A DNA stretch of 64,000 nucleotides from Pedobacter riviphilus (GTDB taxonomy: Bacteria; Bacteroidota; Bacteroidia; Sphingobacteriales; Sphingobacteriaceae): NCBI RefSeq assembly GCF_014692875.1, contig NZ_CP061171.1, positions 3,534,001 to 3,598,000 of the forward strand. Direction: 5' to 3'. Shown here one piece after another: positions 1-64,000 of this stretch (the stretch's first letter is position 1; every line of letters starts with the position of its first letter). A program made the translations under genes and the position numbers. The notes under the pieces were generated by a model that was given only the letters and a program-made list of their open reading frames with translations, ran no database searches and had not been told where the DNA came from.

Positions 1-461
1 CCATTATCGGAATGGATAAAGATAGTTTTAGCAAGATGGGCGGAACTCCCTTTTATAAAAAAGCACAGAACATCATTAACCTGGCGCAAGCCTCAGGCAA
101 TACCGGCTGGAGAGCAGCTGATGGTTTGCGCAATCGCTTTTGGTTTAATGAAAATGTTTTGAATCCTATTTTTAGCGAACTGCGCAATTTCATCTATAGT
201 TACCATTTAAGTGGCCTAGATCAGCTAACCGATAATGATAAGGGCTTAACACAGATTGTTGCTGCCTTACCTGCCCTCCAACAAATGGATAAGCAGAAAC
301 TGGGTTCTATTTTCCCTAATGTTTACTTTGCGGCTAAAGCCGAAGAAGTAACGAATGTACTTTCTAAACTAAACGGCCAGGAACGCATGAAAGCTTACAA
401 TATGTTGGCAGAAATCGATCCGGCGAATATTGGCAAGTACGAAGTGCTGAAGAAAAATTAG
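1..461 (+). CDS. porD: Type IX secretion PorD-like protein (DUF4835), C-terminal part
   Basis: This is the last ~152 residues of a protein whose start lies before the window; the frame is open from base 3 (I-I-G-M-D...). The stretch GGTPFYKKAQ, the R-N-R-F-W block, the 'YHLSGLD' helix and the closing 'EIDPANIGKYE' match the conserved C-terminal half of the DUF4835/PorD family, periplasmic or outer-membrane-associated proteins linked to type IX secretion in Bacteroidota. In many Bacteroidota this gene lies between coaBC and recN. Here recN follows about 3 kb later, with a BlaI/M56 pair in between. Family assignment is from recognised motifs; the secretion role is family knowledge. Confidence 0.8.
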   Translation, partial: IIGMDKDSFSKMGGTPFYKKAQNIINLAQASGNTGWRAADGLRNRFWFNENVLNPIFSELRNFIYSYHLSGLDQLTDNDKGLTQIVAALPALQQMDKQKLGSIFPNVYFAAKAEEVTNVLSKLNGQERMKAYNMLAEIDPANIGKYEVLKKN

Positions 462-567
462 TTTTTTGGTTAAGCGGTTAATTGTTTTAATCGGTTAGTT
501 GTACATAATATGGTTAAACAGTTTCAATGGTTAAACGCTAAGTAGTTTCTCTATTCGTTGCGGTTAA

Positions 568-714
568 TTTTAGAAAAGCAATCTCAGCATTTCAATTAAA
601 GCTAGTCCTGCTTTTGTTCATACGCCTGCAGGCCTTACACACAGGCCGGTATCCACGTCAATCAGGTTTAATAACTAGAGTCAGTTTTTCATAGGCGGAG
701 TTTTCCTTTCCAAA
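568..714 (+). repeat. Dispersed intergenic element, copy A (short form)
   Basis: Lies in the 399-bp gap between porD and blaI. It begins TTTTAGAAAAGCAA, then has GCTAGTCCTGC, a CCTGCAGGCC block, CCGGTATCC and AGGTTTA in the same order as the copies at 40097 and 56148. The right end holds TTTCCAAA, the reverse complement of the left-end core TTTGGAAA seen in other copies. It is about 150 bp and lacks the 3' half found in copies D and E. The rest of the gap shows nothing recognisable until the blaI promoter. Confidence 0.6.
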
Positions 715-800
715 GCCTAATAGGCATGCAACATTCTACCTGCTCATGCGTCTTATATCACAGTTATTAACCAATAAAGTTAAAAATTTGTTAAAATATT

Positions 801-847
801 TTGATCTTACGAATATCTTCGTACATTTGAATACGAAATAATTCGTA
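801..847 (+). promoter_or_regulatory. blaI-M56 promoter with two BlaI-type operators
   Basis: A Bacteroidota-type promoter is visible: TTG at 801-803, an 18-base spacer, and TACATTTG (TAnnTTTG) at 822-829. Two inverted repeats of the form TACGAA-N4-TTCGTA lie at 808-823 and 832-847, with centres 24 bp apart. The first fills the spacer and reaches the -7 box; the second covers the expected start of transcription. Paired dyads across a promoter are the classical arrangement for autorepressing BlaI/MecI dimers, so these are the probable operators of the gene starting at 861. Confidence 0.75.
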
Positions 848-860
848 CAATTTGTAACAT

Positions 861-1232
861 ATGACTAATCATAACATCAAACCAACAGAAGGTGAAATGG
901 AAATCCTCCAGGTGCTTTGGCAAAAGGGGAATGCGACAGTAAGAGAGGTTCATGAAGCACTGAATAAAAAAGACTCTGGCTATACCACAACTTTAAAACT
1001 GATGCAGATTCTGCACGAGAAAGGAATGGTAGAAAGAGATACCAACCAAAAAACGCACATCTATAAAGCGCTTGTTAGTCGGGATAAAACTGAAAAACAA
1101 TTGGTAAACAAAATGATCGATAACGTATTTAACGGATCGGCAGCGAGATTGGTGATGCAGGCTTTGGGTAACCACAGTGCAAGTGCTGATGAAATTGACG
1201 AAATAAAAAAATATTTAGATAGCCTAAAGTAA
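861..1232 (+). CDS. BlaI/MecI/CopY-family transcriptional repressor
   Basis: A 123-residue winged-helix repressor. The N-terminal 'PTEGEMEILQVLWQKGNATVREV' region followed by GYTTTLKLMQ and 'LHEKGMVERD' is the BlaI/MecI helix-turn-helix and wing. The C-terminal half (about 75-123) is the dimerisation helix pair that is cleaved in BlaI systems. It is 95 bp upstream of an M56 peptidase on the same strand, the standard sensor-repressor pairing. The partner protease would relieve repression. Twin palindromes sit directly upstream. No beta-lactamase or PBP gene is nearby, so the regulon probably lies elsewhere or concerns the pair itself. The BlaI family call is firm; the inducer is unknown. Confidence 0.93.
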   Translation: MTNHNIKPTEGEMEILQVLWQKGNATVREVHEALNKKDSGYTTTLKLMQILHEKGMVERDTNQKTHIYKALVSRDKTEKQLVNKMIDNVFNGSAARLVMQALGNHSASADEIDEIKKYLDSLK

Positions 1233-1327
1233 GGTTAGTGTTGAAGGTTGAAAGGTGTAGGGTTTTGATCCCTAATAAACAGTAAAATTTTCGGATTGTC
1301 TCCGTATAAAAAATTAAAATCACCGTT

Positions 1328-3427
1328 ATGGAAACTTTATTACAACAGTTCATCAAAGCATTTGGCTGGAGTATTTTAAACTCACTTTGGCAAAGCGCCA
1401 TCATCTATGGCATCCTATTTATCGTAATGCTAAGCATTCCGAAGCTGGCGGCAAAACACAAGCACAACCTAGCCTTTGGTGCCATCATTTTAATGTTTAT
1501 TGGCTTTGGCTATAATTTCATTCATCAATTAACTTTAAATGCAAATAATCAGCCTCCCGCCATTAATGCACAAAATATACAGGTTTACCAATATTTTAAC
1601 AACCTTCCTCCAAGTTTTAGCAGTAAGGCAGAGCAGTATTTCCCTATAGTAGTCATATTTTATGCCATTGGCATCTTGCTGCAGTTATTCGTTATTATTA
1701 AAGGCTATAGTCAGCTTTCAAAACTTAAAAAAGAAAGTTTAAGCGCTATTCCAGATAGTTGGAAAACCATTTTTGAGCAGGTAATTGCTCACCTTAAAAT
1801 CAACAAAGTTATCCAGTTCCACCTCTCCTCTATTGTTAACGTACCTTTGGTAATCGGTTATTTAAAACCTGTGGTATTATTTCCACTGGCCCTGGTAAAC
1901 CAATTAGACAACGATCAGGTAGAAGCGATATTAATCCATGAGTTATCACACATCAGAAGAAACGATTTCTTATTAAACCTGATTAAAACCGCCATAGAAA
2001 CATTATTATTCTATAATCCATTTGTGTGGATGGCAGGTAGATTTATACATATTGAGCGCGAGCATGCCTGCGATGATCTGGTATTAAAAATTACCGGGAA
2101 ACCGTTGAATTATGCCCATGCCCTACTTAAACTCGAACTATTAAAAGACAAAAACAGTCCGGCTTATGCACTGGCAGCAACAGGCAAGACCCAGAATTTA
2201 TATCAACGCATAAAAAGAATAACCAACATGAAAACAAATTATTTAAACGCCAAACAACAAATGGCAGCCTTAACTTTAGGCGTAGCCTGCTTGTTTTCTA
2301 TTGCTTGGATCAATCCAACGGAAAAGAAAAAAGAAACTAAAAAAACGCCGAAAACTGAGGTTTTGAGTTTGATTAACCACCATAATGTGAAAACCATCGT
2401 TTGCACAGACACCACAAAAAAACGCAAAATTAAAATTGTAACCATTGATGCAGATGGTAAGAAAACAGAGTATAACTCCTTAAAAGAAATGCCTGATAGC
2501 TTAAGAAAAGACTTTTATAGAGATGAACTTTTCGCAGGAAAAAACATTTACAGACTGCATACCGATAGTAATTTTAAATTTAAGTTCAACGATTCGTTAT
2601 TACTGGCCAAAATACATAAAGACTATAATTCTCCGGAAGCGCAAGCTAAGTGGAAAAAATTCGGAGAAGATATGGCCAAACAATATAACTCACCAGAGGC
2701 ACAGGCTAAATGGAAAAAATTCGGTGAAGATATTGCCAAACAATACAATTCGCCGGAAGCACAGGCCAAGTGGAAAAAATTTGGAGAAGAGATGCAAAAG
2801 AAAATGAATTCTCCTGAAGCCCAGGCCAAATGGAAAAAAATGGGTGAAGATATGGCGAAAGAGTTTAGCAGCCCCGAAGCGCAAGCAAAATGGAGAAAGA
2901 TGGGCGAAGAAATATCTGCCAAAATGAATACGCCTGAATTTAGAGCGCAGATCGATAACATCAGGATGCAAGCTTTAAAATCTGGAGATATTGCAAAATT
3001 ATCTGGTTTAAGCAAATTACATACCGATTCTTTATTTAAAACCAAAGGTTACCAGCTTTCTTCAGATGGTGTAATTTTTAAATACAATGATAACTCGAAC
3101 AGTAAGGTGAGACAAACTGAGGAGTATAAAAAATTGAAAGAAAAATTCGACAACGAAGTAAAAGAGCTGAAAGAAAAGTTGGAGAAAAAAGAGAAAAAAG
3201 AAAAGGTAGAAGGTGGTAACAAAAGTTCACAGGTAACTCCCGCAGTAATGTTATACAATAATCAAAATTTTACCAGTGCTGTTAAACCACTGAACACCCT
3301 AAATGCGGTAGTAACGTATAAAAAATCTGATTTTACCAATGCCGATCAAACAGCAATAAAAAGTTATGTTCAGGCCGTTAACTTAAAAGTTGATAATGGT
3401 AATGTAATTAACATTTCGATAAAATAA
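1328..3427 (+). CDS. M56 (BlaR1-like) membrane metallopeptidase with tandem 20-residue repeats
   Basis: A 699-residue sensor peptidase. Residues ~1-310 hold several membrane segments and the zinc motif HELSH at 204-208, with the downstream 'EREHACDDL' block supplying the third ligand, as in BlaR1/MecR1. A last hydrophobic segment near residues 312-327 ('LTLGVACLFSIAW') is followed by a hydrophilic, probably periplasmic part. That part has no penicillin-binding sensor domain. Instead, residues 433-532 are five tandem 20-residue repeats starting Y/M/F-N/S-SPEAQAKW, with a degenerate sixth unit ('MNTPEFRAQ'). A lysine/glutamate-rich, probably coiled segment (~600-640) and a ~60-residue C-terminal module come after. 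It pairs with the BlaI repressor upstream. Peptidase identity is certain; the signal sensed is unknown. Confidence 0.88.
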   Translation: METLLQQFIKAFGWSILNSLWQSAIIYGILFIVMLSIPKLAAKHKHNLAFGAIILMFIGFGYNFIHQLTLNANNQPPAINAQNIQVYQYFNNLPPSFSSKAEQYFPIVVIFYAIGILLQLFVIIKGYSQLSKLKKESLSAIPDSWKTIFEQVIAHLKINKVIQFHLSSIVNVPLVIGYLKPVVLFPLALVNQLDNDQVEAILIHELSHIRRNDFLLNLIKTAIETLLFYNPFVWMAGRFIHIEREHACDDLVLKITGKPLNYAHALLKLELLKDKNSPAYALAATGKTQNLYQRIKRITNMKTNYLNAKQQMAALTLGVACLFSIAWINPTEKKKETKKTPKTEVLSLINHHNVKTIVCTDTTKKRKIKIVTIDADGKKTEYNSLKEMPDSLRKDFYRDELFAGKNIYRLHTDSNFKFKFNDSLLLAKIHKDYNSPEAQAKWKKFGEDMAKQYNSPEAQAKWKKFGEDIAKQYNSPEAQAKWKKFGEEMQKKMNSPEAQAKWKKMGEDMAKEFSSPEAQAKWRKMGEEISAKMNTPEFRAQIDNIRMQALKSGDIAKLSGLSKLHTDSLFKTKGYQLSSDGVIFKYNDNSNSKVRQTEEYKKLKEKFDNEVKELKEKLEKKEKKEKVEGGNKSSQVTPAVMLYNNQNFTSAVKPLNTLNAVVTYKKSDFTNADQTAIKSYVQAVNLKVDNGNVINISIK
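2624..2923 (+). repeat. Five in-frame 60-bp repeats inside the M56 gene
   Basis: Five consecutive 60-bp units encode SPEAQAKWKKFGE-type 20-mers. Units 1 and 2 differ at nine bases, of which eight are silent, so the peptide rather than the DNA is conserved. Each unit has Pro-Glu near the start, an invariant Trp and a K/R-K-F/M-G core, consistent with an amphipathic helix and turn. Confidence 0.9.
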
Positions 3428-3454
3428 CAACACATAAACCAAACAGATCATGAG

Positions 3455-3487
3455 CAGCGAAGATTATTCTTCGCTGTTTTTGTTTTG
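3455..3487 (+). terminator. Intrinsic terminator after the blaI-M56 pair
   Basis: A perfect 9-bp stem (CAGCGAAGA with TCTTCGCTG) around a 4-base loop, followed by TTTTTGTTTTG, lies 28 bp after the M56 stop. It should separate the pair from recN. Confidence 0.8.
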
Positions 3488-3526
3488 TATGCACCTGTTG
3501 AATAAATTTTAATATTTTTGCTTAGC

Positions 3527-5179
3527 ATGCTACAAAAACTTTCTATACGTAATTACGCATTAATTGATAGTCTCGATATCGAATTCGATAAAGGCTTAAA
3601 TATTATAACTGGTGAAACAGGAGCTGGTAAATCTATCATTTTAGGAGCGTTATCGCTAATTTTAGGACAGCGGGCAGAAAGCAAATACTTTTTTAACCAG
3701 GATAAAAAATGTGTTATTGAAGGAAGTTTTGCACTGGAAGATGAAAACCTGAAAGAACTTTTCGAAGAAAATGATTTAGATTTTGCAAACGAAAGTATTT
3801 TACGTAGAGAGATATCCATAGATGGTAAAACCAGATCGTTTATTAACGACACCCCGGTTAATTTATCAATCCTTAAACAAATTGGCGAAAAGCTGATCGA
3901 TATCCATTCTCAGCATGCCACCCAGGAGATTAACGATGCCGATTTTCAATTGTTAATTGTCGATTCTTTAGCTAACCACCAGTCGCTATTGTTTAATTAC
4001 CGCAGCGGGTTTAAAAAGCTAAAGCAAGAAATTAACCAGTTGAAGAAATTAGTGAGCGAGGCAGACGAGGCAAGAAATAAGCAAGATTATGAGCAGTTTC
4101 TATTTAATGAACTCGAGCAGGCAAAACTACAAGATGGTGAACAGGAAGATTTAGAGCAAGAGTTAGAACGTTTAACGCATGCCGAAACCATAAAAAGAGC
4201 ATTACTTACCGCTTCGGGCTTAATTAACGAAAGTGAACCATCTGCCCTTCAGATTTTAAAAGAAGCTTCCTTACAACTACAGAATATAGAAAAATTCGAT
4301 CCTGCAATTAATGTGCTGTACGAACGTTTACGCTCATCAATTATCGAAATAAAAGATATTACCGACGAGGTTTCTGGCATTGAAGAGAATACCATACACA
4401 GTGCCGATCGGTTAGAAATTGTAAACCAAAGGTTGGATCTGTTTTATACCCTTCAGCAAAAGCACCGGGTTGCTAATAATACCGAATTACTGGTACTTCA
4501 AAAACAATTGGAAGAGAATCTTAACAAACTGTTATCTTCTGATGAGCATATAGAAAAACTACAGAAAGAAATAGATCAACTTAATAAAGAATTGCATAAA
4601 CAGGCCGAGCAATTAAGTGCCAACCGAAAGAAAGCAATTAAAATGGTTGAGGAACAGACCCGTATTACTTTGAAACAGGTAGGTATGCTTAATGCTAAAT
4701 TGGTGTTAGAACAAAAAAGCTTGAACGAATTGAATAAAGATGGATTGGATGAAATCAACCTACTCTTTACAGCCAATGCTGGCCAAGCCCCTGCCCCGGT
4801 AAATAAAGTAGCATCTGGTGGTGAATTATCACGGCTGATGTTAGCCATAAAAGCTTTATTGGCCAAACATACTTCGTTACCAACCATTATTTTCGATGAG
4901 ATTGATACCGGGATTTCTGGCGAGACCGCTTTAAAAGTTGGAGAAGTAATTGCCGATTTAGGCCAGAACATGCAGGTAATTTCGATTACACACCTACCAC
5001 AAATTGCCGCCAAAGGCATATCGCATTACTTTGTTCACAAAAATGAAGACCGTGGAAAAACCACAACCGGCATTCGTAAACTTAAACAAGAAGAACGTAT
5101 TGGTGTTATTGCCGAAATGTTAAGTGGTAAAAACCCGGGTACATCGGCTATAGAAAATGCACGGGAGTTGCTCGCTTAG
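3527..5179 (+). CDS. recN: DNA repair ATPase RecN
   Basis: A 550-residue SMC-like ATPase of double-strand-break repair. Walker A is GETGAGKS at 29-36. A long coiled-coil middle follows, then the signature VASGGELSRL and Walker B 'LPTIIFDEIDTG' near the C-terminus, ending in the usual 'MLSGKNPGTSAIENARELL'. The ATG at 3527 is preferred over an in-frame TTG at 3518 because TATTTTTG (TAnnTTTG, 3513-3520) sits just before it. With only six bases between that box and the ATG, the transcript would be leaderless or nearly so, but no good -33 TTG was found at the usual distance. recN near porD is a common Bacteroidota arrangement. Confidence 0.96.
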   Translation: MLQKLSIRNYALIDSLDIEFDKGLNIITGETGAGKSIILGALSLILGQRAESKYFFNQDKKCVIEGSFALEDENLKELFEENDLDFANESILRREISIDGKTRSFINDTPVNLSILKQIGEKLIDIHSQHATQEINDADFQLLIVDSLANHQSLLFNYRSGFKKLKQEINQLKKLVSEADEARNKQDYEQFLFNELEQAKLQDGEQEDLEQELERLTHAETIKRALLTASGLINESEPSALQILKEASLQLQNIEKFDPAINVLYERLRSSIIEIKDITDEVSGIEENTIHSADRLEIVNQRLDLFYTLQQKHRVANNTELLVLQKQLEENLNKLLSSDEHIEKLQKEIDQLNKELHKQAEQLSANRKKAIKMVEEQTRITLKQVGMLNAKLVLEQKSLNELNKDGLDEINLLFTANAGQAPAPVNKVASGGELSRLMLAIKALLAKHTSLPTIIFDEIDTGISGETALKVGEVIADLGQNMQVISITHLPQIAAKGISHYFVHKNEDRGKTTTGIRKLKQEERIGVIAEMLSGKNPGTSAIENARELLA

Positions 5180-5432
5180 TTTATCAATCGGGCGTCACCT
5201 TGATTTCATTTCGGGGTCTTGTCATTTGTAAATTTACTGCTAGATTTTACCATTTGGCTATAAGACATATTAATTCCATGGCCTATATCACCACAGGACC
5301 ATCTAGAATTCAATAGTATTTAGCCGTCTGTAAGGACACAGACCATGACGATAGACCGAAAAATTTCAAAAAGCACTAATAATTTTACATCCGCGCCTTA
5401 TTAAAACTAACAAATTAGTTTATATTTAAATA
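5180..5432. repeat. recN-to-5433 gap with a degenerate CGTCAT-type repeat
   Basis: CGTCACCTTGATTTCATTTC at about 5194 and ACCATGACGAT near 5342 resemble the decayed ends of the second intergenic repeat family seen more clearly at 10605, 40466 and 48209. The match is weak. No gene or terminator is evident. Confidence 0.3.
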
Positions 5433-6674
5433 ATGAAATCTTTTATACTTCTACTTTCATTATTAATCATCGGTAACTTTTGTGCTGCTCAACAAAGTTA
5501 TATTCTTTCGGGTATAGTTAAAGATAAACGGGGTGAGGCTTTACCCGGTGCAGGCGTATATGTAAGTGGTTATAAAATTGCGACCGTTTCTAACAATGAT
5601 GGTAGTTATAGCCTACCGCTAAAACCTGGCAATTACGATATTTTGGCACAGCTTATTGGCTATAAAGCGCTAAATAAAAACGTTATTATTTCAGACAAGG
5701 CCATAAAACTCGATCTGATTTTGGAAGAAAGCATTACCCAATTAAATGAAGTAACCATTAAGCCAGATCCGAACAGGGAACATTATATTGCCATGTTCAA
5801 AGATTTTTTTATTGGTACAACACCAAATGCCGCGCAATGTAAAATGATTAATCCAAATGTGCTGATGATCGATTACGATCAGGACAATGCTTTACTTACT
5901 GTAAAATGCAACCAGTTTCTCATCATCGAAAATAAGGCATTGGGCTACCGAATCAAGTACCTGGTTAATAATTTCGAGTACAGCCGTAAAACCAACATTG
6001 TTTATTACCAGGGCTTTCCTACCTACGAAGATTTAAAAGGTTCTAAGCACAAAAAGGAAGTTTGGAATAAAATGCGTTTAACAGCCTACCTTGGCTCTCC
6101 CCAGCATTTTTTTAAATCGTTATACCATAAAAAGGTCACCGAAGAAGGTTTTATCATCAACAAATTAAAAAGTATCCCTAATAGCAACAGGCCCAAAGAC
6201 AGCCTAATTAATGCCAATATCAGGCGATTTACCCAGGCTCAAACCTTTACAGGTAATATTCACCTCACCATGGGCGATTCGCTAAATTACTGGATCAAAA
6301 AGAAAAATCTACCTAAGGAGGTTTCGGTATTGAGCAAAGTTCCTGTGTTGCAGGATACACTGGCCAGACTAACAACCGAACCTGCCATTCAGGAAATTAA
6401 TTTTACTGATAAACTTTATGTGGTTTATACTAAAGAGCCCGAGAATCCCGCATTTACAGGAAGGATTGGTTTCGCTATTAGCAGGCCACCCGATTATTTT
6501 GGCTATCAGGTATCAACTATCACCTTACAGCAACCTCCTATTTATTTTTACGAAAACGGAGGCATTTACAACCCGCGATCGATGCTTTTTTCGGGCTATT
6601 GGGCCTGGGAAAAAATAGCGGATAGCGTGCCGATGGATTATTTACCTCCTGCTAATTTAGAAGAGAAAAAGTAG
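5433..6674 (+). CDS. Secreted carboxypeptidase-regulatory-like domain protein (copy 1)
   Basis: 413 residues. A signal peptide (MKSFILLLSLLIIGNFCAAQ) precedes a CarboxypepD_reg-like beta-sandwich at ~23-110 ('GIVKDKRGEALPGAGVYV...GYKA'), the domain common at the start of Bacteroidota outer-membrane proteins. The remainder (~115-413) has conserved blocks 'FKDFFIGTTPNAAQCKMINP', 'ENKALGYRIKY', 'YLGSPQHFFKSLY', 'EEGFIINKL' and 'FYENGGIY'. These match its neighbour at 7165 closely but no enzyme family I recognise. It is not a TonB receptor: there is no plug and the protein is too short for that barrel. Likely periplasmic or outer-membrane-associated; role unknown. Confidence 0.8.
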   Translation: MKSFILLLSLLIIGNFCAAQQSYILSGIVKDKRGEALPGAGVYVSGYKIATVSNNDGSYSLPLKPGNYDILAQLIGYKALNKNVIISDKAIKLDLILEESITQLNEVTIKPDPNREHYIAMFKDFFIGTTPNAAQCKMINPNVLMIDYDQDNALLTVKCNQFLIIENKALGYRIKYLVNNFEYSRKTNIVYYQGFPTYEDLKGSKHKKEVWNKMRLTAYLGSPQHFFKSLYHKKVTEEGFIINKLKSIPNSNRPKDSLINANIRRFTQAQTFTGNIHLTMGDSLNYWIKKKNLPKEVSVLSKVPVLQDTLARLTTEPAIQEINFTDKLYVVYTKEPENPAFTGRIGFAISRPPDYFGYQVSTITLQQPPIYFYENGGIYNPRSMLFSGYWAWEKIADSVPMDYLPPANLEEKK

Positions 6675-6725
6675 AAATGGCATCAGCCCGATTTAAAGCA
6701 CAACTACGGTAGATTATTTTTTTCC

Positions 6726-6976
6726 TTTTTTTGGAAAGCAGGCAGTGCTATTGGGTTCAAACGGTCCCGCATTTCGTTACAAATCCTTGCCTTCATGCTT
6801 CAGGCAGGGGTTTAGCTGGCAATACCAGTAATACTATTCAGGTACCATGCAAACCTACCTTTGTTAAATAAACGCGACAGAGCGGGTAGCCCACAGTGAA
6901 GCCTAGCGTAACGAGGACTACAAGCGATGGCGGGACTGCTCTAGCCATGAAAAACAGGCCTTTCGTTTTCAGAAAA
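6726..6976 (+). repeat. Dispersed intergenic element, copy B
   Basis: In the 490-bp gap between the two paralogues. It opens TTTTTTTGGAAAGCA, then GGTCCCGC and GGGGTTTA. A diverged 3' half contains GCGGGTAGC, AACGAGGA and AAGCGATGGCGGG, in the order of the CCGGTAGC / CACGAGG / AAGCGGATAACGGGG blocks of copies D and E. The right end near TTTTCAGAAAA is indistinct. Confidence 0.5.
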
Positions 6977-7029
6977 CAATATTTGCTATTCACTTGACCT
7001 ATTTTAATCAAATTCCCTTCTTAAAGATC

Positions 7030-7092
7030 TTTCGATGCACTCAGGATTACAAATTGTATTAGCCCGCTCTCAGCTCAAAATGACGATTATTT
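7030..7092. repeat. Partial CGTCAT/ATGACG-type repeat
   Basis: Ends GCTCAAAATGACGATT, the reverse complement of the left end of the repeat at 10605 (AATCGTCATTTTGAGC). The opposite arm is not clear, so this looks like half of a unit. Confidence 0.4.
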
Positions 7093-7164
7093 GCAAATGT
7101 TAAATTTGTTAAAAATCTTTTGCGTTTTTAATAAATATTACGCCTTTTGGTTACATTCGTCTCT

Positions 7165-8256
7165 ATGATTAAAAGCCTTTTAGTAGCCCTTACGCTGATC
7201 ATATTGGGTACTAATGCCATTGCTCAAAACACCTTCTCAATTAGTGGTTTGGTTCGGGATCAAAAAGATGGATTACCTGGCGCAAGTATCTATTTAAGTG
7301 GGTACAAGATTGCTACTGTGGCTGATAACGATGGTCGATTTAAATTATCTAATCTAAAACCGGGCAGTTACGATCTGCTCGTTCAACTGGTTGGTTATCT
7401 CCCCTATTCTAAAAGTGTAATCATTTCCGATAAATCGGTACAGGTAGAACTGGTTTTGAAAGAAAATGTTGCGCAGCTGGAAGAAGTTGTAATTAGGGCC
7501 GATCCCAACCGTCAGAAGTATATCAACCAGTTTAAAGACTTTTTTATTGGGAAAACGCCAAATGCTTTACAGTGCAAGATATTAAATCCACAGGTGCTAA
7601 ATATAGATTTCGACATAACCAAAAGTACCTTAACGGTTTCTACAACTGAGTTTCTGATTGTAGAGAATAAAGCTTTAGGTTATCGGCTTAAATATATGCT
7701 TGACCGTTTCGAGTATAATTCGAGAACACATATCATTTATTATTCTGGTCACCCGTTTTTTGAAGAATTAAAAGCATCGGCGGCTAAAAAGAAAAAGTAT
7801 ATTGCTGCCAGAGAGGTTGCATATTATGGTTCGTCGCAACATTTCTTCCGTTCGCTTTATGCCAACAAAACGCAAGAAGAAGGGTTTATCATTAATAAGA
7901 TGATTAAAGTACCCAATCCTAACCGTTATCCTGAATATTTAATTAATGCCAATTTAGAAAAGATTAAGGCTGTACCGGAGAAAACAGGTATCAGACAGAA
8001 TAAAGGTAAAATAGATACCGCCCTGCTCGCCTTTTGGACCAAACAAAAAGAAATGCCCCGAACCATCGACAAATTTTCGAGAGCAGAGGTACTTACCGAT
8101 ACTTTAGTGCACTATTTTAACCAGAATTTGAAATACTTGAGCTATACCGATGCTCTTTTGATTCAGTATACCAAAGAAAAGAATCACTTGCTTATTCTAA
8201 AACAGGTTTCTGGATTTTCAGGCCTCTGGATGTTCCGGAAAATGAAATTTCAGTAG
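7165..8256 (+). CDS. Secreted carboxypeptidase-regulatory-like domain protein (copy 2), frameshifted near the C-terminus
   Basis: Tandem paralogue of the gene at 5433, sharing the signal peptide (MIKSLLVALTLIILGTNAIA), the carboxypeptidase-regulatory domain and the blocks 'FKDFFIGKTPNALQCKI', 'ENKALGYRLKY', 'YGSSQHFFRSLY' and 'EEGFIINKM'. ATG 7165 is chosen over the in-frame TTG at 7147 because the signal peptide starts there. As sequenced, the frame ends at 8256 after 363 residues with an unrelated tail. The expected C-terminus, homologous to copy 1, continues in another frame to 8399. Adding one A to the A-run at 8177-8180 restores one frame of about 411 residues. A real mutation or a homopolymer read error are both possible. 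Function unknown. Confidence 0.75.
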   Translation: MIKSLLVALTLIILGTNAIAQNTFSISGLVRDQKDGLPGASIYLSGYKIATVADNDGRFKLSNLKPGSYDLLVQLVGYLPYSKSVIISDKSVQVELVLKENVAQLEEVVIRADPNRQKYINQFKDFFIGKTPNALQCKILNPQVLNIDFDITKSTLTVSTTEFLIVENKALGYRLKYMLDRFEYNSRTHIIYYSGHPFFEELKASAAKKKKYIAAREVAYYGSSQHFFRSLYANKTQEEGFIINKMIKVPNPNRYPEYLINANLEKIKAVPEKTGIRQNKGKIDTALLAFWTKQKEMPRTIDKFSRAEVLTDTLVHYFNQNLKYLSYTDALLIQYTKEKNHLLILKQVSGFSGLWMFRKMKFQ

Positions 8257-8399
8257 CGAATTTAACCGGCGAAGGTGTGCGTTTCTACGAAAATGGTGGC
8301 ATTTATGATTCCAGATCATTGCTTTATGAAGGTTACTGGGCGTATGAAAAAGTGGCCGATATGGTACCGATGGATTATGTACCTCTCCCAAAGAAGTAA
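8181..8399 (+). pseudogene. Out-of-frame C-terminal remnant of the 7165 gene
   Basis: Read one base back from the upstream frame, this encodes ESLAYSKTGFWIF... then FYENGGIYDSRSLLYEGYWA and VPMDYVPLPKK, stop at 8397-8399. The same region of the paralogue reads FYENGGIYNPRSMLFSGYWA and VPMDYLPP, so it is the missing end of the preceding gene rather than a separate gene. Confidence 0.85.
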
Positions 8400-8451
8400 A
8401 CGAATGAAGTTGCTAGTGAAAATAAAAATGTTGAAAAGTAGGCATTCGTAG

Positions 8452-8488
8452 AAATTAAAATTACTAAAAATATTAGTAATTTTAATTT
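8452..8488. promoter_or_regulatory. Perfect 16-bp inverted repeat abutting a start codon
   Basis: AAATTAAAATTACTAA (8452-8467) and its exact reverse complement (8473-8488) flank a 5-base loop. The right arm ends at the base before the ATG at 8489. It may be an AT-rich operator, a transcript hairpin affecting initiation, or a bidirectional terminator for the upstream gene. The sequence alone does not decide between them. Confidence 0.6.
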
Positions 8489-9556
8489 ATGATCGGCGAA
8501 GAAGAAAAACAATATTTTAAAGGACGGGGCGCTCAAGTTAATCCACACAATAAATTTTTAAAGGATGTTTATGTAAAGGAACATGACGAAGGAATAGATG
8601 ACTGGGAGGAGAGCGATCGAAAAACTTCCTTTATTTTTGAAAATTCGAAAACCATTGTAAACAAAGTTGACAGCCCCGATGTAGGCATGGCTTATTCTTT
8701 AAATCCATACCAGGGCTGCGAACATGGCTGTACTTATTGTTATGCCCGCAACTCGCATCAATATTGGGGTTATAGCGCAGGAATTGAGTTTGAACGGAAA
8801 ATAATCGTTAAAAAAGATGCCCCAGCACTATTTAAAAAGTTCTTAGAGAAAAAAGGCTGGGATGCTACCACTATTTCTCTTTCTGGCAATACCGATTGTT
8901 ACCAGCCTGCTGAAAGGAAGTTTAAACTTACCAGGCAGCTGCTCGAAATTGCATTGGCCTACAAACAGCCCATCGGTATGATTACCAAAAATTCACTTAT
9001 TCTTCGCGATCGGGATATTCTGCAAGAAATGGCGAAGCTGAATCTCTGCATGGTTTACGTTTCCATCAATAGCTTAAATGAAGATTTAAGGCAGGTGATG
9101 GAACCCCGTACTACAACTGCTAAACAGCGCTTAAAGGTTGTAGAGGAACTTAGTAAAGATGGAATCCCTATGGGGGTTATGGTTGCTCCACTTGTGCCTG
9201 GTTTAAGCGACCATGAAATTCCTAAAATTTTAAAGGCTATAGCAAATGCTGGTGCGATTAAGGCGGGTTATACGGTGGTGAGGCTAAATGGAGCGATTGG
9301 GCAAATATTTGAAGACTGGCTACAGAAAAATTTCCCAGATCGTTTTGATAAAGTTTGGCATATGATTCAAAGTTGCCATGGTGGGCATGTTAACGATAGC
9401 AGATTTGGCGATAGAATGCGGGGAGATGGTAATATTTCTCAAATGATCAGAGATAATTTTAGGCTGCACTGCCGTTTAAATGGCTTAAATGTAAAAGACA
9501 TTATTTTAGACCACACTTTGTTCAAAATTCCAAGTAACCAGGTGAGTCTGTTTTAA
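8489..9556 (+). CDS. PA0069-family radical SAM protein
   Basis: 355 residues. The radical SAM cluster motif is C77-x3-C81-x2-C84 in 'GCEHGCTYCYA'. It is preceded by the family-typical 'NPYQGCEHGC' and followed by 'SLSGNTDCYQPAE' and 'ITKNSLILRDRDIL', hallmarks of the PA0069/Rv2578c group, which is distantly related to spore photoproduct lyase. The C-terminal ~60 residues ('GGHVNDSRFGDRMRGDGN') are also family-typical. Length agrees with the family. The reaction is not established. It stands alone between a decayed gene and an ATP-grasp gene, with a strong hairpin directly before its ATG. Confidence 0.88.
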   Translation: MIGEEEKQYFKGRGAQVNPHNKFLKDVYVKEHDEGIDDWEESDRKTSFIFENSKTIVNKVDSPDVGMAYSLNPYQGCEHGCTYCYARNSHQYWGYSAGIEFERKIIVKKDAPALFKKFLEKKGWDATTISLSGNTDCYQPAERKFKLTRQLLEIALAYKQPIGMITKNSLILRDRDILQEMAKLNLCMVYVSINSLNEDLRQVMEPRTTTAKQRLKVVEELSKDGIPMGVMVAPLVPGLSDHEIPKILKAIANAGAIKAGYTVVRLNGAIGQIFEDWLQKNFPDRFDKVWHMIQSCHGGHVNDSRFGDRMRGDGNISQMIRDNFRLHCRLNGLNVKDIILDHTLFKIPSNQVSLF

Positions 9557-9721
9557 AATTCGGGGAGAAAAATCCCTAGCGCTCAGGCCGTGGTTTTATC
9601 ATCACGGCCATCTCAACGTTTTGGTCCTGATCTGCAATCGGGATGTTAGAACAATCAAAATATTAGATTCTTTATAAACCCAAATTTGTAATCCACATTG
9701 ATTAAACTTAGTTTTAACCTT

Positions 9722-10594
9722 ATGAATATTGCCTTAATAACCTACCTAGATAAAGGTGCTTACGATACAACTACCGTTGAAAGTGAGGATGATAAACTCT
9801 TATATTTTTTAAAAGATAAAGGATTAAATATTGAAAAAATCATCTGGAATGATACAAACATTAAATGGGAAGATTACTCGCTTGCCATTTTAAAATCGCC
9901 ATGGGATTACTTTGACCTGATTGAAGAATTTTACGCCTGGCTCGACCTTTTGGAAGCTAAAAAAGTGAGGCTGCTTAACCCAATCGATGTGGTGAGGTGG
10001 AATTCGAATAAAAAATATCTTCAGGAGATTGAAACTGCCGGCTTAAAAATTATACCCAGCGCCTTTATCAATAAGCAGGAAGATGTAACGTTTAAACACT
10101 TCTTTGAAAAATTTAATACCAATAAATTAATTGTGAAGCCCTGTGTGAGTGGCGGCGCAAAAAATACCTTCAAGGTGACAGCAGAAAATGTTGAAGAAGT
10201 AAACCAAAAGCTAGATAAACTTATTCAGGAAGAAGATTTTATTGTTCAACCGTTTTTGCCAGAAATCCTGGACAGTGGCGAATGGTCTTTCATTTTCTTT
10301 AATGGTGTATATAGTCATTCGTTAATCAAACAGGCTAAACCTGGCGATTTTAGGGTTCAGCCAGCCCATGGCGGCACTGTTCATCCACACAAACCTAACG
10401 AAGAACTGGTTGCTACGGCACAGCAATATGTAACGTTGTTTGCTAAAGATTGCCTATATGCGCGGGTTGATGGTACTATTGTTAATGGCAATTTTTTATT
10501 GATGGAACTGGAATTGATAGAACCTTTCCTATTTTTAAATACCGAACCCGAAAATTATATTCGGTATTATAAGGCATTGAAGGAGCTGATGTAA
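9722..10594 (+). CDS. ATP-grasp domain protein (glutathione-synthetase/RimK-like fold)
   Basis: 290 residues from ATG 9722; an in-frame TTG at 9698 is less likely. The central 'IVKPCVSGGAKNTFKV' is the ATP-grasp phosphate-binding strand and loop. 'FIVQPFLPEILDSGEWSFIFF' and 'RVDGTIVNGNFLLMELELIEP' hold the metal-binding Asp/Glu residues of the second subdomain. Such proteins join a carboxylate to an amine or thiol through an acyl phosphate. A related stand-alone group includes the cycloserine ligase DcsG. The substrate here is unknown, and no biosynthetic partner is adjacent. Confidence 0.8.
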   Translation: MNIALITYLDKGAYDTTTVESEDDKLLYFLKDKGLNIEKIIWNDTNIKWEDYSLAILKSPWDYFDLIEEFYAWLDLLEAKKVRLLNPIDVVRWNSNKKYLQEIETAGLKIIPSAFINKQEDVTFKHFFEKFNTNKLIVKPCVSGGAKNTFKVTAENVEEVNQKLDKLIQEEDFIVQPFLPEILDSGEWSFIFFNGVYSHSLIKQAKPGDFRVQPAHGGTVHPHKPNEELVATAQQYVTLFAKDCLYARVDGTIVNGNFLLMELELIEPFLFLNTEPENYIRYYKALKELM

Positions 10595-10604
10595 AGAGAA
10601 TCGT

Positions 10605-10731
10605 CATTTTGAGCGGAGTGCAACCGAGTCGAGAACCACATTAGTACTCAGCGAAGCTGAATCTACTGTAAATAGATCTCTCCCCGCCTGCACTGGCAGG
10701 TATTCCACTGCGTTCCAAAAGATGACGATTG
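10605..10731. repeat. CGTCAT...ATGACG inverted-end repeat
   Basis: Fills the gap between convergent genes. The left end AATCGTCATTTTGAGCGGAG and the right end CCAAAAGATGACGATT are imperfect inverted repeats. Interior pieces AGTCGAGAA and AGATCTCTCC are further matching arm segments. It may also act as the terminator region for both flanking genes. Confidence 0.6.
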
Positions 10732-10742
10732 TTAGTTTTAGA

Positions 10743-11258
10743 TTACTTAGCGGCAAAAACCTGTACCCAATAGTTATCTGTTTTGGCTGCACCCATTTCT
10801 TTAAAAGATGCTGTCATGATGTTTTTGCAGTGACTTTCGCTGGCAATCCAATCATTAAAAACCTGTGCTTCTGTAGTTTGCCCAAATGCAATATTTTCAC
10901 CCACTGTTGTCCAGTTATAGCCAGTCGCCGTAACCCTCGAACCAACTGTTTCGCCATTTGCAGAGGTATGTACCATGCTTTTAATCGATGCCATGTATTT
11001 ACTTTGATAAATTGCAGCCGAGGCCAGATTGGCATTCCAGGTTAAAGCTGCAACAGGTGGCATTTTAGTAGTACCGCAATTACAACCGGCCAAACGGGTA
11101 TCGTTAACCAGTTTTAACAGCACATCGTTGTTAATGTTCGTAGCAGTAGAGTTTTCTATTTTTAATGTTGTATCTGGTGTATTGGAATCAGTTCCTTTTT
11201 TACAGGACAATGCACAACATAGCGTTAAACACGCTAAAGAAAAGGTAATTAGTTTCAT
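10743..11258 (-). CDS. CAP/SCP-domain lipoprotein
   Basis: 171 residues from ATG 11258; a TTG further upstream would disrupt the signal peptide. The N-terminus MKLITFSLACLTLCCALSC is a lipoprotein signal with Cys19 as the lipidated residue. The rest is a CAP (SCP/PR-1-like) domain: 'LLKLVNDTRLAG', 'LTWNANLASAAIYQSKYMA', 'MVHTSANG', 'GYNWTTVGENIAFG', 'FNDWIASESHCKNIM' and 'EMGAAKTDNYWVQVF' correspond to the four CAP signature blocks, with the cavity His (MVHTS), the GEN motif and the His of 'SESHC'. Bacterial members are exported and mostly uncharacterised. Convergent with the ATP-grasp gene. Confidence 0.9.
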   Translation of the reverse strand: MKLITFSLACLTLCCALSCKKGTDSNTPDTTLKIENSTATNINNDVLLKLVNDTRLAGCNCGTTKMPPVAALTWNANLASAAIYQSKYMASIKSMVHTSANGETVGSRVTATGYNWTTVGENIAFGQTTEAQVFNDWIASESHCKNIMTASFKEMGAAKTDNYWVQVFAAK

Positions 11259-11370
11259 TAATAAGGAATAGTTTAAGGAAAGGTACAACGATTTTCTTTA
11301 TAAAAATTAATTTCTACCTATTTTTTTATATTCCAAAAAACAGCTAAGTAGTAGTCTAGTATCCTAAACA

Positions 11371-11399
11371 AAAAAACTCCCGATTTTTATCGGGAGTTT
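11371..11399 (-). terminator. clpC terminator
   Basis: An 11-bp perfect stem (AAACTCCCGAT / ATCGGGAGTTT) with a 4-base loop. On the minus strand the stem is followed by TTTTTTGTTTAGG. Confidence 0.85.
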
Positions 11400-11404
11400 C
11401 TTAC

Positions 11405-13957
11405 TTATTTACTTGAAGAATCTTCTTCTTGTTTTGGCTCTTCTTTTTTCTTTTCGCCTTTTTTGTGGTTGATCAAAATCTGTTCGGTAGTTTTATCATA
11501 ATCAATTTCTAAAACGTCACCTTCAGCCAATTCGCCTTTAAGAATCTCTTCAGCAATTGGATCTTCTAAATATTTCTGAATGGCTCTTTTTAACGGACGA
11601 GCACCAAAATTACTATCAAAACCTTTATCAGCAATATATTCTTTAGCATTTTCAGTTAATGCAATTTCATAACCAAGGGTATGAACGCGACCAAATAAGG
11701 CTTTTAATTCGATATCGATAATTCTGAAGATTTCTTCTTTACCCAAGCTATTAAATACCACTACATCATCAACACGGTTTAAGAACTCAGGAGCAAAAGC
11801 ACGTTTTAAAGCACTTTCGATTACACCACGGCTGTGAGAATCGGCCTGATTTGTTTTCGCTGTTGTAGAGAAACCAACGCCTTGACCAAAATCTTTTAGC
11901 TGACGGGCACCAATATTAGATGTCATAATGATGATTGTATTTCTAAAATCAACTTTACGGCCTAAACTATCGGTTAATTGTCCCTCATCTAAAACCTGTA
12001 ATAAGATATTGAATACGTCAGGGTGCGCTTTCTCAATCTCATCCAATAAGATTACGGCATAAGGTTTTCTTCTAACTTTTTCAGTTAATTGTCCGCCTTC
12101 TTCATAACCTACATATCCTGGAGGCGCTCCCACTAAACGTGACACCGCAAATTTCTCCATATACTCACTCATGTCGATCTGGATCAAAGAATCATCACTA
12201 TCGAACATGAAACGAGCCAATTCTTTCGCCAATTCTGTTTTACCTACACCAGTTGGGCCTAAGAAAATAAATGAACCGATTGGTTTTTTAGGATCTTTTA
12301 ATCCAGCTCTTGTACGTTGAATGGCTTTGGTTAATTTTTTGATCGCATCGTCCTGACCGATAATTTTCTCAGCCACCTTATCGTACATGTTCAACAGTTT
12401 TGCACTGTCTGTTTGCCCCACACGTTGTACCGGAATACCAGTCATCATCGAAACCACTTCGGCTACGTTATCTTCTGATACTTCGTAACGTTTAGTTTTG
12501 GTTTCGGCTTCCCACTCCGCTTTAGCTTTATCTAATTCTTCAATTAAATTTTTCTCTGTATCGCGTAGTTTTGCCGCTTCTTCGTATTTCTGGCTACGTA
12601 CAACCTTGTTTTTCTCTAATTTGATATCTTCAATTTTAGCTTCAATATCAATAATGTTCTGAGGAACATGGATGTTGGTTAAGTGAACACGTGAACCTGC
12701 TTCATCTAAAGCATCAATGGCTTTATCAGGTAAGAAACGATCAGAGATATAACGCGATGTTAAAGTAACGCAAGCTAAAATAGCTTCATCAGTATAAGTT
12801 ACACCATGGTGTTCTTCGTACTTATCTTTTATACGTGTTAAAATTTCTACAGTTTCATCCGGTGTAGCCGGTTCTACCATCACTTTTTGGAAACGACGGT
12901 CTAAAGCACCATCTTTTTCAATGTACTGACGGTATTCATCTAATGTTGTAGCACCAATACATTGAATTTCGCCCCTTGCCAAAGCAGGTTTGAACATATT
13001 GGATGCATCTAATGAACCTGATGCGCCACCAGCACCAACAATGGTATGGATCTCATCAATAAATAAAATTACATCTGTAGATTTTTCAAGCTCGTTCATC
13101 ACGGCTTTCATACGTTCTTCGAACTGGCCACGGTATTTTGTACCGGCCACCAGTGATGCCAAATCTAATGTAACTACACGTTTACCAAAAAGCACACGCG
13201 AAACTTTACGTTGCACAATGCGTAAGGCAAGGCCTTCTGCAATTGCCGATTTACCAACACCTGGTTCTCCGATTAAAATCGGATTGTTCTTTTTTCTGCG
13301 GGATAAAATCTGCGATACACGCTCAATTTCTTTCTCGCGACCTACAATAGGATCTAAACGACCTTCTTCAGCAGCTTTTGTTAAATCACGGCCGAAGTTA
13401 TCCAAAACAGGGGTTTTAGATTTTATATCTGAAACCTTTTTAGGCGTACTAAAGCTTTCTTCTTCGCGATAATCATCATCGCCTCCTGTAGAAGCACTAT
13501 TTGAGATATCATCTCTGAAACCATTTTTATTCACTTCAACCTCCTGTTTAAAAACATCGTAAGTAACACCATACTGCAATAAGATTTGCGAGGCGATGTT
13601 ATCATCATCTCTCAAAACCGATAATAGCAAATGTTCGGTGCCAATTAAATCGCTTTTAAATATTTTGGCTTCTAAATAAGTGATTTTTAAAACTTTTTCT
13701 GCCTGTTTTGTTAATGGAATATTGCCTAAGTTTACTGTAACACTCGAAGTACCGCGAACGGCATCTTCAATTGAGCGGCGCAATTTACCGGTATCAACCC
13801 CTAACGATCGTAAAATTTTTATAGCCATGCCATCGCCTTCGCGGATGAGGCCCAATAATAAATGCTCGGTTCCGATGTAATCGTGCCCTAAGCGGAGCGC
13901 TTCCTCCCTACTAAAAGAGATTACATCTTTAACCTGTGGTGAAAATTTTGCTTCCAT
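11405..13957 (-). CDS. clpC: ATP-dependent Clp protease ATP-binding subunit ClpC
   Basis: 850 residues. Two Clp-N repeats (residues ~3-145) come first, then AAA+ module 1 with Walker A GEPGVGKSAI and Walker B 'VILFIDEIHTI', and a UVR-type middle segment ('SQKYEEAAKLRDTEKNL', ~420-450). AAA+ module 2 has GPTGVGKTEL and 'VILLDEIEKAHPDV'. A 'GVGF' loop in module 2 is the likely ClpP-docking tripeptide. The C-terminal tail is lysine/glutamate-rich. It unfolds proteins for degradation by ClpP in the cytosol. The start ATG has AGAAAGG upstream, one of few Shine-Dalgarno-like sites here. No ctsR, mcsA or mcsB is adjacent. Confidence 0.97.
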   Translation of the reverse strand: MEAKFSPQVKDVISFSREEALRLGHDYIGTEHLLLGLIREGDGMAIKILRSLGVDTGKLRRSIEDAVRGTSSVTVNLGNIPLTKQAEKVLKITYLEAKIFKSDLIGTEHLLLSVLRDDDNIASQILLQYGVTYDVFKQEVEVNKNGFRDDISNSASTGGDDDYREEESFSTPKKVSDIKSKTPVLDNFGRDLTKAAEEGRLDPIVGREKEIERVSQILSRRKKNNPILIGEPGVGKSAIAEGLALRIVQRKVSRVLFGKRVVTLDLASLVAGTKYRGQFEERMKAVMNELEKSTDVILFIDEIHTIVGAGGASGSLDASNMFKPALARGEIQCIGATTLDEYRQYIEKDGALDRRFQKVMVEPATPDETVEILTRIKDKYEEHHGVTYTDEAILACVTLTSRYISDRFLPDKAIDALDEAGSRVHLTNIHVPQNIIDIEAKIEDIKLEKNKVVRSQKYEEAAKLRDTEKNLIEELDKAKAEWEAETKTKRYEVSEDNVAEVVSMMTGIPVQRVGQTDSAKLLNMYDKVAEKIIGQDDAIKKLTKAIQRTRAGLKDPKKPIGSFIFLGPTGVGKTELAKELARFMFDSDDSLIQIDMSEYMEKFAVSRLVGAPPGYVGYEEGGQLTEKVRRKPYAVILLDEIEKAHPDVFNILLQVLDEGQLTDSLGRKVDFRNTIIIMTSNIGARQLKDFGQGVGFSTTAKTNQADSHSRGVIESALKRAFAPEFLNRVDDVVVFNSLGKEEIFRIIDIELKALFGRVHTLGYEIALTENAKEYIADKGFDSNFGARPLKRAIQKYLEDPIAEEILKGELAEGDVLEIDYDKTTEQILINHKKGEKKKEEPKQEEDSSSK

Positions 13958-14496
13958 AATACCTTTCTTAACAGCTACGTCCCTAAACTATAAAATAACT
14001 TTATAAAAACGAACGTACTGTTTTCTTTATTTTATCAACAATTGCGCCATATGGGTGGATAAAGAGGCTTTTGAATGCCTGAGAACCCAAAATTCAATGT
14101 AAGACTATCGCTTCGACAAATATTATTTTATTTATATCTATCTACGTAATAAGTGTTCTATAGGTTTTAAAGGGACATTTGCCAAAAACATCCGATTACA
14201 AATATTACATTGTCGGTTTATTGTAAGGATTTTTTCGCCATCAAAAACTGACAATATGTATCTTTTTACTAAGGCAATTTACAAGTTTTGACAGAAAAAC
14301 AAAAACAACGTGACATCATTTAACAATTTCATTAGATAAAAATCAACAAACGAATCCAATAGACCCACCCTATAATAATCTTAATACGAGATTAACTGTA
14401 ATTAGGTTGTTTTTGTTTTTTAAACATAGTAGTTTATTGCAATTCATTTTTCATAAAGAAAGTATATCCTTTGGTATGCAGCTTTAACCGTTTGGG
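13958..14496. other. 539-bp gap between clpC and the BLUF gene
   Basis: It presumably holds the clpC promoter in its left part. I see no convincing TAnnTTTG box, no gene and no strong inverted repeat. AT-rich, single-copy-looking sequence. Confidence 0.5.
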
Positions 14497-14991
14497 CTAT
14501 AAAAACGTTTCAGCTAATTGCGCTTTGTTGTTGGAGGATAACTTCTGCAAAAACTGCAACGGAACATCAGTAGCACCAAGTTTATTACATCGTGAAACTA
14601 AATCATTTAAATCGAAATGGCCAGATAGCGATTGATAAAATTCTCCGGCAGCCTGCTCAAACCCCACACTCCAATCTGTAAAACAACGTCGGTCATATTT
14701 GCCAATTTGCAGTAAAGCAACTGATTCATGACGTTCGTCATTTACAATTTTTTTAAAAAGTCTGCGGATGATCCGTTCATCCCCTTCCAGCAATTGCATA
14801 AACCTTCCTTTACTCTTTGTAATTTGCTGACCTCTTACATACAATAGTATTCCGGTAATATTATTCCGGTTATTAAAATCCTTACACTGATTAAGCAAGA
14901 CTTTAAGTTCATCGTGATTAAACAAATCACTCTCTACACTTGTATAAATTAAATAAAAGACGGGTTTTAAAATTTCATTCTCAAATTTCAT
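14497..14991 (-). CDS. BLUF-domain blue-light sensor protein
   Basis: 164 residues. The BLUF (FAD-binding) fold is clear: 'LIYTSVESDLF' carries the flavin-contacting Tyr16, 'NRNNITGILLYVRG' carries the conserved Asn, and 'RFMQLLEGDE' carries Gln66. These are the Tyr-Gln pair of the photocycle. 'IVNDERHESVALL' and 'RCFTDWSVGFE' complete the domain, including the conserved Trp region. A short insertion ('QITKSKG') lies between the Gly loop and the Gln strand. Residues ~110-164 are a helical C-terminal extension; there is no effector domain. Short BLUF proteins act by protein-protein contact, so the partner must be elsewhere. Expressed alone, with no neighbour that suggests output. Confidence 0.92.
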   Translation of the reverse strand: MKFENEILKPVFYLIYTSVESDLFNHDELKVLLNQCKDFNNRNNITGILLYVRGQQITKSKGRFMQLLEGDERIIRRLFKKIVNDERHESVALLQIGKYDRRCFTDWSVGFEQAAGEFYQSLSGHFDLNDLVSRCNKLGATDVPLQFLQKLSSNNKAQLAETFL

Positions 14992-15421
14992 AGGGATAAT
15001 TAACGCTATTTTTTATATCTCCGATAAAATACGCCAATTATCTGATTATTCTTAAAAAAATTAAACAAAAAAACAACCTCAATCGCTTAAATTCAACTAA
15101 AAAACTATTAACAAACCAATTATTTACCTTTATAGGCTAATGGTTTAGAAAATAATAAGCATAATTTTCGTTTTTATTTTAGCCGCCAAGAAAAAATCGT
15201 CTATTTTCTTTAAAACATGATCTACAAAACAAACATTGTTTTGATGATGATAAAACATAAAAGAACATGGGCTTCTCTTTACGCTGATGTACGAGTTTTA
15301 GATTTTCCCAGTTGCAAAATGGCAACCGGGAAAATCAAAAAATCAGGAAGCTTAAAAATGAGTACTAATTTTCATTGTACGATGCAAAATTGACAGATAT
15401 ACTATTATATCAGAATAATCA
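14992..15421. other. 430-bp gap with an unexplained stem-loop
   Basis: At 15301-15336 an imperfect hairpin (GATTTTCCC, one mismatch, GTTGC, 6-base loop, then the complements) is present without a T-run on either strand. A 58-codon open frame at 15217-15393 (+) overlaps it but has no supporting features. No other structure was recognised. Confidence 0.4.
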
Positions 15422-16660
15422 TTATGGGATATAGGCACCGCTGAATTCCGTTAAACCATCTTTACGCATGGCTTCGATAATTAAACAGGTATAGGCAAAA
15501 TCCCAGCTTGAAGTAACCTCTGAATTCTGATTAAGACCATAAGGCCAGTAATGTTGGCTATCACCACTAAGTTGGGCCGTATTGTCATTTGTGATCTGCC
15601 TCAATATTGCGGTTACGCTTGGTGCTTGCAGTTTACCATTAACAAGCGTACTCCACCACCACGAAGAAGTTCCGGTACCTAAAGTGTGCGAACCTTCATG
15701 AAGCATTGTTCTGAGGTTTTGATAGGAAGAATTGGTTCCAAACCGCATCCAACCTTGATTGTTGGCATCGGCCGTTGGTACACCGTCAACATAATTTAAA
15801 TACACGTGTTTCGTAACAGAGGTATAGTTGTTAAAATACCAAAGTGCACTATCAATGGCCACCTGCAACCTGCCATATGCCGCAAGCTCTTCTGCACCAG
15901 GATTTTGAGATTTGTTAAAGGTGTAGGTGAAATTACCTTTTGCAATGGTTTTAAAGGTAATTTCATTACTATAATTCACACCCTTCGCATTAATGGCATA
16001 GGCCCTGGCATAATAGGTGGTTTTTGGTGTAAGGTTCTTTAAGCTCACCCTAAACTTACCAAGTCCCGCATTATTATGCTTCACTTTGCTATTGCTGATG
16101 GTAGGATTTGGCGAGGATGCATAAACAATACCTCGTTCTGTAATGGCATCTCCACCATCTGTTAACACTTCAATATCTGCTGCTGCTACCGTTGAGCCTA
16201 TAATATACATAGGCGAAAAACCAAATGTAGAGCTGGCTATACTGGCTGTGGTGAGTTCGATTTCATTACCGTAAGCAACTCCTGCTTTATTAATGGCGAA
16301 GGCTCTGACATAATATTTAGTGGAAGCCGTTAAGCCCGTAAGCTGACTGGTAAAAACACCTGCCCCGTTAATGCTAATAACACCAACCTTCTTGCTGTCA
16401 ATAGTTGGTTTTGGTGAGGTACTCCAGCAAATTCCCTGGTCAGTAACAGCAGAACCTCCCTTATCGGTAATGGTTCCTCCGCCCGTTGCACCAGTAGTTG
16501 TAATGGAAGTAAATTCGGTAGTAGTTAAAGTAGCGACAGCACCAGTTACCTCCGTCTTAGTAGTTGTAGGTTCTGCTACTTTTTCAGTTTTTTTACAGCC
16601 AACGAATAAAGTAAGAACCATAAACGCCGGGATGAGATATATTTTAGGTTGGTTATTCAT
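15422..16660 (-). CDS. Lipoprotein with tandem fibronectin-type repeats and an HExxH domain
   Basis: 412 residues. The lipoprotein signal ends at Cys22 (LFVGC). Two or so beta-sandwich repeats of the kind written 'GICWSTSPKPTI...GLTASTKYYVRAFAINKAGVAYGN' occupy ~35-235; the second reads 'GIVYASSPNPTI' and 'YYARAYAINAKGVNYSNEI'. The C-terminal domain (~245-412) contains HEGSH at 321-325, a zinc-metallopeptidase-type HExxH, followed by 'TLGTGTSSWWW' and later 'QHYWPYGLN', where a further ligand could lie. I know no named family with certainty. It is probably an outer-membrane surface hydrolase or binding protein. It follows the Sus operon terminator on the same strand, so it may be separately transcribed or a readthrough partner. 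Confidence 0.75.
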   Translation of the reverse strand: MNNQPKIYLIPAFMVLTLFVGCKKTEKVAEPTTTKTEVTGAVATLTTTEFTSITTTGATGGGTITDKGGSAVTDQGICWSTSPKPTIDSKKVGVISINGAGVFTSQLTGLTASTKYYVRAFAINKAGVAYGNEIELTTASIASSTFGFSPMYIIGSTVAAADIEVLTDGGDAITERGIVYASSPNPTISNSKVKHNNAGLGKFRVSLKNLTPKTTYYARAYAINAKGVNYSNEITFKTIAKGNFTYTFNKSQNPGAEELAAYGRLQVAIDSALWYFNNYTSVTKHVYLNYVDGVPTADANNQGWMRFGTNSSYQNLRTMLHEGSHTLGTGTSSWWWSTLVNGKLQAPSVTAILRQITNDNTAQLSGDSQHYWPYGLNQNSEVTSSWDFAYTCLIIEAMRKDGLTEFSGAYIP

Positions 16661-16770
16661 TTTTTTTCGTTATCAGAAGTTAATGCCGATAGATTTAAGC
16701 ACTAATAATTAAGAGGAATGATCATAATCTTCCTACGAACACCTTATTAAGCGTAAGTATTTTTTATAGA

Positions 16771-16806
16771 AAAACACCCTGGGAAAGTGACCATCCCAAG
16801 GTGTTT
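16771..16806 (-). terminator. Terminator at the end of the Sus-like operon
   Basis: The stem AAACACC-c-TGGGA pairs with TCCCA-a-GGTGTTT around a 9-base loop, and on the minus strand is followed by TTTCTATAAAAAATAC. It lies 8 bp after the stop of the last operon gene. Confidence 0.75.
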
Positions 16807-16813
16807 ATTTAAT

Positions 16814-18025
16814 CTATTTAGCCCACTTCAATAATTTGACGCTTTTAACTTTTATATATTGGCCAGAATTATCTATCGATACGCCGAAACCTATTGAGAC
16901 AGTGGTTTGTTGCGTAAGTGAAAAATTCAATTCACCATCAGCGATATTAGCATAAGCAATAGCCGCAGCCGGAATATCAGTTACATTCGGTAAGGTATTA
17001 CCGGCAGCAACAGCAATATACCTTGAACCTCCGCTATTCTGATCAATACCTGATAACCTAAAAGTATATCTGCCCGCGGGCAATGTGATGGTTTGATAAA
17101 TAAGACCATTGGTAACAGGTGTATTGATTCCCCAGCCGGATTCGAAAGATAATACACCAACGCCACTTCTTAACTCATACCCACCATATTGATTGTTGTT
17201 GATATTCTTAGCACCTGAACTAGTGGTCCATCCTGCTAATGTTCCCCATCTTGATCCATCGTAAGCAGCTCTTGTAAATGGGCCGGTATTCGATAATAAG
17301 CTGGTCATATCTTCATCAACGGAGAGATTGGCCGAATAAGCTACTCTGAAAGTATCTACACAATTTGTATCGGGCAGAAACAAAGTACGGTACTTAAATG
17401 TAGAACCACTCTTGTAATTTTTAAGAATTGTTTTGGTAGAATCAATCGGTGTTCTAACCGTAACCAAGGTGTTGCTGGAATTGGTATACTGAAGTTCAGT
17501 GGTAAAAACACCGGTTAATTTATCCATACCTAACCACTGGATGGTTGCGTTGCCATCTGTTCCTTTAACCGCTGTGGAAATCCCGCGGTTACTTAGTGAA
17601 GCTTTATAACGATCGCCATAAGATCTGGCATTGGCATAAACCGGAATAGACTTATTACCCGCTTTATCATAAGTATATATGGTAAAATTCTGTAAACCTT
17701 CTGTACTGATGGGTATAGAGTAATTAAGTGTATCTACGATATTTTTTTTCACAACCGGGATTACTATTGAATCTTTTTTGTTGTTCCAAAATATTTTACA
17801 ACTTACAACTTTAGGATCTGCCAGAAAAAGTCCTTTTAACACTACTCTCGAATCACCGGAATACATTTTCACAGAATCCAGCTTACCTGTATAAGAAATT
17901 TCACCACCTGCTACAAATTTCTTAAAGTCATCCTGTTTGGTACAGGCACTGTAAACACCTGCAACCAATATGAGCAAGGCAAAAACAGTTAACTTTTTAT
18001 ATTTTTTTGATTTATAATTATTCAT
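16814..18025 (-). CDS. Surface lipoprotein, DUF4998-type (SusE/F position)
   Basis: 403 residues, lipoprotein signal with Cys28 (VYSAC). The N-terminal half begins 'YTGKLDSVKMYSGDSRVVLKGLFLADPKV', the pattern of DUF4998, an Ig-like domain found in lipoproteins at the end of susCD operons. A DUF5013/jelly-roll-like C-terminal domain follows from ~255 ('WGTLAGWTTSSGAKNINNNQYGG' to the end). It is the fourth gene of the susC operon, about 30 bp after the preceding gene. By analogy it is surface-exposed and binds the substrate imported by SusC/D. No catalytic motif was seen. Confidence 0.8.
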   Translation of the reverse strand: MNNYKSKKYKKLTVFALLILVAGVYSACTKQDDFKKFVAGGEISYTGKLDSVKMYSGDSRVVLKGLFLADPKVVSCKIFWNNKKDSIVIPVVKKNIVDTLNYSIPISTEGLQNFTIYTYDKAGNKSIPVYANARSYGDRYKASLSNRGISTAVKGTDGNATIQWLGMDKLTGVFTTELQYTNSSNTLVTVRTPIDSTKTILKNYKSGSTFKYRTLFLPDTNCVDTFRVAYSANLSVDEDMTSLLSNTGPFTRAAYDGSRWGTLAGWTTSSGAKNINNNQYGGYELRSGVGVLSFESGWGINTPVTNGLIYQTITLPAGRYTFRLSGIDQNSGGSRYIAVAAGNTLPNVTDIPAAAIAYANIADGELNFSLTQQTTVSIGFGVSIDNSGQYIKVKSVKLLKWAK

Positions 18026-18055
18026 CTTTATAATTTTTAAATGAAACTTAAATCG

Positions 18056-19255
18056 CTATCGCGGATCTCCATAACATTGAATCTCAGAAATGGATTGAAA
18101 AGTTGTGCCCTGCCAGTTTTTATTAGATTTAATGCGCAGATAACGGAATTTTTTACCAACAGCTCCAAAAGTATAACTGATACCGGCATTGGCAAAGGCA
18201 TAATCTTCTGATGTTTGAACACCATAAGCACTACCTGATGGTTTTGTAGATTTATATGATCCAATCATTACCCAATTATTAAAGCTACCATCTGCAGGAG
18301 GGTTATCCGATGCCCAGATCTCAAAATCCTTTAAATTTCCACCATAATAATACATCCTTCCGGCATTCAGATATTCAGGATAGTTCCACACCACAATTCT
18401 GCTTAAAACAGCAGGTTTTCCGATATCGAAAGTTACCCATTGTGGTGTTATCTGTGTTACATCTGTAAGTGAACACCTTGGCCAGTCAATAAAGTTATTA
18501 TCCCACATATTCTCTAATGCAGTTGAAGTGTAAGTCTGTACTGCATCTGTTGGAAGTTTTAACGCTTTATACAGCGATTTAGAAAGTGCTGTTTCATACA
18601 GTGGCTTTAAGGTAGTATATAAGGTATCACTATAATTTAACCACCTGTCGCGAATAGTAATGGCAAATTTACTGCTAAGTGTGTCCAAACCACGAATTGA
18701 CTGGTTAATATCTGCCGCAGAAGTGTATATGTTTTTACCCAGCGATTCATATTTACCATTTTTCATGATCATTACTTCAATGGATAAATCGGCTTTGGCC
18801 GGATTGCTTGATGTAAAGTTAATCCCTGCAAAATCAGGTATCACTTTTAGGTTTCTGAACACCCCCCTAATTGGATTTTCCAAAGGTTTTATTTTAACAA
18901 TTTTTGGTGCTGAAGCGACCTCACTTCTGTTTACAGCATAAATCATCACTTCATGTTCATTGGTATCGCCAAAGCCTTCTACCAATAGGCTGCTGCTATA
19001 ATAAGATGCTTTAACTTCAGCCTGCGTACCATTTGCTAGTTTATATACCGCTTTAACATAAAGCAAATCCTTGTCAGCAGGCAAGGTATAGCTAATTTTT
19101 GCATTTGCCGGACCGTTCTCTACTAAAATGTTGGAAACCTGCCCTGGTGGCGTTTCATTCTTTTCGAATGGTATAAGTGCCTCCTGCTTACATCCTATAA
19201 ATGATACTATCATCATTGATAGCACCCAAAAAAATAGTTTATTAATCTTTTTCAT
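18056..19255 (-). CDS. Surface lipoprotein, DUF4959/DUF5126/DUF5000-type with F5/8-like C-terminal domain
   Basis: 399 residues, lipoprotein signal with Cys22 (SFIGC). A DUF4959 N-terminal Ig-like domain ('PPGQVSNILVENGPANAKISYTLP') is followed by a DUF5126-like domain ('IRGVFRNLKVIPDFAGINFTSSNP') and a discoidin-like DUF5000 domain ('WVTFDIGKPAVLSRIVVWN...FEIWAS...KFRYLRIKSNKNWQ'), which usually binds carbohydrate. Domain order and lengths match SusE-position lipoproteins in Pedobacter and Bacteroides. Third gene of the susC operon, 25 bp after susD. The ligand is not predictable from sequence. Confidence 0.85.
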   Translation of the reverse strand: MKKINKLFFWVLSMMIVSFIGCKQEALIPFEKNETPPGQVSNILVENGPANAKISYTLPADKDLLYVKAVYKLANGTQAEVKASYYSSSLLVEGFGDTNEHEVMIYAVNRSEVASAPKIVKIKPLENPIRGVFRNLKVIPDFAGINFTSSNPAKADLSIEVMIMKNGKYESLGKNIYTSAADINQSIRGLDTLSSKFAITIRDRWLNYSDTLYTTLKPLYETALSKSLYKALKLPTDAVQTYTSTALENMWDNNFIDWPRCSLTDVTQITPQWVTFDIGKPAVLSRIVVWNYPEYLNAGRMYYYGGNLKDFEIWASDNPPADGSFNNWVMIGSYKSTKPSGSAYGVQTSEDYAFANAGISYTFGAVGKKFRYLRIKSNKNWQGTTFQSISEIQCYGDPR

Positions 19256-19280
19256 ATTTTTCTATTGATTAATGATAATT

Positions 19281-21266
19281 TTACCATCCAGGGTTTTGTA
19301 CCAGATTAGGGTTAACTGTCAAATCATAAGTTCTAATTGGCCACAAATAATCACGCGGTGCTATAAAATTCTGATTTAATACCGTTCTCACACGATAATA
19401 AGACTGCTCGTCAGGCTGGTTTACACTCCATGCTGTAATGGGCTGGTTAAACATCTCGGCTGCACGTTTCCACCTTCTGATGTCCCAATAGCGGCTACCT
19501 TCAAAAGCCATTTCAATTAAACGCTCCTGTTGAATAATCTGGCGCATACCATCTTTAGTGGTATATTTTGATGGATTGGTTGAATAGTTCGTCCATGATG
19601 TTTCTACACTTTGTAAACCTGCCCTGGTTCTGATTTTATTAATATAATTATATACATCAGAAGAAGGACTTGACAAAGTCTCATTTAATGCTTCCGCATA
19701 CATCAGATATAAATCTGCTAAACGGACCTCCGGCCATGCATAAGTTCTGTATGTTGCCCCGCTGTTGCTTTGCGACATATTCCAATCCACCACTTTCTTA
19801 ACAAAATAACCAGTTTCATTATACCAGCCAAAGTTATTTGCGCCGGCCAATTGTGTAGATTTTGCTTCAACAGTATAGGTATTTTCATCAGAGCCTGAAG
19901 GGCTGTCATATTTGTACCAGGTAGCGCCGTCAAATGCTAAATCGGCATAGAAACGTGGCTCTCTGTCAAAATTTAATCTTGCAGTATTATACCCTTCTTT
20001 GATGTAAAAACGCTCAGCTTTTACCGCTTTCCTAATAGTATAGCGATTACTGAAATCGAGTGTTTTATCTTCATTGATAGGTACTCCGTTTTTTGAATAA
20101 AACATCTCTGCAATCTTAATAGGCGGCGCTAATTGTTGTCTGGCTGATCCTACCGGGATCGGATCTGAACCTTTCATTAAACGTGGCATAGCTACCTGTT
20201 GCATAAATGATGATAAACTATTTGGGTTAGCCCAAACATGCTCAGAATTTTGAGCAACTCTTTCCGTCAAAGCTCCTCTGATGGTAAGCTGCCTCAATGT
20301 ACTGTCAGATAATTTAAACTGTGACCCAGGAAATTGATATAATTTAAATCCTGCACTTTCGGCTGCATCTACCGCAGCTTTTGCCGCATCCTTAGCCTTT
20401 ATCCATTTATTAGCATCGTATGTAGTATTAAAAAGGGCAACTCCATCTTTATCCCTGAAGCCTGCATAATCTGTATTTCCATTAAACAACGGGCTTGCCG
20501 CTGTGAGGAGTAATCTAGCCTTAATTGCAAGTGCGATAGGTTTTGTAATACGTCCCAGCTCATTGGTCCTATCGGTAATAATCATGGGTAAGTTGGTTGT
20601 CGCTTCATCCAACAAATTATTCACATAATTTACACAATCATCAAAAGGCATCCTTTTAATCCTTACTTCCTCAACAGATGCATCAAGATTCAGATTTTTA
20701 TCTACGATTGGAATCGGGCCATACATACGCAGCAGCAAAAAGTTATAATATGCTTTTAAAAATTTTACTTCTGCAATCCAGCGCTGTCTTTCATCCAATT
20801 TAAGATCCGGAACTTTGGTTTGATCCTGTACATTATCCAAGAAAATATTACAAGTTCTGATCGCTTTGTATAAACCAAAGTTATCATTATATCCTCCTCC
20901 CTGATAACGTCCATTCCATGCATCCATTAATGGATTGTCGGCATTCTGGCTACCTCTGGCTATACGCCAACCATAGGAGATAAATTCCCGCTCTTCTATA
21001 TTTGACCAGATTTCATCCCCAGCCATAAACCCCATATTATATAATGGTTCGCCGTCTTTAGGCAAAAAGGAATAACAGGTAAATAAATACTTTTCTGCCT
21101 CACTTCTTAAGGTAAATGCATTGTCTATTGTGGCCACGTTATCAGGAACGATATCCAGATACTTTTTACACGAGCCCAATAAAACTAAACTCAGCATTAA
21201 AATGGTGGCAAACCCCATTAAACCAGGCTTCTTTTTATTTTGAAATAATATTTCGGTACTTTTCAT
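19281..21266 (-). CDS. RagB/SusD-family nutrient-binding outer membrane lipoprotein
   Basis: 661 residues. The start at ATG 21266 gives a proper lipoprotein signal with Cys33 (LLGSC) and a 20-bp gap after susC. An upstream in-frame start would overlap susC. The N-terminal 'CKKYLDIVPDN' and 'FTLRSEAEKYLFTCYSFLP', tetratricopeptide-like helices, and the C-terminal SusD block ('LADLYLMYAEALNE', 'INKIRTRAG', 'EMAFEGSRYWDIRRW', 'DYLWPI') identify the family. It forms the hinged lid over the SusC barrel at the cell surface. The substrate is probably a glycan but no degrading enzyme adjoins. Confidence 0.96.
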   Translation of the reverse strand: MKSTEILFQNKKKPGLMGFATILMLSLVLLGSCKKYLDIVPDNVATIDNAFTLRSEAEKYLFTCYSFLPKDGEPLYNMGFMAGDEIWSNIEEREFISYGWRIARGSQNADNPLMDAWNGRYQGGGYNDNFGLYKAIRTCNIFLDNVQDQTKVPDLKLDERQRWIAEVKFLKAYYNFLLLRMYGPIPIVDKNLNLDASVEEVRIKRMPFDDCVNYVNNLLDEATTNLPMIITDRTNELGRITKPIALAIKARLLLTAASPLFNGNTDYAGFRDKDGVALFNTTYDANKWIKAKDAAKAAVDAAESAGFKLYQFPGSQFKLSDSTLRQLTIRGALTERVAQNSEHVWANPNSLSSFMQQVAMPRLMKGSDPIPVGSARQQLAPPIKIAEMFYSKNGVPINEDKTLDFSNRYTIRKAVKAERFYIKEGYNTARLNFDREPRFYADLAFDGATWYKYDSPSGSDENTYTVEAKSTQLAGANNFGWYNETGYFVKKVVDWNMSQSNSGATYRTYAWPEVRLADLYLMYAEALNETLSSPSSDVYNYINKIRTRAGLQSVETSWTNYSTNPSKYTTKDGMRQIIQQERLIEMAFEGSRYWDIRRWKRAAEMFNQPITAWSVNQPDEQSYYRVRTVLNQNFIAPRDYLWPIRTYDLTVNPNLVQNPGW

Positions 21267-21286
21267 TGTATTTTCTTTAACAATCT

Positions 21287-24200
21287 TTAAAAACTTAAAC
21301 TCACACCTAAATTGTATACCGTTTGTACAGGGTAACCTAAACCGTTTCCACCCATTTCGACATCCCATAAGCTAAATGAACTAAATGCGGTAGGATTACT
21401 GGCATTTAAATAAAACCGGGTAGCCTTGATTCCAAGTTTGTTTTGGATTCTAGTTGGAAGATTATAACCAATCTCTACCGTTTTTAATCTTAAAAATGAT
21501 CCATTACGCATCCACCAGGTTGATGTTTGATTATTATTAGCAATAAATTTATCGCTCAATCGTGGCCAGAATGCATATATATCACGATTTTCTTCACTCC
21601 AATGGCTCTTGGCAATCACATCAAGAAGACCATTTTGCGAACCTCCGTTAAATACAAAAGGAGAAATATTTTGCGGATTGATAAAAAATGATGAACGGGC
21701 AGAACCTTGGAAAAAAGCAGAGATATCAAAACCTTTAAAGCCAAATGTTCCTCCAAAACCATAAATAATTTCTGGTGCTTGTGGTAGTCCGATAGGCACA
21801 GCATCCGCTTCTGATATGATACCGTCCCCATTTACATCTCTGTATTTGAGATCACCACCACCGTAATCAAGTCCAGGTTTACCGGCAAACTGCACAGGTG
21901 AATTTTTGGCTTCAGCATCGTCAACAAATAGCCTTTCTGCGATATATCCAAAAGTTTGCGTACTTGGTAGTCCTACACGGGAGCGGTATGCCTCATTTGT
22001 ATTATAAGCAGGCTCATCGTTGATTAAGATTTTATTAGTAGCATAGGTAAGATTACCTCTTAACTGCAAATACATACCGTTTCCAAAAGACTTGTTATAA
22101 TTAGCCGAAAAGTCAACTCCCCTGCTTTCCATCTCATTGGTATTGGCCTTAACTGCCGCCTGAAGTCCCATTGTACTTGGCACATATACCCTATCTGTTA
22201 AAATATTTGAGCGGTTTTGTTTATATACATCAATATTGAGACTTAATGCATCAAACAGGGTCATGTCCAAACCAAGATTGAGTTGCTTAGATTTTTCCCA
22301 TGTGATTAAAGGATTTGCATAACGAGAAATAGAGATACCATTTTTATAATAAAAGTTATTCTCTCCAAATGTTCCGCCAAAATCTCCATTATTCATGTTT
22401 ACCTCTGAAAGATAGAAGAAACGATCCTGAGTTCTTCCAATTTGATCATTACCGGTTATCCCATAAGTGGCTCTTAATTTTACATTGCTTAATACTTTGC
22501 TCAATGGCTTGAAGAATTTTTCATTTGAGATCAAATAACCCAAACCAAATGATGGAAAGAAACCAAAACGATTATTTGCAGCAAAACGCTCCGATCCATT
22601 ATAACCAAAATTGAATTCTGCCAGATAGCGATTATCATATCCATAAGTTGCACGTCCGGACACGCCCTGATTACGGGATGGCAACGACAACTGAAGACTT
22701 CCTGCATTTGCAGCCAGATAATTCCTCATATTGGTAATCAACATTCCGGTTACCGCGTGTTTCTCTTTAAAAGTATGATTATAATTTACAGCTACTTCTG
22801 TATAAAAAGTAGAGTTTAAACTTTTAGTTCCTTCTGAATAATTAAGATATTCTGTTCCTGTAAGTCCATATGTTGGAGGTGCACCACTATTTAATAAGTT
22901 GAGCATAATATCTCCACCTGCCGGATTAGGAACAGCTGAATAGTAAAAAGGATTATAATTGCGCGCAATATCAAAATAGGAATACCGGATTACGTAAGAC
23001 ATCAGTCGCGCACTTAAACCTGGTAGTACCCCTTTTAAATCTTGCTTTAGTTCAATTTGTGTTTGTAAGGTTGAAGAATTGTTATCCTGATATCCTTTCA
23101 CCATTTCTGCGTAAGGATTAATATAAAGTGATCCACTAGGAGAAATTGCGTTACCGAATAGAGGATGTTTGGAATAGGGCTGATAACTTGCAGGATAAAC
23201 TGCAGGGAACATCACCGGATTTGACCAAAGTGCCTGATTAAAAATCTTCTGACCGCCATTGATTTTATTTCCCTTATCATCAAAACCGCCAACCGGGCCT
23301 CTGTAATCATCAAACTGACCATAAACCCTCACAATAGCTTCCGTAGTGTTGGTTAGGTTTATATTAACCGTAGATCTCAATGAATAGTTTCTAAGTTTGA
23401 TGTTACTATTGAAATTATTGAGATCTGCCACTTTCAGTACCCCATTATCAATATTATAAGTACCCGAAATATAATAGCTTGCTTTACTTCCACCACCCGT
23501 TACGTTCATATTATAACGTTGGTTAAATGTATAATCCTTAATTAACTCTTTTATCCAGTTGTTATTAGGATATAAAAGCGGATTCTCACCAGCCGCCGTA
23601 GCATCAATTTTAGTCTGCAGGTAAGGCAATATCGCCAATCTACTCCTGGTCAAAGCTGCTTCGTTAGCCAGTTTCATATAAGTAACATTATCTGCGAATT
23701 TGAAATTTTTCGTATTGCCGGATAATGAAGTTTCAGCACGGAAAAAATATTTGGTTTCTCCAGCCTGTCCTGCTTTTGTTAAAATCAAAAGTACACCATT
23801 TGCACCCCTGGCCCCATAAACTGCTGAAGCAGTTGCATCCTTCAACACGTTGAATGAGGCAATATCATCAGGCTGTAAACGTGCCATATCATTTTGAGTA
23901 GATTCTACACCATCAATCAAAATTAACGGATCTTGCTTACCTGCACCGAAACTACCCAACCCCCGAATAAAAAAAGACGCATTATCTGCACCTGGTTCAC
24001 CGCTACGTTGATAAGCAATCATACCAGCCACTCTTCCTGCCAGCATTGTTGTCAGGTTACTGGTTGGTCCTTTTAGCTCTTTTGGGTTAATGGAAGTGAT
24101 GGAACTGATCACACTGGTTTTTTTCTGTGTACCAAAACCAACCACAGCAACGTCATTAAGTGTATTCGCATCCGGCTTTAATACTACGCTAATAGTATAT

Positions 24201-24538
24201 ACTCCATCACTTCCATGTTCATAGTCAGCAATGCTTTTTGTTACTGCTTTGTATCCCACTAAGCTAAAAAGTAATTTTCCAGATTTTGCAACCTTAATGG
24301 TATAGCGCCCCTGATCATCTGTGGATATTCCACGGCTTGATCCAGATACCTTAACGTTTACCCCGGGTAAACCGCCTACAGTATCTCTCACCACCCCCTT
24401 AACAGTTACTTCACTTTGTGCAGAAGCAGAAAAACAAAAGCCCGTGAACATTATTATGCCCACAAGCGTTCGGAAAACGCTTCCACGGAAAAATAAACAG
24501 CCCGAATTTTGAGCCTTCTTTTTGTAGATTTTTCTCAT
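21287..24538 (-). CDS. SusC/RagA-family TonB-linked outer membrane receptor
   Basis: 1083 residues. A long signal region (hydrophobic part 'TLVGIIMFTGFCFSASAQ') precedes the carboxypeptidase-regulatory domain ('GVVRDTVGGLPGVNVKVSG'). The plug has the SusC landmarks 'VVGFGTQKK', 'GRVAGM', 'FIRGLGSFGAG', 'PLILIDGVE' and 'ATASAVYGARGANGVLLI'. A ~22-strand barrel ends 'YNLGVSLSF' with terminal Phe. It imports substrate across the outer membrane with SusD. First gene of a four-gene minus-strand operon. No sigma/anti-sigma pair, hybrid two-component regulator or SusR lies next to it, and the 729 bp upstream hold no obvious promoter box. Confidence 0.97.
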   Translation of the reverse strand: MRKIYKKKAQNSGCLFFRGSVFRTLVGIIMFTGFCFSASAQSEVTVKGVVRDTVGGLPGVNVKVSGSSRGISTDDQGRYTIKVAKSGKLLFSLVGYKAVTKSIADYEHGSDGVYTISVVLKPDANTLNDVAVVGFGTQKKTSVISSITSINPKELKGPTSNLTTMLAGRVAGMIAYQRSGEPGADNASFFIRGLGSFGAGKQDPLILIDGVESTQNDMARLQPDDIASFNVLKDATASAVYGARGANGVLLILTKAGQAGETKYFFRAETSLSGNTKNFKFADNVTYMKLANEAALTRSRLAILPYLQTKIDATAAGENPLLYPNNNWIKELIKDYTFNQRYNMNVTGGGSKASYYISGTYNIDNGVLKVADLNNFNSNIKLRNYSLRSTVNINLTNTTEAIVRVYGQFDDYRGPVGGFDDKGNKINGGQKIFNQALWSNPVMFPAVYPASYQPYSKHPLFGNAISPSGSLYINPYAEMVKGYQDNNSSTLQTQIELKQDLKGVLPGLSARLMSYVIRYSYFDIARNYNPFYYSAVPNPAGGDIMLNLLNSGAPPTYGLTGTEYLNYSEGTKSLNSTFYTEVAVNYNHTFKEKHAVTGMLITNMRNYLAANAGSLQLSLPSRNQGVSGRATYGYDNRYLAEFNFGYNGSERFAANNRFGFFPSFGLGYLISNEKFFKPLSKVLSNVKLRATYGITGNDQIGRTQDRFFYLSEVNMNNGDFGGTFGENNFYYKNGISISRYANPLITWEKSKQLNLGLDMTLFDALSLNIDVYKQNRSNILTDRVYVPSTMGLQAAVKANTNEMESRGVDFSANYNKSFGNGMYLQLRGNLTYATNKILINDEPAYNTNEAYRSRVGLPSTQTFGYIAERLFVDDAEAKNSPVQFAGKPGLDYGGGDLKYRDVNGDGIISEADAVPIGLPQAPEIIYGFGGTFGFKGFDISAFFQGSARSSFFINPQNISPFVFNGGSQNGLLDVIAKSHWSEENRDIYAFWPRLSDKFIANNNQTSTWWMRNGSFLRLKTVEIGYNLPTRIQNKLGIKATRFYLNASNPTAFSSFSLWDVEMGGNGLGYPVQTVYNLGVSLSF

Positions 24539-25267
24539 TGTTTGATTTTAGTTTGATATAGTTTGTCGATTAGTTTATTCATGAGCATACCAATCACCAT
24601 ATGGTCAAACCTTATGATGGCAGATATTCTTACTTTGCAAAACTCAGCTGAAAGCTTTTCTAGTTAGTGAAAGAGCTTGATGATAAATTAGGCAAAATCA
24701 TCTATTATAGAGATAACTATAAGCAGATGTTATTCTAATGTTTTTAATAGTTTGGTTTTCTTCATATGTGCATTATTATATTTGGTTGGTTGCAACAAAT
24801 TAACTACTAAAATCCCTATCCGAGTGAGGGGCAATATGGTAATTTTTAGGGGCCAAATTAATATGAAAAGCCTTTCAACTACTCAATTAAACACATTTCA
24901 TCAAATTAAAACGTTTAACTAACGTTTATTTTTTTTCGAAAAAAAATTATTACTAACGCACGAAGTTTTGAAGAATACAGCAAATGGTTATAATACTTGT
25001 TAAAGTTTAGATACCCTCTGGTTTCGATGACATTATAATATAGCAGGATTCTAAGTCCTTTAATTCGAAATTATGATCCAGCCATCGTCAAAAAGTTATG
25101 ATATACTTCATAAACCACTTTGTAATGGGCTTGTTGTTCTTATCTTTGTAAGCAATTTTGGCGTTGCCATTATTTGGTTGGGCAAAATCAGTCTGTAAGA
25201 AAAACTGTTACCTTCCTTTAATATCAATCTTAGCATTAAAAACTACTTTAAAAACAATACAATTATA
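24539..25267. other. 729-bp divergent gap between susC and ettA
   Basis: The left part should contain the susC promoter and any regulatory site, but no clear TAnnTTTG on the minus strand or strong dyad was found. The right part contains the ettA promoter listed separately. A 41-codon frame at 25073-25198 overlaps that promoter and is not called. Confidence 0.5.
25120..25148 (+). promoter_or_regulatory. Bacteroidota-type promoter, probably for ettA
   Basis: TTG at 25120-25122, an 18-base spacer and TATCTTTG at 25141-25148 match TTG-N18-TAnnTTTG. This would give a leader of about 115 nt before the ettA ATG. Confidence 0.6.
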
Positions 25268-26947
25268 ATGTCTGACGAAAAAATAATCTTTTCAATGGCA
25301 GGAGTAAATAAAATTTACCCTCCACAAAAACAGGTTTTAAAAAATATTTACCTTTCTTTCTTTTACGGGGCTAAAATCGGGGTTATCGGTTTAAACGGCT
25401 CTGGTAAGTCATCTCTTTTAAAAATTATTGCTGGTTTAGATAAATCTTATCAGGGCGAAGTGGTTTTCTCACCAGGTTATTCGGTGGGTTATTTAGCGCA
25501 AGAACCGATCTTAGATCCAGAAAAAACCGTTCGCGAGGTGGTTGAAGAAGGCGTTGCCGAAGTTACCGCCATTTTAAAAGAATACGAAGAAGTAAATGAG
25601 GCCTTTGGTTTGGAAGAAAACTATTCTGATCCTGACAAAATGGATAAGTTAATGGCCAGACAGGGCGAACTTCAGGATAAAATCGATTCTTTGGGCGCCT
25701 GGGAAATTGATTCGAAATTGGAAAGAGCCATGGATGCCTTACGTTGCCCTGATCCTGACACTAAAATAGGTGTATTATCGGGAGGTGAACGCCGCCGTGT
25801 GGCCATGTGCCGTTTATTGCTTCAACACCCTGATGTATTGTTACTGGATGAGCCTACCAACCACTTGGATGCCGAAAGTATCGATTGGTTAGAGCAATTC
25901 TTACAAAACTACGAAGGAACCGTTATTGCAGTTACCCACGATAGGTATTTCTTAGATAATGTGGCCGGATGGATTTTAGAGTTAGACCGCGGTGAGGGTA
26001 TTCCATGGAAAGGGAATTACAGCAGCTGGTTAGATCAGAAAGCAAAACGTTTATCGCAGGAAGAGAAAACAGAAAGCAAACGCCAGAAAACTTTGGAACG
26101 TGAGCTGGAATGGGTACGTATGGCACCAAAAGCACGTCATGCAAAATCTAAAGCACGTTTAGCCAACTACGATAAATTAGCTTCAGAAGATGGCAGAGAA
26201 AGAGAAGATAAATTAGAGCTCTTTATTCCTGCAGGCCCACGCCTGGGTAATGTGGTAATTGAAGCAACAAATGTTACCAAAGCTTACGGCGATAAAGTAT
26301 TGTTCGATAACTTAAACTTCTCCCTTCCTCCAGCAGGTATTGTGGGTATTATTGGTCCCAATGGTGCAGGTAAAACCACATTATTCCGTTTAATTACCGG
26401 ACAGGAAGAAGCAGATGCCGGTACTTTCCGTGTTGGCGAAACGGTTGAGCTGGGTTATGTAGATCAGATGCATAATGATTTAGATGCCGATAAAACCGTG
26501 TACGAAAATATTACCGATGGATTAGACAATATACAATTGGGAAATAAAGCGGTTAACGGACGTGCTTATGTTTCAAAATTCAACTTTAATGGTGGCGATC
26601 AGCAGAAAAAAGTAGGTATTTTATCAGGTGGTGAGCGTAACCGTGTGCACTTGGCCATTACCTTGAAAAAAGGAGCCAATGTATTGCTATTGGATGAGCC
26701 AACCAACGATATTGACGTGAATACTTTACGTGCACTGGAAGAAGCCTTAGAAAACTTTGGTGGTTGTGCCGTAGTGATCAGTCACGATAGGTGGTTTTTG
26801 GATAGGATCTGTACACACATTCTTGCTTTCGAAGGTAACTCTGAAGTTTACTTCTTCGAAGGCAACTATTCAGATTATGAAGAAAACCGCAAAAAGCGCT
26901 TGGGCGATGTTACCCCAAAACGCATCAGATATAAAAAATTAAATTAA
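25268..26947 (+). CDS. ettA: Energy-dependent translational throttle protein EttA (ABC-F)
   Basis: 559 residues, a twin ABC ATPase without membrane segments. Domain 1 has Walker A GLNGSGKSS, the signature LSGGERRR and 'LLLDEPTNHLDAESIDWLEQFL'. Domain 2 has GPNGAGKTT, LSGGERNR and 'LLLDEPTNDIDVNTLRALEEAL'. Between them is the linker ('KRLSQEEKTESKRQKTLERELEWVRM'), and the arm insertion follows 'EVNEAFGLEENYSD'. Start sequence, linker and the closing 'RIRYKKL' match EttA rather than Uup or antibiotic-resistance ABC-F proteins. It binds the ribosomal E site and gates the first elongation step according to ATP/ADP level. Monocistronic, with its own promoter and terminator. Confidence 0.95.
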   Translation: MSDEKIIFSMAGVNKIYPPQKQVLKNIYLSFFYGAKIGVIGLNGSGKSSLLKIIAGLDKSYQGEVVFSPGYSVGYLAQEPILDPEKTVREVVEEGVAEVTAILKEYEEVNEAFGLEENYSDPDKMDKLMARQGELQDKIDSLGAWEIDSKLERAMDALRCPDPDTKIGVLSGGERRRVAMCRLLLQHPDVLLLDEPTNHLDAESIDWLEQFLQNYEGTVIAVTHDRYFLDNVAGWILELDRGEGIPWKGNYSSWLDQKAKRLSQEEKTESKRQKTLERELEWVRMAPKARHAKSKARLANYDKLASEDGREREDKLELFIPAGPRLGNVVIEATNVTKAYGDKVLFDNLNFSLPPAGIVGIIGPNGAGKTTLFRLITGQEEADAGTFRVGETVELGYVDQMHNDLDADKTVYENITDGLDNIQLGNKAVNGRAYVSKFNFNGGDQQKKVGILSGGERNRVHLAITLKKGANVLLLDEPTNDIDVNTLRALEEALENFGGCAVVISHDRWFLDRICTHILAFEGNSEVYFFEGNYSDYEENRKKRLGDVTPKRIRYKKLN

Positions 26948-26951
26948 TACA

Positions 26952-26979
26952 AAGTCCCGATTTTCATCGGGACTTTTTT
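26952..26979 (+). terminator. ettA terminator
   Basis: A 10-bp stem AAGTCCCGAT / ATCGGGACTT with a 4-base loop, running into TTTTG, directly after the ettA stop. Confidence 0.9.
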
Positions 26980-27071
26980 GTTTGAGAAGCGTAATTTGAA
27001 ATATATTTCCAATTTCACCGAAGTCAGGTTTAGCGTCATTTTACTATAAAACTTGACTTCTTTTATTGCCG

Positions 27072-27458
27072 CTACATAGATGGTTGAAAAGGATTTGGCC
27101 TTTGGTTTTCTTTCGCTTTGCGTTTCCCCCTAAAAAAGAAGTACAGGTTAATAAACAGCATAATTCCAAGATAAATGGCAAAGCCACCAATTTTAGAACC
27201 CAATGCCTCAATTAAATTACGGTAATCGTTAGCGCCAATCGTAATCTTCATAATGAGCAGTGCGAAACCAATGTTCAATAGATAAAAACCCGTTTCGAAG
27301 AGTTTGTTCGTCGCATTGGCAATCTCTTCTCTTCCCTTAAAAATATCTAACATATATACCTTACTGTTTTTGAACAGCGTTTTTGAAACATAAAAAGTCA
27401 AAAAAAGTGCAACTGGTAAATAAACTGCGTAGCCGATTAAAATTTTTGTCGTTTCCAT
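27072..27458 (-). CDS. Small membrane protein of unknown function (paralogue of 27478)
   Basis: 128 residues with about three hydrophobic segments (~7-27, ~55-72, ~90-108) and a basic, proline-ending tail (RGKRKAKENQRPNPFQPSM). It aligns by architecture with its neighbour at 27478: a first helix after 'IGYA', a short loop with N-S, an 'N-K-L' before 'GFYLLNIGFALL', and a last helix ending 'NLYFFF'. No family recognised. The two genes are 19 bp apart and probably co-transcribed, with this one second. They may form a hetero-oligomer, but that is inference only. Confidence 0.7.
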   Translation of the reverse strand: METTKILIGYAVYLPVALFLTFYVSKTLFKNSKVYMLDIFKGREEIANATNKLFETGFYLLNIGFALLIMKITIGANDYRNLIEALGSKIGGFAIYLGIMLFINLYFFFRGKRKAKENQRPNPFQPSM

Positions 27459-27477
27459 AATTGAAAATTTTAGATTG

Positions 27478-27825
27478 TTACTTTATTAATTTATGAATGG
27501 TATTGGTAAGCAAATAGATATTTAAATAGTGAAGAATAGACAGGATGCAAACAATGGTGGCCACTTTTACCGACATCACTTCTACAAGCTGCTGCGATGA
27601 AAGGATTGTCTCCCACCCTATTAATGTCATGGCACAGTAGCCAATATTCACCAAGTAGTAAGAAACCAGTAACGATTTATTAATCTGCTGACAGAGATCG
27701 AGATGATCGGGAATGAGTTCGGCTACAAAGATATTTCCGTTACGGTAACATATTTTTCCTACTACTACGATGATGAATACGATAACCGTTATAAAGATGG
27801 CATATCCGAGTACATTGTAATCCAT
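27478..27825 (-). CDS. Small membrane protein of unknown function (paralogue of 27072)
   Basis: 115 residues from ATG 27825, which directly precedes the first membrane helix; a TTG three codons upstream is less likely. Hydrophobic segments lie at about 6-24, 53-70 and 85-105. Shared landmarks with the next gene are 'GYAIFITV', 'INKSL' before 'YYLVNIGYCAM', and 'LNIYLL' near the end. No catalytic motif and no recognised family. First gene of the pair. Confidence 0.7.
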   Translation of the reverse strand: MDYNVLGYAIFITVIVFIIVVVGKICYRNGNIFVAELIPDHLDLCQQINKSLLVSYYLVNIGYCAMTLIGWETILSSQQLVEVMSVKVATIVCILSILHYLNIYLLTNTIHKLIK

Positions 27826-28032
27826 AACCAACAATTTTAAATTATTTAATTTTCAGGAAAAACTGAAAGAATAGATTAAAAAAATACGCCCCTTTGGAGG
27901 CATTCTTAAAAATATATTATACTCTTTTTCCTTTCACCATGTAAAAGTAAGTCAAATTTACTAAACTTTCAAATATTACTGAAAATTAATTATAAAAGAT
28001 CACTTCGTTACCATTAACAAACTTAATATAAG

Positions 28033-28070
28033 AAACATCTTTCCTTTGGTTAAGCAAAGGAAAGATGTTT
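28033..28070. terminator. Perfect 16-bp hairpin downstream of the SGNH hydrolase gene
   Basis: The left arm AAACATCTTTCCTTTG (28033-28048) and its exact complement (28055-28070) flank a 6-base loop, in the 325-bp gap 27826-28150. It lies about 80 bp after the minus-strand stop of the hydrolase. On that strand it ends in TTT followed by CTTATATT, so it could be a weak terminator. The rest of the gap is AT-rich with nothing else seen. Confidence 0.55.
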
Positions 28071-28150
28071 TGATTTACATTGGTCAAATTTCTGCATCAT
28101 GTTAACTGATGAACTTATAATTAACAAGTGAACTAATGGCCAATGAACTT

Positions 28151-28888
28151 CTAGCGACTATTTTTCAAGGCTTTTTTCACCGCAACATCCGTCACTTCTT
28201 CCATTATTTTATAACCTGCAAGGTTAGGATGAACACCATCAACTGTTAGTTCAGCCCGCTGTCCTTTCCTTTCGTCTACCAGCGGCGTCCAATAATCCAA
28301 AATGGTGTAATTTCTATCTTTGGCATAGGCCTCAATTTTTTCATTTAAGTTCACAATGGAATCGGCCGCTTTAATACGCTTATTCCATGGATATTCGTAA
28401 ACAGGCAGATATTTACAGAGTATTACCTTAATATGGTGTAACCGCGCCAGTTCTGCCATCGATTTAATGTTATCCATAATCTTATCCGTGGTAACATGAC
28501 CAGTATTGCCCGCAATATCATTACTACCTGCCAAAATAATCACCACTTTTGGTTTAAGGTTAATTACATCCTGCCGGAAACGGATAAGCAGTTGCGGCGA
28601 AATCTGCCCACTTATCCCCCTATCCAGATATGGGTTTTTAGCAAAATATTCAGGATCTTTCTGTTTCCAGAATTCAAAAATCGAACTCCCTAAAAATACC
28701 ACCCGCTTTTCTTTTCGGTTTGGAGGTGGCAAAAGCTCATTCTCTTTCTGGTACTTTGTAAGGGCCGCCCAATCATCGGCAAAGTTTTCTTTTTCAGGTT
28801 TATTGTTTAAAGAATCCGCTTTCTGAGCCTGGGCAAACAAACTACTTGTAGAAATCAGCAAGATAAAAAACAAGAAATTACTTTTCAT
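28151..28888 (-). CDS. SGNH/GDSL-type esterase, exported
   Basis: 245 residues with signal peptide MKSNFLFFILLISTSSLFAQ. Block I is 'VVFLGSSIFEFW', where the usual GDS is G67-S68-S69 with Ser69 as the expected nucleophile. Block II is 'LDRGISGQ' (oxyanion Gly), block III 'LAGSNDIAGNTG' (Asn) and block V 'VDGVHPNLAGY' (Asp/His). All SGNH catalytic residues are thus present. Such periplasmic enzymes deacylate or deacetylate lipids or glycans; the substrate is unknown. Stand-alone gene. Confidence 0.92.
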   Translation of the reverse strand: MKSNFLFFILLISTSSLFAQAQKADSLNNKPEKENFADDWAALTKYQKENELLPPPNRKEKRVVFLGSSIFEFWKQKDPEYFAKNPYLDRGISGQISPQLLIRFRQDVINLKPKVVIILAGSNDIAGNTGHVTTDKIMDNIKSMAELARLHHIKVILCKYLPVYEYPWNKRIKAADSIVNLNEKIEAYAKDRNYTILDYWTPLVDERKGQRAELTVDGVHPNLAGYKIMEEVTDVAVKKALKNSR

Positions 28889-28948
28889 GGGGATATGTTA
28901 TTGGTAAACGAGCGAAACGCTAAACTAAACAAACCGGGTTTAATTATT

Positions 28949-31639
28949 CTATTCGTCGACATTAAAGTTACCATTCGTTTTACCTTTTTTATTTCCAAAC
29001 TGGCTCAGGTTATAACTCAAGGTAGCTTGTACAAAACGGCTGATAAACCTTGTCCTATTCTCGGAGATAGAGTTATTGGTAATACTGGTGCTAAAAAGTG
29101 CCCCCTGATTAAATAAATCGTTCGCCTGGACAGAAAAAAGGAGTTTGTTGCCCTTAAGGAACGAAGTATTTATTCCCATGTTTACCAGTAAAGGATTGCC
29201 GGCATACAAACTATAGCCAAAATTCAAGCTTTTAGAAGCCGATGCATTTACCCGAAAATGCTTGTCGGGGATCCAGCTGACACTTCCACTCAAAGCCACA
29301 ACCTGTACATTTTTAATGTTTTGGTTCATTACCGAATAGGTATTTGAACTGAAACTATACGACGCACTGGTATTAAAAGAATATTTTTTCTGATTGAGGT
29401 TAAACCTAAATCCGTTCGAAACGTTAATGCCGCTACTCCTGTTCAATACATTATCGGTATAAAAAACATTGTGGCTGTAAGCAACATTCCCATTTATAGA
29501 TAAAGACAGTTTATTATCAAGCATTCTTTTGTTGAAAGAATAATTTCCTCCTACATTATAAATGCCGTTCACATTCTCGTAGGTGGTTTGTTGCTTTAAG
29601 CTGTTCAGCGTATCCCTGAGAAAAACTGTATTGCTTACCACGCTGTTAATGGCGAAAGTTCCCGATAAGCCAGCCATAATACTTAAGCCAGATTTCGTAC
29701 TAAATTTGTTAAAACTCAGATCAGCAGTGTGGCTCGATGTCGCTTTCAGGTCGGGGTTACCAATAATTAGGTTCTGTACATCATTATTGTTCCTTACTGG
29801 CTGCAGTTTATTAAAATCAGGCGAATTGGTATAACCATTATAGCCAAAACTCAGGTTTCCGTTGTCTTTAATCTGATAGCTTAAATTGGCCGAAGGAGAA
29901 AAATTCAGCTGATAATTTTTGAGTTCCTGTCCGGTGTTCTGGTATTTACCAATAATGATGCTTGGCGAAAAATTAAGACCAAAATTATAACTGATCCGGT
30001 TGCTATTGGTATTGTAACCGATGCTGATATTCTGGTTAATGAAATTCGATACATAATCCTGTCCTAATGAATCGACCACAAAACTATTTCCCAATGGACT
30101 GGTAACGGACGTAGTTTGTAGGTTCCTGCTCCTGCTTACCGAAAAGCGATAGGAAAAATTGATAAAACTGTATCCGCTACTATCATCTACCTTTTTTAAG
30201 GAGTTTGAAAACTGGATATTTCCACCAAAGTTCGAATTTGAAGTATTATTATCTACCAAACGGTTTAATAACGAATCTTTAACCAGTACATTTGTAGTTT
30301 CGTTATAATAACGGATAATATCGTTAATGATACTGTTGCTATTTCCGCCACTGCTGCCAAAATTGAAACCCATGGATAGCGAACGTTTATTATTGGCCAA
30401 ACGCCTTGACCAGTTGATGCTTCCATTAAGATTTGGATTACTATTGCGGGAAGCCGAATTGGAAATAAGATCCTGCTTGATATAGCCTGTTTTATTGGAG
30501 GTAGAAAAAGCATCATTCCTGGTATTGGCCAAAGAACCGGCCAGCGAAGCATTGAAATAATTCTTTTTTGTAGCACCGTTTAACCCCAGGTTAATGTTAT
30601 TGTTTAAAGAATTAGAGTTATTGGTACTTTCCCTTAAATCGTAAATGGTTCCCTGTGGGTTAAAAGTTTCGAGGTAATTGCTCTGAATGGATTTATTGGT
30701 GCCGCTGCTAAAATTATAACTCCCGTTAACGCTAAATTCTTTTGAAATTTTATCCCTGATATTACCATTCAAGGCACCATTATTCATCTGGCTGAACTCA
30801 TTATTGGTAATGCCATAGCGACCGCCAAAACCAATCTGTTTTGTTTTTTTCCATATACTGCCGTTGGTTCCCAGATTATGCGCATTGTTGGTGGCAGAAT
30901 TCACATTCATTCCCCCAAAAATACCCTTATCCATGCCAGGCTTGGTAACCAGGTTCAGCATTTTTTGAGGGGTACCGATTTTAATGCCGGTAAAATTAGC
31001 TTCATCGCCATAATCATCAATTACCTGTAGTTTGGCAATGATATCTGCTGGTAACTGCCTGATATAATCTTCTACATTGCTGGTAAAAAAATCTTCACCA
31101 TTTACCCGAAGCTTGGTCATTTTTTTTCCCATTGCCGTAACAGCACCTTTTTCATCAACCTCAATGCCCTGTAACTGTTTTAAAAGGTCTTCAACCTTGT
31201 CGTTTTCCCTAATGGTATAAGCGCCGGCATTATACTCGATGGTATCTTTTTTGATTTTAATGGGATCAATCTTTACTTTAACCTCTACATCTTCGAGGCG
31301 GATGCTTTCGGTTTTAAGCATAATTGGATCCAGGTTGGAACTTTTTTTGGAAGATTCGACTTCGTAAATTGACGCATAAGGTTTATAGCCCAACGCTTTT
31401 ATACTAAGGTAGAATTTGTTGTGGCCTACTTTTGGGAATGTAAAATTGCCTTTCGAATCTGAATTAGACCGTAGGGTATCCTTATCGGTAATCAATTGGA
31501 TACTTACCCCCTCAATAGGCTTTTTTAAAGAATCGGTTACGTGGCCGCTTATTTTAAACTGAGACTGAGCGAGAGCGTTAAAGGAGAAAGTGATCAGTAT
31601 AAAAAATAATAAAAAGCATAAATTATTGCTTTTTCTCAT
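28949..31639 (-). CDS. Outer membrane beta-barrel protein, TonB-receptor-like with carboxypeptidase-regulatory domain
   Basis: 896 residues. Signal peptide ('CFLLFFILITFSFNALAQ'), then a CarboxypepD_reg domain ('KISGHVTDSLKKPIEGVSIQL...ALGYKPY'), then a plug-like region ('VEDLLKQLQGIEVDEKGAVTAMGKKMTKLRVNGEDFF'). A long Asn/Ser-rich barrel of the OMP_b-brl_3 type fills the rest. The 'IDDYGDEANFTGIKIGTPQKMLNL' block is typical of this Bacteroidota group, which differs from SusC in lacking 'IDGV'. The C-terminus ends in an unusual hydrophilic 'GNKKGKTNGNFNVDE' tail after the last strand. Its start overlaps the DUF1456 gene by 17 bp, suggesting coupled translation. Transport substrate unknown. 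Confidence 0.88.
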   Translation of the reverse strand: MRKSNNLCFLLFFILITFSFNALAQSQFKISGHVTDSLKKPIEGVSIQLITDKDTLRSNSDSKGNFTFPKVGHNKFYLSIKALGYKPYASIYEVESSKKSSNLDPIMLKTESIRLEDVEVKVKIDPIKIKKDTIEYNAGAYTIRENDKVEDLLKQLQGIEVDEKGAVTAMGKKMTKLRVNGEDFFTSNVEDYIRQLPADIIAKLQVIDDYGDEANFTGIKIGTPQKMLNLVTKPGMDKGIFGGMNVNSATNNAHNLGTNGSIWKKTKQIGFGGRYGITNNEFSQMNNGALNGNIRDKISKEFSVNGSYNFSSGTNKSIQSNYLETFNPQGTIYDLRESTNNSNSLNNNINLGLNGATKKNYFNASLAGSLANTRNDAFSTSNKTGYIKQDLISNSASRNSNPNLNGSINWSRRLANNKRSLSMGFNFGSSGGNSNSIINDIIRYYNETTNVLVKDSLLNRLVDNNTSNSNFGGNIQFSNSLKKVDDSSGYSFINFSYRFSVSRSRNLQTTSVTSPLGNSFVVDSLGQDYVSNFINQNISIGYNTNSNRISYNFGLNFSPSIIIGKYQNTGQELKNYQLNFSPSANLSYQIKDNGNLSFGYNGYTNSPDFNKLQPVRNNNDVQNLIIGNPDLKATSSHTADLSFNKFSTKSGLSIMAGLSGTFAINSVVSNTVFLRDTLNSLKQQTTYENVNGIYNVGGNYSFNKRMLDNKLSLSINGNVAYSHNVFYTDNVLNRSSGINVSNGFRFNLNQKKYSFNTSASYSFSSNTYSVMNQNIKNVQVVALSGSVSWIPDKHFRVNASASKSLNFGYSLYAGNPLLVNMGINTSFLKGNKLLFSVQANDLFNQGALFSTSITNNSISENRTRFISRFVQATLSYNLSQFGNKKGKTNGNFNVDE

Positions 31640-31856
31640 CCCTCGGACCTCTTTTATAAATTACCAGACCATTTAAAAAATTACGCAGGATCTGATCGCC
31701 ACAGGGTTTAAAATTTTCGTGGTCTTCATTCCTGAAAATATCGCCCAATTCTGCCTTGGTTACCTTAAATCCAACGAGGTCGCAAATGGTTATAATATCC
31801 TCTGTTTTTAATGATAAGGCCACTCTCAGTTTTTTTAATATATCATTGTTGCTCAT
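31623..31856 (-). CDS. DUF1456 (YehS-like) family protein, single-repeat form
   Basis: 77 residues matching one copy of the DUF1456 repeat: 'NNDILKKLRVALSLKTEDIITICDLVGFKVTKAELGDIFR' and 'CGDQILRNFLNGLVIYKRGPRDEK'. E. coli YehS has two such copies, so this is a half-length version, common in Bacteroidota. Function unknown. Its 3' end overlaps the start of the outer-membrane barrel gene by 17 bp. Confidence 0.88.
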   Translation of the reverse strand: MSNNDILKKLRVALSLKTEDIITICDLVGFKVTKAELGDIFRNEDHENFKPCGDQILRNFLNGLVIYKRGPRDEKKQ

Positions 31857-31953
31857 TGCTAATTGTTGTAAAGTTATAATGTTGGGATGTTTTAAAGCTG
31901 TAGAATACTTAAAACGTTTAGTTGGCTACTCAGACTCCCGATTTCGGATTAAT

Positions 31954-33258
31954 CTAACTCGCTACTTCTAATTTAAGTTTTTTCCCTTTAATTTTTTCGC
32001 CGCTTAATGCTTTTAATAATTTCTCTACTTTGCTTCTTTTAACCGCGACATAACTCGTAGTATCTTTAACTTCGATCAAGCCAAGATCTTCTTTTGTTAA
32101 ATTACCTTTCTGCAAAAATAAACCTACAATATCAATTTTGTTAATTTTATCCTTTTTGCCATGTGCAAGATATAAAGTTATCCAATCGCTGGCTTCTGGT
32201 AATTTATACTGCTCTGATAAAACTTCTTCTTCAATATCATCCGGCAAATATTTATAATGCTCTTCTGTGGTTAAAATAGCGTATGCCGTTCCTTTTGCAT
32301 GCATCCTGGCCGTTCTACCATTGCGATGGATATAAGCATCTTCGGTGTAGGGCAATTGATAATGTACAATATGCTCTACTTCAGGAATATCTAGACCACG
32401 GGCGGCTAAATCTGTTGTAATTAAAATCCGATGGCTACCATTTCTAAATTTAAGCAATGCCTTTTCACGATCGAACTGTTCCATCCCACCGTGAAAAACA
32501 TCGTGACCTAAACCATTTTCGAAAAGTAAGTCACTTATCCGATCTACCGTTTCCCTATGGTTACAGAAAACCAATGTATTTTTACTACCTATTTTACTCA
32601 GTAATCGGAAAAGGTAATCTAGCTTATCGGCTGCGGGCGCAGTTATTTTTTTAAGCTTTAGATCTGGTTTTGCTTCGATATTTTTTGAAAAATCAACTTC
32701 AACAGGCACATTTAACTTTACAAAAGCCGGAATTTCCTCCATTTTGGTAGCAGAAGTAAGTATACGCTGTTTTAACGAAAGCAGTGATCCAATGATGTAA
32801 GACATGTCTTGCTCAAAGCCAAACTCCAGCGCTTTATCAAATTCGTCTAAAATTAAGGTCTCGATAAAAGATTCGTCAAAGTTTTGATGTTCTAAATGGT
32901 AAGCTATCCTACCAGGTGTTCCGATCAGGACAGCAGGTGGATGTGCAAGATTATTCTTTTCTATCCGTACGGCATGCCCACCGTAACAGCAGTTTACTTT
33001 AAACGGAGTACCCATTTGTTTAAAAACCTGCTCTATTTGTAAGGCAAGCTCTCTCGACGGTACCAAAACTAAGGCTTGCACGCCCTTAACTCCGGCTTTT
33101 AGGTTGGAAAGTAATGGCAATAAAAAGGCCAGCGTTTTCCCCGAACCCGTTGGCGCAATCAATATCACATCTTTACCAGTCTTGGCTGCTTTTACAGAAG
33201 ACTCCTGCATCTCATTAAGTGCAGTAATGTTTAATTTTTTTAAGGCATTTTCTATCAT
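31954..33258 (-). CDS. DEAD-box-type RNA helicase, DbpA-like, with DEFD motif II
   Basis: 434 residues. The Q motif is 'LNEMQESSV'; motif I is APTGSGKT; Ia 'PSRELALQ'; Ib 'TPGR'. Motif II is D-E-F-D ('LILDEFDKALEFGFE') instead of DEAD. Motif III is SAT, and IV-VI appear in 'TLVFCNHR', 'TDLAARGLDIPEVEHIVHY' and 'HRNGRTAR'. Residues ~360-434 look like a DbpA RNA-binding (RRM-like) C-terminal domain ('KINKIDIVGLFLQKGNLTKEDLGLIEVKDTTSYVAV'), which in DbpA recognises 23S rRNA helix 92. A role in 50S subunit assembly is therefore likely. DEFD is unusual for the family but the rest is intact. Confidence 0.9.
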   Translation of the reverse strand: MIENALKKLNITALNEMQESSVKAAKTGKDVILIAPTGSGKTLAFLLPLLSNLKAGVKGVQALVLVPSRELALQIEQVFKQMGTPFKVNCCYGGHAVRIEKNNLAHPPAVLIGTPGRIAYHLEHQNFDESFIETLILDEFDKALEFGFEQDMSYIIGSLLSLKQRILTSATKMEEIPAFVKLNVPVEVDFSKNIEAKPDLKLKKITAPAADKLDYLFRLLSKIGSKNTLVFCNHRETVDRISDLLFENGLGHDVFHGGMEQFDREKALLKFRNGSHRILITTDLAARGLDIPEVEHIVHYQLPYTEDAYIHRNGRTARMHAKGTAYAILTTEEHYKYLPDDIEEEVLSEQYKLPEASDWITLYLAHGKKDKINKIDIVGLFLQKGNLTKEDLGLIEVKDTTSYVAVKRSKVEKLLKALSGEKIKGKKLKLEVAS

Positions 33259-33308
33259 TCCGCCATAAAGGTAATCATTTCTCTTTAGGGCTAAAACGGC
33301 ATCCTTTT

Positions 33309-33527
33309 TTAGGGCTTGAAAAATCTTTCCCTGAGTTTCCGCAGGGTAGAAAAGTTTAATCTTTTCTCGAGCAACATTAACATATTACCACGTTTAGACA
33401 TTGATGATAGCACTTTTTCGTTAACCGCATCAACTGATGATAAGATCTTGTCAGCCAGTTCATCTGCAAATTTATTCGCTCTGCTATTTTGTAATAACTG
33501 GAACTCTTGAATCAATTCTGCTCTCAT
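33309..33527 (-). CDS. Small conserved-looking hypothetical protein
   Basis: 72 residues, predicted largely helical and highly charged ('MRAELIQEFQLLQNSRANKFADELADKILSS', then 'LLEKRLNFSTLRKLRERFF'). There is no membrane segment and no recognised domain. It lies 50 bp upstream of the helicase gene on the same strand and could be co-transcribed with it. The opposite-strand frame over the same bases is a shadow. Coding status is moderately likely from its clean start and position. Confidence 0.55.
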   Translation of the reverse strand: MRAELIQEFQLLQNSRANKFADELADKILSSVDAVNEKVLSSMSKRGNMLMLLEKRLNFSTLRKLRERFFKP

Positions 33528-33741
33528 AATTAAGAATTTTTAATGAATGTACAAATATTAACGGACCGAATAATAATTTGTTTCAAGAAATAATAAGTCC
33601 ATCTAAACTATTATCACTAACTTGTTGATAACTAACTTTTTGTTAGCAAATAAACAATCTGCACTTAACACATATTTAATTTTTAGCGCCTATTTTTATA
33701 AAAACCTGATTACCATTCGTTAACCTCAAAAACTCAAATGT

Positions 33742-34215
33742 ATGACGTGGAAAAAATTTAGTGGTGAAATTATTCAGTCTTCAATCCTCGAAGAAGTAGA
33801 AAATGCGATTATCAGAGAAACAGAAAATGGCTATAAGCTTAAAGTTTGCATCGGTACCGATTCGCAGGTTAAAGGGGCAGTAACCGATTTTGCAACCGTA
33901 ATTGTTCTGTTAAGAGAACACCATGGTGGTTTTATGTACATCCACCAGGAAAAGAGCTCACAACAGGTAAGCATTAAAGAAAGAATGTTAATGGAAGTAC
34001 AAAAATCTATTGAAACAGCTTACTCTATTTGCGATTTACTTGACATTTATGACGTAGCGCTTGAAGTACATGCCGATATCAACACGAGTCCATCGTTTAA
34101 ATCGAACAAGGCACTTAATGATGCAATGGGATATATTTTAAGCATGGGCTTTATCTTTAAAGCTAAACCGGAAGCATTTGCCAGTTCTACCTGTGCGGAT
34201 AAGATGGTACATTAG
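33742..34215 (+). CDS. YkuK-family RNase H-like protein
   Basis: 157 residues. 'LKVCIGTDSQVKGAVTDFATVIVLLREHHGG' and 'ALEVHADINTSPSFKSNKALNDAMGYILSMGF' match the DUF458/YkuK family, an RNase H-like fold with the Asp of GTDSQ and the Asp of 'HADIN' as likely metal ligands. Cellular role not established. Divergent from the 33309 gene, with its own strong terminator. Confidence 0.88.
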   Translation: MTWKKFSGEIIQSSILEEVENAIIRETENGYKLKVCIGTDSQVKGAVTDFATVIVLLREHHGGFMYIHQEKSSQQVSIKERMLMEVQKSIETAYSICDLLDIYDVALEVHADINTSPSFKSNKALNDAMGYILSMGFIFKAKPEAFASSTCADKMVH

Positions 34216-34222
34216 CAGAAAA

Positions 34223-34277
34223 GCTTTGACAAATTTCTTAGTCTAATGCTAGAAATTTGTCAAAGCCGATCTTTTTT
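34223..34277 (+). terminator. Terminator after ykuK-like gene
   Basis: A perfect 16-bp stem (GCTTTGACAAATTTCT at 34223-34238 and its complement at 34251-34266) with a 12-base loop, followed shortly by CTTTTTTAT. Confidence 0.85.
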
Positions 34278-34292
34278 ATAAATAACATATAG

Positions 34293-34420
34293 TTTTTTTT
34301 TGGAAAGCAGTTTCAGTAGCTTTTGATTATTGTAGTCCCGCTCCCGCTTCTGCCGATGAAATATCGGCATCTCGCTCTGATCGGGTTTAGGGGGCTTAAA
34401 CAGTGCAGCTATCCGGGGTA
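34293..34420 (+). repeat. Dispersed intergenic element, copy C
   Basis: Starts TTTTTTTTTGGAAAGCAG, continues with TGTAGTCCCGCTCCCGC, a nested GCCGAT/ATCGGC hairpin and CGGGTTTAG. It matches the first ~110 bp of the element; the 3' half is missing. It lies just after the ykuK terminator. Confidence 0.6.
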
Positions 34421-34671
34421 AAATAAACATAGCCGATATCAATCTCCTTACAAATTATACTGTTAAGTCTTCGACTACGCTCAAACTGGCATACATTTAG
34501 TATATTTCCCTAACTTTATGCCATCTAGTGGTCTTCGTGGTAAAAAAGATGTAAAATGGATAGCACACTCAACTCTGCGATCTCTGCGCCTTCATTCTGC
34601 GAACTTTGCGGTTAAACCTAAACTATTCTCAACAAAACCCCATCTTTGTTGTTGTGCTTTAAAACAAAGAC
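34421..34671. other. Gap with CTCTGCG-type short repeats
   Basis: CTCTGCG occurs at 34573 and 34582, TTCTGCG at 34595 and CTTTGCG at 34604, preceded by a 'CTTCGTGGT' tract near 34534. The SRPBCC promoter should lie in the last ~50 bp, but no clear box was found. Confidence 0.45.
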
Positions 34672-35139
34672 TTGAAAACATATAGATTAGAATTTACCCA
34701 AGAACTCCCTGCTGATTTAGATACCGCATGGGACTTTTTCTCTTCACCATTGAATTTAGCCGAGATTACACCGAATAACATGACATTCGAGGTAACCTCC
34801 CCAAACATGGCCAATACCAAAATGTATCCCGGCCTGATCATTACTTACAAAGTTTCGCCCTTATTCGGTATCAAACTAAACTGGGTAACAGAAATAACGC
34901 ATGTTAAGGATAAAGAATATTTTATAGACGAACAGCGGTTTGGTCCATTTTCATTCTGGCATCACCAGCACCATTTCGAAAAGGTACACGACGGTGTATT
35001 AATGCACGACATTTTGCATTACGGCATCGGTTGGGGACCAATTGGTACCATTGCAAATGCCTTGATCGTAAATCATAAAATCAATGAAATTTTCAAATTC
35101 CGATCTCAGAAAGTAGAAGAATTATTTGGAAAATTTTAG
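34672..35139 (+). CDS. SRPBCC-family ligand-binding protein
   Basis: 155 residues starting at TTG 34672: no in-frame ATG lies near the conserved N-terminus 'KTYRLEFTQELPADLDTAWDFFSSPLNLAEITP', which is the first strand and helix of this SRPBCC (START-like) subfamily. 'GLIITYKVSPLFGIKLNWVTEITHV' and 'FWHHQHHFEKVHDGVLMHDILHYGI' are the usual following strands. Members are cytosolic lipid- or small-ligand-binding proteins, often annotated without function. Convergent with the DUF4468 gene. Confidence 0.85.
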   Translation: MKTYRLEFTQELPADLDTAWDFFSSPLNLAEITPNNMTFEVTSPNMANTKMYPGLIITYKVSPLFGIKLNWVTEITHVKDKEYFIDEQRFGPFSFWHHQHHFEKVHDGVLMHDILHYGIGWGPIGTIANALIVNHKINEIFKFRSQKVEELFGKF

Positions 35140-35149
35140 GCTGAACCAA

Positions 35150-35728
35150 CTACCATTGTTTAGTAGAAATGGTTTCGACTTTCTTCTTGGCTTTTTCGAC
35201 TCTGTTGGTGGCTAAATACTTTTTAAAATCATCGCCAAATTTTTCAACTTTAAGATAAGTGCTATTTAAAATATCTTTCCATGCACCTGCGTTCAGCTTA
35301 CCTGGCGTACGCTCTAAAGGCACACCAATTTTTGTAGTTGGCACAAAATTCCCGTAACGATCTCTCTGGTATGGAATAAACAACATATTAGTTAGCCAGA
35401 ATCTATATCTTCCATTACGTGCCTCAAAAACAAAACTATAACTTACCTCTCCACTGGGATGGCCAGCAACTAAAATTGTTTTATCAATTACTATCGTGCC
35501 TTTAGCTAAAACAGAAGAATCGGTAACACTTTCCTGAATCATCGATTTTTTATAAGCAACATTAACGAAAGCTTTTGCTCTTTGCAGTAAAGTATCTTTG
35601 CTTAGCAGTTGAGAATCTACAACCTTATAATAGATAAATTTACCGTTATCATCTTTAGAAAACTGTTTTTGCTGTGCAGATAATTGAATTGAAAAGGCGG
35701 CAAGAATAATAAAAAGAAGATATTTCAT
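35150..35728 (-). CDS. DUF4468 domain protein, exported
   Basis: 192 residues from ATG 35728, which gives a clean signal peptide (MKYLLFIILAAFSIQLSAQ); the longer reading frame starts upstream of it. The body ('DTLLQRAKAFVNVAYKKS...SSVLAKGTIVIDKTI...GEVSYSFVFEARNGRYRFWLTNM') matches DUF4468, a TBP-like-fold domain of Bacteroidota secreted proteins. It ends in a basic coiled tail (VEKAKKKVETISTKQW). Function unknown. It sits beyond the terminator of the porin gene, so is transcribed separately. Confidence 0.8.
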   Translation of the reverse strand: MKYLLFIILAAFSIQLSAQQKQFSKDDNGKFIYYKVVDSQLLSKDTLLQRAKAFVNVAYKKSMIQESVTDSSVLAKGTIVIDKTILVAGHPSGEVSYSFVFEARNGRYRFWLTNMLFIPYQRDRYGNFVPTTKIGVPLERTPGKLNAGAWKDILNSTYLKVEKFGDDFKKYLATNRVEKAKKKVETISTKQW

Positions 35729-35770
35729 GTAAAATTGGTTAATAGATAAATCTAAATATTTAAAGGTAAG

Positions 35771-35802
35771 AAAAAGCCGTCCCGATTTCACATCGGGACG
35801 GC
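35771..35802 (-). terminator. Terminator of the amt-porin unit
   Basis: An 11-bp perfect stem GCCGTCCCGAT / ATCGGGACGGC with a 5-base loop; on the minus strand it is followed by TTTTTCTTAC. Confidence 0.9.
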
Positions 35803-35820
35803 CTAATATTATTTATTTCC

Positions 35821-36846
35821 TTAAAAAGCGTAAACTGCCGCTAAAGAGAACTGGCCTCCATTTGGTGCAGCGGCGCCACCTTCTTTAAAGAAAGGTTTAT
35901 CGCTATTGTGGTCTAATCTTACCTCTGGAATAAAGGTTAAACCACCAGATTTAATGTTTGCGGTAAGTGTTACTGCCGTAAAGGCCGTAGCTGGAACTGC
36001 ACCTGCTGCTTTAAATTTGAAATATTCACCTCTTAACCCTAAAGTTACTGCATCTAATACTGCGTACTGCGGGTATAAAGCAGCACCAGCATAACTTCCT
36101 GGTACAGCACTATCCTTAATATCATAATTAGCGGCATTTAAACCTAATTTAAACTTTTCCGTAATCTGATATGCAGTAGTTAAATCCACAATCGTTCCGT
36201 ACCCACCAAAACCCGCGCCCGATAAAGCATTAATGTAGGCTGTCCAACCTTCTACCGGTGCAACCATTAACTGACCGCCAATAGCCGAAACACCTCGCGA
36301 TGCACTGTAAACATTCCAATCATTAAATAAACCAGCCATTAAACTTACTTTATCGCTGAATTTATAAGTTGCTTTAATACCTGCATTTTGGAATGGACCA
36401 TTAGTAAATAAGTATGAAGTTGAGTAGTTGAAGTTTCCAACCGGAGAAATTACCTCATATCCAATAAAGGTACCCATGTAACCAGCAGTCATGCTAAATT
36501 CATTTGTGAACTCGTAGTTAACATATAAATTCTGGATATTAAATGAAGAACCACCAGCAGCGGCATCAGGAATAGATTGCGATTGTCCTCTCGGGCCAAA
36601 AGAAAGCTCTCCAACAAATGAAGCCTTGCCTGTTTTTTTCTTCAGCGCAATATCAATCATCCCTAGCGATACTGAGTTGTGATCTGTTACAAAAGATGTT
36701 TTTGCATTTAATGGATTCTTAGCAAAATCATATTTAAAGTACGTATCTACCGACCCTGAAATTTCAAGTGGTGATGTAGTGGTTTCTTGAGCCAGGGCAC
36801 ACGTAGTGCTGGCCATTGCAAAAATAGCTGTTAAAAGTTTCTTCAT
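35821..36846 (-). CDS. Outer membrane beta-barrel porin, BBP2/OmpL-like
   Basis: 341 residues with signal peptide MKKLLTAIFAMASTTCALAQ. The body alternates amphipathic strands ('LEISGSVDTYFKYDF', 'ASFVGELSFGPRG', 'FNIQNLYVNYEF', 'SMTAGYMGTFIGYEVISP', 'FSLAAVYAF' with terminal Phe), the pattern of the BBP2 porin family. It lies 36 bp after the ammonium transporter on the same strand and shares its terminator. It is likely the outer-membrane entry route for the same or a related nitrogen compound; this is inference from position. Confidence 0.85.
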   Translation of the reverse strand: MKKLLTAIFAMASTTCALAQETTTSPLEISGSVDTYFKYDFAKNPLNAKTSFVTDHNSVSLGMIDIALKKKTGKASFVGELSFGPRGQSQSIPDAAAGGSSFNIQNLYVNYEFTNEFSMTAGYMGTFIGYEVISPVGNFNYSTSYLFTNGPFQNAGIKATYKFSDKVSLMAGLFNDWNVYSASRGVSAIGGQLMVAPVEGWTAYINALSGAGFGGYGTIVDLTTAYQITEKFKLGLNAANYDIKDSAVPGSYAGAALYPQYAVLDAVTLGLRGEYFKFKAAGAVPATAFTAVTLTANIKSGGLTFIPEVRLDHNSDKPFFKEGGAAAPNGGQFSLAAVYAF

Positions 36847-36882
36847 GTTTGAGCTTGATTTGAGTTTAGATATATAAAGTCC

Positions 36883-38289
36883 TTAAGAAATTGATTCTGT
36901 TAATGGGCTGTTTTTTTCGATATAGATGGCTCTCTCCTCTACCAGTAAAGTACCTTGAGAGTATTTTTCATCATGCTGAGAAGCATCAAGACCTAGTTCT
37001 TCTTCTTCTTCAGAAACCCTGATTGGATTGATCAGATTTACCAGTTTGAAAATAACGAACGATACAACGAAACTGAAGATGATTACGATTACAGCGCCTT
37101 TTAGTTGTGTAATAAAGAAAGCTGGGTTACCATAAAATAATCCGTCAGCACCGGCAGCATTTACTGTTTTTGTAGCAAAAACACCAGTTAACAACATACC
37201 AACAATACCACCTACACCATGACAAGGAAAAACGTCTAATGTATCATCCAAACTGGTTTTTTGTTTCCATGTAACTACAAGGTTAGAGATAACTGCAGCA
37301 ATAGCACCAATAAATATACTTGATGAAATACTTACAAAACCTGCACCTGGTGTAATAGCTACCAAACCAACTACTGCACCGATACAAAAACCTAACACAG
37401 AAGGTTTTTTACCTCTTGCAACATCAAAGAACATCCACGATAAACCTGCAGCACCTGCAGCAGTATTTGTAGTTAAAAATGCCGAAACAGCTAAGCTACC
37501 TGCACTTAATGCAGAACCTGCATTAAATCCAAACCAACCGAACCATAATAAACCAGTACCAATTAATACATATGGAATATTAGCCGGTGGAACTTCTTTA
37601 TGCTCTAAGTGAGATTTTCTACGTTTTAAAACCAATGCTCCTGCTAAAGCTGCCATACCTGCAGAAATGTGTACTACTGTACCGCCTGCAAAGTCTAACA
37701 CACCCATTTTAAACAAGAAACCTTGTGGGTGCCATGTCCAGTGAGCCAAAGGAGAATAAACAAATATTGCGAACAAAACAATAAACAGAATGTATGAAGT
37801 AAAACGAATACGTTCTGCAACTGCTCCAACTACCAAACCTGGCGTAATAATGGCAAACATTAATTGAAACACAGCAAATAAAGAAAGCGGAATAGTTAAA
37901 TCCGATCCTCCTTGAAGATGTGGTGCTCCAGAATTTACACCTTTGAAGAACAAAAATGTTGATGGATTTCCGATAAAGCCACCAATAGTATCTCCAAAAG
38001 CCAAACTAAAACCAACAACTGTCCACAAAACTGTAATTACTCCTGCCGCTACAACACTTTTAATCATTGTGGATAATACATTTTTACGGTGAACCATACC
38101 ACCATAAAAGAATGCAAGACCTGGGGTCATTAAAAATACAAGCGCTGCTGCGATTAATATGAATGCAATATCAGGTCCACTATACTTGCCTTCATCAAAA
38201 TTAGGGAGAAGCGGAATAAATAGAGCGAAAATCGCGACGATCATTAAGATCGCGAAAGGCGCAAACTGTTTAAAGGAGAATTTACTCAT
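36883..38289 (-). CDS. amt: Ammonium transporter (Amt/MEP/Rh)
   Basis: 468 residues, about 11-12 membrane segments. Landmarks: 'PGLAFFYGGMVHRKNVLSTM', the first pore His in 'FAGGTVVHISAGMAALAG', the 'LLWFGWFGFNAGSAL' segment and the second pore His in 'CHGVGGIVGMLLTGVFA'. The protein starts with an extra hydrophobic segment ('FAILMIVAIFALFIPLLP') that may be a signal or first helix, and has a ~40-residue acidic C-terminal tail. It conducts ammonium into the cytoplasm. No GlnK/PII gene adjoins, unlike most amtB loci. Two strong palindromes lie 40-75 bp upstream. Confidence 0.95.
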   Translation of the reverse strand: MSKFSFKQFAPFAILMIVAIFALFIPLLPNFDEGKYSGPDIAFILIAAALVFLMTPGLAFFYGGMVHRKNVLSTMIKSVVAAGVITVLWTVVGFSLAFGDTIGGFIGNPSTFLFFKGVNSGAPHLQGGSDLTIPLSLFAVFQLMFAIITPGLVVGAVAERIRFTSYILFIVLFAIFVYSPLAHWTWHPQGFLFKMGVLDFAGGTVVHISAGMAALAGALVLKRRKSHLEHKEVPPANIPYVLIGTGLLWFGWFGFNAGSALSAGSLAVSAFLTTNTAAGAAGLSWMFFDVARGKKPSVLGFCIGAVVGLVAITPGAGFVSISSSIFIGAIAAVISNLVVTWKQKTSLDDTLDVFPCHGVGGIVGMLLTGVFATKTVNAAGADGLFYGNPAFFITQLKGAVIVIIFSFVVSFVIFKLVNLINPIRVSEEEEELGLDASQHDEKYSQGTLLVEERAIYIEKNSPLTESIS

Positions 38290-38328
38290 AGTTTTTAGTT
38301 TAATTTGTTTGTAATATTTAATTATTAA

Positions 38329-38362
38329 TCAAACGTTTGACAATAATTGATCAAACGTTTGA
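38329..38362. promoter_or_regulatory. Twin TCAAACGTTTGA palindromes upstream of amt
   Basis: The perfect 12-bp palindrome TCAAACGTTTGA occurs at 38329-38340 and again at 38351-38362, centres 22 bp apart (about two helical turns). The second copy extends to ATCAAACGTTTGAT. They lie 40-74 bp before the amt start on the minus strand. The form suits a dimeric repressor or activator of TetR or LacI type. No regulator gene is adjacent. Confidence 0.8.
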
Positions 38363-38601
38363 TTTATTTTTATAAAAATACGATATATTGTAGTTTTTAC
38401 ACCATTAAATTAAAATATTTTAATAAAAACAAATGATTTTTATAAAATAGAGCAAAAATTAACCGTAAAATTAAAAATAACAAAAAATTCAGCGGATTTT
38501 AATGTAAGTTTTTAATAAAAACAAAATCACATATTAACCATCATTTATCCAATTTTAGCTAAAATTTGTAATTTTTAACCTAAAAAACTCATCAATAACA
38601 G
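38363..38601. other. Remaining part of the amt upstream gap
   Basis: Extremely AT-rich sequence with runs of A and T. No coding frame or further dyad was recognised before the terminator at 38602. Confidence 0.4.
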
Positions 38602-38629
38602 AAAAACCCATGAAATTTCATGGGTTTTT
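38602..38629 (-). terminator. Terminator of the TIGR01212 gene
   Basis: A 28-bp perfect palindrome (AAAAACCCATGAAA with its complement) able to fold into a ~12-bp stem ending in TTTTT on either strand. It lies 28 bp past the minus-strand stop. Confidence 0.85.
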
Positions 38630-38656
38630 CTAAAAATTATTAAAAATTTTATCTTT

Positions 38657-39604
38657 TTAAGAAAAATAAGCAGATCCTTGAACTATCCCTCTTTTTTCTA
38701 TTTCTTTATCCATATACGTTTGAATTGCCGATTTATTAAGCCCCCAGTTTGGTGCAATTAGCAAATCCCAGTCTGAAATGCCAAAAAGGCGTTGAATAAC
38801 AATATCTGGACGCAAAAGCGGGATCAACTCGCAAAGCAGATCCGTATATTCTTCAAGTGAAAATAACTTAAAAGGCTCTTTTTTGTATTTAGCGCCCATT
38901 ATAGAACCCTCCACAACATGAAGATGGTGAAATTTAACAAACTTAATTTGCGGAAAACGGTTAATTTCATGAATATAACCATACATCTGCTCTCTGGTTT
39001 CCCAAGGGAAACCAAAAATAGTATGCACACACAAATCAAGCTTACTGTCTTTTAAAAGCTCAACCGCAGCAACAAATTCGCCATGACTACAGCCCCTGTT
39101 AATCTGATCGAGGGTTTCATCATAGATAGATTCCATACCCATCTCCAAGTCTACGTCAAAACGATCGGTATAACTTTCTAATAAAGCTACCTTTTCGGCA
39201 TCGATACAGTCAGGACGGGTACCCACTGCAAACCCCACTATATCTTCGGTATTAATAGATAAGGCCTCATCGTACATCATCTTTAAATAATGCACCGGAG
39301 CGTAAGTATTAGTGTTCGGCTGAAAATAAACAATATACTTATCAGCTTTATAAGAGGTTTTAGCCCTTAACATGCCTTCGGCAAGCTGATCTTTAATATT
39401 TGGATTTTTACGCGAAGGTTCTGGTGTAAAAGAATCTACATTACAATAAGTACATCCACCGTAACCCTTGCTACCATCGCGATTAGGGCAGGTAAAACCA
39501 CCATCTACAATTACTTTAAACACACGCTGCCCTTTATACTTTTCGCGCAAATACGTACCGTAATTTTTATACCCCTTTATCCCTGAATCTACAAGTGTTC
39601 CCAT
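38657..39604 (-). CDS. TIGR01212-family radical SAM protein (YhcC-like)
   Basis: 315 residues from ATG 39604; a GTG eleven codons upstream lies inside the promoter and is rejected. The cluster motif 'CPNRDG...GGCTYC' has the long spacing characteristic of TIGR01212. 'YFQPNTNTYAPVHYLKMMYDEAL', 'GTRPDCI', 'EMGMESIYDETLDQINRGCSH' and 'HTIFGFPWET' confirm the family (E. coli YhcC, B. subtilis YtqA). The reaction is not established. A TAttTTTG box ends only six bases before the ATG, implying a leaderless or near-leaderless transcript. Confidence 0.92.
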   Translation of the reverse strand: MGTLVDSGIKGYKNYGTYLREKYKGQRVFKVIVDGGFTCPNRDGSKGYGGCTYCNVDSFTPEPSRKNPNIKDQLAEGMLRAKTSYKADKYIVYFQPNTNTYAPVHYLKMMYDEALSINTEDIVGFAVGTRPDCIDAEKVALLESYTDRFDVDLEMGMESIYDETLDQINRGCSHGEFVAAVELLKDSKLDLCVHTIFGFPWETREQMYGYIHEINRFPQIKFVKFHHLHVVEGSIMGAKYKKEPFKLFSLEEYTDLLCELIPLLRPDIVIQRLFGISDWDLLIAPNWGLNKSAIQTYMDKEIEKRGIVQGSAYFS

Positions 39605-39610
39605 TAATTG

Positions 39611-39639
39611 CAAAAATACGCTTTTTGTTCGAGACACAA
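39611..39639 (-). promoter_or_regulatory. Bacteroidota-type promoter with near-zero leader
   Basis: On the minus strand: TTG (39639-39637), an 18-base spacer, TATTTTTG (39618-39611), then six bases and the ATG at 39604. All elements fit TTG-N18-TAnnTTTG. Confidence 0.65.
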
Positions 39640-39736
39640 GGTTAGATTTGAGATATTAGAGCGGAGATGTGAGATTAGGCGTACAATTGGGGCTAGGGAA
39701 AAACACACTGCTGATCATTAAAGTTTAGAAATTCTA

Positions 39737-39974
39737 TTTTTTTTAGAAAATCAACACCTGTGTTTCACTTTCATGTCAGGCCCGCCACAGGTACCTGGCA
39801 GGTCTTACACCCTGACCGGTATTTGCCATGTCGGGTTTAGAATAAGCTGTTACCTGCACAAATCTAAGTTAACTAAACCCGGTAGCAGCGAGCACGAGGC
39901 AATAGTTCATTGCCGAAGAAAAGCGGATAACGGGGCTTTCGGAACCTATTGATGCAGAACCCTGATTTTCAAAA
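39737..39974 (+). repeat. Dispersed intergenic element, copy D (long form)
   Basis: About 238 bp, 85-90% similar by eye to copy E. In order: TTTTTTTTAGAAAA, CCCGCCACA, GACCGGTATTTGCCATGTC, GGGTTTAGAATAAGCTG, TTAACTAAACCCGGTAGC, the stem GGCAAT-AGTTC-ATTGCC (39898-39914), AAGCGGATAACGGGGCTTTC, and a decayed right end TTTTCAAAA. CGGGTTTA and TAAACCCG form an outer stem. Confidence 0.75.
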
Positions 39975-40029
39975 TGTAAAAATTAGATTTGGGGCGGTAA
40001 GATTTAGCATATATATATAAGGTAGATGG

Positions 40030-40056
40030 TTTAGGGTTTAGGGTTTAGGGTTTAGG
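40030..40056. repeat. TTTAGGG heptanucleotide repeat
   Basis: About 3.9 tandem units of TTTAGGG lie between element copies D and E. This is a likely slippage-prone microsatellite with no coding context. Confidence 0.9.
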
Positions 40057-40096
40057 TAAACAACCAGCAACTCAACAGCGTTTAAAAATTTAGTTC

Positions 40097-40339
40097 TTTT
40101 TTTAGAAAAGCAAAACCTGTGGTTCTTCGCAGTGCCAGTCCCGCCACATGCTCATACGCCTGCAGGCCTTAGGCGCGGGGCCGGTATCCGCCATGTCGGG
40201 TTTAAAATAAGCTGTTACCTGCACAAACCTAAGCTAACTAAACCCGGTAGCTGCGAACACGAGGCAATAGTTCATTGCCGAAGTAAAGCGGATAACGGGG
40301 CTTTCGGAACCGATAGATACCAACTCTTGCTTTTCAAAA
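40097..40339 (+). repeat. Dispersed intergenic element, copy E (long form)
   Basis: About 243 bp and the best-preserved copy. The left end TTTTTTTAGAAAAGCAA is mirrored at the right by TTGCTTTTCAAAA (40327-40339), a terminal inverted repeat with one inserted base. The interior has CAGTGCCAGTCCCGCC, CCTGCAGGCC, GGCCGGTATCCGCC, ATGTCGGGTTTA ... TAAACCCGG, the stem GGCAAT-AGTTC-ATTGCC (40263-40279) and GGATAACGGGGCTTTCGG. No transposase is encoded. Confidence 0.8.
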
Positions 40340-40406
40340 TCAGATTGAGGGGGTTAATATCAGATGAGGTCTAAAAGCCGGGTTGGCAAGCAGTATTCTT
40401 TAATGT

Positions 40407-40440
40407 AAAAAACCTCGCAGTTTTTAAAGCCTGCGAGGTT
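40407..40440 (-). terminator. Terminator of the permease gene
   Basis: A perfect 10-bp stem AACCTCGCAG / CTGCGAGGTT with a 10-base loop; the minus strand continues TTTTACATT. Confidence 0.75.
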
Positions 40441-40465
40441 CCGTAATAAATTCTTCATCTCGTAC

Positions 40466-40531
40466 CGTCATCCTGAACTTGTTTCAGGATCTATCCTATC
40501 ACTAAGATGCTGAAACAATTTCAGCAGGACG
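40466..40531. repeat. CGTCAT...GACG inverted repeat, compact copy
   Basis: CGTCATCCTGAACTTGTTTC at the left and AAACAATTTCAGCAGGACG at the right form a nearly complete inverted repeat of ~22 bp around a short centre. It would fold into a long hairpin after the permease gene. Confidence 0.8.
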
Positions 40532-40544
40532 ACCCTGGCTAATC

Positions 40545-41980
40545 TTACTGTTCTTTTTTGTTAATGAAAAAGTAGACCGGTACACCTAGCAAAACAATCA
40601 CAAGCCCAGGCCAGGTATATTGTTGTTTATAAATGAGCAGTAAAATGCAAAATGCCGCCCCTATTAATAAATAAACAATTGGAGTAACTGGATATAACCA
40701 GGTTTTGTAAGGTCTTTCAAGTTTAGGTTGTTTTATCCTTAAATAAATAACCCCAAAAACAGTTATCATATAAAAGAGTACAATAACAAAAGAGATCATA
40801 TCTAACAGATTGCCATACTGCCCACTTAAACATAAAGCAGATGCCCAGATTCCCTGCATCCAAAGCGATTTTTCCGGAACACCATTTTTATTGTTTTTAA
40901 GCGCTGCTTTAAAAAACATTCCATCTTTTGCCATAGTCTGAAAAACCCTTGCCCCTGCTAATACAATTCCATTAACGCAGCCAAAAGTAGAAATCATCAC
41001 CAACAAGGCAATTACAATTGTACCAATTCCATTACCAAAAATTTGTTCTGAAGCGGCAACAGCAACCCGATCATTTAATGCAAAAGCAATACTATCTCTG
41101 TTTAGGGTATTGAGATAAATAAAGTTGACCAATAGATAAAGAATCATTACTGCCGAGGTACCTAAAACCATAGAACGTACTACATTTTTTTTAGGATTTT
41201 CAATCTCTCCTGAAACGAAAGTTACGTTTTCCCAGGCCACACTCGAAAATACTGAACCTACCATTGCCGCTGCAATTCCACCCATTATAGTCATCCCAGA
41301 AATAGTTTCCCATCCAGATTTTAAGAAATTTCCACTCGAATCTGTTTTAAGATTATTAAAAGCACTAGACCCAAAACCTAAATTTTCAGTCCAAAAGCTA
41401 TTTTTTACTAAGAAGAAGCCTAAAATAATTAAAGCAATTAAAGCAACAATTTTAGATCCTGTAAAAATATTCTGCAATATTTTACCACTTTCAACCCCCT
41501 TTGTGTTAATATAAGTTAAAAGCAGAATAACAGCAATGGCAAGAATCTGTATCCAGGTAATTTTATAACCGCCGCTTTGGAAAATCGGAGCAGCATCGTT
41601 TAATGCAGGGATTAGATAAGCCGTAAATTTACCAAAAGCAACGGCAACGGCTGCAATAGTTCCGGTTTGAATTACAGTAAACAAACCCCAGCCGTAAAGA
41701 AACCCCATCATTTTGCCAAAAATCTCTTTCAGGTAAGTGTATTGTCCGCCCGCTTTAGGAAACATAGAAGAAAGCTCCCATAAGAAATTGCAGCTGCAAC
41801 TGTCATCCCCCCGGTTATTACCCATACCACAATCAACCAGTAACCAGAACCTAAGTTTCTCATTATATCGGCACTGACAATAAAGATCCCGCTTCCGATC
41901 ATCGAGCCCATTACCAACATTGTAGCATCAAAAAGGCTTAATTTTCTCTTAGAAGGTCCATCTTCTTTTTCAATTTTCAT
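40545..41980 (-). pseudogene. APC-superfamily amino acid permease, frame-broken
   Basis: The N-terminal 70 or so residues ('KRKLSLFDATMLVMGSMIGSGIFIVSADIMRNLGSG', the APC first-helix motif) run in one frame from 41980. The rest ('ELSSMFPKAGGQYTYLKEIFGKMMGFLYGWG' onward, ~11 further helices) runs in another frame to 40545. The join is exact at the run CCC (GGG on the coding strand) at 41777-41779. One added G gives 'AAAISYGELSSMFPKAGG', the family-typical sequence, and one protein of about 478 residues. No other damage is visible, so the break is either very recent or a sequencing error. If intact it would import amino acids by cation symport or exchange. Confidence 0.85.
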
Positions 41981-42281
41981 CTTTAGTTTGGTTTAGTTTG
42001 TGGCTAATTTATTTAAAAAAAAGAAAATAGGAGCGCTTCGATTGTATTATTTTAATTGAGCAAAATTTTATTTGTCTTGGCAATGAAAATTTTAATCACA
42101 AGAAGAATATTTTATTATCTTGCTAATTATAAGTCCGAGGTCTGGAGTCCGAAGTCCATAGTAGATTAACGGATTAAAGAATTTCGGAGTTTGAGCGGGA
42201 TGTCTGGAGTCGATAAAACAATTAACAGATTTATACAGTTAAGCAATAACAACTAACCAAATATAAAACCAATTATTAACT
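41981..42281. other. 301-bp divergent gap with AGTCCGAAG-like tract
   Basis: Around 42131-42210 short words of the type AGTCCGAGG, GGAGTCC and GAAGTCC recur irregularly. Similar words occur at 52875-52915. The hppA promoter should lie near 42220-42280 but no clear box was seen. Confidence 0.4.
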
Positions 42282-44528
42282 ATGGATTTTTTACAAAACA
42301 ATTTAATTTACTGTATCCCGGCTCTGGGCCTTGCGGGGATTATAGTTATGATGATTAAAAGTGCCTGGGTAAACAAGCAAGATGCAGGTGATAAGAATAT
42401 GCAAGAGCTTGCGGGCTACATAGCCGATGGTGCTATGGCCTTTTTAAAAGCCGAATGGAGGGTATTGAGCATTTTTGTCGTTTTTACGGCTGCGCTCCTA
42501 GCCTACTCGGGAACAATTACTGAAATTAAAGGTATTCCGATGCACTCGAGCTGGATTATCTCTATCTCTTTTATTATAGGAGCGGTATTTTCTGCAACTG
42601 CGGGTTATATCGGAATGAAATCGGCTACTAAAGCCAATGTTAGAACCACACAAGCGGCCAGAACAAGTTTAAAACAAGCATTAAAAGTTTCATTTACCGG
42701 AGGTACGGTAATGGGTTTGGGTGTTGCCGGATTAGCTGTTTTGGGTTTAGGTGGCTTATTCATTGTGTTTTTAAAGCATTTTAACGTAGTATCTGTAAAC
42801 AGCGTTGAAATGAAAACTGCTATAGAGGTTTTAACCGGATTTTCTTTGGGTGCCGAATCTATTGCCTTATTTGCCCGTGTTGGCGGTGGTATTTATACCA
42901 AAGCTGCCGATGTTGGTGCAGATTTAGTGGGTAAAGTTGAGGCTGGTATCCCTGAAGATGATGTACGCAACCCTGCTACCATAGCCGATAACGTTGGCGA
43001 TAATGTAGGTGATGTTGCGGGTATGGGTGCCGATTTGTTCGGTTCATACGTAGCTACTATATTAGCTACTATGGTTTTAGGGCAGGAAATTGATGTGAAG
43101 GATAATTTCGGAGGGATGTCTCCTATTCTTCTTCCAATGGTAATCTGTGGTTTGGGCATTATATTTTCGATTATCGGAACCTGGTTTGTAACCATTAAAG
43201 ACGAAAAATCAAATGTTCAAAATGCGTTAAACCTGGGTAACTGGTCGTCGATTGTGATTACGGCGGTGGCTTCATTCTTTATTGTGAAATGGATGCTACC
43301 AGAAACCCTTAACCTTCGTGGTTATGAGTTTTCGAGCATCAATGTATTTTATGCCATTATAGTAGGCTTGGTAGTGGGCACCATTATGAGTATTGTGACC
43401 GAATATTTCACCGCAATGGGCAAAGGGCCCGTAAACTCGATTATTCAACAATCTTCAACTGGCCATGCCACCAATATTATTGCAGGTTTATCTGTAGGAA
43501 TGAAATCTACCGTAATCCCTATCCTGGTATTAGCAGGAGGAATTATGGCTTCCTATCACTTTGCTGGTTTATATGGCGTGGCTATTGCAGCGGCAGGAAT
43601 GATGGCTACAACAGCTATGCAGCTGGCGATTGATGCTTTCGGACCAATTGCAGATAATGCAGGCGGCATTGCCGAAATGAGCCAATTGCCGCCAGAGGTA
43701 CGCGAACGTACCGACAATTTAGATGCAGTTGGAAATACAACCGCAGCAACCGGTAAAGGATTTGCTATTGCATCTGCAGCCTTAACATCTTTAGCTTTAT
43801 TTGCAGCTTTTGTAGGTATTGCGGGTATTAATGCGATAGATATTTATAAAGCGCCAGTTTTGGCCGGACTATTTGTTGGCGGTATGATCCCGTTTATCTT
43901 TTCTGCACTTTGTATTCAGGCGGTGGGTAAAGCGGCAATGGATATGGTTCAGGAAGTTCGCCGCCAGTTCCGCGAAATCCCGGGCATTATGGAATACAAA
44001 GCTAAACCTGAATACGAAAAATGTGTAGCCATTTCTACCAAGGCTTCTATCCGTGAAATGATGATGCCGGGAGCTATTGCTTTAATTACCCCGGTAATTG
44101 TAGGCTTTACCTTTGGGCCAGAAGTTTTGGGTGGCTTATTGGCTGGAGTAACCGTTACTGGTGTATTGATGGGAATTTTCCAAAGTAATGCGGGGGGTGC
44201 CTGGGATAATGCCAAAAAATCTTTTGAGCAGGGTGTAATCATTAACGGCGAAACATTTTACAAAAAATCAGAACCGCACAAGGCTTCGGTTACCGGAGAT
44301 ACCGTTGGCGATCCTTTTAAAGATACTTCAGGCCCTTCGATGAATATTTTGATTAAATTAATGTCTATTGTTTCACTAGTTATTGCTCCGTACATCGCAG
44401 TTAAGGCAATTGCAAGCGAACATAAGCAAGAAGTTCGGAAAGAAATCAGAATTGAGCAAAAAACCGATAGTTTGGGACATACAATTACCGACACTTTAAC
44501 AAATACAACCGATACATTAAAGTTTTAG
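42282..44528 (+). CDS. hppA: K+-dependent membrane pyrophosphatase (sodium- or proton-pumping)
   Basis: 748 residues with about 16 membrane segments. The pyrophosphate site is '[22 protein letters not shown]' (from residue ~210) plus '[21 protein letters not shown]' and, near the C-terminus, '[12 protein letters not shown]' and '[21 protein letters not shown]'. The segment [10 protein letters not shown] at 484-493 has Ala where K+-independent enzymes have Lys, which places it in the K+-dependent class. That class contains Na+ pumps, H+ pumps and dual pumps, so the ion cannot be assigned by eye. It couples PPi hydrolysis to ion export across the inner membrane. A short hydrophilic C-terminal tail (~30 residues, Thr-rich) is extra. 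Confidence 0.95.
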
Positions 44529-44549
44529 TTGTAAAATCATAGATATAAT

Positions 44550-44590
44550 AAAAGTAAAAGGGATTTTTAACCAAAATCCCTTTTACTTTT
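44550..44590 (+). terminator. hppA terminator
   Basis: A perfect 18-bp stem (44550-44567 with 44573-44590) around a 5-base loop; the right arm ends in CTTTT. Confidence 0.8.
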
Positions 44591-44643
44591 CCGTAATTTT
44601 TAATTACGTTTGAGGCTGAAATAATCTAAACAAAAACTAAAAT

Positions 44644-46119
44644 ATGGGTTTATTTACTAAGAAGCCGATGCATTTACTGCTAGAAGAAGCGGGAGATTCA
44701 GCCAAAGGCTTAAAGCGTACACTTAGTGCTGGTGCATTAGTGGCATTAGGTGTGGGCGCAATTATTGGTGCTGGTTTATTTGTTAGAACAGCAGCAGCAG
44801 CAGCACAAAATGCTGGGCCATCTGTTACCATTGGCTTTATTATAGCCGCAATTGGTTGTGCATTAGCCGGTTTATGCTACGCAGAACTATCATCATCTAT
44901 TCCGATCTCCGGTAGTGCTTACACTTACACTTATGCCACTATGGGCGAGTTTATGGCCTGGATAATTGGCTGGGATTTAGTGTTAGAATATGCTGTTGGG
45001 GCTGCAACAGTAGGTATTGCCTGGAGCGAATACTTAAATAAATTACTGGTCGAAGTATTGCATACCTCGCCCATACCTTACGAGTGGTGCCACTCACCTT
45101 TCCAGTCGCATCCAGATGGTACCGTAAATGGAATTATCAACCTTCCTGCATTATTTATTGTAGGCTTATTGAGCTTACTTTTAATTAAAGGAACTTCAGA
45201 ATCTGCTTTTGTAAACGGTCTGATCGTAATTACTAAAGTAAGTATTGTAATCTTAATCATTGTTTTAGGTTGGGGCTTTATTCATGAAGCCAATCACCAT
45301 CCATATATTCCAAAAGCAACTACTTATGTAGATCATGCAGGCATCAGCCATAGTTTTGGTGGTTTCTGGGGTGTTCTCGGTGCGGCCGGAACAGTATTCT
45401 TTGCCTTCATCGGTTTTGATGCTGTAAGTACTGCAGCACAGGAAACTAAAAACCCTAAAACAGCAATGCCAATTGGTATCTTAGGTTCATTAGCTGTGTG
45501 TACTGTTTTATACATCTTATTTGCACACGTTTTAACCGGTATCGCTCCAGTTGAGTTCTTTAGAACTAAAGGTGGTGAAGCATCGGTTGTGGCTGCAATT
45601 AGCGAATACATGACAGGTTATGGCTGGTTAGCTAAATTGGTTACCGTAGCTATTTTAGCAGGTTTTTCTTCCGTAATTTTGGTAATGTTATTGGGCCAGA
45701 GCCGTGTATTTTACTCCATGAGTAAAGATGGTTTATTACCAAAAATGTTCAGCGATTTACACCCTAAATTCAAAACACCTTACAAAGCCAACCTAGTAAT
45801 TTTGGTAATCGTAGGTTTATTTGCAGCTTTCATCCCTGGTGATGTAGTGGGTGATATGACCAGTATTGGTACTTTATTTGCCTTTATGCTGGTTTGTATC
45901 GCAGTAATTATTTTAAGAAAAACTGATCCTGATCTTCCACGTCAATTCAAGACACCTTGGGTACCTTTAATCCCAATTTTAGGTGTAATTACCTGCGGAT
46001 TAATGATCCTTGGTTTAGGCTGGACAAACTGGTTAAGGTTATTTGGCTGGTTAGCTTTAGGCTTTATTATCTATTTTGGATACAGCAAACAGCATTCTCA
46101 TTTAAAAGATTCTAAATAA
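44644..46119 (+). CDS. APC-superfamily amino acid permease, CAT-like
   Basis: 491 residues, 12-13 membrane segments. It begins with the short cytoplasmic 'MGLFTKKPMHLLLEEAGDS' and 'LKRTLSAGALVALGVGAIIGAGLFVRTA', the first-helix unwound motif (GxGxIIGAG) of the cationic amino acid transporter branch (YfnA/GkApcT-like). 'CYAELSSSIPISGSAYTYTYATMGEF' and 'FFAFIGFDAVSTAAQETKNPKTAMP' are also conserved. Intact, unlike the permease at 40545. Monocistronic between two terminators. Confidence 0.92.
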   Translation: MGLFTKKPMHLLLEEAGDSAKGLKRTLSAGALVALGVGAIIGAGLFVRTAAAAAQNAGPSVTIGFIIAAIGCALAGLCYAELSSSIPISGSAYTYTYATMGEFMAWIIGWDLVLEYAVGAATVGIAWSEYLNKLLVEVLHTSPIPYEWCHSPFQSHPDGTVNGIINLPALFIVGLLSLLLIKGTSESAFVNGLIVITKVSIVILIIVLGWGFIHEANHHPYIPKATTYVDHAGISHSFGGFWGVLGAAGTVFFAFIGFDAVSTAAQETKNPKTAMPIGILGSLAVCTVLYILFAHVLTGIAPVEFFRTKGGEASVVAAISEYMTGYGWLAKLVTVAILAGFSSVILVMLLGQSRVFYSMSKDGLLPKMFSDLHPKFKTPYKANLVILVIVGLFAAFIPGDVVGDMTSIGTLFAFMLVCIAVIILRKTDPDLPRQFKTPWVPLIPILGVITCGLMILGLGWTNWLRLFGWLALGFIIYFGYSKQHSHLKDSK

Positions 46120-46140
46120 GCCGAATATTTAAAAAAAATT

Positions 46141-46170
46141 AAGCCTCGACCAAAAGTCGGGGCTTTTTTT
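46141..46170 (+). terminator. Terminator after the permease at 44644
   Basis: AAGCCTCGAC pairs with GTCGGGGCTT (one G-T pair) around CAAAA and is followed by TTTTTT. Confidence 0.85.
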
Positions 46171-46194
46171 ATGTTAAATAATTGTTAATAAAAC

Positions 46195-46202
46195 TACCTT
46201 TG
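46195..46202 (+). promoter_or_regulatory. TAnnTTTG -7 box of the OprO/P-like porin gene
   Basis: TACCTTTG ends 15 bases before the ATG at 46218. No clear TTG at 18 bases upstream. Confidence 0.45.
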
Positions 46203-46217
46203 CAAAAAATTGATAAC

Positions 46218-47549
46218 ATGTACCGCCATCCAGCCAAATTTAAGCGCGTTTATTTCTCCCTAACTATTGTTTTGTTATTCATTTCTGCTGCAGGATACGC
46301 ACAAAGAACAATTAATGATGTAATGGATTCCACAACAGTAAACCATTTGCTCATTATCTCGAAGAAATATGGTTCATTATCTTTCAGTGGTTATTTACAG
46401 CCACAGTTCCAATTGGCGCAATCGAAAGGTACGCAGGCTGAGTTTCAGGGTGGAAATTTTGGCGATTTTACCAATAACAGGTTCAGGTTAAGAAGAGGCC
46501 GTTTGAGGGCAGATTACATGATGTTAACGGAAGATGGTGCTCCCTCTACCTACTTCGTACTTCAGTTTGATGGTACAGAACAAGGTGTAGCGATCCGGGA
46601 TTTCTGGGGACGTTATTACGAGAATAAATGGAAAATATTGGCAGTAACTCTTGGTCTTTCGGGCCGTCCCTTTGGTAATGAGCTCCAACTGTCATCATCA
46701 GTAAGGGAAGCACCTGAACGTGGTCGAATGTCGCAGATTTTAATGAAAACAGAACGTGATCTGGGTGTAACCTTTACTTTAAACCCACGCTGGAAAGATG
46801 CCAAACTCAAAAATTTTGTACTCGATTTTGGTGTTTATAATGGTCAGGGCTTAGCTGGTAACGGAGAATTCGATAACAGCAAGGATTATATTTTAAGGTT
46901 AAGCCATAAAACTTATGCATTTAAAAACTTTACCATTGCAGGTGGGATAAGTACGCTTCAGGGAGGCTTAGATCACCGCTTGCCTGTGAGCTATAAGATG
47001 GAGCAAATAAATGATACATGGAAAATGGTTAAAGATTCATCTACAGCTACCATAAACAAAGTGGCCCCAAGAAGATATTATGGTGCGGATATACAACTGG
47101 CTACCAAAACCAAAAGCTGGAAATCAGAGTTTAGGGCAGAAGTAATATCGGGCTTACAAACAGGTACCTCAACCACATCAACCACACCTGGCTCTTACCC
47201 TGTTGATAATAAGGCCGTGGCCTTGCCTTTTTATACACGTACTTTTAATGGTGCCTACTTTACCTTTGTACAAACCTTAAACAGTACAGATAACCAGCTA
47301 ATTTTAAAATATGACTGGTACGATCCGAATGCTAAAGTAAAAGGCATGGATATTTCTAGCGATAAAGGGCTTTCTCCGGCTGATGTGCGTTTCGACACCT
47401 TTGGATTTGGTTTTTTACACCACTTTAACCCACATTTTAAAGCGGTGCTTTATTACGATATTATTAAAAACGAATCGACTCAAATTCAGGGCTATACAGT
47501 TGACAGAAAAGACAATGTGCTTACTTTAAGAACACAGTTCTATTTCTAA
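46218..47549 (+). CDS. OprO/OprP-like outer membrane porin
   Basis: 443 residues from ATG 46218, which directly precedes a signal peptide ('VYFSLTIVLLFISAAGYAQ'); the upstream in-frame TTG lies in the promoter. The barrel starts 'LSFSGYLQPQFQLAQ' and contains 'NNRFRLRRGRLRADYMM', the strand-and-loop pattern of phosphate-selective porins O/P, with 'GRPFGNELQLSSSVREAPERGRMSQIL' and a final strand 'NVLTLRTQFYF' ending in Phe. Arg-rich strands suggest anion preference, but phosphate is only a family guess. No pst or pho gene adjoins. Confidence 0.87.
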   Translation: MYRHPAKFKRVYFSLTIVLLFISAAGYAQRTINDVMDSTTVNHLLIISKKYGSLSFSGYLQPQFQLAQSKGTQAEFQGGNFGDFTNNRFRLRRGRLRADYMMLTEDGAPSTYFVLQFDGTEQGVAIRDFWGRYYENKWKILAVTLGLSGRPFGNELQLSSSVREAPERGRMSQILMKTERDLGVTFTLNPRWKDAKLKNFVLDFGVYNGQGLAGNGEFDNSKDYILRLSHKTYAFKNFTIAGGISTLQGGLDHRLPVSYKMEQINDTWKMVKDSSTATINKVAPRRYYGADIQLATKTKSWKSEFRAEVISGLQTGTSTTSTTPGSYPVDNKAVALPFYTRTFNGAYFTFVQTLNSTDNQLILKYDWYDPNAKVKGMDISSDKGLSPADVRFDTFGFGFLHHFNPHFKAVLYYDIIKNESTQIQGYTVDRKDNVLTLRTQFYF

Positions 47550-47613
47550 TAAATAACTGTACAATTGAGGAATTGATACAAATTCCACTACCTTTGCTTA
47601 AAATTGCGCCGCT

Positions 47614-48195
47614 ATGAAATTCGATTTTATGACGTTCAACTTAAGCCAGATCCTATCGACAACGATGGTACTCTTTGCTATTATCGATATTTTGGGCGCT
47701 ATTCCCGTTGTGATCGAATTGCGTAGAAAAGCTGGCCATATCGAATCAGAAAAAGCATCATTAGTGGCTACGGGCTTAATGATCCTCTTTCTGTTTGTCG
47801 GAGAATCTTTATTGAAAGTGATTGGATTAGATGTAGAATCTTTTGCCATAGCAGGTTCATTTGTGATCTTCTTTATTGCCATGGAAATGGTATTGGGATT
47901 AACCATTTTTAAAGAAGAAGCACCAGAAACGGTTTCTATTGTTCCATTAGCCTTTCCTTTAATTGCCGGAGCAGGTACAATGACAACTTTGCTATCATTA
48001 AAAACAGAATACCATACCCAGAATATTTTAGTGGGCATTATACTTAATATGTTGTTCGTTTACTTTGTATTGAAAAATACCAACAGACTGGAAAAACTTT
48101 TCGGAAAATCTGGTTTAAACATCTTACGTAAAGCCTTTGGGGTAATTTTATTGGCAATAGCAATTAAATTATTCAGAAATAATACAGGGCTTTAA
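47614..48195 (+). CDS. MarC-family integral membrane protein
   Basis: 193 residues, six membrane segments. 'FAIIDILGAIPVVIELRRKAG', 'FAIAGSFVIFFIAMEMVLG' and 'VPLAFPLIAGAGTMTTLLSLKTEY' are MarC/UPF0056 signatures, including the P-L-A-x-P-x-x-A-G-P/A-G motif. Despite the name the family has no proven resistance role. TACCTTTG at 47589-47596 is a probable -7 box, with TTG at 47565 at a slightly long 21-base spacing. It follows the porin gene by 64 bp with its own apparent promoter. Confidence 0.9.
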   Translation: MKFDFMTFNLSQILSTTMVLFAIIDILGAIPVVIELRRKAGHIESEKASLVATGLMILFLFVGESLLKVIGLDVESFAIAGSFVIFFIAMEMVLGLTIFKEEAPETVSIVPLAFPLIAGAGTMTTLLSLKTEYHTQNILVGIILNMLFVYFVLKNTNRLEKLFGKSGLNILRKAFGVILLAIAIKLFRNNTGL

Positions 48196-48208
48196 AGTAC
48201 CATTTCAA

Positions 48209-48279
48209 CGATTCATCACCCTGGATTTATTTCTGGGTCTATCTGCAAGAAAGATGCTGAAATAAATGCAGCATGACGA
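48209..48279. repeat. CGATTCATCA...ATGACG repeat copy
   Basis: Left arm CATCACCCTGGATTTATTTC, right arm AAGATGCTGAAATAAATGC followed by AGCATGACG. Imperfect inverted repeat just after marC. Confidence 0.65.
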
Positions 48280-48372
48280 TTAATCGAGAGAAGTAACGTT
48301 TCTAAATGACAATCCTCCAATTTAGCTTGTAACAATAATTCCGTATATTCATCTAAACATAAAGCTTACATC

Positions 48373-48480
48373 ATGAACAGCTTTGAAGAATATACCTTAA
48401 TTATCGGAGCAATAGCCGTTTTAATCGAAGCGGTAAAATACTTTAAAAAGAATTTCAAATCTTGGTTTGAACATACGTAG
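48373..48480 (+). CDS. Possible 35-residue membrane peptide
   Basis: ATG at 48373 to TAG at 48480 encodes one hydrophobic helix (YTLIIGAIAVLIEAV) followed by a basic 'KYFKKNFKSW' end. It has the look of a single-pass small membrane protein, and lies alone between two inverted repeats in the 551-bp gap 48196-48746. There is no RBS or promoter evidence, so coding status is uncertain. Confidence 0.3.
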   Translation: MNSFEEYTLIIGAIAVLIEAVKYFKKNFKSWFEHT

Positions 48481-48496
48481 CGTTACATTATATCGA

Positions 48497-48640
48497 CGTC
48501 ACCCTGACCTGTAGCGTAGCGGAAAGCTGCGAAGTAAATTTATTTCGAGATCTATTTTACAGGAAAAATGCTGACCACGTAGTAGCTACAAGACCATTGA
48601 AAACACTACTTCTACTTGTAAAACAAGTTCAGCATGACGA
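48497..48640. repeat. CGTCAC...ATGACG repeat copy, expanded
   Basis: Left end CGTCACCCTGACCTGT, right end TTGTAAAACAAGTTCAGCATG then ACGA. The 144-bp unit has a longer centre than the copy at 40466. Confidence 0.6.
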
Positions 48641-48746
48641 TCGCTTTGAGAAAGCACGTTAAAAAATGATCGTTATAAATAAAAATTAATCGAACTCAGG
48701 TTAATAAGTCACTTGATCTTAAAATCGCAGAATCCCTTAATCTTGG

Positions 48747-49916
48747 CTATTCCTGACCTTTTTTAATCAACCTCGCTACAAACATCGTATCGGCGTTATT
48801 TTCATAACCTTTAATCAGTTCCATTTTTTCCAGCTCTAGCGGCAACTGCTCAATCATATGCTGCACAATGGCTTCGTTTTCTTCGGCAAAGGCGGAGCAG
48901 GTAATATAAATTAAAGGCTTACCAGGCTTTAAATATTTTACAATATTTTGGACGATCCCCCTTTGGATGTTTGCAAATTGATTGATTTTCCGTTCCTCAA
49001 AAAACGTAAGCATTTCGGGTGTTCTGCCCCATGTTCCGGAACCTGTACAAGGCGCATCCAAAATGATCCCATCAAATTGATAGTGGTGTAAAACCTGATC
49101 GTTGTTCTGTAAAAGATCTAGCTCTTTTTTATGGTATTTTTTGATCCCGGCTAAGCGGAAACGTTCATCTAGATTTAAGAGTATACTTTCTCTCAGATCG
49201 GAAACCAAAAGCTCGATAACAGGCTCCAAACTGTGCAAAAGCAATGTTTTTCCACCTGATGCCGCACAGCAGTCCCACCATTTATCCCATTTGTTAGGTT
49301 TAAAATAATGGCCCGTATGCTGAGAAGATAAATCCTGAACCTGGTAACTGCCTTCTTTTAAAACAGTTTCGAGCCTGGTTCCATTGGGCAAGGCTAAAGC
49401 AGTTGGAGAAATAGCTTTAACCTCAATTTTTTCATCTTCTAATTTGGAGATGATGCTTGCAGATTCGTCGGCTCCTACCCTAATAAACAGATCGGGCTGT
49501 TTGAAGAATGAGGTATAAAATGCCTCCCGGTCTAATCCATCAGATAGATTTGCATGAAACGGATATATCTCCTGAAAATTAAAATCCGGATACTTCGTTT
49601 TGATAATGGATATTTTTTCTTCAAGCTGCAGCGTAATGCTTTCTTTTAGTTCCGGCAAATTTTTCTCCACAATAAGGCTAAGCGTATCGTGGCACAAGAA
49701 ATCGGCAATACTCAAACGTTCTTCCTGTGGAAGCCCTGATAAAGCCTTACCTAATCTAAAAAAGCTATATATATGACGCGTGGCCCATCTCCTATCAGAT
49801 GATCCCATTTGTTTATGTTGCTTAAAATAGGTCGGTAAAAAACGATGTAAGGGCAAACTTCCATCATAATTATTCAAAATCTGTTCAAAGGCTCTTAATT
49901 GATGATCTGCTCTCAT
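48747..49916 (-). CDS. RsmB/NOL1-type RNA m5C methyltransferase
   Basis: 389 residues. The C-terminal Rossmann domain has a degenerate SAM loop 'WWDCCAASGGKTLLL', motif IV 'IILDAPCTGSGTWGRTPEML' and motif VI 'LIYITCSAFAEENEA', giving the two Cys (PC and TC) used by RNA cytosine-5 methyltransferases. The N-terminal ~150 residues ('DHQLRAFEQILNNYDGSLPLHRFLPTYF') are helical and resemble the RsmB/NusB-like region. The target is probably rRNA, but the exact base is not predictable. Confidence 0.9.
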   Translation of the reverse strand: MRADHQLRAFEQILNNYDGSLPLHRFLPTYFKQHKQMGSSDRRWATRHIYSFFRLGKALSGLPQEERLSIADFLCHDTLSLIVEKNLPELKESITLQLEEKISIIKTKYPDFNFQEIYPFHANLSDGLDREAFYTSFFKQPDLFIRVGADESASIISKLEDEKIEVKAISPTALALPNGTRLETVLKEGSYQVQDLSSQHTGHYFKPNKWDKWWDCCAASGGKTLLLHSLEPVIELLVSDLRESILLNLDERFRLAGIKKYHKKELDLLQNNDQVLHHYQFDGIILDAPCTGSGTWGRTPEMLTFFEERKINQFANIQRGIVQNIVKYLKPGKPLIYITCSAFAEENEAIVQHMIEQLPLELEKMELIKGYENNADTMFVARLIKKGQE

Positions 49917-49951
49917 GCAATAATTAAAATGGAAGAAAAATAAATATAGAA

Positions 49952-51163
49952 TTACTCAACTATGTTTAACGCAAAGTTTTTAAACTTCAATAACATTAAA
50001 CTGGTGTTAATATAGCCTAATTTTTCATCATGGATAAATGAAAAGTTATTATGAAGACCTTTATATTTATCTTTTATCAGATAATCTCTATAATCCTCTC
50101 CGTATGTGGTTAACAGTTTACCGAAGTAGTAGCCAACATCAAAGCCCTTAAAAGCATATTCTCCAGGCTCAAATCCGTATCTGTAGCGATATTTTTTAAC
50201 AAAGGCAATAACTGCGCTGCTTTTGTAGTCTATTTTATAAGAAGAGCTGATAATCGTATTCAGATCCTGTAATTTATCGGTAGGATAATTCTGTTTTACC
50301 CAGTGAGGATGGCCAAACAGATTAATACTATAACCACCTGTAGGTAAATGCTTTAATTTATACAGTTTTTCTACTGTTGGCAATACAAAAGCCCTGTCAG
50401 ATGAGGTAAGCACCACTACATACTCTTTACCTTTGATCATTTTTGTTTCAAAAGCATAGGCCGAAGCGTACTCCTGTACCACAAACTTGGTATTGCTTTG
50501 AAAATAGTTCCTTATCGGTGCTGCAAACTGTTCGTCTTCTGTTTTCTTAGGGTTAATCAACACCACTATGGTATTAGCAGGATTATAATTTTTAGCAATA
50601 TATGTAGCTATCTTTTTTCCATGCAAGCCAATATTATTTACAATGGACACCAGATTTGGATTATTAAATTCAGCAGGTTCGGAAGCGGCCAGAGGAGATA
50701 CAATAATTGCATTATTTTCTTTGGCATAATTGGCGATAAACTTTAATCCATCAGGAAAAACGGGGCCAATAATTAAATTGCTTTGTTTAAACCGCTCATT
50801 TTTGTACAGGAGCGATATATGTGCATTATCATCTTGCGTATCGAAAACATTCAGTTTAAAATTTAAGCCCTGGGCCGCTGCAGAATCCAATCCCAATTTA
50901 AAACCCTGATAGAAATCAATAGGCATGGCATATTTCTCGATATCGGCTTTTGTGGCTGTTTTTAAATTCAGTTCATCCAATTTAAAGGGAACGAGCAGAG
51001 AAATACTTGCCTGCGAAAACTTTTTGATAGGCTTTTTATCTGCTGGCTTTTCTTTTTCAACAGGTTTACCGGCTTCGGGCTTGGGTGTCCTGATTTTAGG
51101 CGAACAAGCACCCAAAACTACCGCAAACAAAACCAGCAATCCATAAACCTTCTTGAAATTCAT
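49952..51163 (-). CDS. Periplasmic-binding-protein type 1-like lipoprotein
   Basis: 403 residues from ATG 51163; signal peptide with Cys20 (VLGAC). A Pro/Lys-rich linker (~25-52) is followed by a PBP1 fold: 'SISLLVPFKLDELN', 'DFYQGFKLGLDSAAAQGLNFKLNVFDTQDD', 'SNLIIGPVFPDGLKFIANYAKENNAIIVSPLAAS' and 'YAFKGFDVGYYFGKLL'. This resembles ABC amino-acid receptors and LpoA-like activators, but no transporter genes adjoin. In Bacteroidota related proteins often carry LysM domains; none is present here. It lies 36 bp upstream of the m5C methyltransferase gene and may be co-transcribed with it. Role unknown. Confidence 0.78.
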   Translation of the reverse strand: MNFKKVYGLLVLFAVVLGACSPKIRTPKPEAGKPVEKEKPADKKPIKKFSQASISLLVPFKLDELNLKTATKADIEKYAMPIDFYQGFKLGLDSAAAQGLNFKLNVFDTQDDNAHISLLYKNERFKQSNLIIGPVFPDGLKFIANYAKENNAIIVSPLAASEPAEFNNPNLVSIVNNIGLHGKKIATYIAKNYNPANTIVVLINPKKTEDEQFAAPIRNYFQSNTKFVVQEYASAYAFETKMIKGKEYVVVLTSSDRAFVLPTVEKLYKLKHLPTGGYSINLFGHPHWVKQNYPTDKLQDLNTIISSSYKIDYKSSAVIAFVKKYRYRYGFEPGEYAFKGFDVGYYFGKLLTTYGEDYRDYLIKDKYKGLHNNFSFIHDEKLGYINTSLMLLKFKNFALNIVE

Positions 51164-51184
51164 ACCTATCATTTTTAACAAAAT

Positions 51185-51217
51185 ATGCTAGCAAAGGTTA
51201 TTCCACCTTGCTAGCAT
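51185..51217 (-). terminator. Hairpin downstream of guaA
   Basis: A 10-bp arm ATGCTAGCAA (51185-51194) with complement TTGCTAGCAT (51208-51217); on the minus strand it is followed by ATTTTGTT. It lies 68 bp after the guaA stop. Confidence 0.6.
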
Positions 51218-51284
51218 CACATTTATTTTATGCAGTTTGGACTGAAAACTCCAAACTGAAAACTCCCAACTCAAAACTAAACAA

Positions 51285-52814
51285 CTATTCCCACTCAATA
51301 GTTGCAGGTGGTTTAGAGCTGATATCGTATACGACTCTATTGATGCCTTTAACTTTATTGATGATTTCGTTTGAGATTTTAGCCAATACCGGATAAGGTA
51401 GGTGGCACCAATCTGCCGTCATTCCATCAAGCGATTCTACAGCTCTTAGTGCAATTACATTTTCGTAAGTACGTTCATCGCCCATTACCCCAACAGATCT
51501 CACGGGTAAGAAGATAGCGCCTGCCTGCCATACTTTATCATAAAGGCCTGCTTCTTTTAAATTGTCTATATAAATTTTATCGGCATCTTGTAAAATGGCT
51601 ACCTTTTCTGGGGTAACCTCTCCAATAATGCGGATACCTAAACCTGGTCCTGGAAATGGATGACGGCCTAAAATAAACGATTCTAAACCTAAAGTGGTAC
51701 CTACTCTTCTTACTTCATCTTTAAACAAAGTTTTAAGTGGTTCTACTACTTTAAGTTTCATGAAATCTGGCAAACCGCCCACATTATGGTGCGATTTAAT
51801 AGTTGCAGATGGACCTTTAACCGAAACCGACTCAATAATATCTGGGTAAATTGTACCTTGGGCCAACCACTTTACATCTTGAATAAGGTGAGATTCTTCA
51901 TCGAAAACTTCGATAAACACACGGCCAATAATTTTACGTTTTGTTTCTGGATCTTCTACTCCAGCCAACTGACCCAAGAATTTGTCTTTAGCATCAACGC
52001 CTTTAATATTTAAGCCAAAATCTTTGTATTGCTCTAAAACACTTTCATATTCGTTTTTACGCAATAAACCGTTATCAACAAATATACAGTGTAGGTTTGT
52101 GCCAATAGCTTTATGCAAAAGCACTGCAGCTACGCTACTATCAACACCACCTGAAAGCGCCAGAACAACTTTATCGTTACCTACAGTAGCTTTAATATCG
52201 GCAATTGTAGTTTCAACAAAAGCAGCAGAAGTCCAGTCCTGGCTACATCCGCAGATATCAACCAAGAAGTTTTCTAAAAGGATTTTTCCATCAATACTGT
52301 GCGTTACCTCAGGGTGAAATTGGATCGCATAAGTATCAGAATCTTTGATGTGATATGCTGCTACTTTTACACTATCGGTACTGGCAATCAATTCAAAGTT
52401 TTCAGGAATATCGGTAATGGTATCGCCATGGCTCATCCAAACTTGCGAGTCGATGTTTATGCCTTTAAATAATTTGTTCTCCTGGTTTACAAAATTCAAA
52501 TTAGCACGGCCGTACTCGCGTGTTGAAGATGGCTGAACCGCACCACCCGAATGTTGGGCAATATATTGTGCACCATAACAAACAGCCAATAATGGATATT
52601 TTAAATGGTATTTCGATAAATCGATTTGAGGTGCATCTTCCTGACGGACAGAATAAGGACTACCCGAAAAAATAACCCCTTTTACGTCAGGTGTAACCTC
52701 AGGAAGATTGTTGTATGGATATATTTCACAGTAAATATTTAATTCGCGAACCCTACGAGCGATGAGTTGTGTAAATTGCGAACCAAAATCGACGATAATG
52801 ATTTTTTCTTGCAT
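51285..52814 (-). CDS. guaA: GMP synthase (glutamine-hydrolysing)
   Basis: 509 residues from ATG 52814; a longer in-frame start runs into the promoter. The N-terminal glutamine amidotransferase has nucleophile Cys79 in '[13 protein letters not shown]' and '[12 protein letters not shown]' for the His-Glu pair. The ATP-pyrophosphatase domain has the PP-loop [10 protein letters not shown], and the C-terminal dimerisation domain ends '[10 protein letters not shown]'. It converts XMP to GMP. TACCTTTG (52825-52818, minus) ends three bases before the ATG, so the transcript may be leaderless, although no -33 TTG is at the standard distance. Confidence 0.98.
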
Positions 52815-52985
52815 CCGCAAAGGTACCAATTAGATATGAGATTTGAAGCCGGAGATTTGAGATTTTTAGCGGAAAAAGTCCGAAGCTGGCAGTCAGGAGT
52901 CCAAAGTCAAATATGGGGAGATAACTCAAGGAAACGAGCATCCATCTTAATATCAATTATTCGATCAAGCATTACGAGTTATAAG

Positions 52986-53183
52986 CTAAATTAGACCAAG
53001 TAGTTCCTCATCAGTCATGGCAAAATCTCCTCTGAAAATCACTTGAGCTTTTCCATCAAGTAGACCTATTTTTCTTTTTTTACCATTTTTAGATTTTTTA
53101 GAAACAAAATAATTGATGATTTCATTTCTCTTCCAATAACCGAAAACGATTCCTACACCTACAATTAAAAAAACCTTATTCAT
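52986..53183 (-). CDS. Small hypothetical membrane-anchored protein
   Basis: 65 residues. One N-terminal hydrophobic helix (VFLIVGVGIVFGYW) is followed by a basic cytoplasmic-type stretch (KKSKNGKKRK) and an acidic end (DFAMTDEELLGLI). No family recognised. It lies alone between dCMP deaminase and guaA on the same strand. The frame on the other strand partly overlapping it is a shadow. Confidence 0.5.
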   Translation of the reverse strand: MNKVFLIVGVGIVFGYWKRNEIINYFVSKKSKNGKKRKIGLLDGKAQVIFRGDFAMTDEELLGLI

Positions 53184-53357
53184 TTAGGTAAAGTACGAAA
53201 ACTATTTAACCTTATCAATCATGTATTTTTTTCGTTTATGAATTAGCGGCCCCTTACTCTTAAACTTGCGAAGCTCTCCCCTGCTTTCCCTCTGTGAAAC
53301 TTTGTAAGGCACCACACTATTCACCAATGAACCGATGACAAGTAAACTAATGAACCT

Positions 53358-53816
53358 CTACGATTCTATCAAAACCACCTCGACACCAAATTTTCTTAAA
53401 AAATCTACGCCTTCGTCGCTAGGCAAACCTTTGTAAGCTGCATAAGATTTAGAATAGTATACCAGTTTGATTCCTGAAGATAAAATTAAACGGGCACAGG
53501 CAATACAAGGCGACAAGGTGGTGTATAAAGTACATCCTTCTATCCTCGATCCATTTTTTGAGGCATACAGTATGGCATTTTCCTCAGCATGTAAAGCCAA
53601 AGAACAACTTCCTTTACTATCGCGGGCACAGCCATGCTCTGGCCATTCCTCGTCACAGTTGTGGGTACCGGCCGGCGGACCATTGTAACCGATAGAAATT
53701 ATGCGCGTATCTTTTGTTAACACTGCACCTACATGGGCACGCACACAATGTGAGCGGGCAGCCAAATCGGTGGCCAGGTTCATAAATATCGAGTCGAAAC
53801 TTGGTTTATCTGTCAT
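53358..53816 (-). CDS. dCMP deaminase (ComEB-like)
   Basis: 152 residues from ATG 53816. The zinc site is H76-A-E in 'LALHAEENAILYAS' and 'SPCIACA' (Cys104, Cys107). The extra 'GYNGPPAGTHNCDEEWPEHGCARDSKGSC' insertion is characteristic of deoxycytidylate deaminases rather than cytidine deaminases. It produces dUMP for thymidylate synthesis. It lies upstream of the 65-residue gene on the same strand. Confidence 0.93.
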   Translation of the reverse strand: MTDKPSFDSIFMNLATDLAARSHCVRAHVGAVLTKDTRIISIGYNGPPAGTHNCDEEWPEHGCARDSKGSCSLALHAEENAILYASKNGSRIEGCTLYTTLSPCIACARLILSSGIKLVYYSKSYAAYKGLPSDEGVDFLRKFGVEVVLIES

Positions 53817-53825
53817 TATAAAAAT

Positions 53826-53859
53826 TAAAAAAGCCACAAAGAACTAAATCTCTGTGGCT
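53826..53859 (-). terminator. Terminator of the sugar MFS gene
   Basis: AGCCACA (53832-53838) pairs with TGTGGCT (53853-53859), with partial inner pairing; on the minus strand it is followed by TTTTTAATTTT. Confidence 0.65.
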
Positions 53860-53880
53860 GTAAAATTACTTTATTAAAAA

Positions 53881-55317
53881 TTAATGTCCACCAGAAATTT
53901 TCTCATCAAAATTAATTCCCTGTGTCTTCAAAATGGCACTTCCTTTAATTGCATAAAATGCAAGGTATGCAAAACACAGCACCCCAACTAAGTAACTGTA
54001 TTGGATACCTGTAAACTTTGAAAGGTATCCTTGCGCTAAACTCACAATACCACCGCCCATAATCATCATAATTAAAAAACTACTTCCCTGACTGGTGTGT
54101 TTACCTAAGCCACTAACAGCCAAAGTAAAAATACATGGCCACAATGTACTGCAGAATAAACCCACGCTAGTAAACGCGTAAACACTAGTCATACCTGTAG
54201 TAAACATACCAATAAATAAGGCTATAATGCCCATTACCGAAAAAATTAATAGCATGCGCGCCGGGTTTCCTTTACTGGCCATATCGGCACCAATTAATAC
54301 AACTATTACTGCTGCATATACATAAAATGGTGTTAAATCGTGTTTAGCGATAGCATTTGCAACTAAGAAAACACCAAAAGCTAAATAAGGTGCTACAAAT
54401 CTCAATATCTTTTGTAAGGTCATATCTTCAGTAAAAGCTTCTACCGCCCCTGTCCAACGACCAATCATTAAACTAGCCCAATATAAAGAAACATATGGAG
54501 CAATATCTTTAATGGCAAATCCTAATTTCTCTTCCATATATGCGGGTAAATTACTGGCAGTAGATACCTCTACACCAACATATAGAAAAATAGCAATCAT
54601 TCCCAGTACCAACTGCGGGTAATTCAAAGCAGATCCCTTAATCGATTTAGTATCATTTGCTGAAGCTTCTACTAAAGTAGGTCGATCAGGCAAAGACGAC
54701 ATTTTTAAAAATACAGCTACTAAAAGAAAGGCTACTCCTAATATTAAATATGGAATTTTTACACTTTCGATGCTCACATTGGTAGTAGCGCTTGTAGCAA
54801 CACCAAAAATAGCGAAGTTTACCAATAGTGGACCAATGGTTGTACCAAAATTATTAATACCACCTGCAAGTGTTAAACGTTGTGAACCAGTTTTAATTGG
54901 CCCCAAGGCAATAGCTAAAGGATTTGCAACAGTTTGTTGTAAAGAGAAACCCAGGGCAACAATAAACAAGCCAGATAACATTAACGGAAATGAGTGCAGA
55001 TTTGCTGCCGGGTAAAACAAAAGCGTTCCGGCTGCCGAAATAACAAGCCCCAAAGCTAAAGAGTTTTTGTAGCCTAATTTATTTACAATATCCTGGCCCA
55101 TTACTACCGAAATGCCATTATAAATTAAAGCGCCAACCGTATATGCAATGTAAAATGCAAATGATACCAACTGGCTTTGAAATTGAGTTAAATTAAAGGC
55201 CTGCTTAAATACCGGTATTAAAATATCATTACTGGCGGCCACAAAGCCCCAGAAAAAGAATACCGTGACCAAAGGAATAAATTGCCCCCATTTGGTTTGT
55301 GTTTGTTCTGAACTCAT
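53881..55317 (-). CDS. FucP/GluP-type sugar MFS transporter
   Basis: 478 residues, 12 membrane segments. The start 'FIPLVTVFFFWGFVAASNDILIPVFKQAFNLTQFQSQLVSFAFYIAY' matches L-fucose and glucose/galactose:H+ symporters, including the Asn-Asp of 'ASND' in the first helix. 'LQQTVANPLAIALGP' and 'RLTLAGGINNFGTTIGPLL' are further family marks. Imports a hexose or deoxyhexose by proton symport; the exact sugar is unknown. Divergent from the LysE-type gene, with short motifs in the shared gap. Confidence 0.92.
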   Translation of the reverse strand: MSSEQTQTKWGQFIPLVTVFFFWGFVAASNDILIPVFKQAFNLTQFQSQLVSFAFYIAYTVGALIYNGISVVMGQDIVNKLGYKNSLALGLVISAAGTLLFYPAANLHSFPLMLSGLFIVALGFSLQQTVANPLAIALGPIKTGSQRLTLAGGINNFGTTIGPLLVNFAIFGVATSATTNVSIESVKIPYLILGVAFLLVAVFLKMSSLPDRPTLVEASANDTKSIKGSALNYPQLVLGMIAIFLYVGVEVSTASNLPAYMEEKLGFAIKDIAPYVSLYWASLMIGRWTGAVEAFTEDMTLQKILRFVAPYLAFGVFLVANAIAKHDLTPFYVYAAVIVVLIGADMASKGNPARMLLIFSVMGIIALFIGMFTTGMTSVYAFTSVGLFCSTLWPCIFTLAVSGLGKHTSQGSSFLIMMIMGGGIVSLAQGYLSKFTGIQYSYLVGVLCFAYLAFYAIKGSAILKTQGINFDEKISGGH

Positions 55318-55379
55318 TTTTTAAATTTAGTTTTAGTGGCTCTAAACATAAATAAAAAAAAATGAAAACCAGTAATTTT

Positions 55380-55432
55380 ATGCAACCTATGCAACAAAAA
55401 TAAATGTTATATGTTTAGGTATAAAGTTGCAT
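55380..55432. promoter_or_regulatory. ATGCAAC motif cluster in the MFS/LysE divergent gap
   Basis: ATGCAAC occurs at 55380 and 55389 (9 bp apart) and its reverse complement GTTGCAT at 55426. Clustered identical heptamers in a 142-bp divergent promoter region suggest an operator, though chance is not excluded. Confidence 0.35.
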
Positions 55433-55459
55433 ATTCGCATATTATAAACAATACAATGC

Positions 55460-56086
55460 ATGTTTGAAGCCATATTACTCGGTATAGGAGCAGGGATTAT
55501 TTCGTCGTTTTTAACTGGGCCGGTATTTTTTGCAATGATCAAAACTAGCATAGAAAGGGGCTTCAAAGCTGGGTTTTCTTTAGCTATTGGCGTAATTATT
55601 AGTGATGTGATCTTAATTGGCCTGGTTCTTTTTGGTAGCCAGTTTGTTGATTATAAAGCCGAATTTGATAAATACGTTGGCAGCATTGGCGGTGTATTTC
55701 TGCTTGCAGTGGGTATTTATTACCTGCTTTCTAAAATTACCGTACATTACGATAGCACCACGCTTCAAAAAGTGAGTAAACGGGGTTATGTACTCAAAGG
55801 TTTTTTAATGTGCATCCTCACTCCTTCTACCCTCATGTTCTGGATTATTGTAAGTGGGATCATTTCGGTTAAATTGAACAATATGCTGAACGAAAAATTA
55901 GTTTGCTTTTTTATCGCCATGGCTACTCAATTAAGCATCGATGGAGCAAAGAGCTTTTACTCCAGTAAACTCCGTTATAAAATAAAAGAAGATGCACTGA
56001 AGAAACTCAATAAAATAGCCGGGGTAGTGATTATCTTTTTCGCCTTCTGGCTCATTATTAAAACCTACCTGAAGTTTTACGCATAA
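55460..56086 (+). CDS. LysE/RhtB-type amino acid exporter
   Basis: 208 residues, about six membrane segments. 'LGIGAGIISSFLTGPVFFAMIKTSIERGFKAGFSLAIGVIISD' is the LysE/RhtB N-terminal signature (G-P-x-x-F x12 G). 'GGVFLLAVGIYYLL' and 'GFLMCILTPSTLMFWI' correspond to later conserved helices. Expected to export an amino acid or similar small solute. Convergent with purF. Confidence 0.88.
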   Translation: MFEAILLGIGAGIISSFLTGPVFFAMIKTSIERGFKAGFSLAIGVIISDVILIGLVLFGSQFVDYKAEFDKYVGSIGGVFLLAVGIYYLLSKITVHYDSTTLQKVSKRGYVLKGFLMCILTPSTLMFWIIVSGIISVKLNNMLNEKLVCFFIAMATQLSIDGAKSFYSSKLRYKIKEDALKKLNKIAGVVIIFFAFWLIIKTYLKFYA

Positions 56087-56147
56087 AAATTGAACAGACT
56101 CAGTACATTAATGTCTGATGTACGCTGTACCTTTGAGGTTAATATTA

Positions 56148-56265
56148 TTTTTTGGAAAGCAACAGCACTGCTCCTATTAAACGCTAGTCCTGCCAATGCT
56201 GCATTCCTCACCCGATAAAAGATCGGGTTCCGGGCTTTCCGCGAATGTCAGGTTTAGATTAGGGA
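56148..56265 (+). repeat. Dispersed intergenic element, copy F (5' half)
   Basis: Starts TTTTTTGGAAAGCAACAGCA, then ACGCTAGTCCTGCCAATGC, an inner GATAAAAGATCGGG hairpin, CCGGGCTTTCCGCG and AATGTCAGGTTTAG. It matches the first ~115 bp of copy E; the 3' half is absent. It lies between convergent lysE-type and purF genes. Confidence 0.65.
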
Positions 56266-56310
56266 AGATCGTACTCGATCTTACGGTCACCCTGGCAGAA
56301 AATGAGCGCA

Positions 56311-56342
56311 AAAAAATAGCCCATATAAATATGAGCTATTTG
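56311..56342 (-). terminator. purF terminator
   Basis: AAATAGC-c-CATAT pairs with ATATG-a-GCTATTT; on the minus strand the stem is followed by TTTGCGC after a run of A on the plus strand. Confidence 0.6.
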
Positions 56343-56372
56343 TTATTCAAGTACCCTTTAGGGGGTATGGGC

Positions 56373-58274
56373 CTAATAAGCCCTTTGGTTATTTCCTTCT
56401 TTCCAGTTAACAAAAGCTTTATTAACCACTTTGTTTCCACCTGGGGTGGGATAATTTCCTGAGAAATACCAGTCACCTTTGTTTTTCGGACAAGCTTCAT
56501 GCAGGTTCTCTAAACTTTGATAAATGACTTCAACCTCAGCAACAGTACCTTTTGGTGTAATAATCTGTGCTATTTTAGCCGAAATTTCTTCTGGAGTAAA
56601 TGGTTTATAAATTTCCTTAACGTGGTTTACAATTTCCTCTTTTGGTAAAAGTAACGAAGCTTTACATTTCGTGTAAACATCTTCTATTACCTGCCACATA
56701 CCGCGCTCTGTTAACAGTTGAATAGCCGCATCGAAAGCCACGAACTGTCCCATCCTACTCATATCGATACCATAACAATCAGGGTAACGGATCTGAGGTG
56801 CAGAAGAAACAATAATAATTTTCTTCGGATGTAAACGGTCAACAATTTTAATGATACTCTGCTTTAAGGTAGTACCACGTACAATCGAATCATCAAGTGC
56901 TACTAAAGTATCCTGGTGGTTATTGATAATACCATAAGTAGTATCGTAAACGTGTGCCACCATTTCGCTACGATCAGCATCCTGGGTGATGAAAGTTCTT
57001 AGCTTTACATCTTTAACAGCCAGCTTTTCTACACGTGGTGCTAAAGACAACAGGTCTTCAAGCTGTTGATCTGTTAGCGATTCTTTTTTATGTAAAAGTA
57101 TATCTTTCTGGTGCCTGCGTACATATTGCTGAACACCATCAACCATTCCGAAAAACGCCACTTCTGCCGTATTTGGAATAAATGAGAATACTGTATTTTT
57201 TAAATCGTAATTAACGGCCTGAAGAATTTTATCACTCAATAAACGGCCTAACTGCTTGCGTTCGCGGTAAATCTCTACATCACTTCCTTTTGAGAAATAG
57301 ATACGCTCGAAAGAGCAAGATAACCTTTCGGTAGGCTCGCGGAATTGCTCCATGCTTACCTCACCATTTTTCTTGATAATTAAAGCATGGCCCGGATCGA
57401 TCTCTTTAACATCTTTAAACTGAATATTAAATGCAGTTTGCAAAGCTGGTCTTTCAGAGGCCGCTACAACGATCTCATCATCATAATAATAATATGCCGG
57501 ACGGATACCTGCCGGATCGCGCATAATAAACGAGTCGCCATTACCAACCATACCACAGATAGAATAACCACCATCCCAGGTTTTGGCCGAGCGGCGAAGG
57601 ATATTGGCAATATCTAAATTATCAGATATTTTGTGTGTAATAGCAACGTTATCATGCCCTTCTTTTTTATACTGATCGAAAAGCTCCTGGTTCTCATCAT
57701 CTAAAAAGTGACCGATTTTTTCTAATACTGTAACCGTATCTGCTTTTTCTTTTGGGTGTTGACCTAACTCGTATAATTGTTCCAGTAACTCATCAACATT
57801 CGTCATGTTAAAGTTACCTGCAATAACCAGGTTACGTGTCATCCAATTATTTTGCCTTAAAAAAGGGTGGCAATTTTCGATACTGTTTTTACCATGCGTA
57901 CCATAACGCAAATGGCCCATTAACACCTCGCCGATAAAGCTTACGTTGTTTTTGAGCCATTCTGTATCCTGCATTAATTCAGGAGTGTTTTCTTGGATAT
58001 CAACAAATTTGTTCTGCACATATTCGAAAATATCGGCTACCGCATTAGATGCCATGCTCCGGTATCGGCTAATGTACCTACTGCCCGGTTTCATATCCAA
58101 TTTAATGGTGGCAATACCTGCGCCATCCTGGCCCCGGTTATGCTGTTTTTCCATTAAAAGGTATAATTTGTTAAGGCCGTAAAGTGCTGTACCGTACTTT
58201 TGCTGGTAGTAAGAAAGTGGTTTTAACAGGCGAATAAAAGCGATTCCGCATTCGTGTTTTATCTGATCACTCAT
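56373..58274 (-). CDS. purF: Amidophosphoribosyltransferase
   Basis: 633 residues from ATG 58274; the longer in-frame TTG lies inside the -7 box. After a short propeptide MSDQIKHE, Cys9 starts the class-II glutamine amidotransferase domain ('ECGIAFIRL', 'HNRGQDGAGIAT', 'GHLRYGTHG', 'AGNFNMTN'). The phosphoribosyltransferase domain carries the PRPP motif 'LVALDDSIVRGTTLK'. It catalyses the first committed step of purine synthesis. At ~633 residues it is longer than the E. coli enzyme (~505), a form common in Bacteroidota, with extra sequence around 'KKIGHFLDDENQ' and 'RKDI...LEDLLSLAPRVEKL'. Confidence 0.93.
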   Translation of the reverse strand: MSDQIKHECGIAFIRLLKPLSYYQQKYGTALYGLNKLYLLMEKQHNRGQDGAGIATIKLDMKPGSRYISRYRSMASNAVADIFEYVQNKFVDIQENTPELMQDTEWLKNNVSFIGEVLMGHLRYGTHGKNSIENCHPFLRQNNWMTRNLVIAGNFNMTNVDELLEQLYELGQHPKEKADTVTVLEKIGHFLDDENQELFDQYKKEGHDNVAITHKISDNLDIANILRRSAKTWDGGYSICGMVGNGDSFIMRDPAGIRPAYYYYDDEIVVAASERPALQTAFNIQFKDVKEIDPGHALIIKKNGEVSMEQFREPTERLSCSFERIYFSKGSDVEIYRERKQLGRLLSDKILQAVNYDLKNTVFSFIPNTAEVAFFGMVDGVQQYVRRHQKDILLHKKESLTDQQLEDLLSLAPRVEKLAVKDVKLRTFITQDADRSEMVAHVYDTTYGIINNHQDTLVALDDSIVRGTTLKQSIIKIVDRLHPKKIIIVSSAPQIRYPDCYGIDMSRMGQFVAFDAAIQLLTERGMWQVIEDVYTKCKASLLLPKEEIVNHVKEIYKPFTPEEISAKIAQIITPKGTVAEVEVIYQSLENLHEACPKNKGDWYFSGNYPTPGGNKVVNKAFVNWKEGNNQRAY

Positions 58275-58292
58275 TGTGTGGGTTTGAAGCCG

Positions 58293-58319
58293 CAAAGTTA
58301 TCCTTTTAACTTGTTACAA
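58293..58319 (-). promoter_or_regulatory. purF promoter
   Basis: On the minus strand TTG (58319-58317), a 16-base spacer and TAACTTTG (58300-58293), followed by an ~18-base leader. The spacer is two bases shorter than at blaI and ettA. Confidence 0.5.
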
Positions 58320-58451
58320 CCTAAAGAAAAATACTTTCTTTTGTCACAACGGAGTTAATTTGGAATCATACAATTTAACCATTTAGAATTATTCAAAAAT
58401 AGCTAAAAACGATAAGTTATTAAAAAGATCCAAAAAAAGCGCAAAATTCCT

Positions 58452-58561
58452 TTACCCTTTGTTTACCCTTTCTTGCTACCAAGTTAACCCCAGGGTTACC
58501 CCAGGCTTACCCCAGGCTTACCCCAGGCTTACCTATTCTTTACCTTTTGGTTACCTAAAAG
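58452..58561. repeat. 11-bp-phased TTACC array
   Basis: About ten consecutive units begin TTACC or a near variant at an 11-bp pitch (one 10-bp and one 12-bp unit). They include three exact TTACCCCAGGC units at 58496, 58507 and 58518, then TTACCTATTCT, TTACCTTTTGG and TTACCTAAAAG. The last units also form a perfect 11-bp hairpin, CTTTACCTTTT (58538-58548) with AAAAGGTAAAG (58557-58567). It lies in the 574-bp gap 58275-58848. Confidence 0.85.
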
Positions 58562-58567
58562 GTAAAG

Positions 58568-58675
58568 CCAGGGGCTGCTTTGGGCCTTTCTTCGGTATGC
58601 CAGGGCCGATGCTGCCCGCCAGCAAGTACGAAGCGCACCTGTTCAAGAATGGCCTTGCAATACATTCCTCCCTGT
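58568..58675. other. GC-rich block following the TTACC array
   Basis: About 100 bp of visibly higher GC than the surroundings (for example GCCAGGGCCGATGCTGCCCG and AAGCGCACCTGTTC). An open frame crosses it on the plus strand, but its upstream part is the repeat array, so a gene is not called. The remainder of the gap to murI is AT-rich with nothing seen. Confidence 0.5.
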
Positions 58676-58848
58676 TTTAAACAAGCATAGATTTGCTAAA
58701 GAACATCTTCAATCCGTTAACATTTCATCTTAATGAAAAGTGCTAAACAGACATGGGTTGCCAGTTAGCAATTTGCAGTTAACCTATTTTAGCTGGCAAT
58801 TGGCCGTCAACAATCAAAACAATCTGGCAATTTAACAATTCATATCCC

Positions 58849-59667
58849 TCATAGCTTATTAGATTTCAGCGACTCTCCAAAAAAAACGGAGGCATGTTCA
58901 TCAAAAGCAATTGGATCGCCACTAGTATAAAAAGATTTCTCTCCCTGCTTACCTAACTTTTGTTCCATTTCAGGGTGTCTCTTTAAATAATCAGCTAAAC
59001 TATTGGCTACAATCTCGCCTTGCGTTAAAACGCTTATATGATCTGGAAATACTTTCTTCAGTTTAGGCATTAACAAGGGATAATGCGTGCAAGCCAATAG
59101 TACACAATCGATATCTGCCGATTGGTTAAGTAATTGATCGCAATACTCACTTATAAAAAAGTCTGCGCCAGGCTGTAAGTGTTCGTTGTTTTCGATCAGT
59201 GGAACCCACATTGGGCAGCTTTGCTGGTAAACTTTAATTTCAGGAAAAAATTTATTGATCTCTAAAAGATAAGATTGAGAATTAACCGTTCCCCTGGTTC
59301 CCATTACGCCAACTTGTTTTGTGCTGGTATATCTGTCAATAACCTCTGCAGTAGGCCTAATTACCCCCAATACTCTCCTATCGGGATATTTAGCAGGAAG
59401 ATCTATTTGCTGGATGGTTCTAAGTGCTTTCGCAGATGCGGTGTTGCATGCCAGGATAACCAAATGGCATCCTTTAGCAAAAAGCCATTCTACGCATTCT
59501 AAAGTATATTTATAAATGGTATCAAAAGAATGATCGCCATAGGGCGAACGGGCATTATCGCCTAAATAGATATAATTGTAATCGGGCAATTTATCAGCAA
59601 TAGAACGGAAAACCGTTAACCCACCATAACCTGAATCGAAAATGCCTATTGGCGAAGAGTTTTGCAT
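58849..59667 (-). CDS. murI: Glutamate racemase
   Basis: 272 residues. Catalytic features: 'IGIFDSGYGGLTVF' (Asp11-Ser12), Cys74 in 'VILACNTASAKAL' and Cys193 in 'VLLACTHYPLL', the two thiols that act as acid and base. It makes D-glutamate for peptidoglycan in the cytosol. It is the last gene of the uppS-bamA-ompH-ompH-murI group, separated from the chaperone genes by a terminator and a repeat. Confidence 0.97.
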   Translation of the reverse strand: MQNSSPIGIFDSGYGGLTVFRSIADKLPDYNYIYLGDNARSPYGDHSFDTIYKYTLECVEWLFAKGCHLVILACNTASAKALRTIQQIDLPAKYPDRRVLGVIRPTAEVIDRYTSTKQVGVMGTRGTVNSQSYLLEINKFFPEIKVYQQSCPMWVPLIENNEHLQPGADFFISEYCDQLLNQSADIDCVLLACTHYPLLMPKLKKVFPDHISVLTQGEIVANSLADYLKRHPEMEQKLGKQGEKSFYTSGDPIAFDEHASVFFGESLKSNKL

Positions 59668-59721
59668 GCCTTTGATGTTGGAAAGTTGAAATGTAGGAAT
59701 ATTAGTTGAAATGTTAAAATG

Positions 59722-59817
59722 ATCGCCTTCCTAAACTTGTTTCAGGATATTACCCACAGGAAAATGAGACATTAAAGATGCTGAAATAAATCCGATGGCT
59801 ATCGGATCAGCATGACG
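59722..59817. repeat. Inverted-end repeat copy (…ATGACG)
   Basis: Left CCTAAACTTGTTTCAGGATA, right AAGATGCTGAAATAAATCCG with a nested CCGATGG/CTATCGG hairpin and then CAGCATGACG. It lies between murI and the second ompH gene. Confidence 0.6.
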
Positions 59818-59830
59818 AAACTGCGTAAAC

Positions 59831-59863
59831 AAAAAAGCGGAACTAAGTTAGACTTAATTCCGC
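59831..59863 (-). terminator. Terminator of the ompH pair
   Basis: A 12-bp stem with one mismatch (GCGGAAcTAAGT / ACTTAaTTCCGC) and 3-base loop; followed by TTTTTT on the minus strand. Confidence 0.85.
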
Positions 59864-59916
59864 AGTATCTTTTTATGGCTTGAGCCGTATAACTCAAGAC
59901 TATAGATTGATAAAGA

Positions 59917-60495
59917 CTATTTCTTAGGAGCAGCTGTTTTTGCAGCGGTTGCTGTAATACCTAATTTAGATTTAACTGCAGCAGTAATATCATCACCACC
60001 ATCCCAGAATACTAAATTGTTACCACCCTGTCCGTTTGCGATATCGAAAACGTAAGCTAAACCTTTTTCTTTAGCTACAGCAGAAATTGCGGTTGCAACT
60101 TTAGCTTGGATTGGTTGGAATAATTCACCTTGTTTAGTACCTATATCTTGTGAAGCTTTAGTGCGCGCATCAGTAATGCGTTTTTCTAAATCCTGTAATT
60201 CTTGACCTGCAGCTTGTAATTCTTTACCCACTGTTTCTTTATTAGCCTCGCTTAAAGTTTTTTGTTTAGCTTCTGCAGCAGCCATTTTACTTTGATATTC
60301 TTTGATCATTGCATCAATATCTGCTTGCTTTTGTTTACCTAATGTTTCTAAAGTGGTTTGAGCGGTTTTAGCTTCTGGTAAATTTGCAAATACCTCCTCA
60401 GAATTAATGTGACCCAATTTTTGTTGTGCATTTGCCATATTCGCTGTAAACAATAAACCTGCTGCTACAAAGAATACGTTAATTAACTTTCTCAT
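59917..60495 (-). CDS. OmpH/Skp-family periplasmic chaperone (second copy)
   Basis: 192 residues. Signal peptide 'VFFVAAGLLFTANMANAQ'; then 'KLGHINSEEVFANLPEAKTAQTTLETLGKQ', a long charged helical hairpin (~45-130) and 'AISAVAKEKGLAYVFDIANG', the Skp core strand and tentacle layout. The C-terminus adds an Ala/Lys tail (TATAAKTAAPKK). It holds unfolded outer-membrane proteins in the periplasm. Paralogue of the gene just upstream, both after bamA. Confidence 0.92.
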   Translation of the reverse strand: MRKLINVFFVAAGLLFTANMANAQQKLGHINSEEVFANLPEAKTAQTTLETLGKQKQADIDAMIKEYQSKMAAAEAKQKTLSEANKETVGKELQAAGQELQDLEKRITDARTKASQDIGTKQGELFQPIQAKVATAISAVAKEKGLAYVFDIANGQGGNNLVFWDGGDDITAAVKSKLGITATAAKTAAPKK

Positions 60496-60558
60496 CGTTT
60501 TATTTTACTTTTTTATTTTTTTCTAATTGTTTTTCTTCAAAAATCAGGGGCGAATATA

Positions 60559-61089
60559 CTAATTATTTACAGTCCCCGGTTTATAACCTAATTTTACAAT
60601 TACATCATTACTAACATCGTAACTGCTACTTGCATAAATCATCATTGTTGCTTCACTGCTCTTGTCGAAAATGAAGTCTAAATATTTAGATTTTGCAATC
60701 TGTTTAATCGCCTCGGCTACTTTATCCTGAATAGGTTTAATTAATTTTACCCTGCTTTGAAAAAGATCTCCATCTGGTCCAAACTTAGAACGTTGAAATT
60801 CTTTAGCCTGTTTTTCTTTTTCTATAATTTCGTTTTCACGGCGTTTGCGCATATCATCAGTTAACAAAACCTGATCGGCCTGATAAGCTTTGTACATCCT
60901 GTCTATTTCAGAAAAATTCTGATCTACTTGTTGTTGCCACTGTTTAGAGGCAACGTCTAATTGAGTTAATGCCGATTTATATTCTGGTAAATGCTTCAAA
61001 ATATACTCCGTGTCTACATAAGCAAACTTCTGTGCAAAGGCACCAAAAGAAGTGCAAAGTAGGAATGCGATAAAAAGATATTTCTTCAT
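60559..61089 (-). CDS. OmpH/Skp-family periplasmic chaperone (first copy)
   Basis: 176 residues. Signal peptide 'YLFIAFLLCTSFGAFAQ'; 'KFAYVDTEYILKHLPEYKSALTQLDVASKQWQQQ' starts the Skp fold; helical tentacles follow; 'VAEAIKQIAKSKYLDFIFDKSSEATMMIY' closes the core. It differs from the downstream copy in lacking the Ala/Lys tail. 63 bp separate the two chaperone genes, and it follows bamA by about 100 bp, consistent with one envelope-assembly transcript. Confidence 0.92.
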   Translation of the reverse strand: MKKYLFIAFLLCTSFGAFAQKFAYVDTEYILKHLPEYKSALTQLDVASKQWQQQVDQNFSEIDRMYKAYQADQVLLTDDMRKRRENEIIEKEKQAKEFQRSKFGPDGDLFQSRVKLIKPIQDKVAEAIKQIAKSKYLDFIFDKSSEATMMIYASSSYDVSNDVIVKLGYKPGTVNN

Positions 61090-61190
61090 TTTGTGTGTGT
61101 GTTAATGATATAGTTAATAACCTAAGCTTTGTTTAAACTCTTATTGCAATGATTTATTGCATAATTAGTTAATTTTTTGTTCTTTATCAA

Positions 61191-63733
61191 TTAAAATCCA
61201 CCTAATTGTTGTGCGATACTAAAATGGAACTGACCTTTGTTCGCGCTTGGTAAACCAGGAATAGCATCAAAGCCATATCCGTAATCAATACCCAACAAAC
61301 CAAATATAGGAAGGAAGATCCTTGCACCAACACCAACTGATCTTCTAATGTTGAAAGGATTAAAATCACTAAACCTGTTCCAGGTATTACCACCTTCTGC
61401 AAAGGCCAAAACAAATGCAGTAGCTTGTTGACTTGCAATAACCGGATAACGTGCTTCCAATACATATTTAGTATAAATTGGGCTACCAGACTGTTGTGCC
61501 ACATTTGGATTAGAACCTACCGGAATTACCGTATTATTAGAATAACCACGCATTGCAATTAACTCAGATCCTTGTAAGAAATCGAATCCTTGCATACCAT
61601 CACCACCTAGTTTGAAACGCTCGAATGCTGATTGACCAACTGCTTTATTGTATTGGCCCAAGAAACCGAACTGTGCTTGTGCTTTAATTACCAGGTTACC
61701 TACAACACGTTGATACCATTGTGAATCGAATTTCCATTTATGATATTCTGTAAAACGGTATTTTTCTTTATCAGATGCTGTTGCATAATTCACCTTGTTA
61801 AACAGTGAATATGGTGGCGTTGCCTGAATAGTGAAACGTAAGAACGATCCCGATTTAGGAAAAATAGGCGAATCTCTTGAATCGCGGCTAATCTCTTGTG
61901 ATAAGTTTAAGTTATAAGAAGTACCAGTACTAAATAAATATCCTGAATAATTATTTAAGATATATTGTTGCAGGTTAACCGCATGGCTTAACTGAAAATA
62001 GTTATCTGGCCAGTTTAATCTTCTACCCAAGCTAACCGTTACACCATTTAAACGTATTTTTTGGAACTGGGCATTATCAGAACTTAATCCATTAGATTGT
62101 AATGAGGTAAATGCACTCACCCCAAAACTTACCGGTTTCTCGCCACCAAACCAAGGTTGTGAGAATGAGAAACTATATGATTGGTAATATTTACCATTCG
62201 TCTGTCCACGTAAGCTTAATTTTTGCCCATCTCCTTTTGGCAATGGTTTGTAAGCTTTTAGATTAAATAAGTTACGTAATGAGAAGTTATTGAAAGTTAA
62301 ACCTAATGTACCAATGATACGGCCACCACCAAACCACCTGATAGCTCAATCTGATCTGAAGGTTTCTCTTCTACTGCATATTCAATATCTACAGTACCAT
62401 CTGCCGGGTTAGGACGAGGTGTAGGTACAGTTTTAGACTCATCGAAATTACCTAATTGACCAATTTCGCGAATGGTACGAATTAGATCACTTTTATTAAA
62501 TTTCTGTCCTGGTTTAGTGCGGATCTCACGTAAAACAACCTTATCGTTCGTAATTGTGTTACCTTTTAACGTAATGCGGTTGTTGGTATACTGTGGTCCT
62601 TCGTACATGCGCAATTCCACATCAACAGTATCGCCATAAATTTTGGTCTGTACCGGATCGATATTAAAAGTTAAATATCCGTTATCGGTATACATACTGT
62701 TAATGTCGCCACCGTTTTCGCCACCACCGTTTAATTTTTTATTTAATTTCTCTTCGCTAAAAACATCACCTTTTTCGATGGTTAATACTTTTTGCAAAAT
62801 ACTATCCGGATAAATGGCATTACCTGCCCAGGTAATATTACCAAAATAATACTTTTTACCTTCGTAAAGGTCCATTCTAATGTTAACCTTTTTCTTGTTA
62901 TATTGGTAAATGGTATCTTTCAGTAATTCTGCATCACGATAACCTTTCTCGTGCATTTTAGCAATCATTTTTACCTTATTCTCTTCGTATTTCTCTTTCG
63001 CGAATTTTCCTGAGCCCCAAAAACGCCACCATGCAAACTGTTTAGGGTTTTTAAGGTATTTTCTCAGTTTTGCTGATTTGAAATCTTTGTTTCCGGTAAA
63101 ATCGATATGCTGTACTTTAACACGGTGACCTTTATCTATATTAGCTTCTAATACCACACTGTTTTCTGCATTCGGATCTTTACGTGTTTTGTACTCGATC
63201 TGGGTAAAGAAAAAGCCCTTATCCAATAAGTATTTTTTAACAATAGCCGAGGTGGTATTGTACAAGTTATCGTTTACGATTTTACCTGTTTTATCATTTA
63301 ACTTTTCTTGAATGGCAGTTTTTTCAGATTTGCGAATACCTTTTAAATCGATAGAACTTAAACGTGGGCGTTCTACTACTTCAATTTCAAAATAAACAGA
63401 ATCCTGAACAATTTTTTCGATGTTAAGTTTAACATCATCAAACAAGCCCTGTGCCCACAACGTTTTAATTGCATCAGAAGTTGCCTCGCCGGGAAGAACG
63501 ATTTTATCACCTTTAGCTAATTTAGACAAGGTAATTAATACTTCTTTATCTAAATATTGGGTTCCGGTTACTGTGGTACCGCCAATGATATATTCTTTTG
63601 GACTAAAATAATCGAGATCTAAGCCACCAACCTTTAAAGAAGGGGTTACCGGTGCCTGACCTTGTGGACGTATTTGAGCGAAGGCCGGAGCGGCTAAAAC
63701 TAGTAGGATTAAAACTTGAAATATTCTTTTCAT
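61191..63733 (-). CDS. bamA: Outer membrane assembly factor BamA, frame-broken as sequenced
   Basis: From ATG 63733: signal peptide MKRIFQVLILLVLAAPAFAQ, POTRA domains ('QGLFDDVKLNIEKIVQDSVYFEIEVVERPRLSSIDLKGI', 'HRVKVQHIDFTGNKDF', 'IRTKPGQKFNKSDLIRTIREIGQLGNFDESKTVPTP') and the start of the barrel (IELSGG). The frame then runs into a stop at 62303. The other ~390 residues (RIIGTLGLTFNNFSLRNLF ... FHFSIAQQLGGF) continue in another frame. Adding one T to the coding-strand run at 62331-62333 restores 'ELSGGFGGGRIIGT' and a single ~847-residue protein. The barrel has the R-G-F/Y-type motif 'AMRGYSN'. BamA is normally essential, so a sequencing or assembly error is the more likely cause. Confidence 0.93.
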
Positions 63734-63882
63734 TAAAATTAGTTGTTCAGTAATGGCCAAAAGGTAACGATATTTTATAAAGTAAAATTTCTTTACGTTG
63801 TTCCCTTATTATGGTTTCATTTATCGTATAAAAGTGGTGCTAAGTTAGTTTAAACGCTTGTTAAAAAGTGTTAAAAGAAAAA

Positions 63883-64000
63883 TTAGTTTAATTGTTCACT
63901 AATTTTACCAAAACGGCGTTCGCGTTTTTGATAGTCTACAATAGCCTCGAAAAGATCTTCACGTCTGAAATCCGGCCATAAAACATCAGTAAAATAAAAC
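63883..64000 (-). CDS. uppS: Isoprenyl transferase (undecaprenyl diphosphate synthase), C-terminal end
   Basis: Only the last 38 codons fall in the window. Read on the minus strand: [30 protein letters not shown], then KISEQLN and stop at 63883. 'WPDF', the Asp/Glu-rich helix and 'YQKRERRFG' are the standard end of cis-prenyltransferases. The enzyme makes the lipid carrier for peptidoglycan. It lies 149 bp upstream of bamA in the usual Bacteroidota order. Confidence 0.88.

Follow-up and report, generated by a model that had tools for sequence, protein, structure and literature searches.

Several intergenic sites in a 64,000-nucleotide stretch of the Pedobacter riviphilus chromosome (bases 3,534,001–3,598,000 of a single-contig genome of 5.83 Mb; hereafter the window) share short sequence blocks, raising the question of whether they carry a miniature transposon, a structured RNA or a repeat of another kind. 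The single window protein used as a search query matches Pedobacter relatives at up to 98% identity, in keeping with a Pedobacter host. A preliminary description had listed six copies, at 568, 6726, 34293, 39737, 40097 and 56148. All six sites indeed carry the family, and all of them lie between called open reading frames (ORFs), as had been stated. In total, nine units, termed arms below, were detected at these sites (E-values from 2.4e-15 to 2.5e-4) using R1, a sequence-only profile of 100 positions built from 17 arms of this genome (left halves and reversed right halves). Because three of the 17 training rows (34298, 40101, and 56150) come from the window, six of the nine arms are independent of the training of R1. 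The features are as follows.

569–670, + strand: single arm whose basal stem is of the CCTG/CAGG version (R1 E 8e-9).
6727–6975, no strand assigned: two-armed copy with arms at 6729–6797 (+) and 6869–6963 (−) (R1 E 7.8e-7 and 3.8e-6, respectively); outer limits placed by eye; left and right ends of different types.
34296–34389, + strand: single arm (R1 arm 34298–34389, E 2.4e-15, training row).
39737–39974, no strand assigned: two-armed copy with arms at 39742–39839 (+) and 39874–39974 (−) (R1 E 2.5e-4 each).
39898–39914, no strand assigned: hairpin tip GGCAAT-AGTTC-ATTGCC in the right arm of the 39737 copy.
40097–40339, no strand assigned: two-armed copy, tandem neighbour of 39737–39974, with arms at 40101–40204 (+; R1 E 1.6e-10, training row) and 40239–40339 (−; R1 E 2.2e-6).
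40263–40279, no strand assigned: the same GGCAAT-AGTTC-ATTGCC tip in the second tandem copy (40097).
56148–56256, + strand: single arm with a nested hairpin inside the tip (R1 arm 56150–56256, E 2.1e-14, training row).

The copies at 39737 and 40097, which had been singled out as the two long forms, are two-armed, but so is the 6726 copy, and the window thus contains three two-armed and three one-armed copies. The motif TTTTTTNGAAAGCA, which had been proposed as shared by the copies, does not by itself exceed chance in the window (16 occurrences with up to two mismatches versus 10.7 expected; 8 of 100 shuffles reach the observed count), and it matches exactly at three of the six sites. CCGGTATCCGCC, which had been assigned to both long forms, is exact solely in the 40097 copy. 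Genome-wide, TTTTTNGAAAGCA occurs 33 times, versus 4 times in the backwards control, and some of the 33 occurrences do not look like elements by eye.

Copy number and distribution

The family is far larger than the six copies first listed, as at least 150 arms were scored across the genome with R1, every one at an E-value of at most 1.6e-5. The profile search that had been proposed for finding further copies was also performed on an unselected contiguous sample of 1.26 Mb of the chromosome (3.00–4.26 Mb, 2 kb missing), in which 6 of the 17 training rows fall. An HMM of the same 17 arms identified 76 arms at E<0.01 (including 44 below 1e-6), and the reversed sample yielded 0 arms up to E 10; iterating the search raised the number to 90 arms at E<0.01, or 99 when all matches at E<1 were counted, again with 0 in the reversed sequence. 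By extrapolation from this sample, the whole genome may contain approximately 400 arms. Their distribution includes an arm-free stretch of 228 kb.

Among 19 genomes of the same genus, R1 arms at E≤1e-5 were found in 11 and were absent from 8, and 0 of 12 genomes of other genera contained arms at this threshold. Arms were also found in all five Pedobacter genomes reached through individual loci, at least two of which (AK013 and P. terrae) were already among the counted genomes, as judged from identical match coordinates.

Organization of arms, inverted pairs and arrays

The repeat unit is the single arm (approximately 90–130 nt), and two-armed copies consist of two inverted arms. From 5′ to 3′, the left arm comprises TTTTTTGGAAAGCA, approximately 25 variable bases, AGTCCCGC, a further stretch, the hairpin tip, another stretch, and TCGGGTTTA; the right arm is the reverse complement of this pattern. 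The near-invariant foot is GTTTA/TAAAC. Among the 62 clusters in the sample, 43 contain one detectable arm. In inverted pairs, the two arms are separated by approximately 35–105 bases and are bounded by TTTTTTGGAAAGCA or a variant of it, and several types of right ends can be distinguished by eye. Tandem arrays with periods of approximately 200 to 400 bases are also present.

When left arms were compared with reversed right arms in 42 inverted pairs, partners from one copy were overall no more similar to each other than arms taken from different copies; at single columns, some values are higher within copies (such as columns 18, 34, 48, and 83) and others are lower. The same holds for 24 non-redundant pairs (0.519 within versus 0.541 between copies, a value reached by 965 of 1,000 permutations). 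Of six stretches tested, only the outer 12 bases are more alike within copies (0.839 within versus 0.798 between; 7 of 1,000 permutations), suggesting that the ends may evolve as a pair and that the arm bodies do not. Conserved stems, which had been noted in the initial reading, are supported by strong covariation inside each arm (see the next subsection); between the two arms of a copy, only the outer 12 bases match better than they do between copies. A single large cruciform formed by arm-to-arm pairing was also considered and was rejected, since within-copy similarity overall does not exceed between-copy similarity in either the 42 or the 24 pairs.

Secondary structure and covariation of the arm

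For the analysis of covariation, 204 arms from this genome and from related Pedobacter loci were reduced to 146 by leaving out rows in which fewer than 70 positions were aligned, as well as rows that were 85% or more alike. Nested column pairs emerged from mutual information calculated with no structure given. Pair 46-88 is paired in 97% of the arms (AT 55, TA 44, CG 19, and GC 18 of 142) and pair 42-92 in 96% (CG 84, TA 41, and GC 6), and the values for pairs 45-89, 51-83, and 50-84 are 95, 95, and 77%, respectively. When eight stem pairs were fixed and counted in 71 arms of this genome (70 distinct, one being present twice), 93.4% of the cells were paired versus 76.3% in shuffles, and the best slid register gave 54.2%. 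Double-changed cells numbered 98 versus 23.8 in shuffles, a value that 0 of 500 shuffles reached. In two other counts the arms did not stand out: 16 of 500 shuffles had at least as many pairs with both sides changed (6), and 351 of 500 had at least as many further pair types (14).

Several mismatches located between these pairs are themselves conserved. Positions 44-90 read CT in 121, TC in 17, CC in 3, and TT in 1 of 142 arms and never form a pair, and mismatches are likewise kept at 47-87 (TC in 110 of 142) and 49-85 (CT in 76 of 127). On the complementary strand these mismatches read A.G and G.A, generating two GNA/GNA loops. Loops of this type form sheared G.A pairs in both RNA and DNA. 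Read on the strand that corresponds to Flavo-1 (see below), the fold consists, from the base upward, of a CCCG/CGGG helix, an A.G mismatch, two base pairs, a 3×3 GNA/GNA loop, two further base pairs, a second such loop, and the variable hairpin tip. Template switching inside palindromes is a possible mutational origin of covariation. It would, however, mend mismatches and not swap CT for TC, and recognition of the folded strand is therefore favoured; this argument is weakened by the fact that the TC rows at 44-90 in the 71-arm alignment come from three loci only.

Relationship to the Flavo-1 family

The arms are kin of Flavo-1 (RF01705), a candidate small RNA (sRNA) family in Rfam. When three other stretches (60 kb) were searched against Rfam at a permissive threshold, six Flavo-1 matches were obtained, scoring from 47.7 to 31.2 bits against a cut-off of 42, with one above the cut-off (47.7) and one just below it (41.9). 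All six lie on R1 arms in right-arm sense and correspond to six of the nine R1 arms found there (E≤0.011). The entire genome contains at least 18 Flavo-1 matches (best E 1.5e-13). In a sample of the phylum, Flavo-1 was detected at E≤0.001 in 38 of 247 genomes and in 21 of 121 genera; one closed genome of a Flavo-1-rich genus, probably Flavobacterium, contains 41 matches at E≤0.01.

The arms and the Flavo-1 RNA share the order of the basal stem, the A.G mismatch, the two 3×3 loops, and the variable hairpin tip. They differ in that the Pedobacter arms also occur as inverted pairs with T-rich inverted ends and as tandem arrays, and in that the window copies have diverged beyond the reach of the Rfam model, giving 0 Flavo-1 matches both at the gathering score and up to E 10. 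The initial remark that the element was not recognized as a named family thus does not hold for the arm. For the paired form, no earlier description was found in the limited literature searched; within the same literature, no account of Flavo-1 as mobile DNA or of a Pedobacter repeat family was recognized.

Strand symmetry and gene context

The Flavo-1 kinship brings forward the reading of the arms as structured RNA, i.e. as transcribed sRNAs or untranslated-region elements, as Rfam files Flavo-1. In a table of Weinberg 2010 (PMC2864571), the entry for Flavo-1 reads ‘probably’ under RNA and ‘probably not’ under cis-regulatory, and the strong fold with covariation is consistent with such a function. 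The wobble pairs are less so. The tips of 142 non-redundant arms contain 74 G.T and 67 A.C combinations, as expected if neither strand is privileged; in a control set of 13 distinct tRNAs from the fetched loci, 21 G.T and 0 A.C were counted (ARAGORN structures, in which G.T is allowed). Two observations point the other way and against a DNA-level reading: 30 copies from the Flavo-1-rich genome show an RNA-like 9 G.T versus 2 A.C, in a small set that had been selected with an RNA model, and T.G occupies pair 51-83 in 26 of 142 arms, a hint of a preferred strand.

Gene context also appears to be random. The 62 clusters include 35 between co-directional, 13 between convergent, and 14 between divergent genes (56, 21, and 23%, respectively), close to a background weighted by the available room (61, 16, and 23%). 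According to a simple ORF caller, 89 of 90 arms lie outside ORFs, and the single arms located between co-directional genes are split evenly into 12 sense and 12 antisense. The Flavo-1-rich genome is similar in orientation (8 same, 9 opposite), with 5 of 30 centres inside a called ORF. In a published transcriptome from another genus, Flavo-1 matches occur in sense or antisense alike and many are outside transcribed regions (PMC9723704). What stood of the structured-RNA proposal is the fold and the Flavo-1 kinship; random orientation, symmetric wobble, a transcriptome consistent in neither strand nor transcription, and the presence of inverted pairs and arrays argue against it, and we consider an RNA function of the arms improbable.

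One marginal test suggests a bias relative to replication: among the 150 arms listed, 61 of 101 one-strand clusters are on the lagging strand (p 0.046) when the origin is taken, on the basis of GC skew, to lie near base 1. Such an excess would fit single-strand processing. In the Flavo-1-rich genome, the GC skew of the 30 loci was too noisy to locate the origin.

Candidate enzymes and comparison with REP elements

Arms that act as folded DNA could in principle be REPIN-like elements mobilized by the Y1 transposases (RAYTs) that these genomes encode. Of the 19 genomes of the genus that were examined first, each of the 11 with arms contains a short Y1_Tnp ORF (approximately 180–214 aa), and the eight without arms contain none or, in two cases, a fragment. 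The neighbourhoods of these genes give a different picture. No arm was found at E 0.05 within 900 bp of any of 34 RAYT-profile ORFs, a set that includes a split gene, truncated ORFs, and at least one that is IS200-like in look; the nearest arm is 946 bp away, and when the threshold was relaxed to E 10, a single weak match (E 0.14) appeared 872 bp away. Three targeted RAYT genes gave no profile match and are outside the 34. Read by eye, the flanks of 20 of the 34 ORFs contain other hairpins, which vary from gene to gene, and Y1_Tnp matches are lacking in four genomes, one of them congeneric, that contain at least 18 Flavo-1 matches each. RAYT was accordingly rejected as the driver of the arms, and we regard movement by these enzymes as very improbable. 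Matches to short REPs of the GTCATTTCGA type numbered 3 in the 34 RAYT flanks (0.089 per kb versus 0.034 in the sample). A driver gene bracketed by arms was also sought in the 1.26-Mb sample, where the seven inter-cluster gaps under 3 kb contain ordinary-looking genes.

The arms nevertheless resemble REP, BIME, and REPIN elements in being numerous intergenic imperfect palindromes with conserved mismatches that occur as singles, inverted doublets, and arrays. The attC sites of integrons are also alike in that the structure is kept, the tip varies, and the folded strand contains mismatches. For the REP of E. coli, the mismatch bulge is reported to be required (PMC8266576). In contrast to REPs, which are given as 20–40 nt in PMC3733652, the arms are approximately 90–130 nt long, have no GTAG or CGTC foot, are not beside RAYT genes, and have a variable tip. 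The description of the subclass 2.6 TnpA-REP genes of Bacteroidetes (PMC6006769) reports atypical adjoining hairpins with copies elsewhere in the genome. These hairpins, which were compared by description only and may be linked to the arms, share with them the phylum and the combination of non-canonical hairpins with genomic copies. The hairpins beside the 20 RAYT ORFs whose flanks were read are sequences other than the arms, and the subclass 2.6 account fits those hairpins.

Comparison of the copies among related strains

At the 39.7–40.3 kb site, 47 relatives were fetched, 31 of which have both flanking genes at most 2 kb apart. Among these 31, 21 contain one to four arms (E 0.01) and 10 contain none; the other 16 relatives, one of them with six arms, are outside this count. 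The one-armed 34293 copy is present in one of 20 relatives with ordered flanking genes, namely Pedobacter sp. AK013, and in some of the arm-free relatives an extra gene sits between the flanks.

AK013 was compared over 201 kb (92.6% identity), and the flanking sequences allowed 20 of 22 clusters to be located there. Detectable arms are present at 15 of the 20, two show remnants by eye (3631527 and 3698326), and three were judged by flank distance only, which is not shorter there. A clean empty site or a target-site duplication, the check proposed initially, was found at 0 of the 20 placed clusters (three by length only). The comparison with AK013, in which 15 of the 20 placed clusters have detectable arms, thus gave no sign of recent transposition, and mobility is what we infer from dispersal, patchiness, and arrays.

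The tips of the arms differ between close species. Among 12 aligned ortholog arms compared by eye, six have the same tip and six have a largely different or shortened one (3530794, 3608645, 3797284, 3802454, 3802594, and 3076507). In a hairpin test of five site pairs (100 shuffles, threshold 0.05), 3802594 is the only pair in which both tips beat the shuffles (0.04 and 0.02), and one or both tips fail at 3802454, 3076507, and 3797284. Both tandem copies in the window have the GGCAAT tip, which is absent elsewhere in the 1.26-Mb sample; another hairpin occupies this position in AK013, P. borealis, and Pedobacter sp. Bi126 (shuffle fractions of 0.09 for the window tip and 0.06 for the AK013 tip). 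It is suggested that one hairpin tip has been exchanged for another between species.

These comparisons bear on the initial suggestion of a miniature inverted-repeat transposable element (MITE), in which a cut-and-paste transposase would read the TTTTTTGGAAAGCA inverted ends. The dispersal is real, as are the inverted ends on some two-armed copies, and the matched outer 12 bases suit a two-ended element better than a single-arm unit, contrary to the reading that we prefer below. However, most clusters show a single detectable arm, one-armed copies lack the inverted ends, right ends are of several types, arm bodies do not co-evolve, and no target duplication was seen. A classical MITE is accordingly quite doubtful.

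The main rival to the preferred reading is that the arms are host DNA sites, folded or extruded, that are kept by selection for a chromosome function and are now immobile. Their persistence at orthologous sites at 39.7–40.3 kb and in AK013, the pairing that outlasts sequence change across copies, and the irrelevance of orientation to genes are all as such a site would show. On the other hand, the patchy distribution, with arms lacking in 8 of the 19 genus genomes and from the 228-kb stretch, the decay of two ortholog arms, and the arrays and tip insertions, which resemble repeat dynamics, make this explanation rather unlikely. The binder of such a site would be a nucleoid, replication, or repair protein.

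Proposed nature of the family and implications

We tentatively favour, at close to even chances, the reading that the family is a DNA hairpin repeat comparable to REPs, belongs to the Flavo-1 superfamily, and was spread in the form of folded single DNA strands by an enzyme supplied in trans. The arm would act at the DNA level, as in REP/BIME elements, and its folded single strand would most likely be recognized by a putative trans-acting enzyme, which may have spread and amplified it by transposition through a single-stranded DNA intermediate. Most copies would now be old residents, and their tips may change through recombination or template switching. A broader proposal, that Flavo-1 as a whole represents Bacteroidota-wide mobile single-stranded DNA hairpins with a G.A-mismatch recognition code, an exchangeable tip, and a non-RAYT enzyme, and is no RNA family, is possible but distinctly speculative.

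In Rfam, Flavo-1 has the status of a probable sRNA, with no function assigned to it. Should the reading as a DNA hairpin repeat be true, many annotated ‘sRNA genes’ of Bacteroidota would be repeats, and covariation, which is often read as proof of a functional RNA, would here have its source in DNA structure. This reading would further imply a new enzyme, or a host factor, able to recognize folded DNA that contains conserved G.A mismatches.

Other repeats and hairpins in the window and at other Pedobacter loci

A telomere-like microsatellite, (TTTAGGG)n, adjoins element copies at window positions 40030–40056, between the two-armed tandem neighbours, and is also found in relatives (loci L238–L240), its length differing among species. 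Across the 1.26-Mb sample of the same chromosome, 16 instances of TTTAGGGTTTAG were counted. A separate repeat family, CGTCATCCTGAACTTGTTTCAGGATC / GATGCTGAAACAATTTCAGCAGGACGA, lies at 40464–40535; a relative, TTCAGCATGACG, has 17 occurrences in that sample, and the hairpin tips of arms, the self-folding half-units of the element, contain GTCAT-type palindromes in places. The single arm at 34293 is directly preceded by a long terminator-like hairpin, GCTTTGACAAATTTCT...AGAAATTTGTCAAAGC (34219–34265), followed by T-rich DNA.

Pedobacter genes of the RAYT type (Y1-type transposase; loci L168–L188) are surrounded by hairpin families that differ, e.g. CTAGCGCAAGCGTCCCGCTTGTG or GTCGTAGCGAGACGCTACGAC, part of which are arranged in arrays; hairpins beside RAYT-type genes were judged by eye in 20 of the 34 flanks.

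An arm-free region of the chromosome

No arms were found in a 228-kb stretch of the chromosome (3092705–3321039), where ~11 clusters were expected from the 1.26-Mb sample. The GC contents compare as 40.4% (this stretch) vs 38.0%. The few ORFs inspected there could be accessory, and the stretch is perhaps more recent DNA into which arms never spread.
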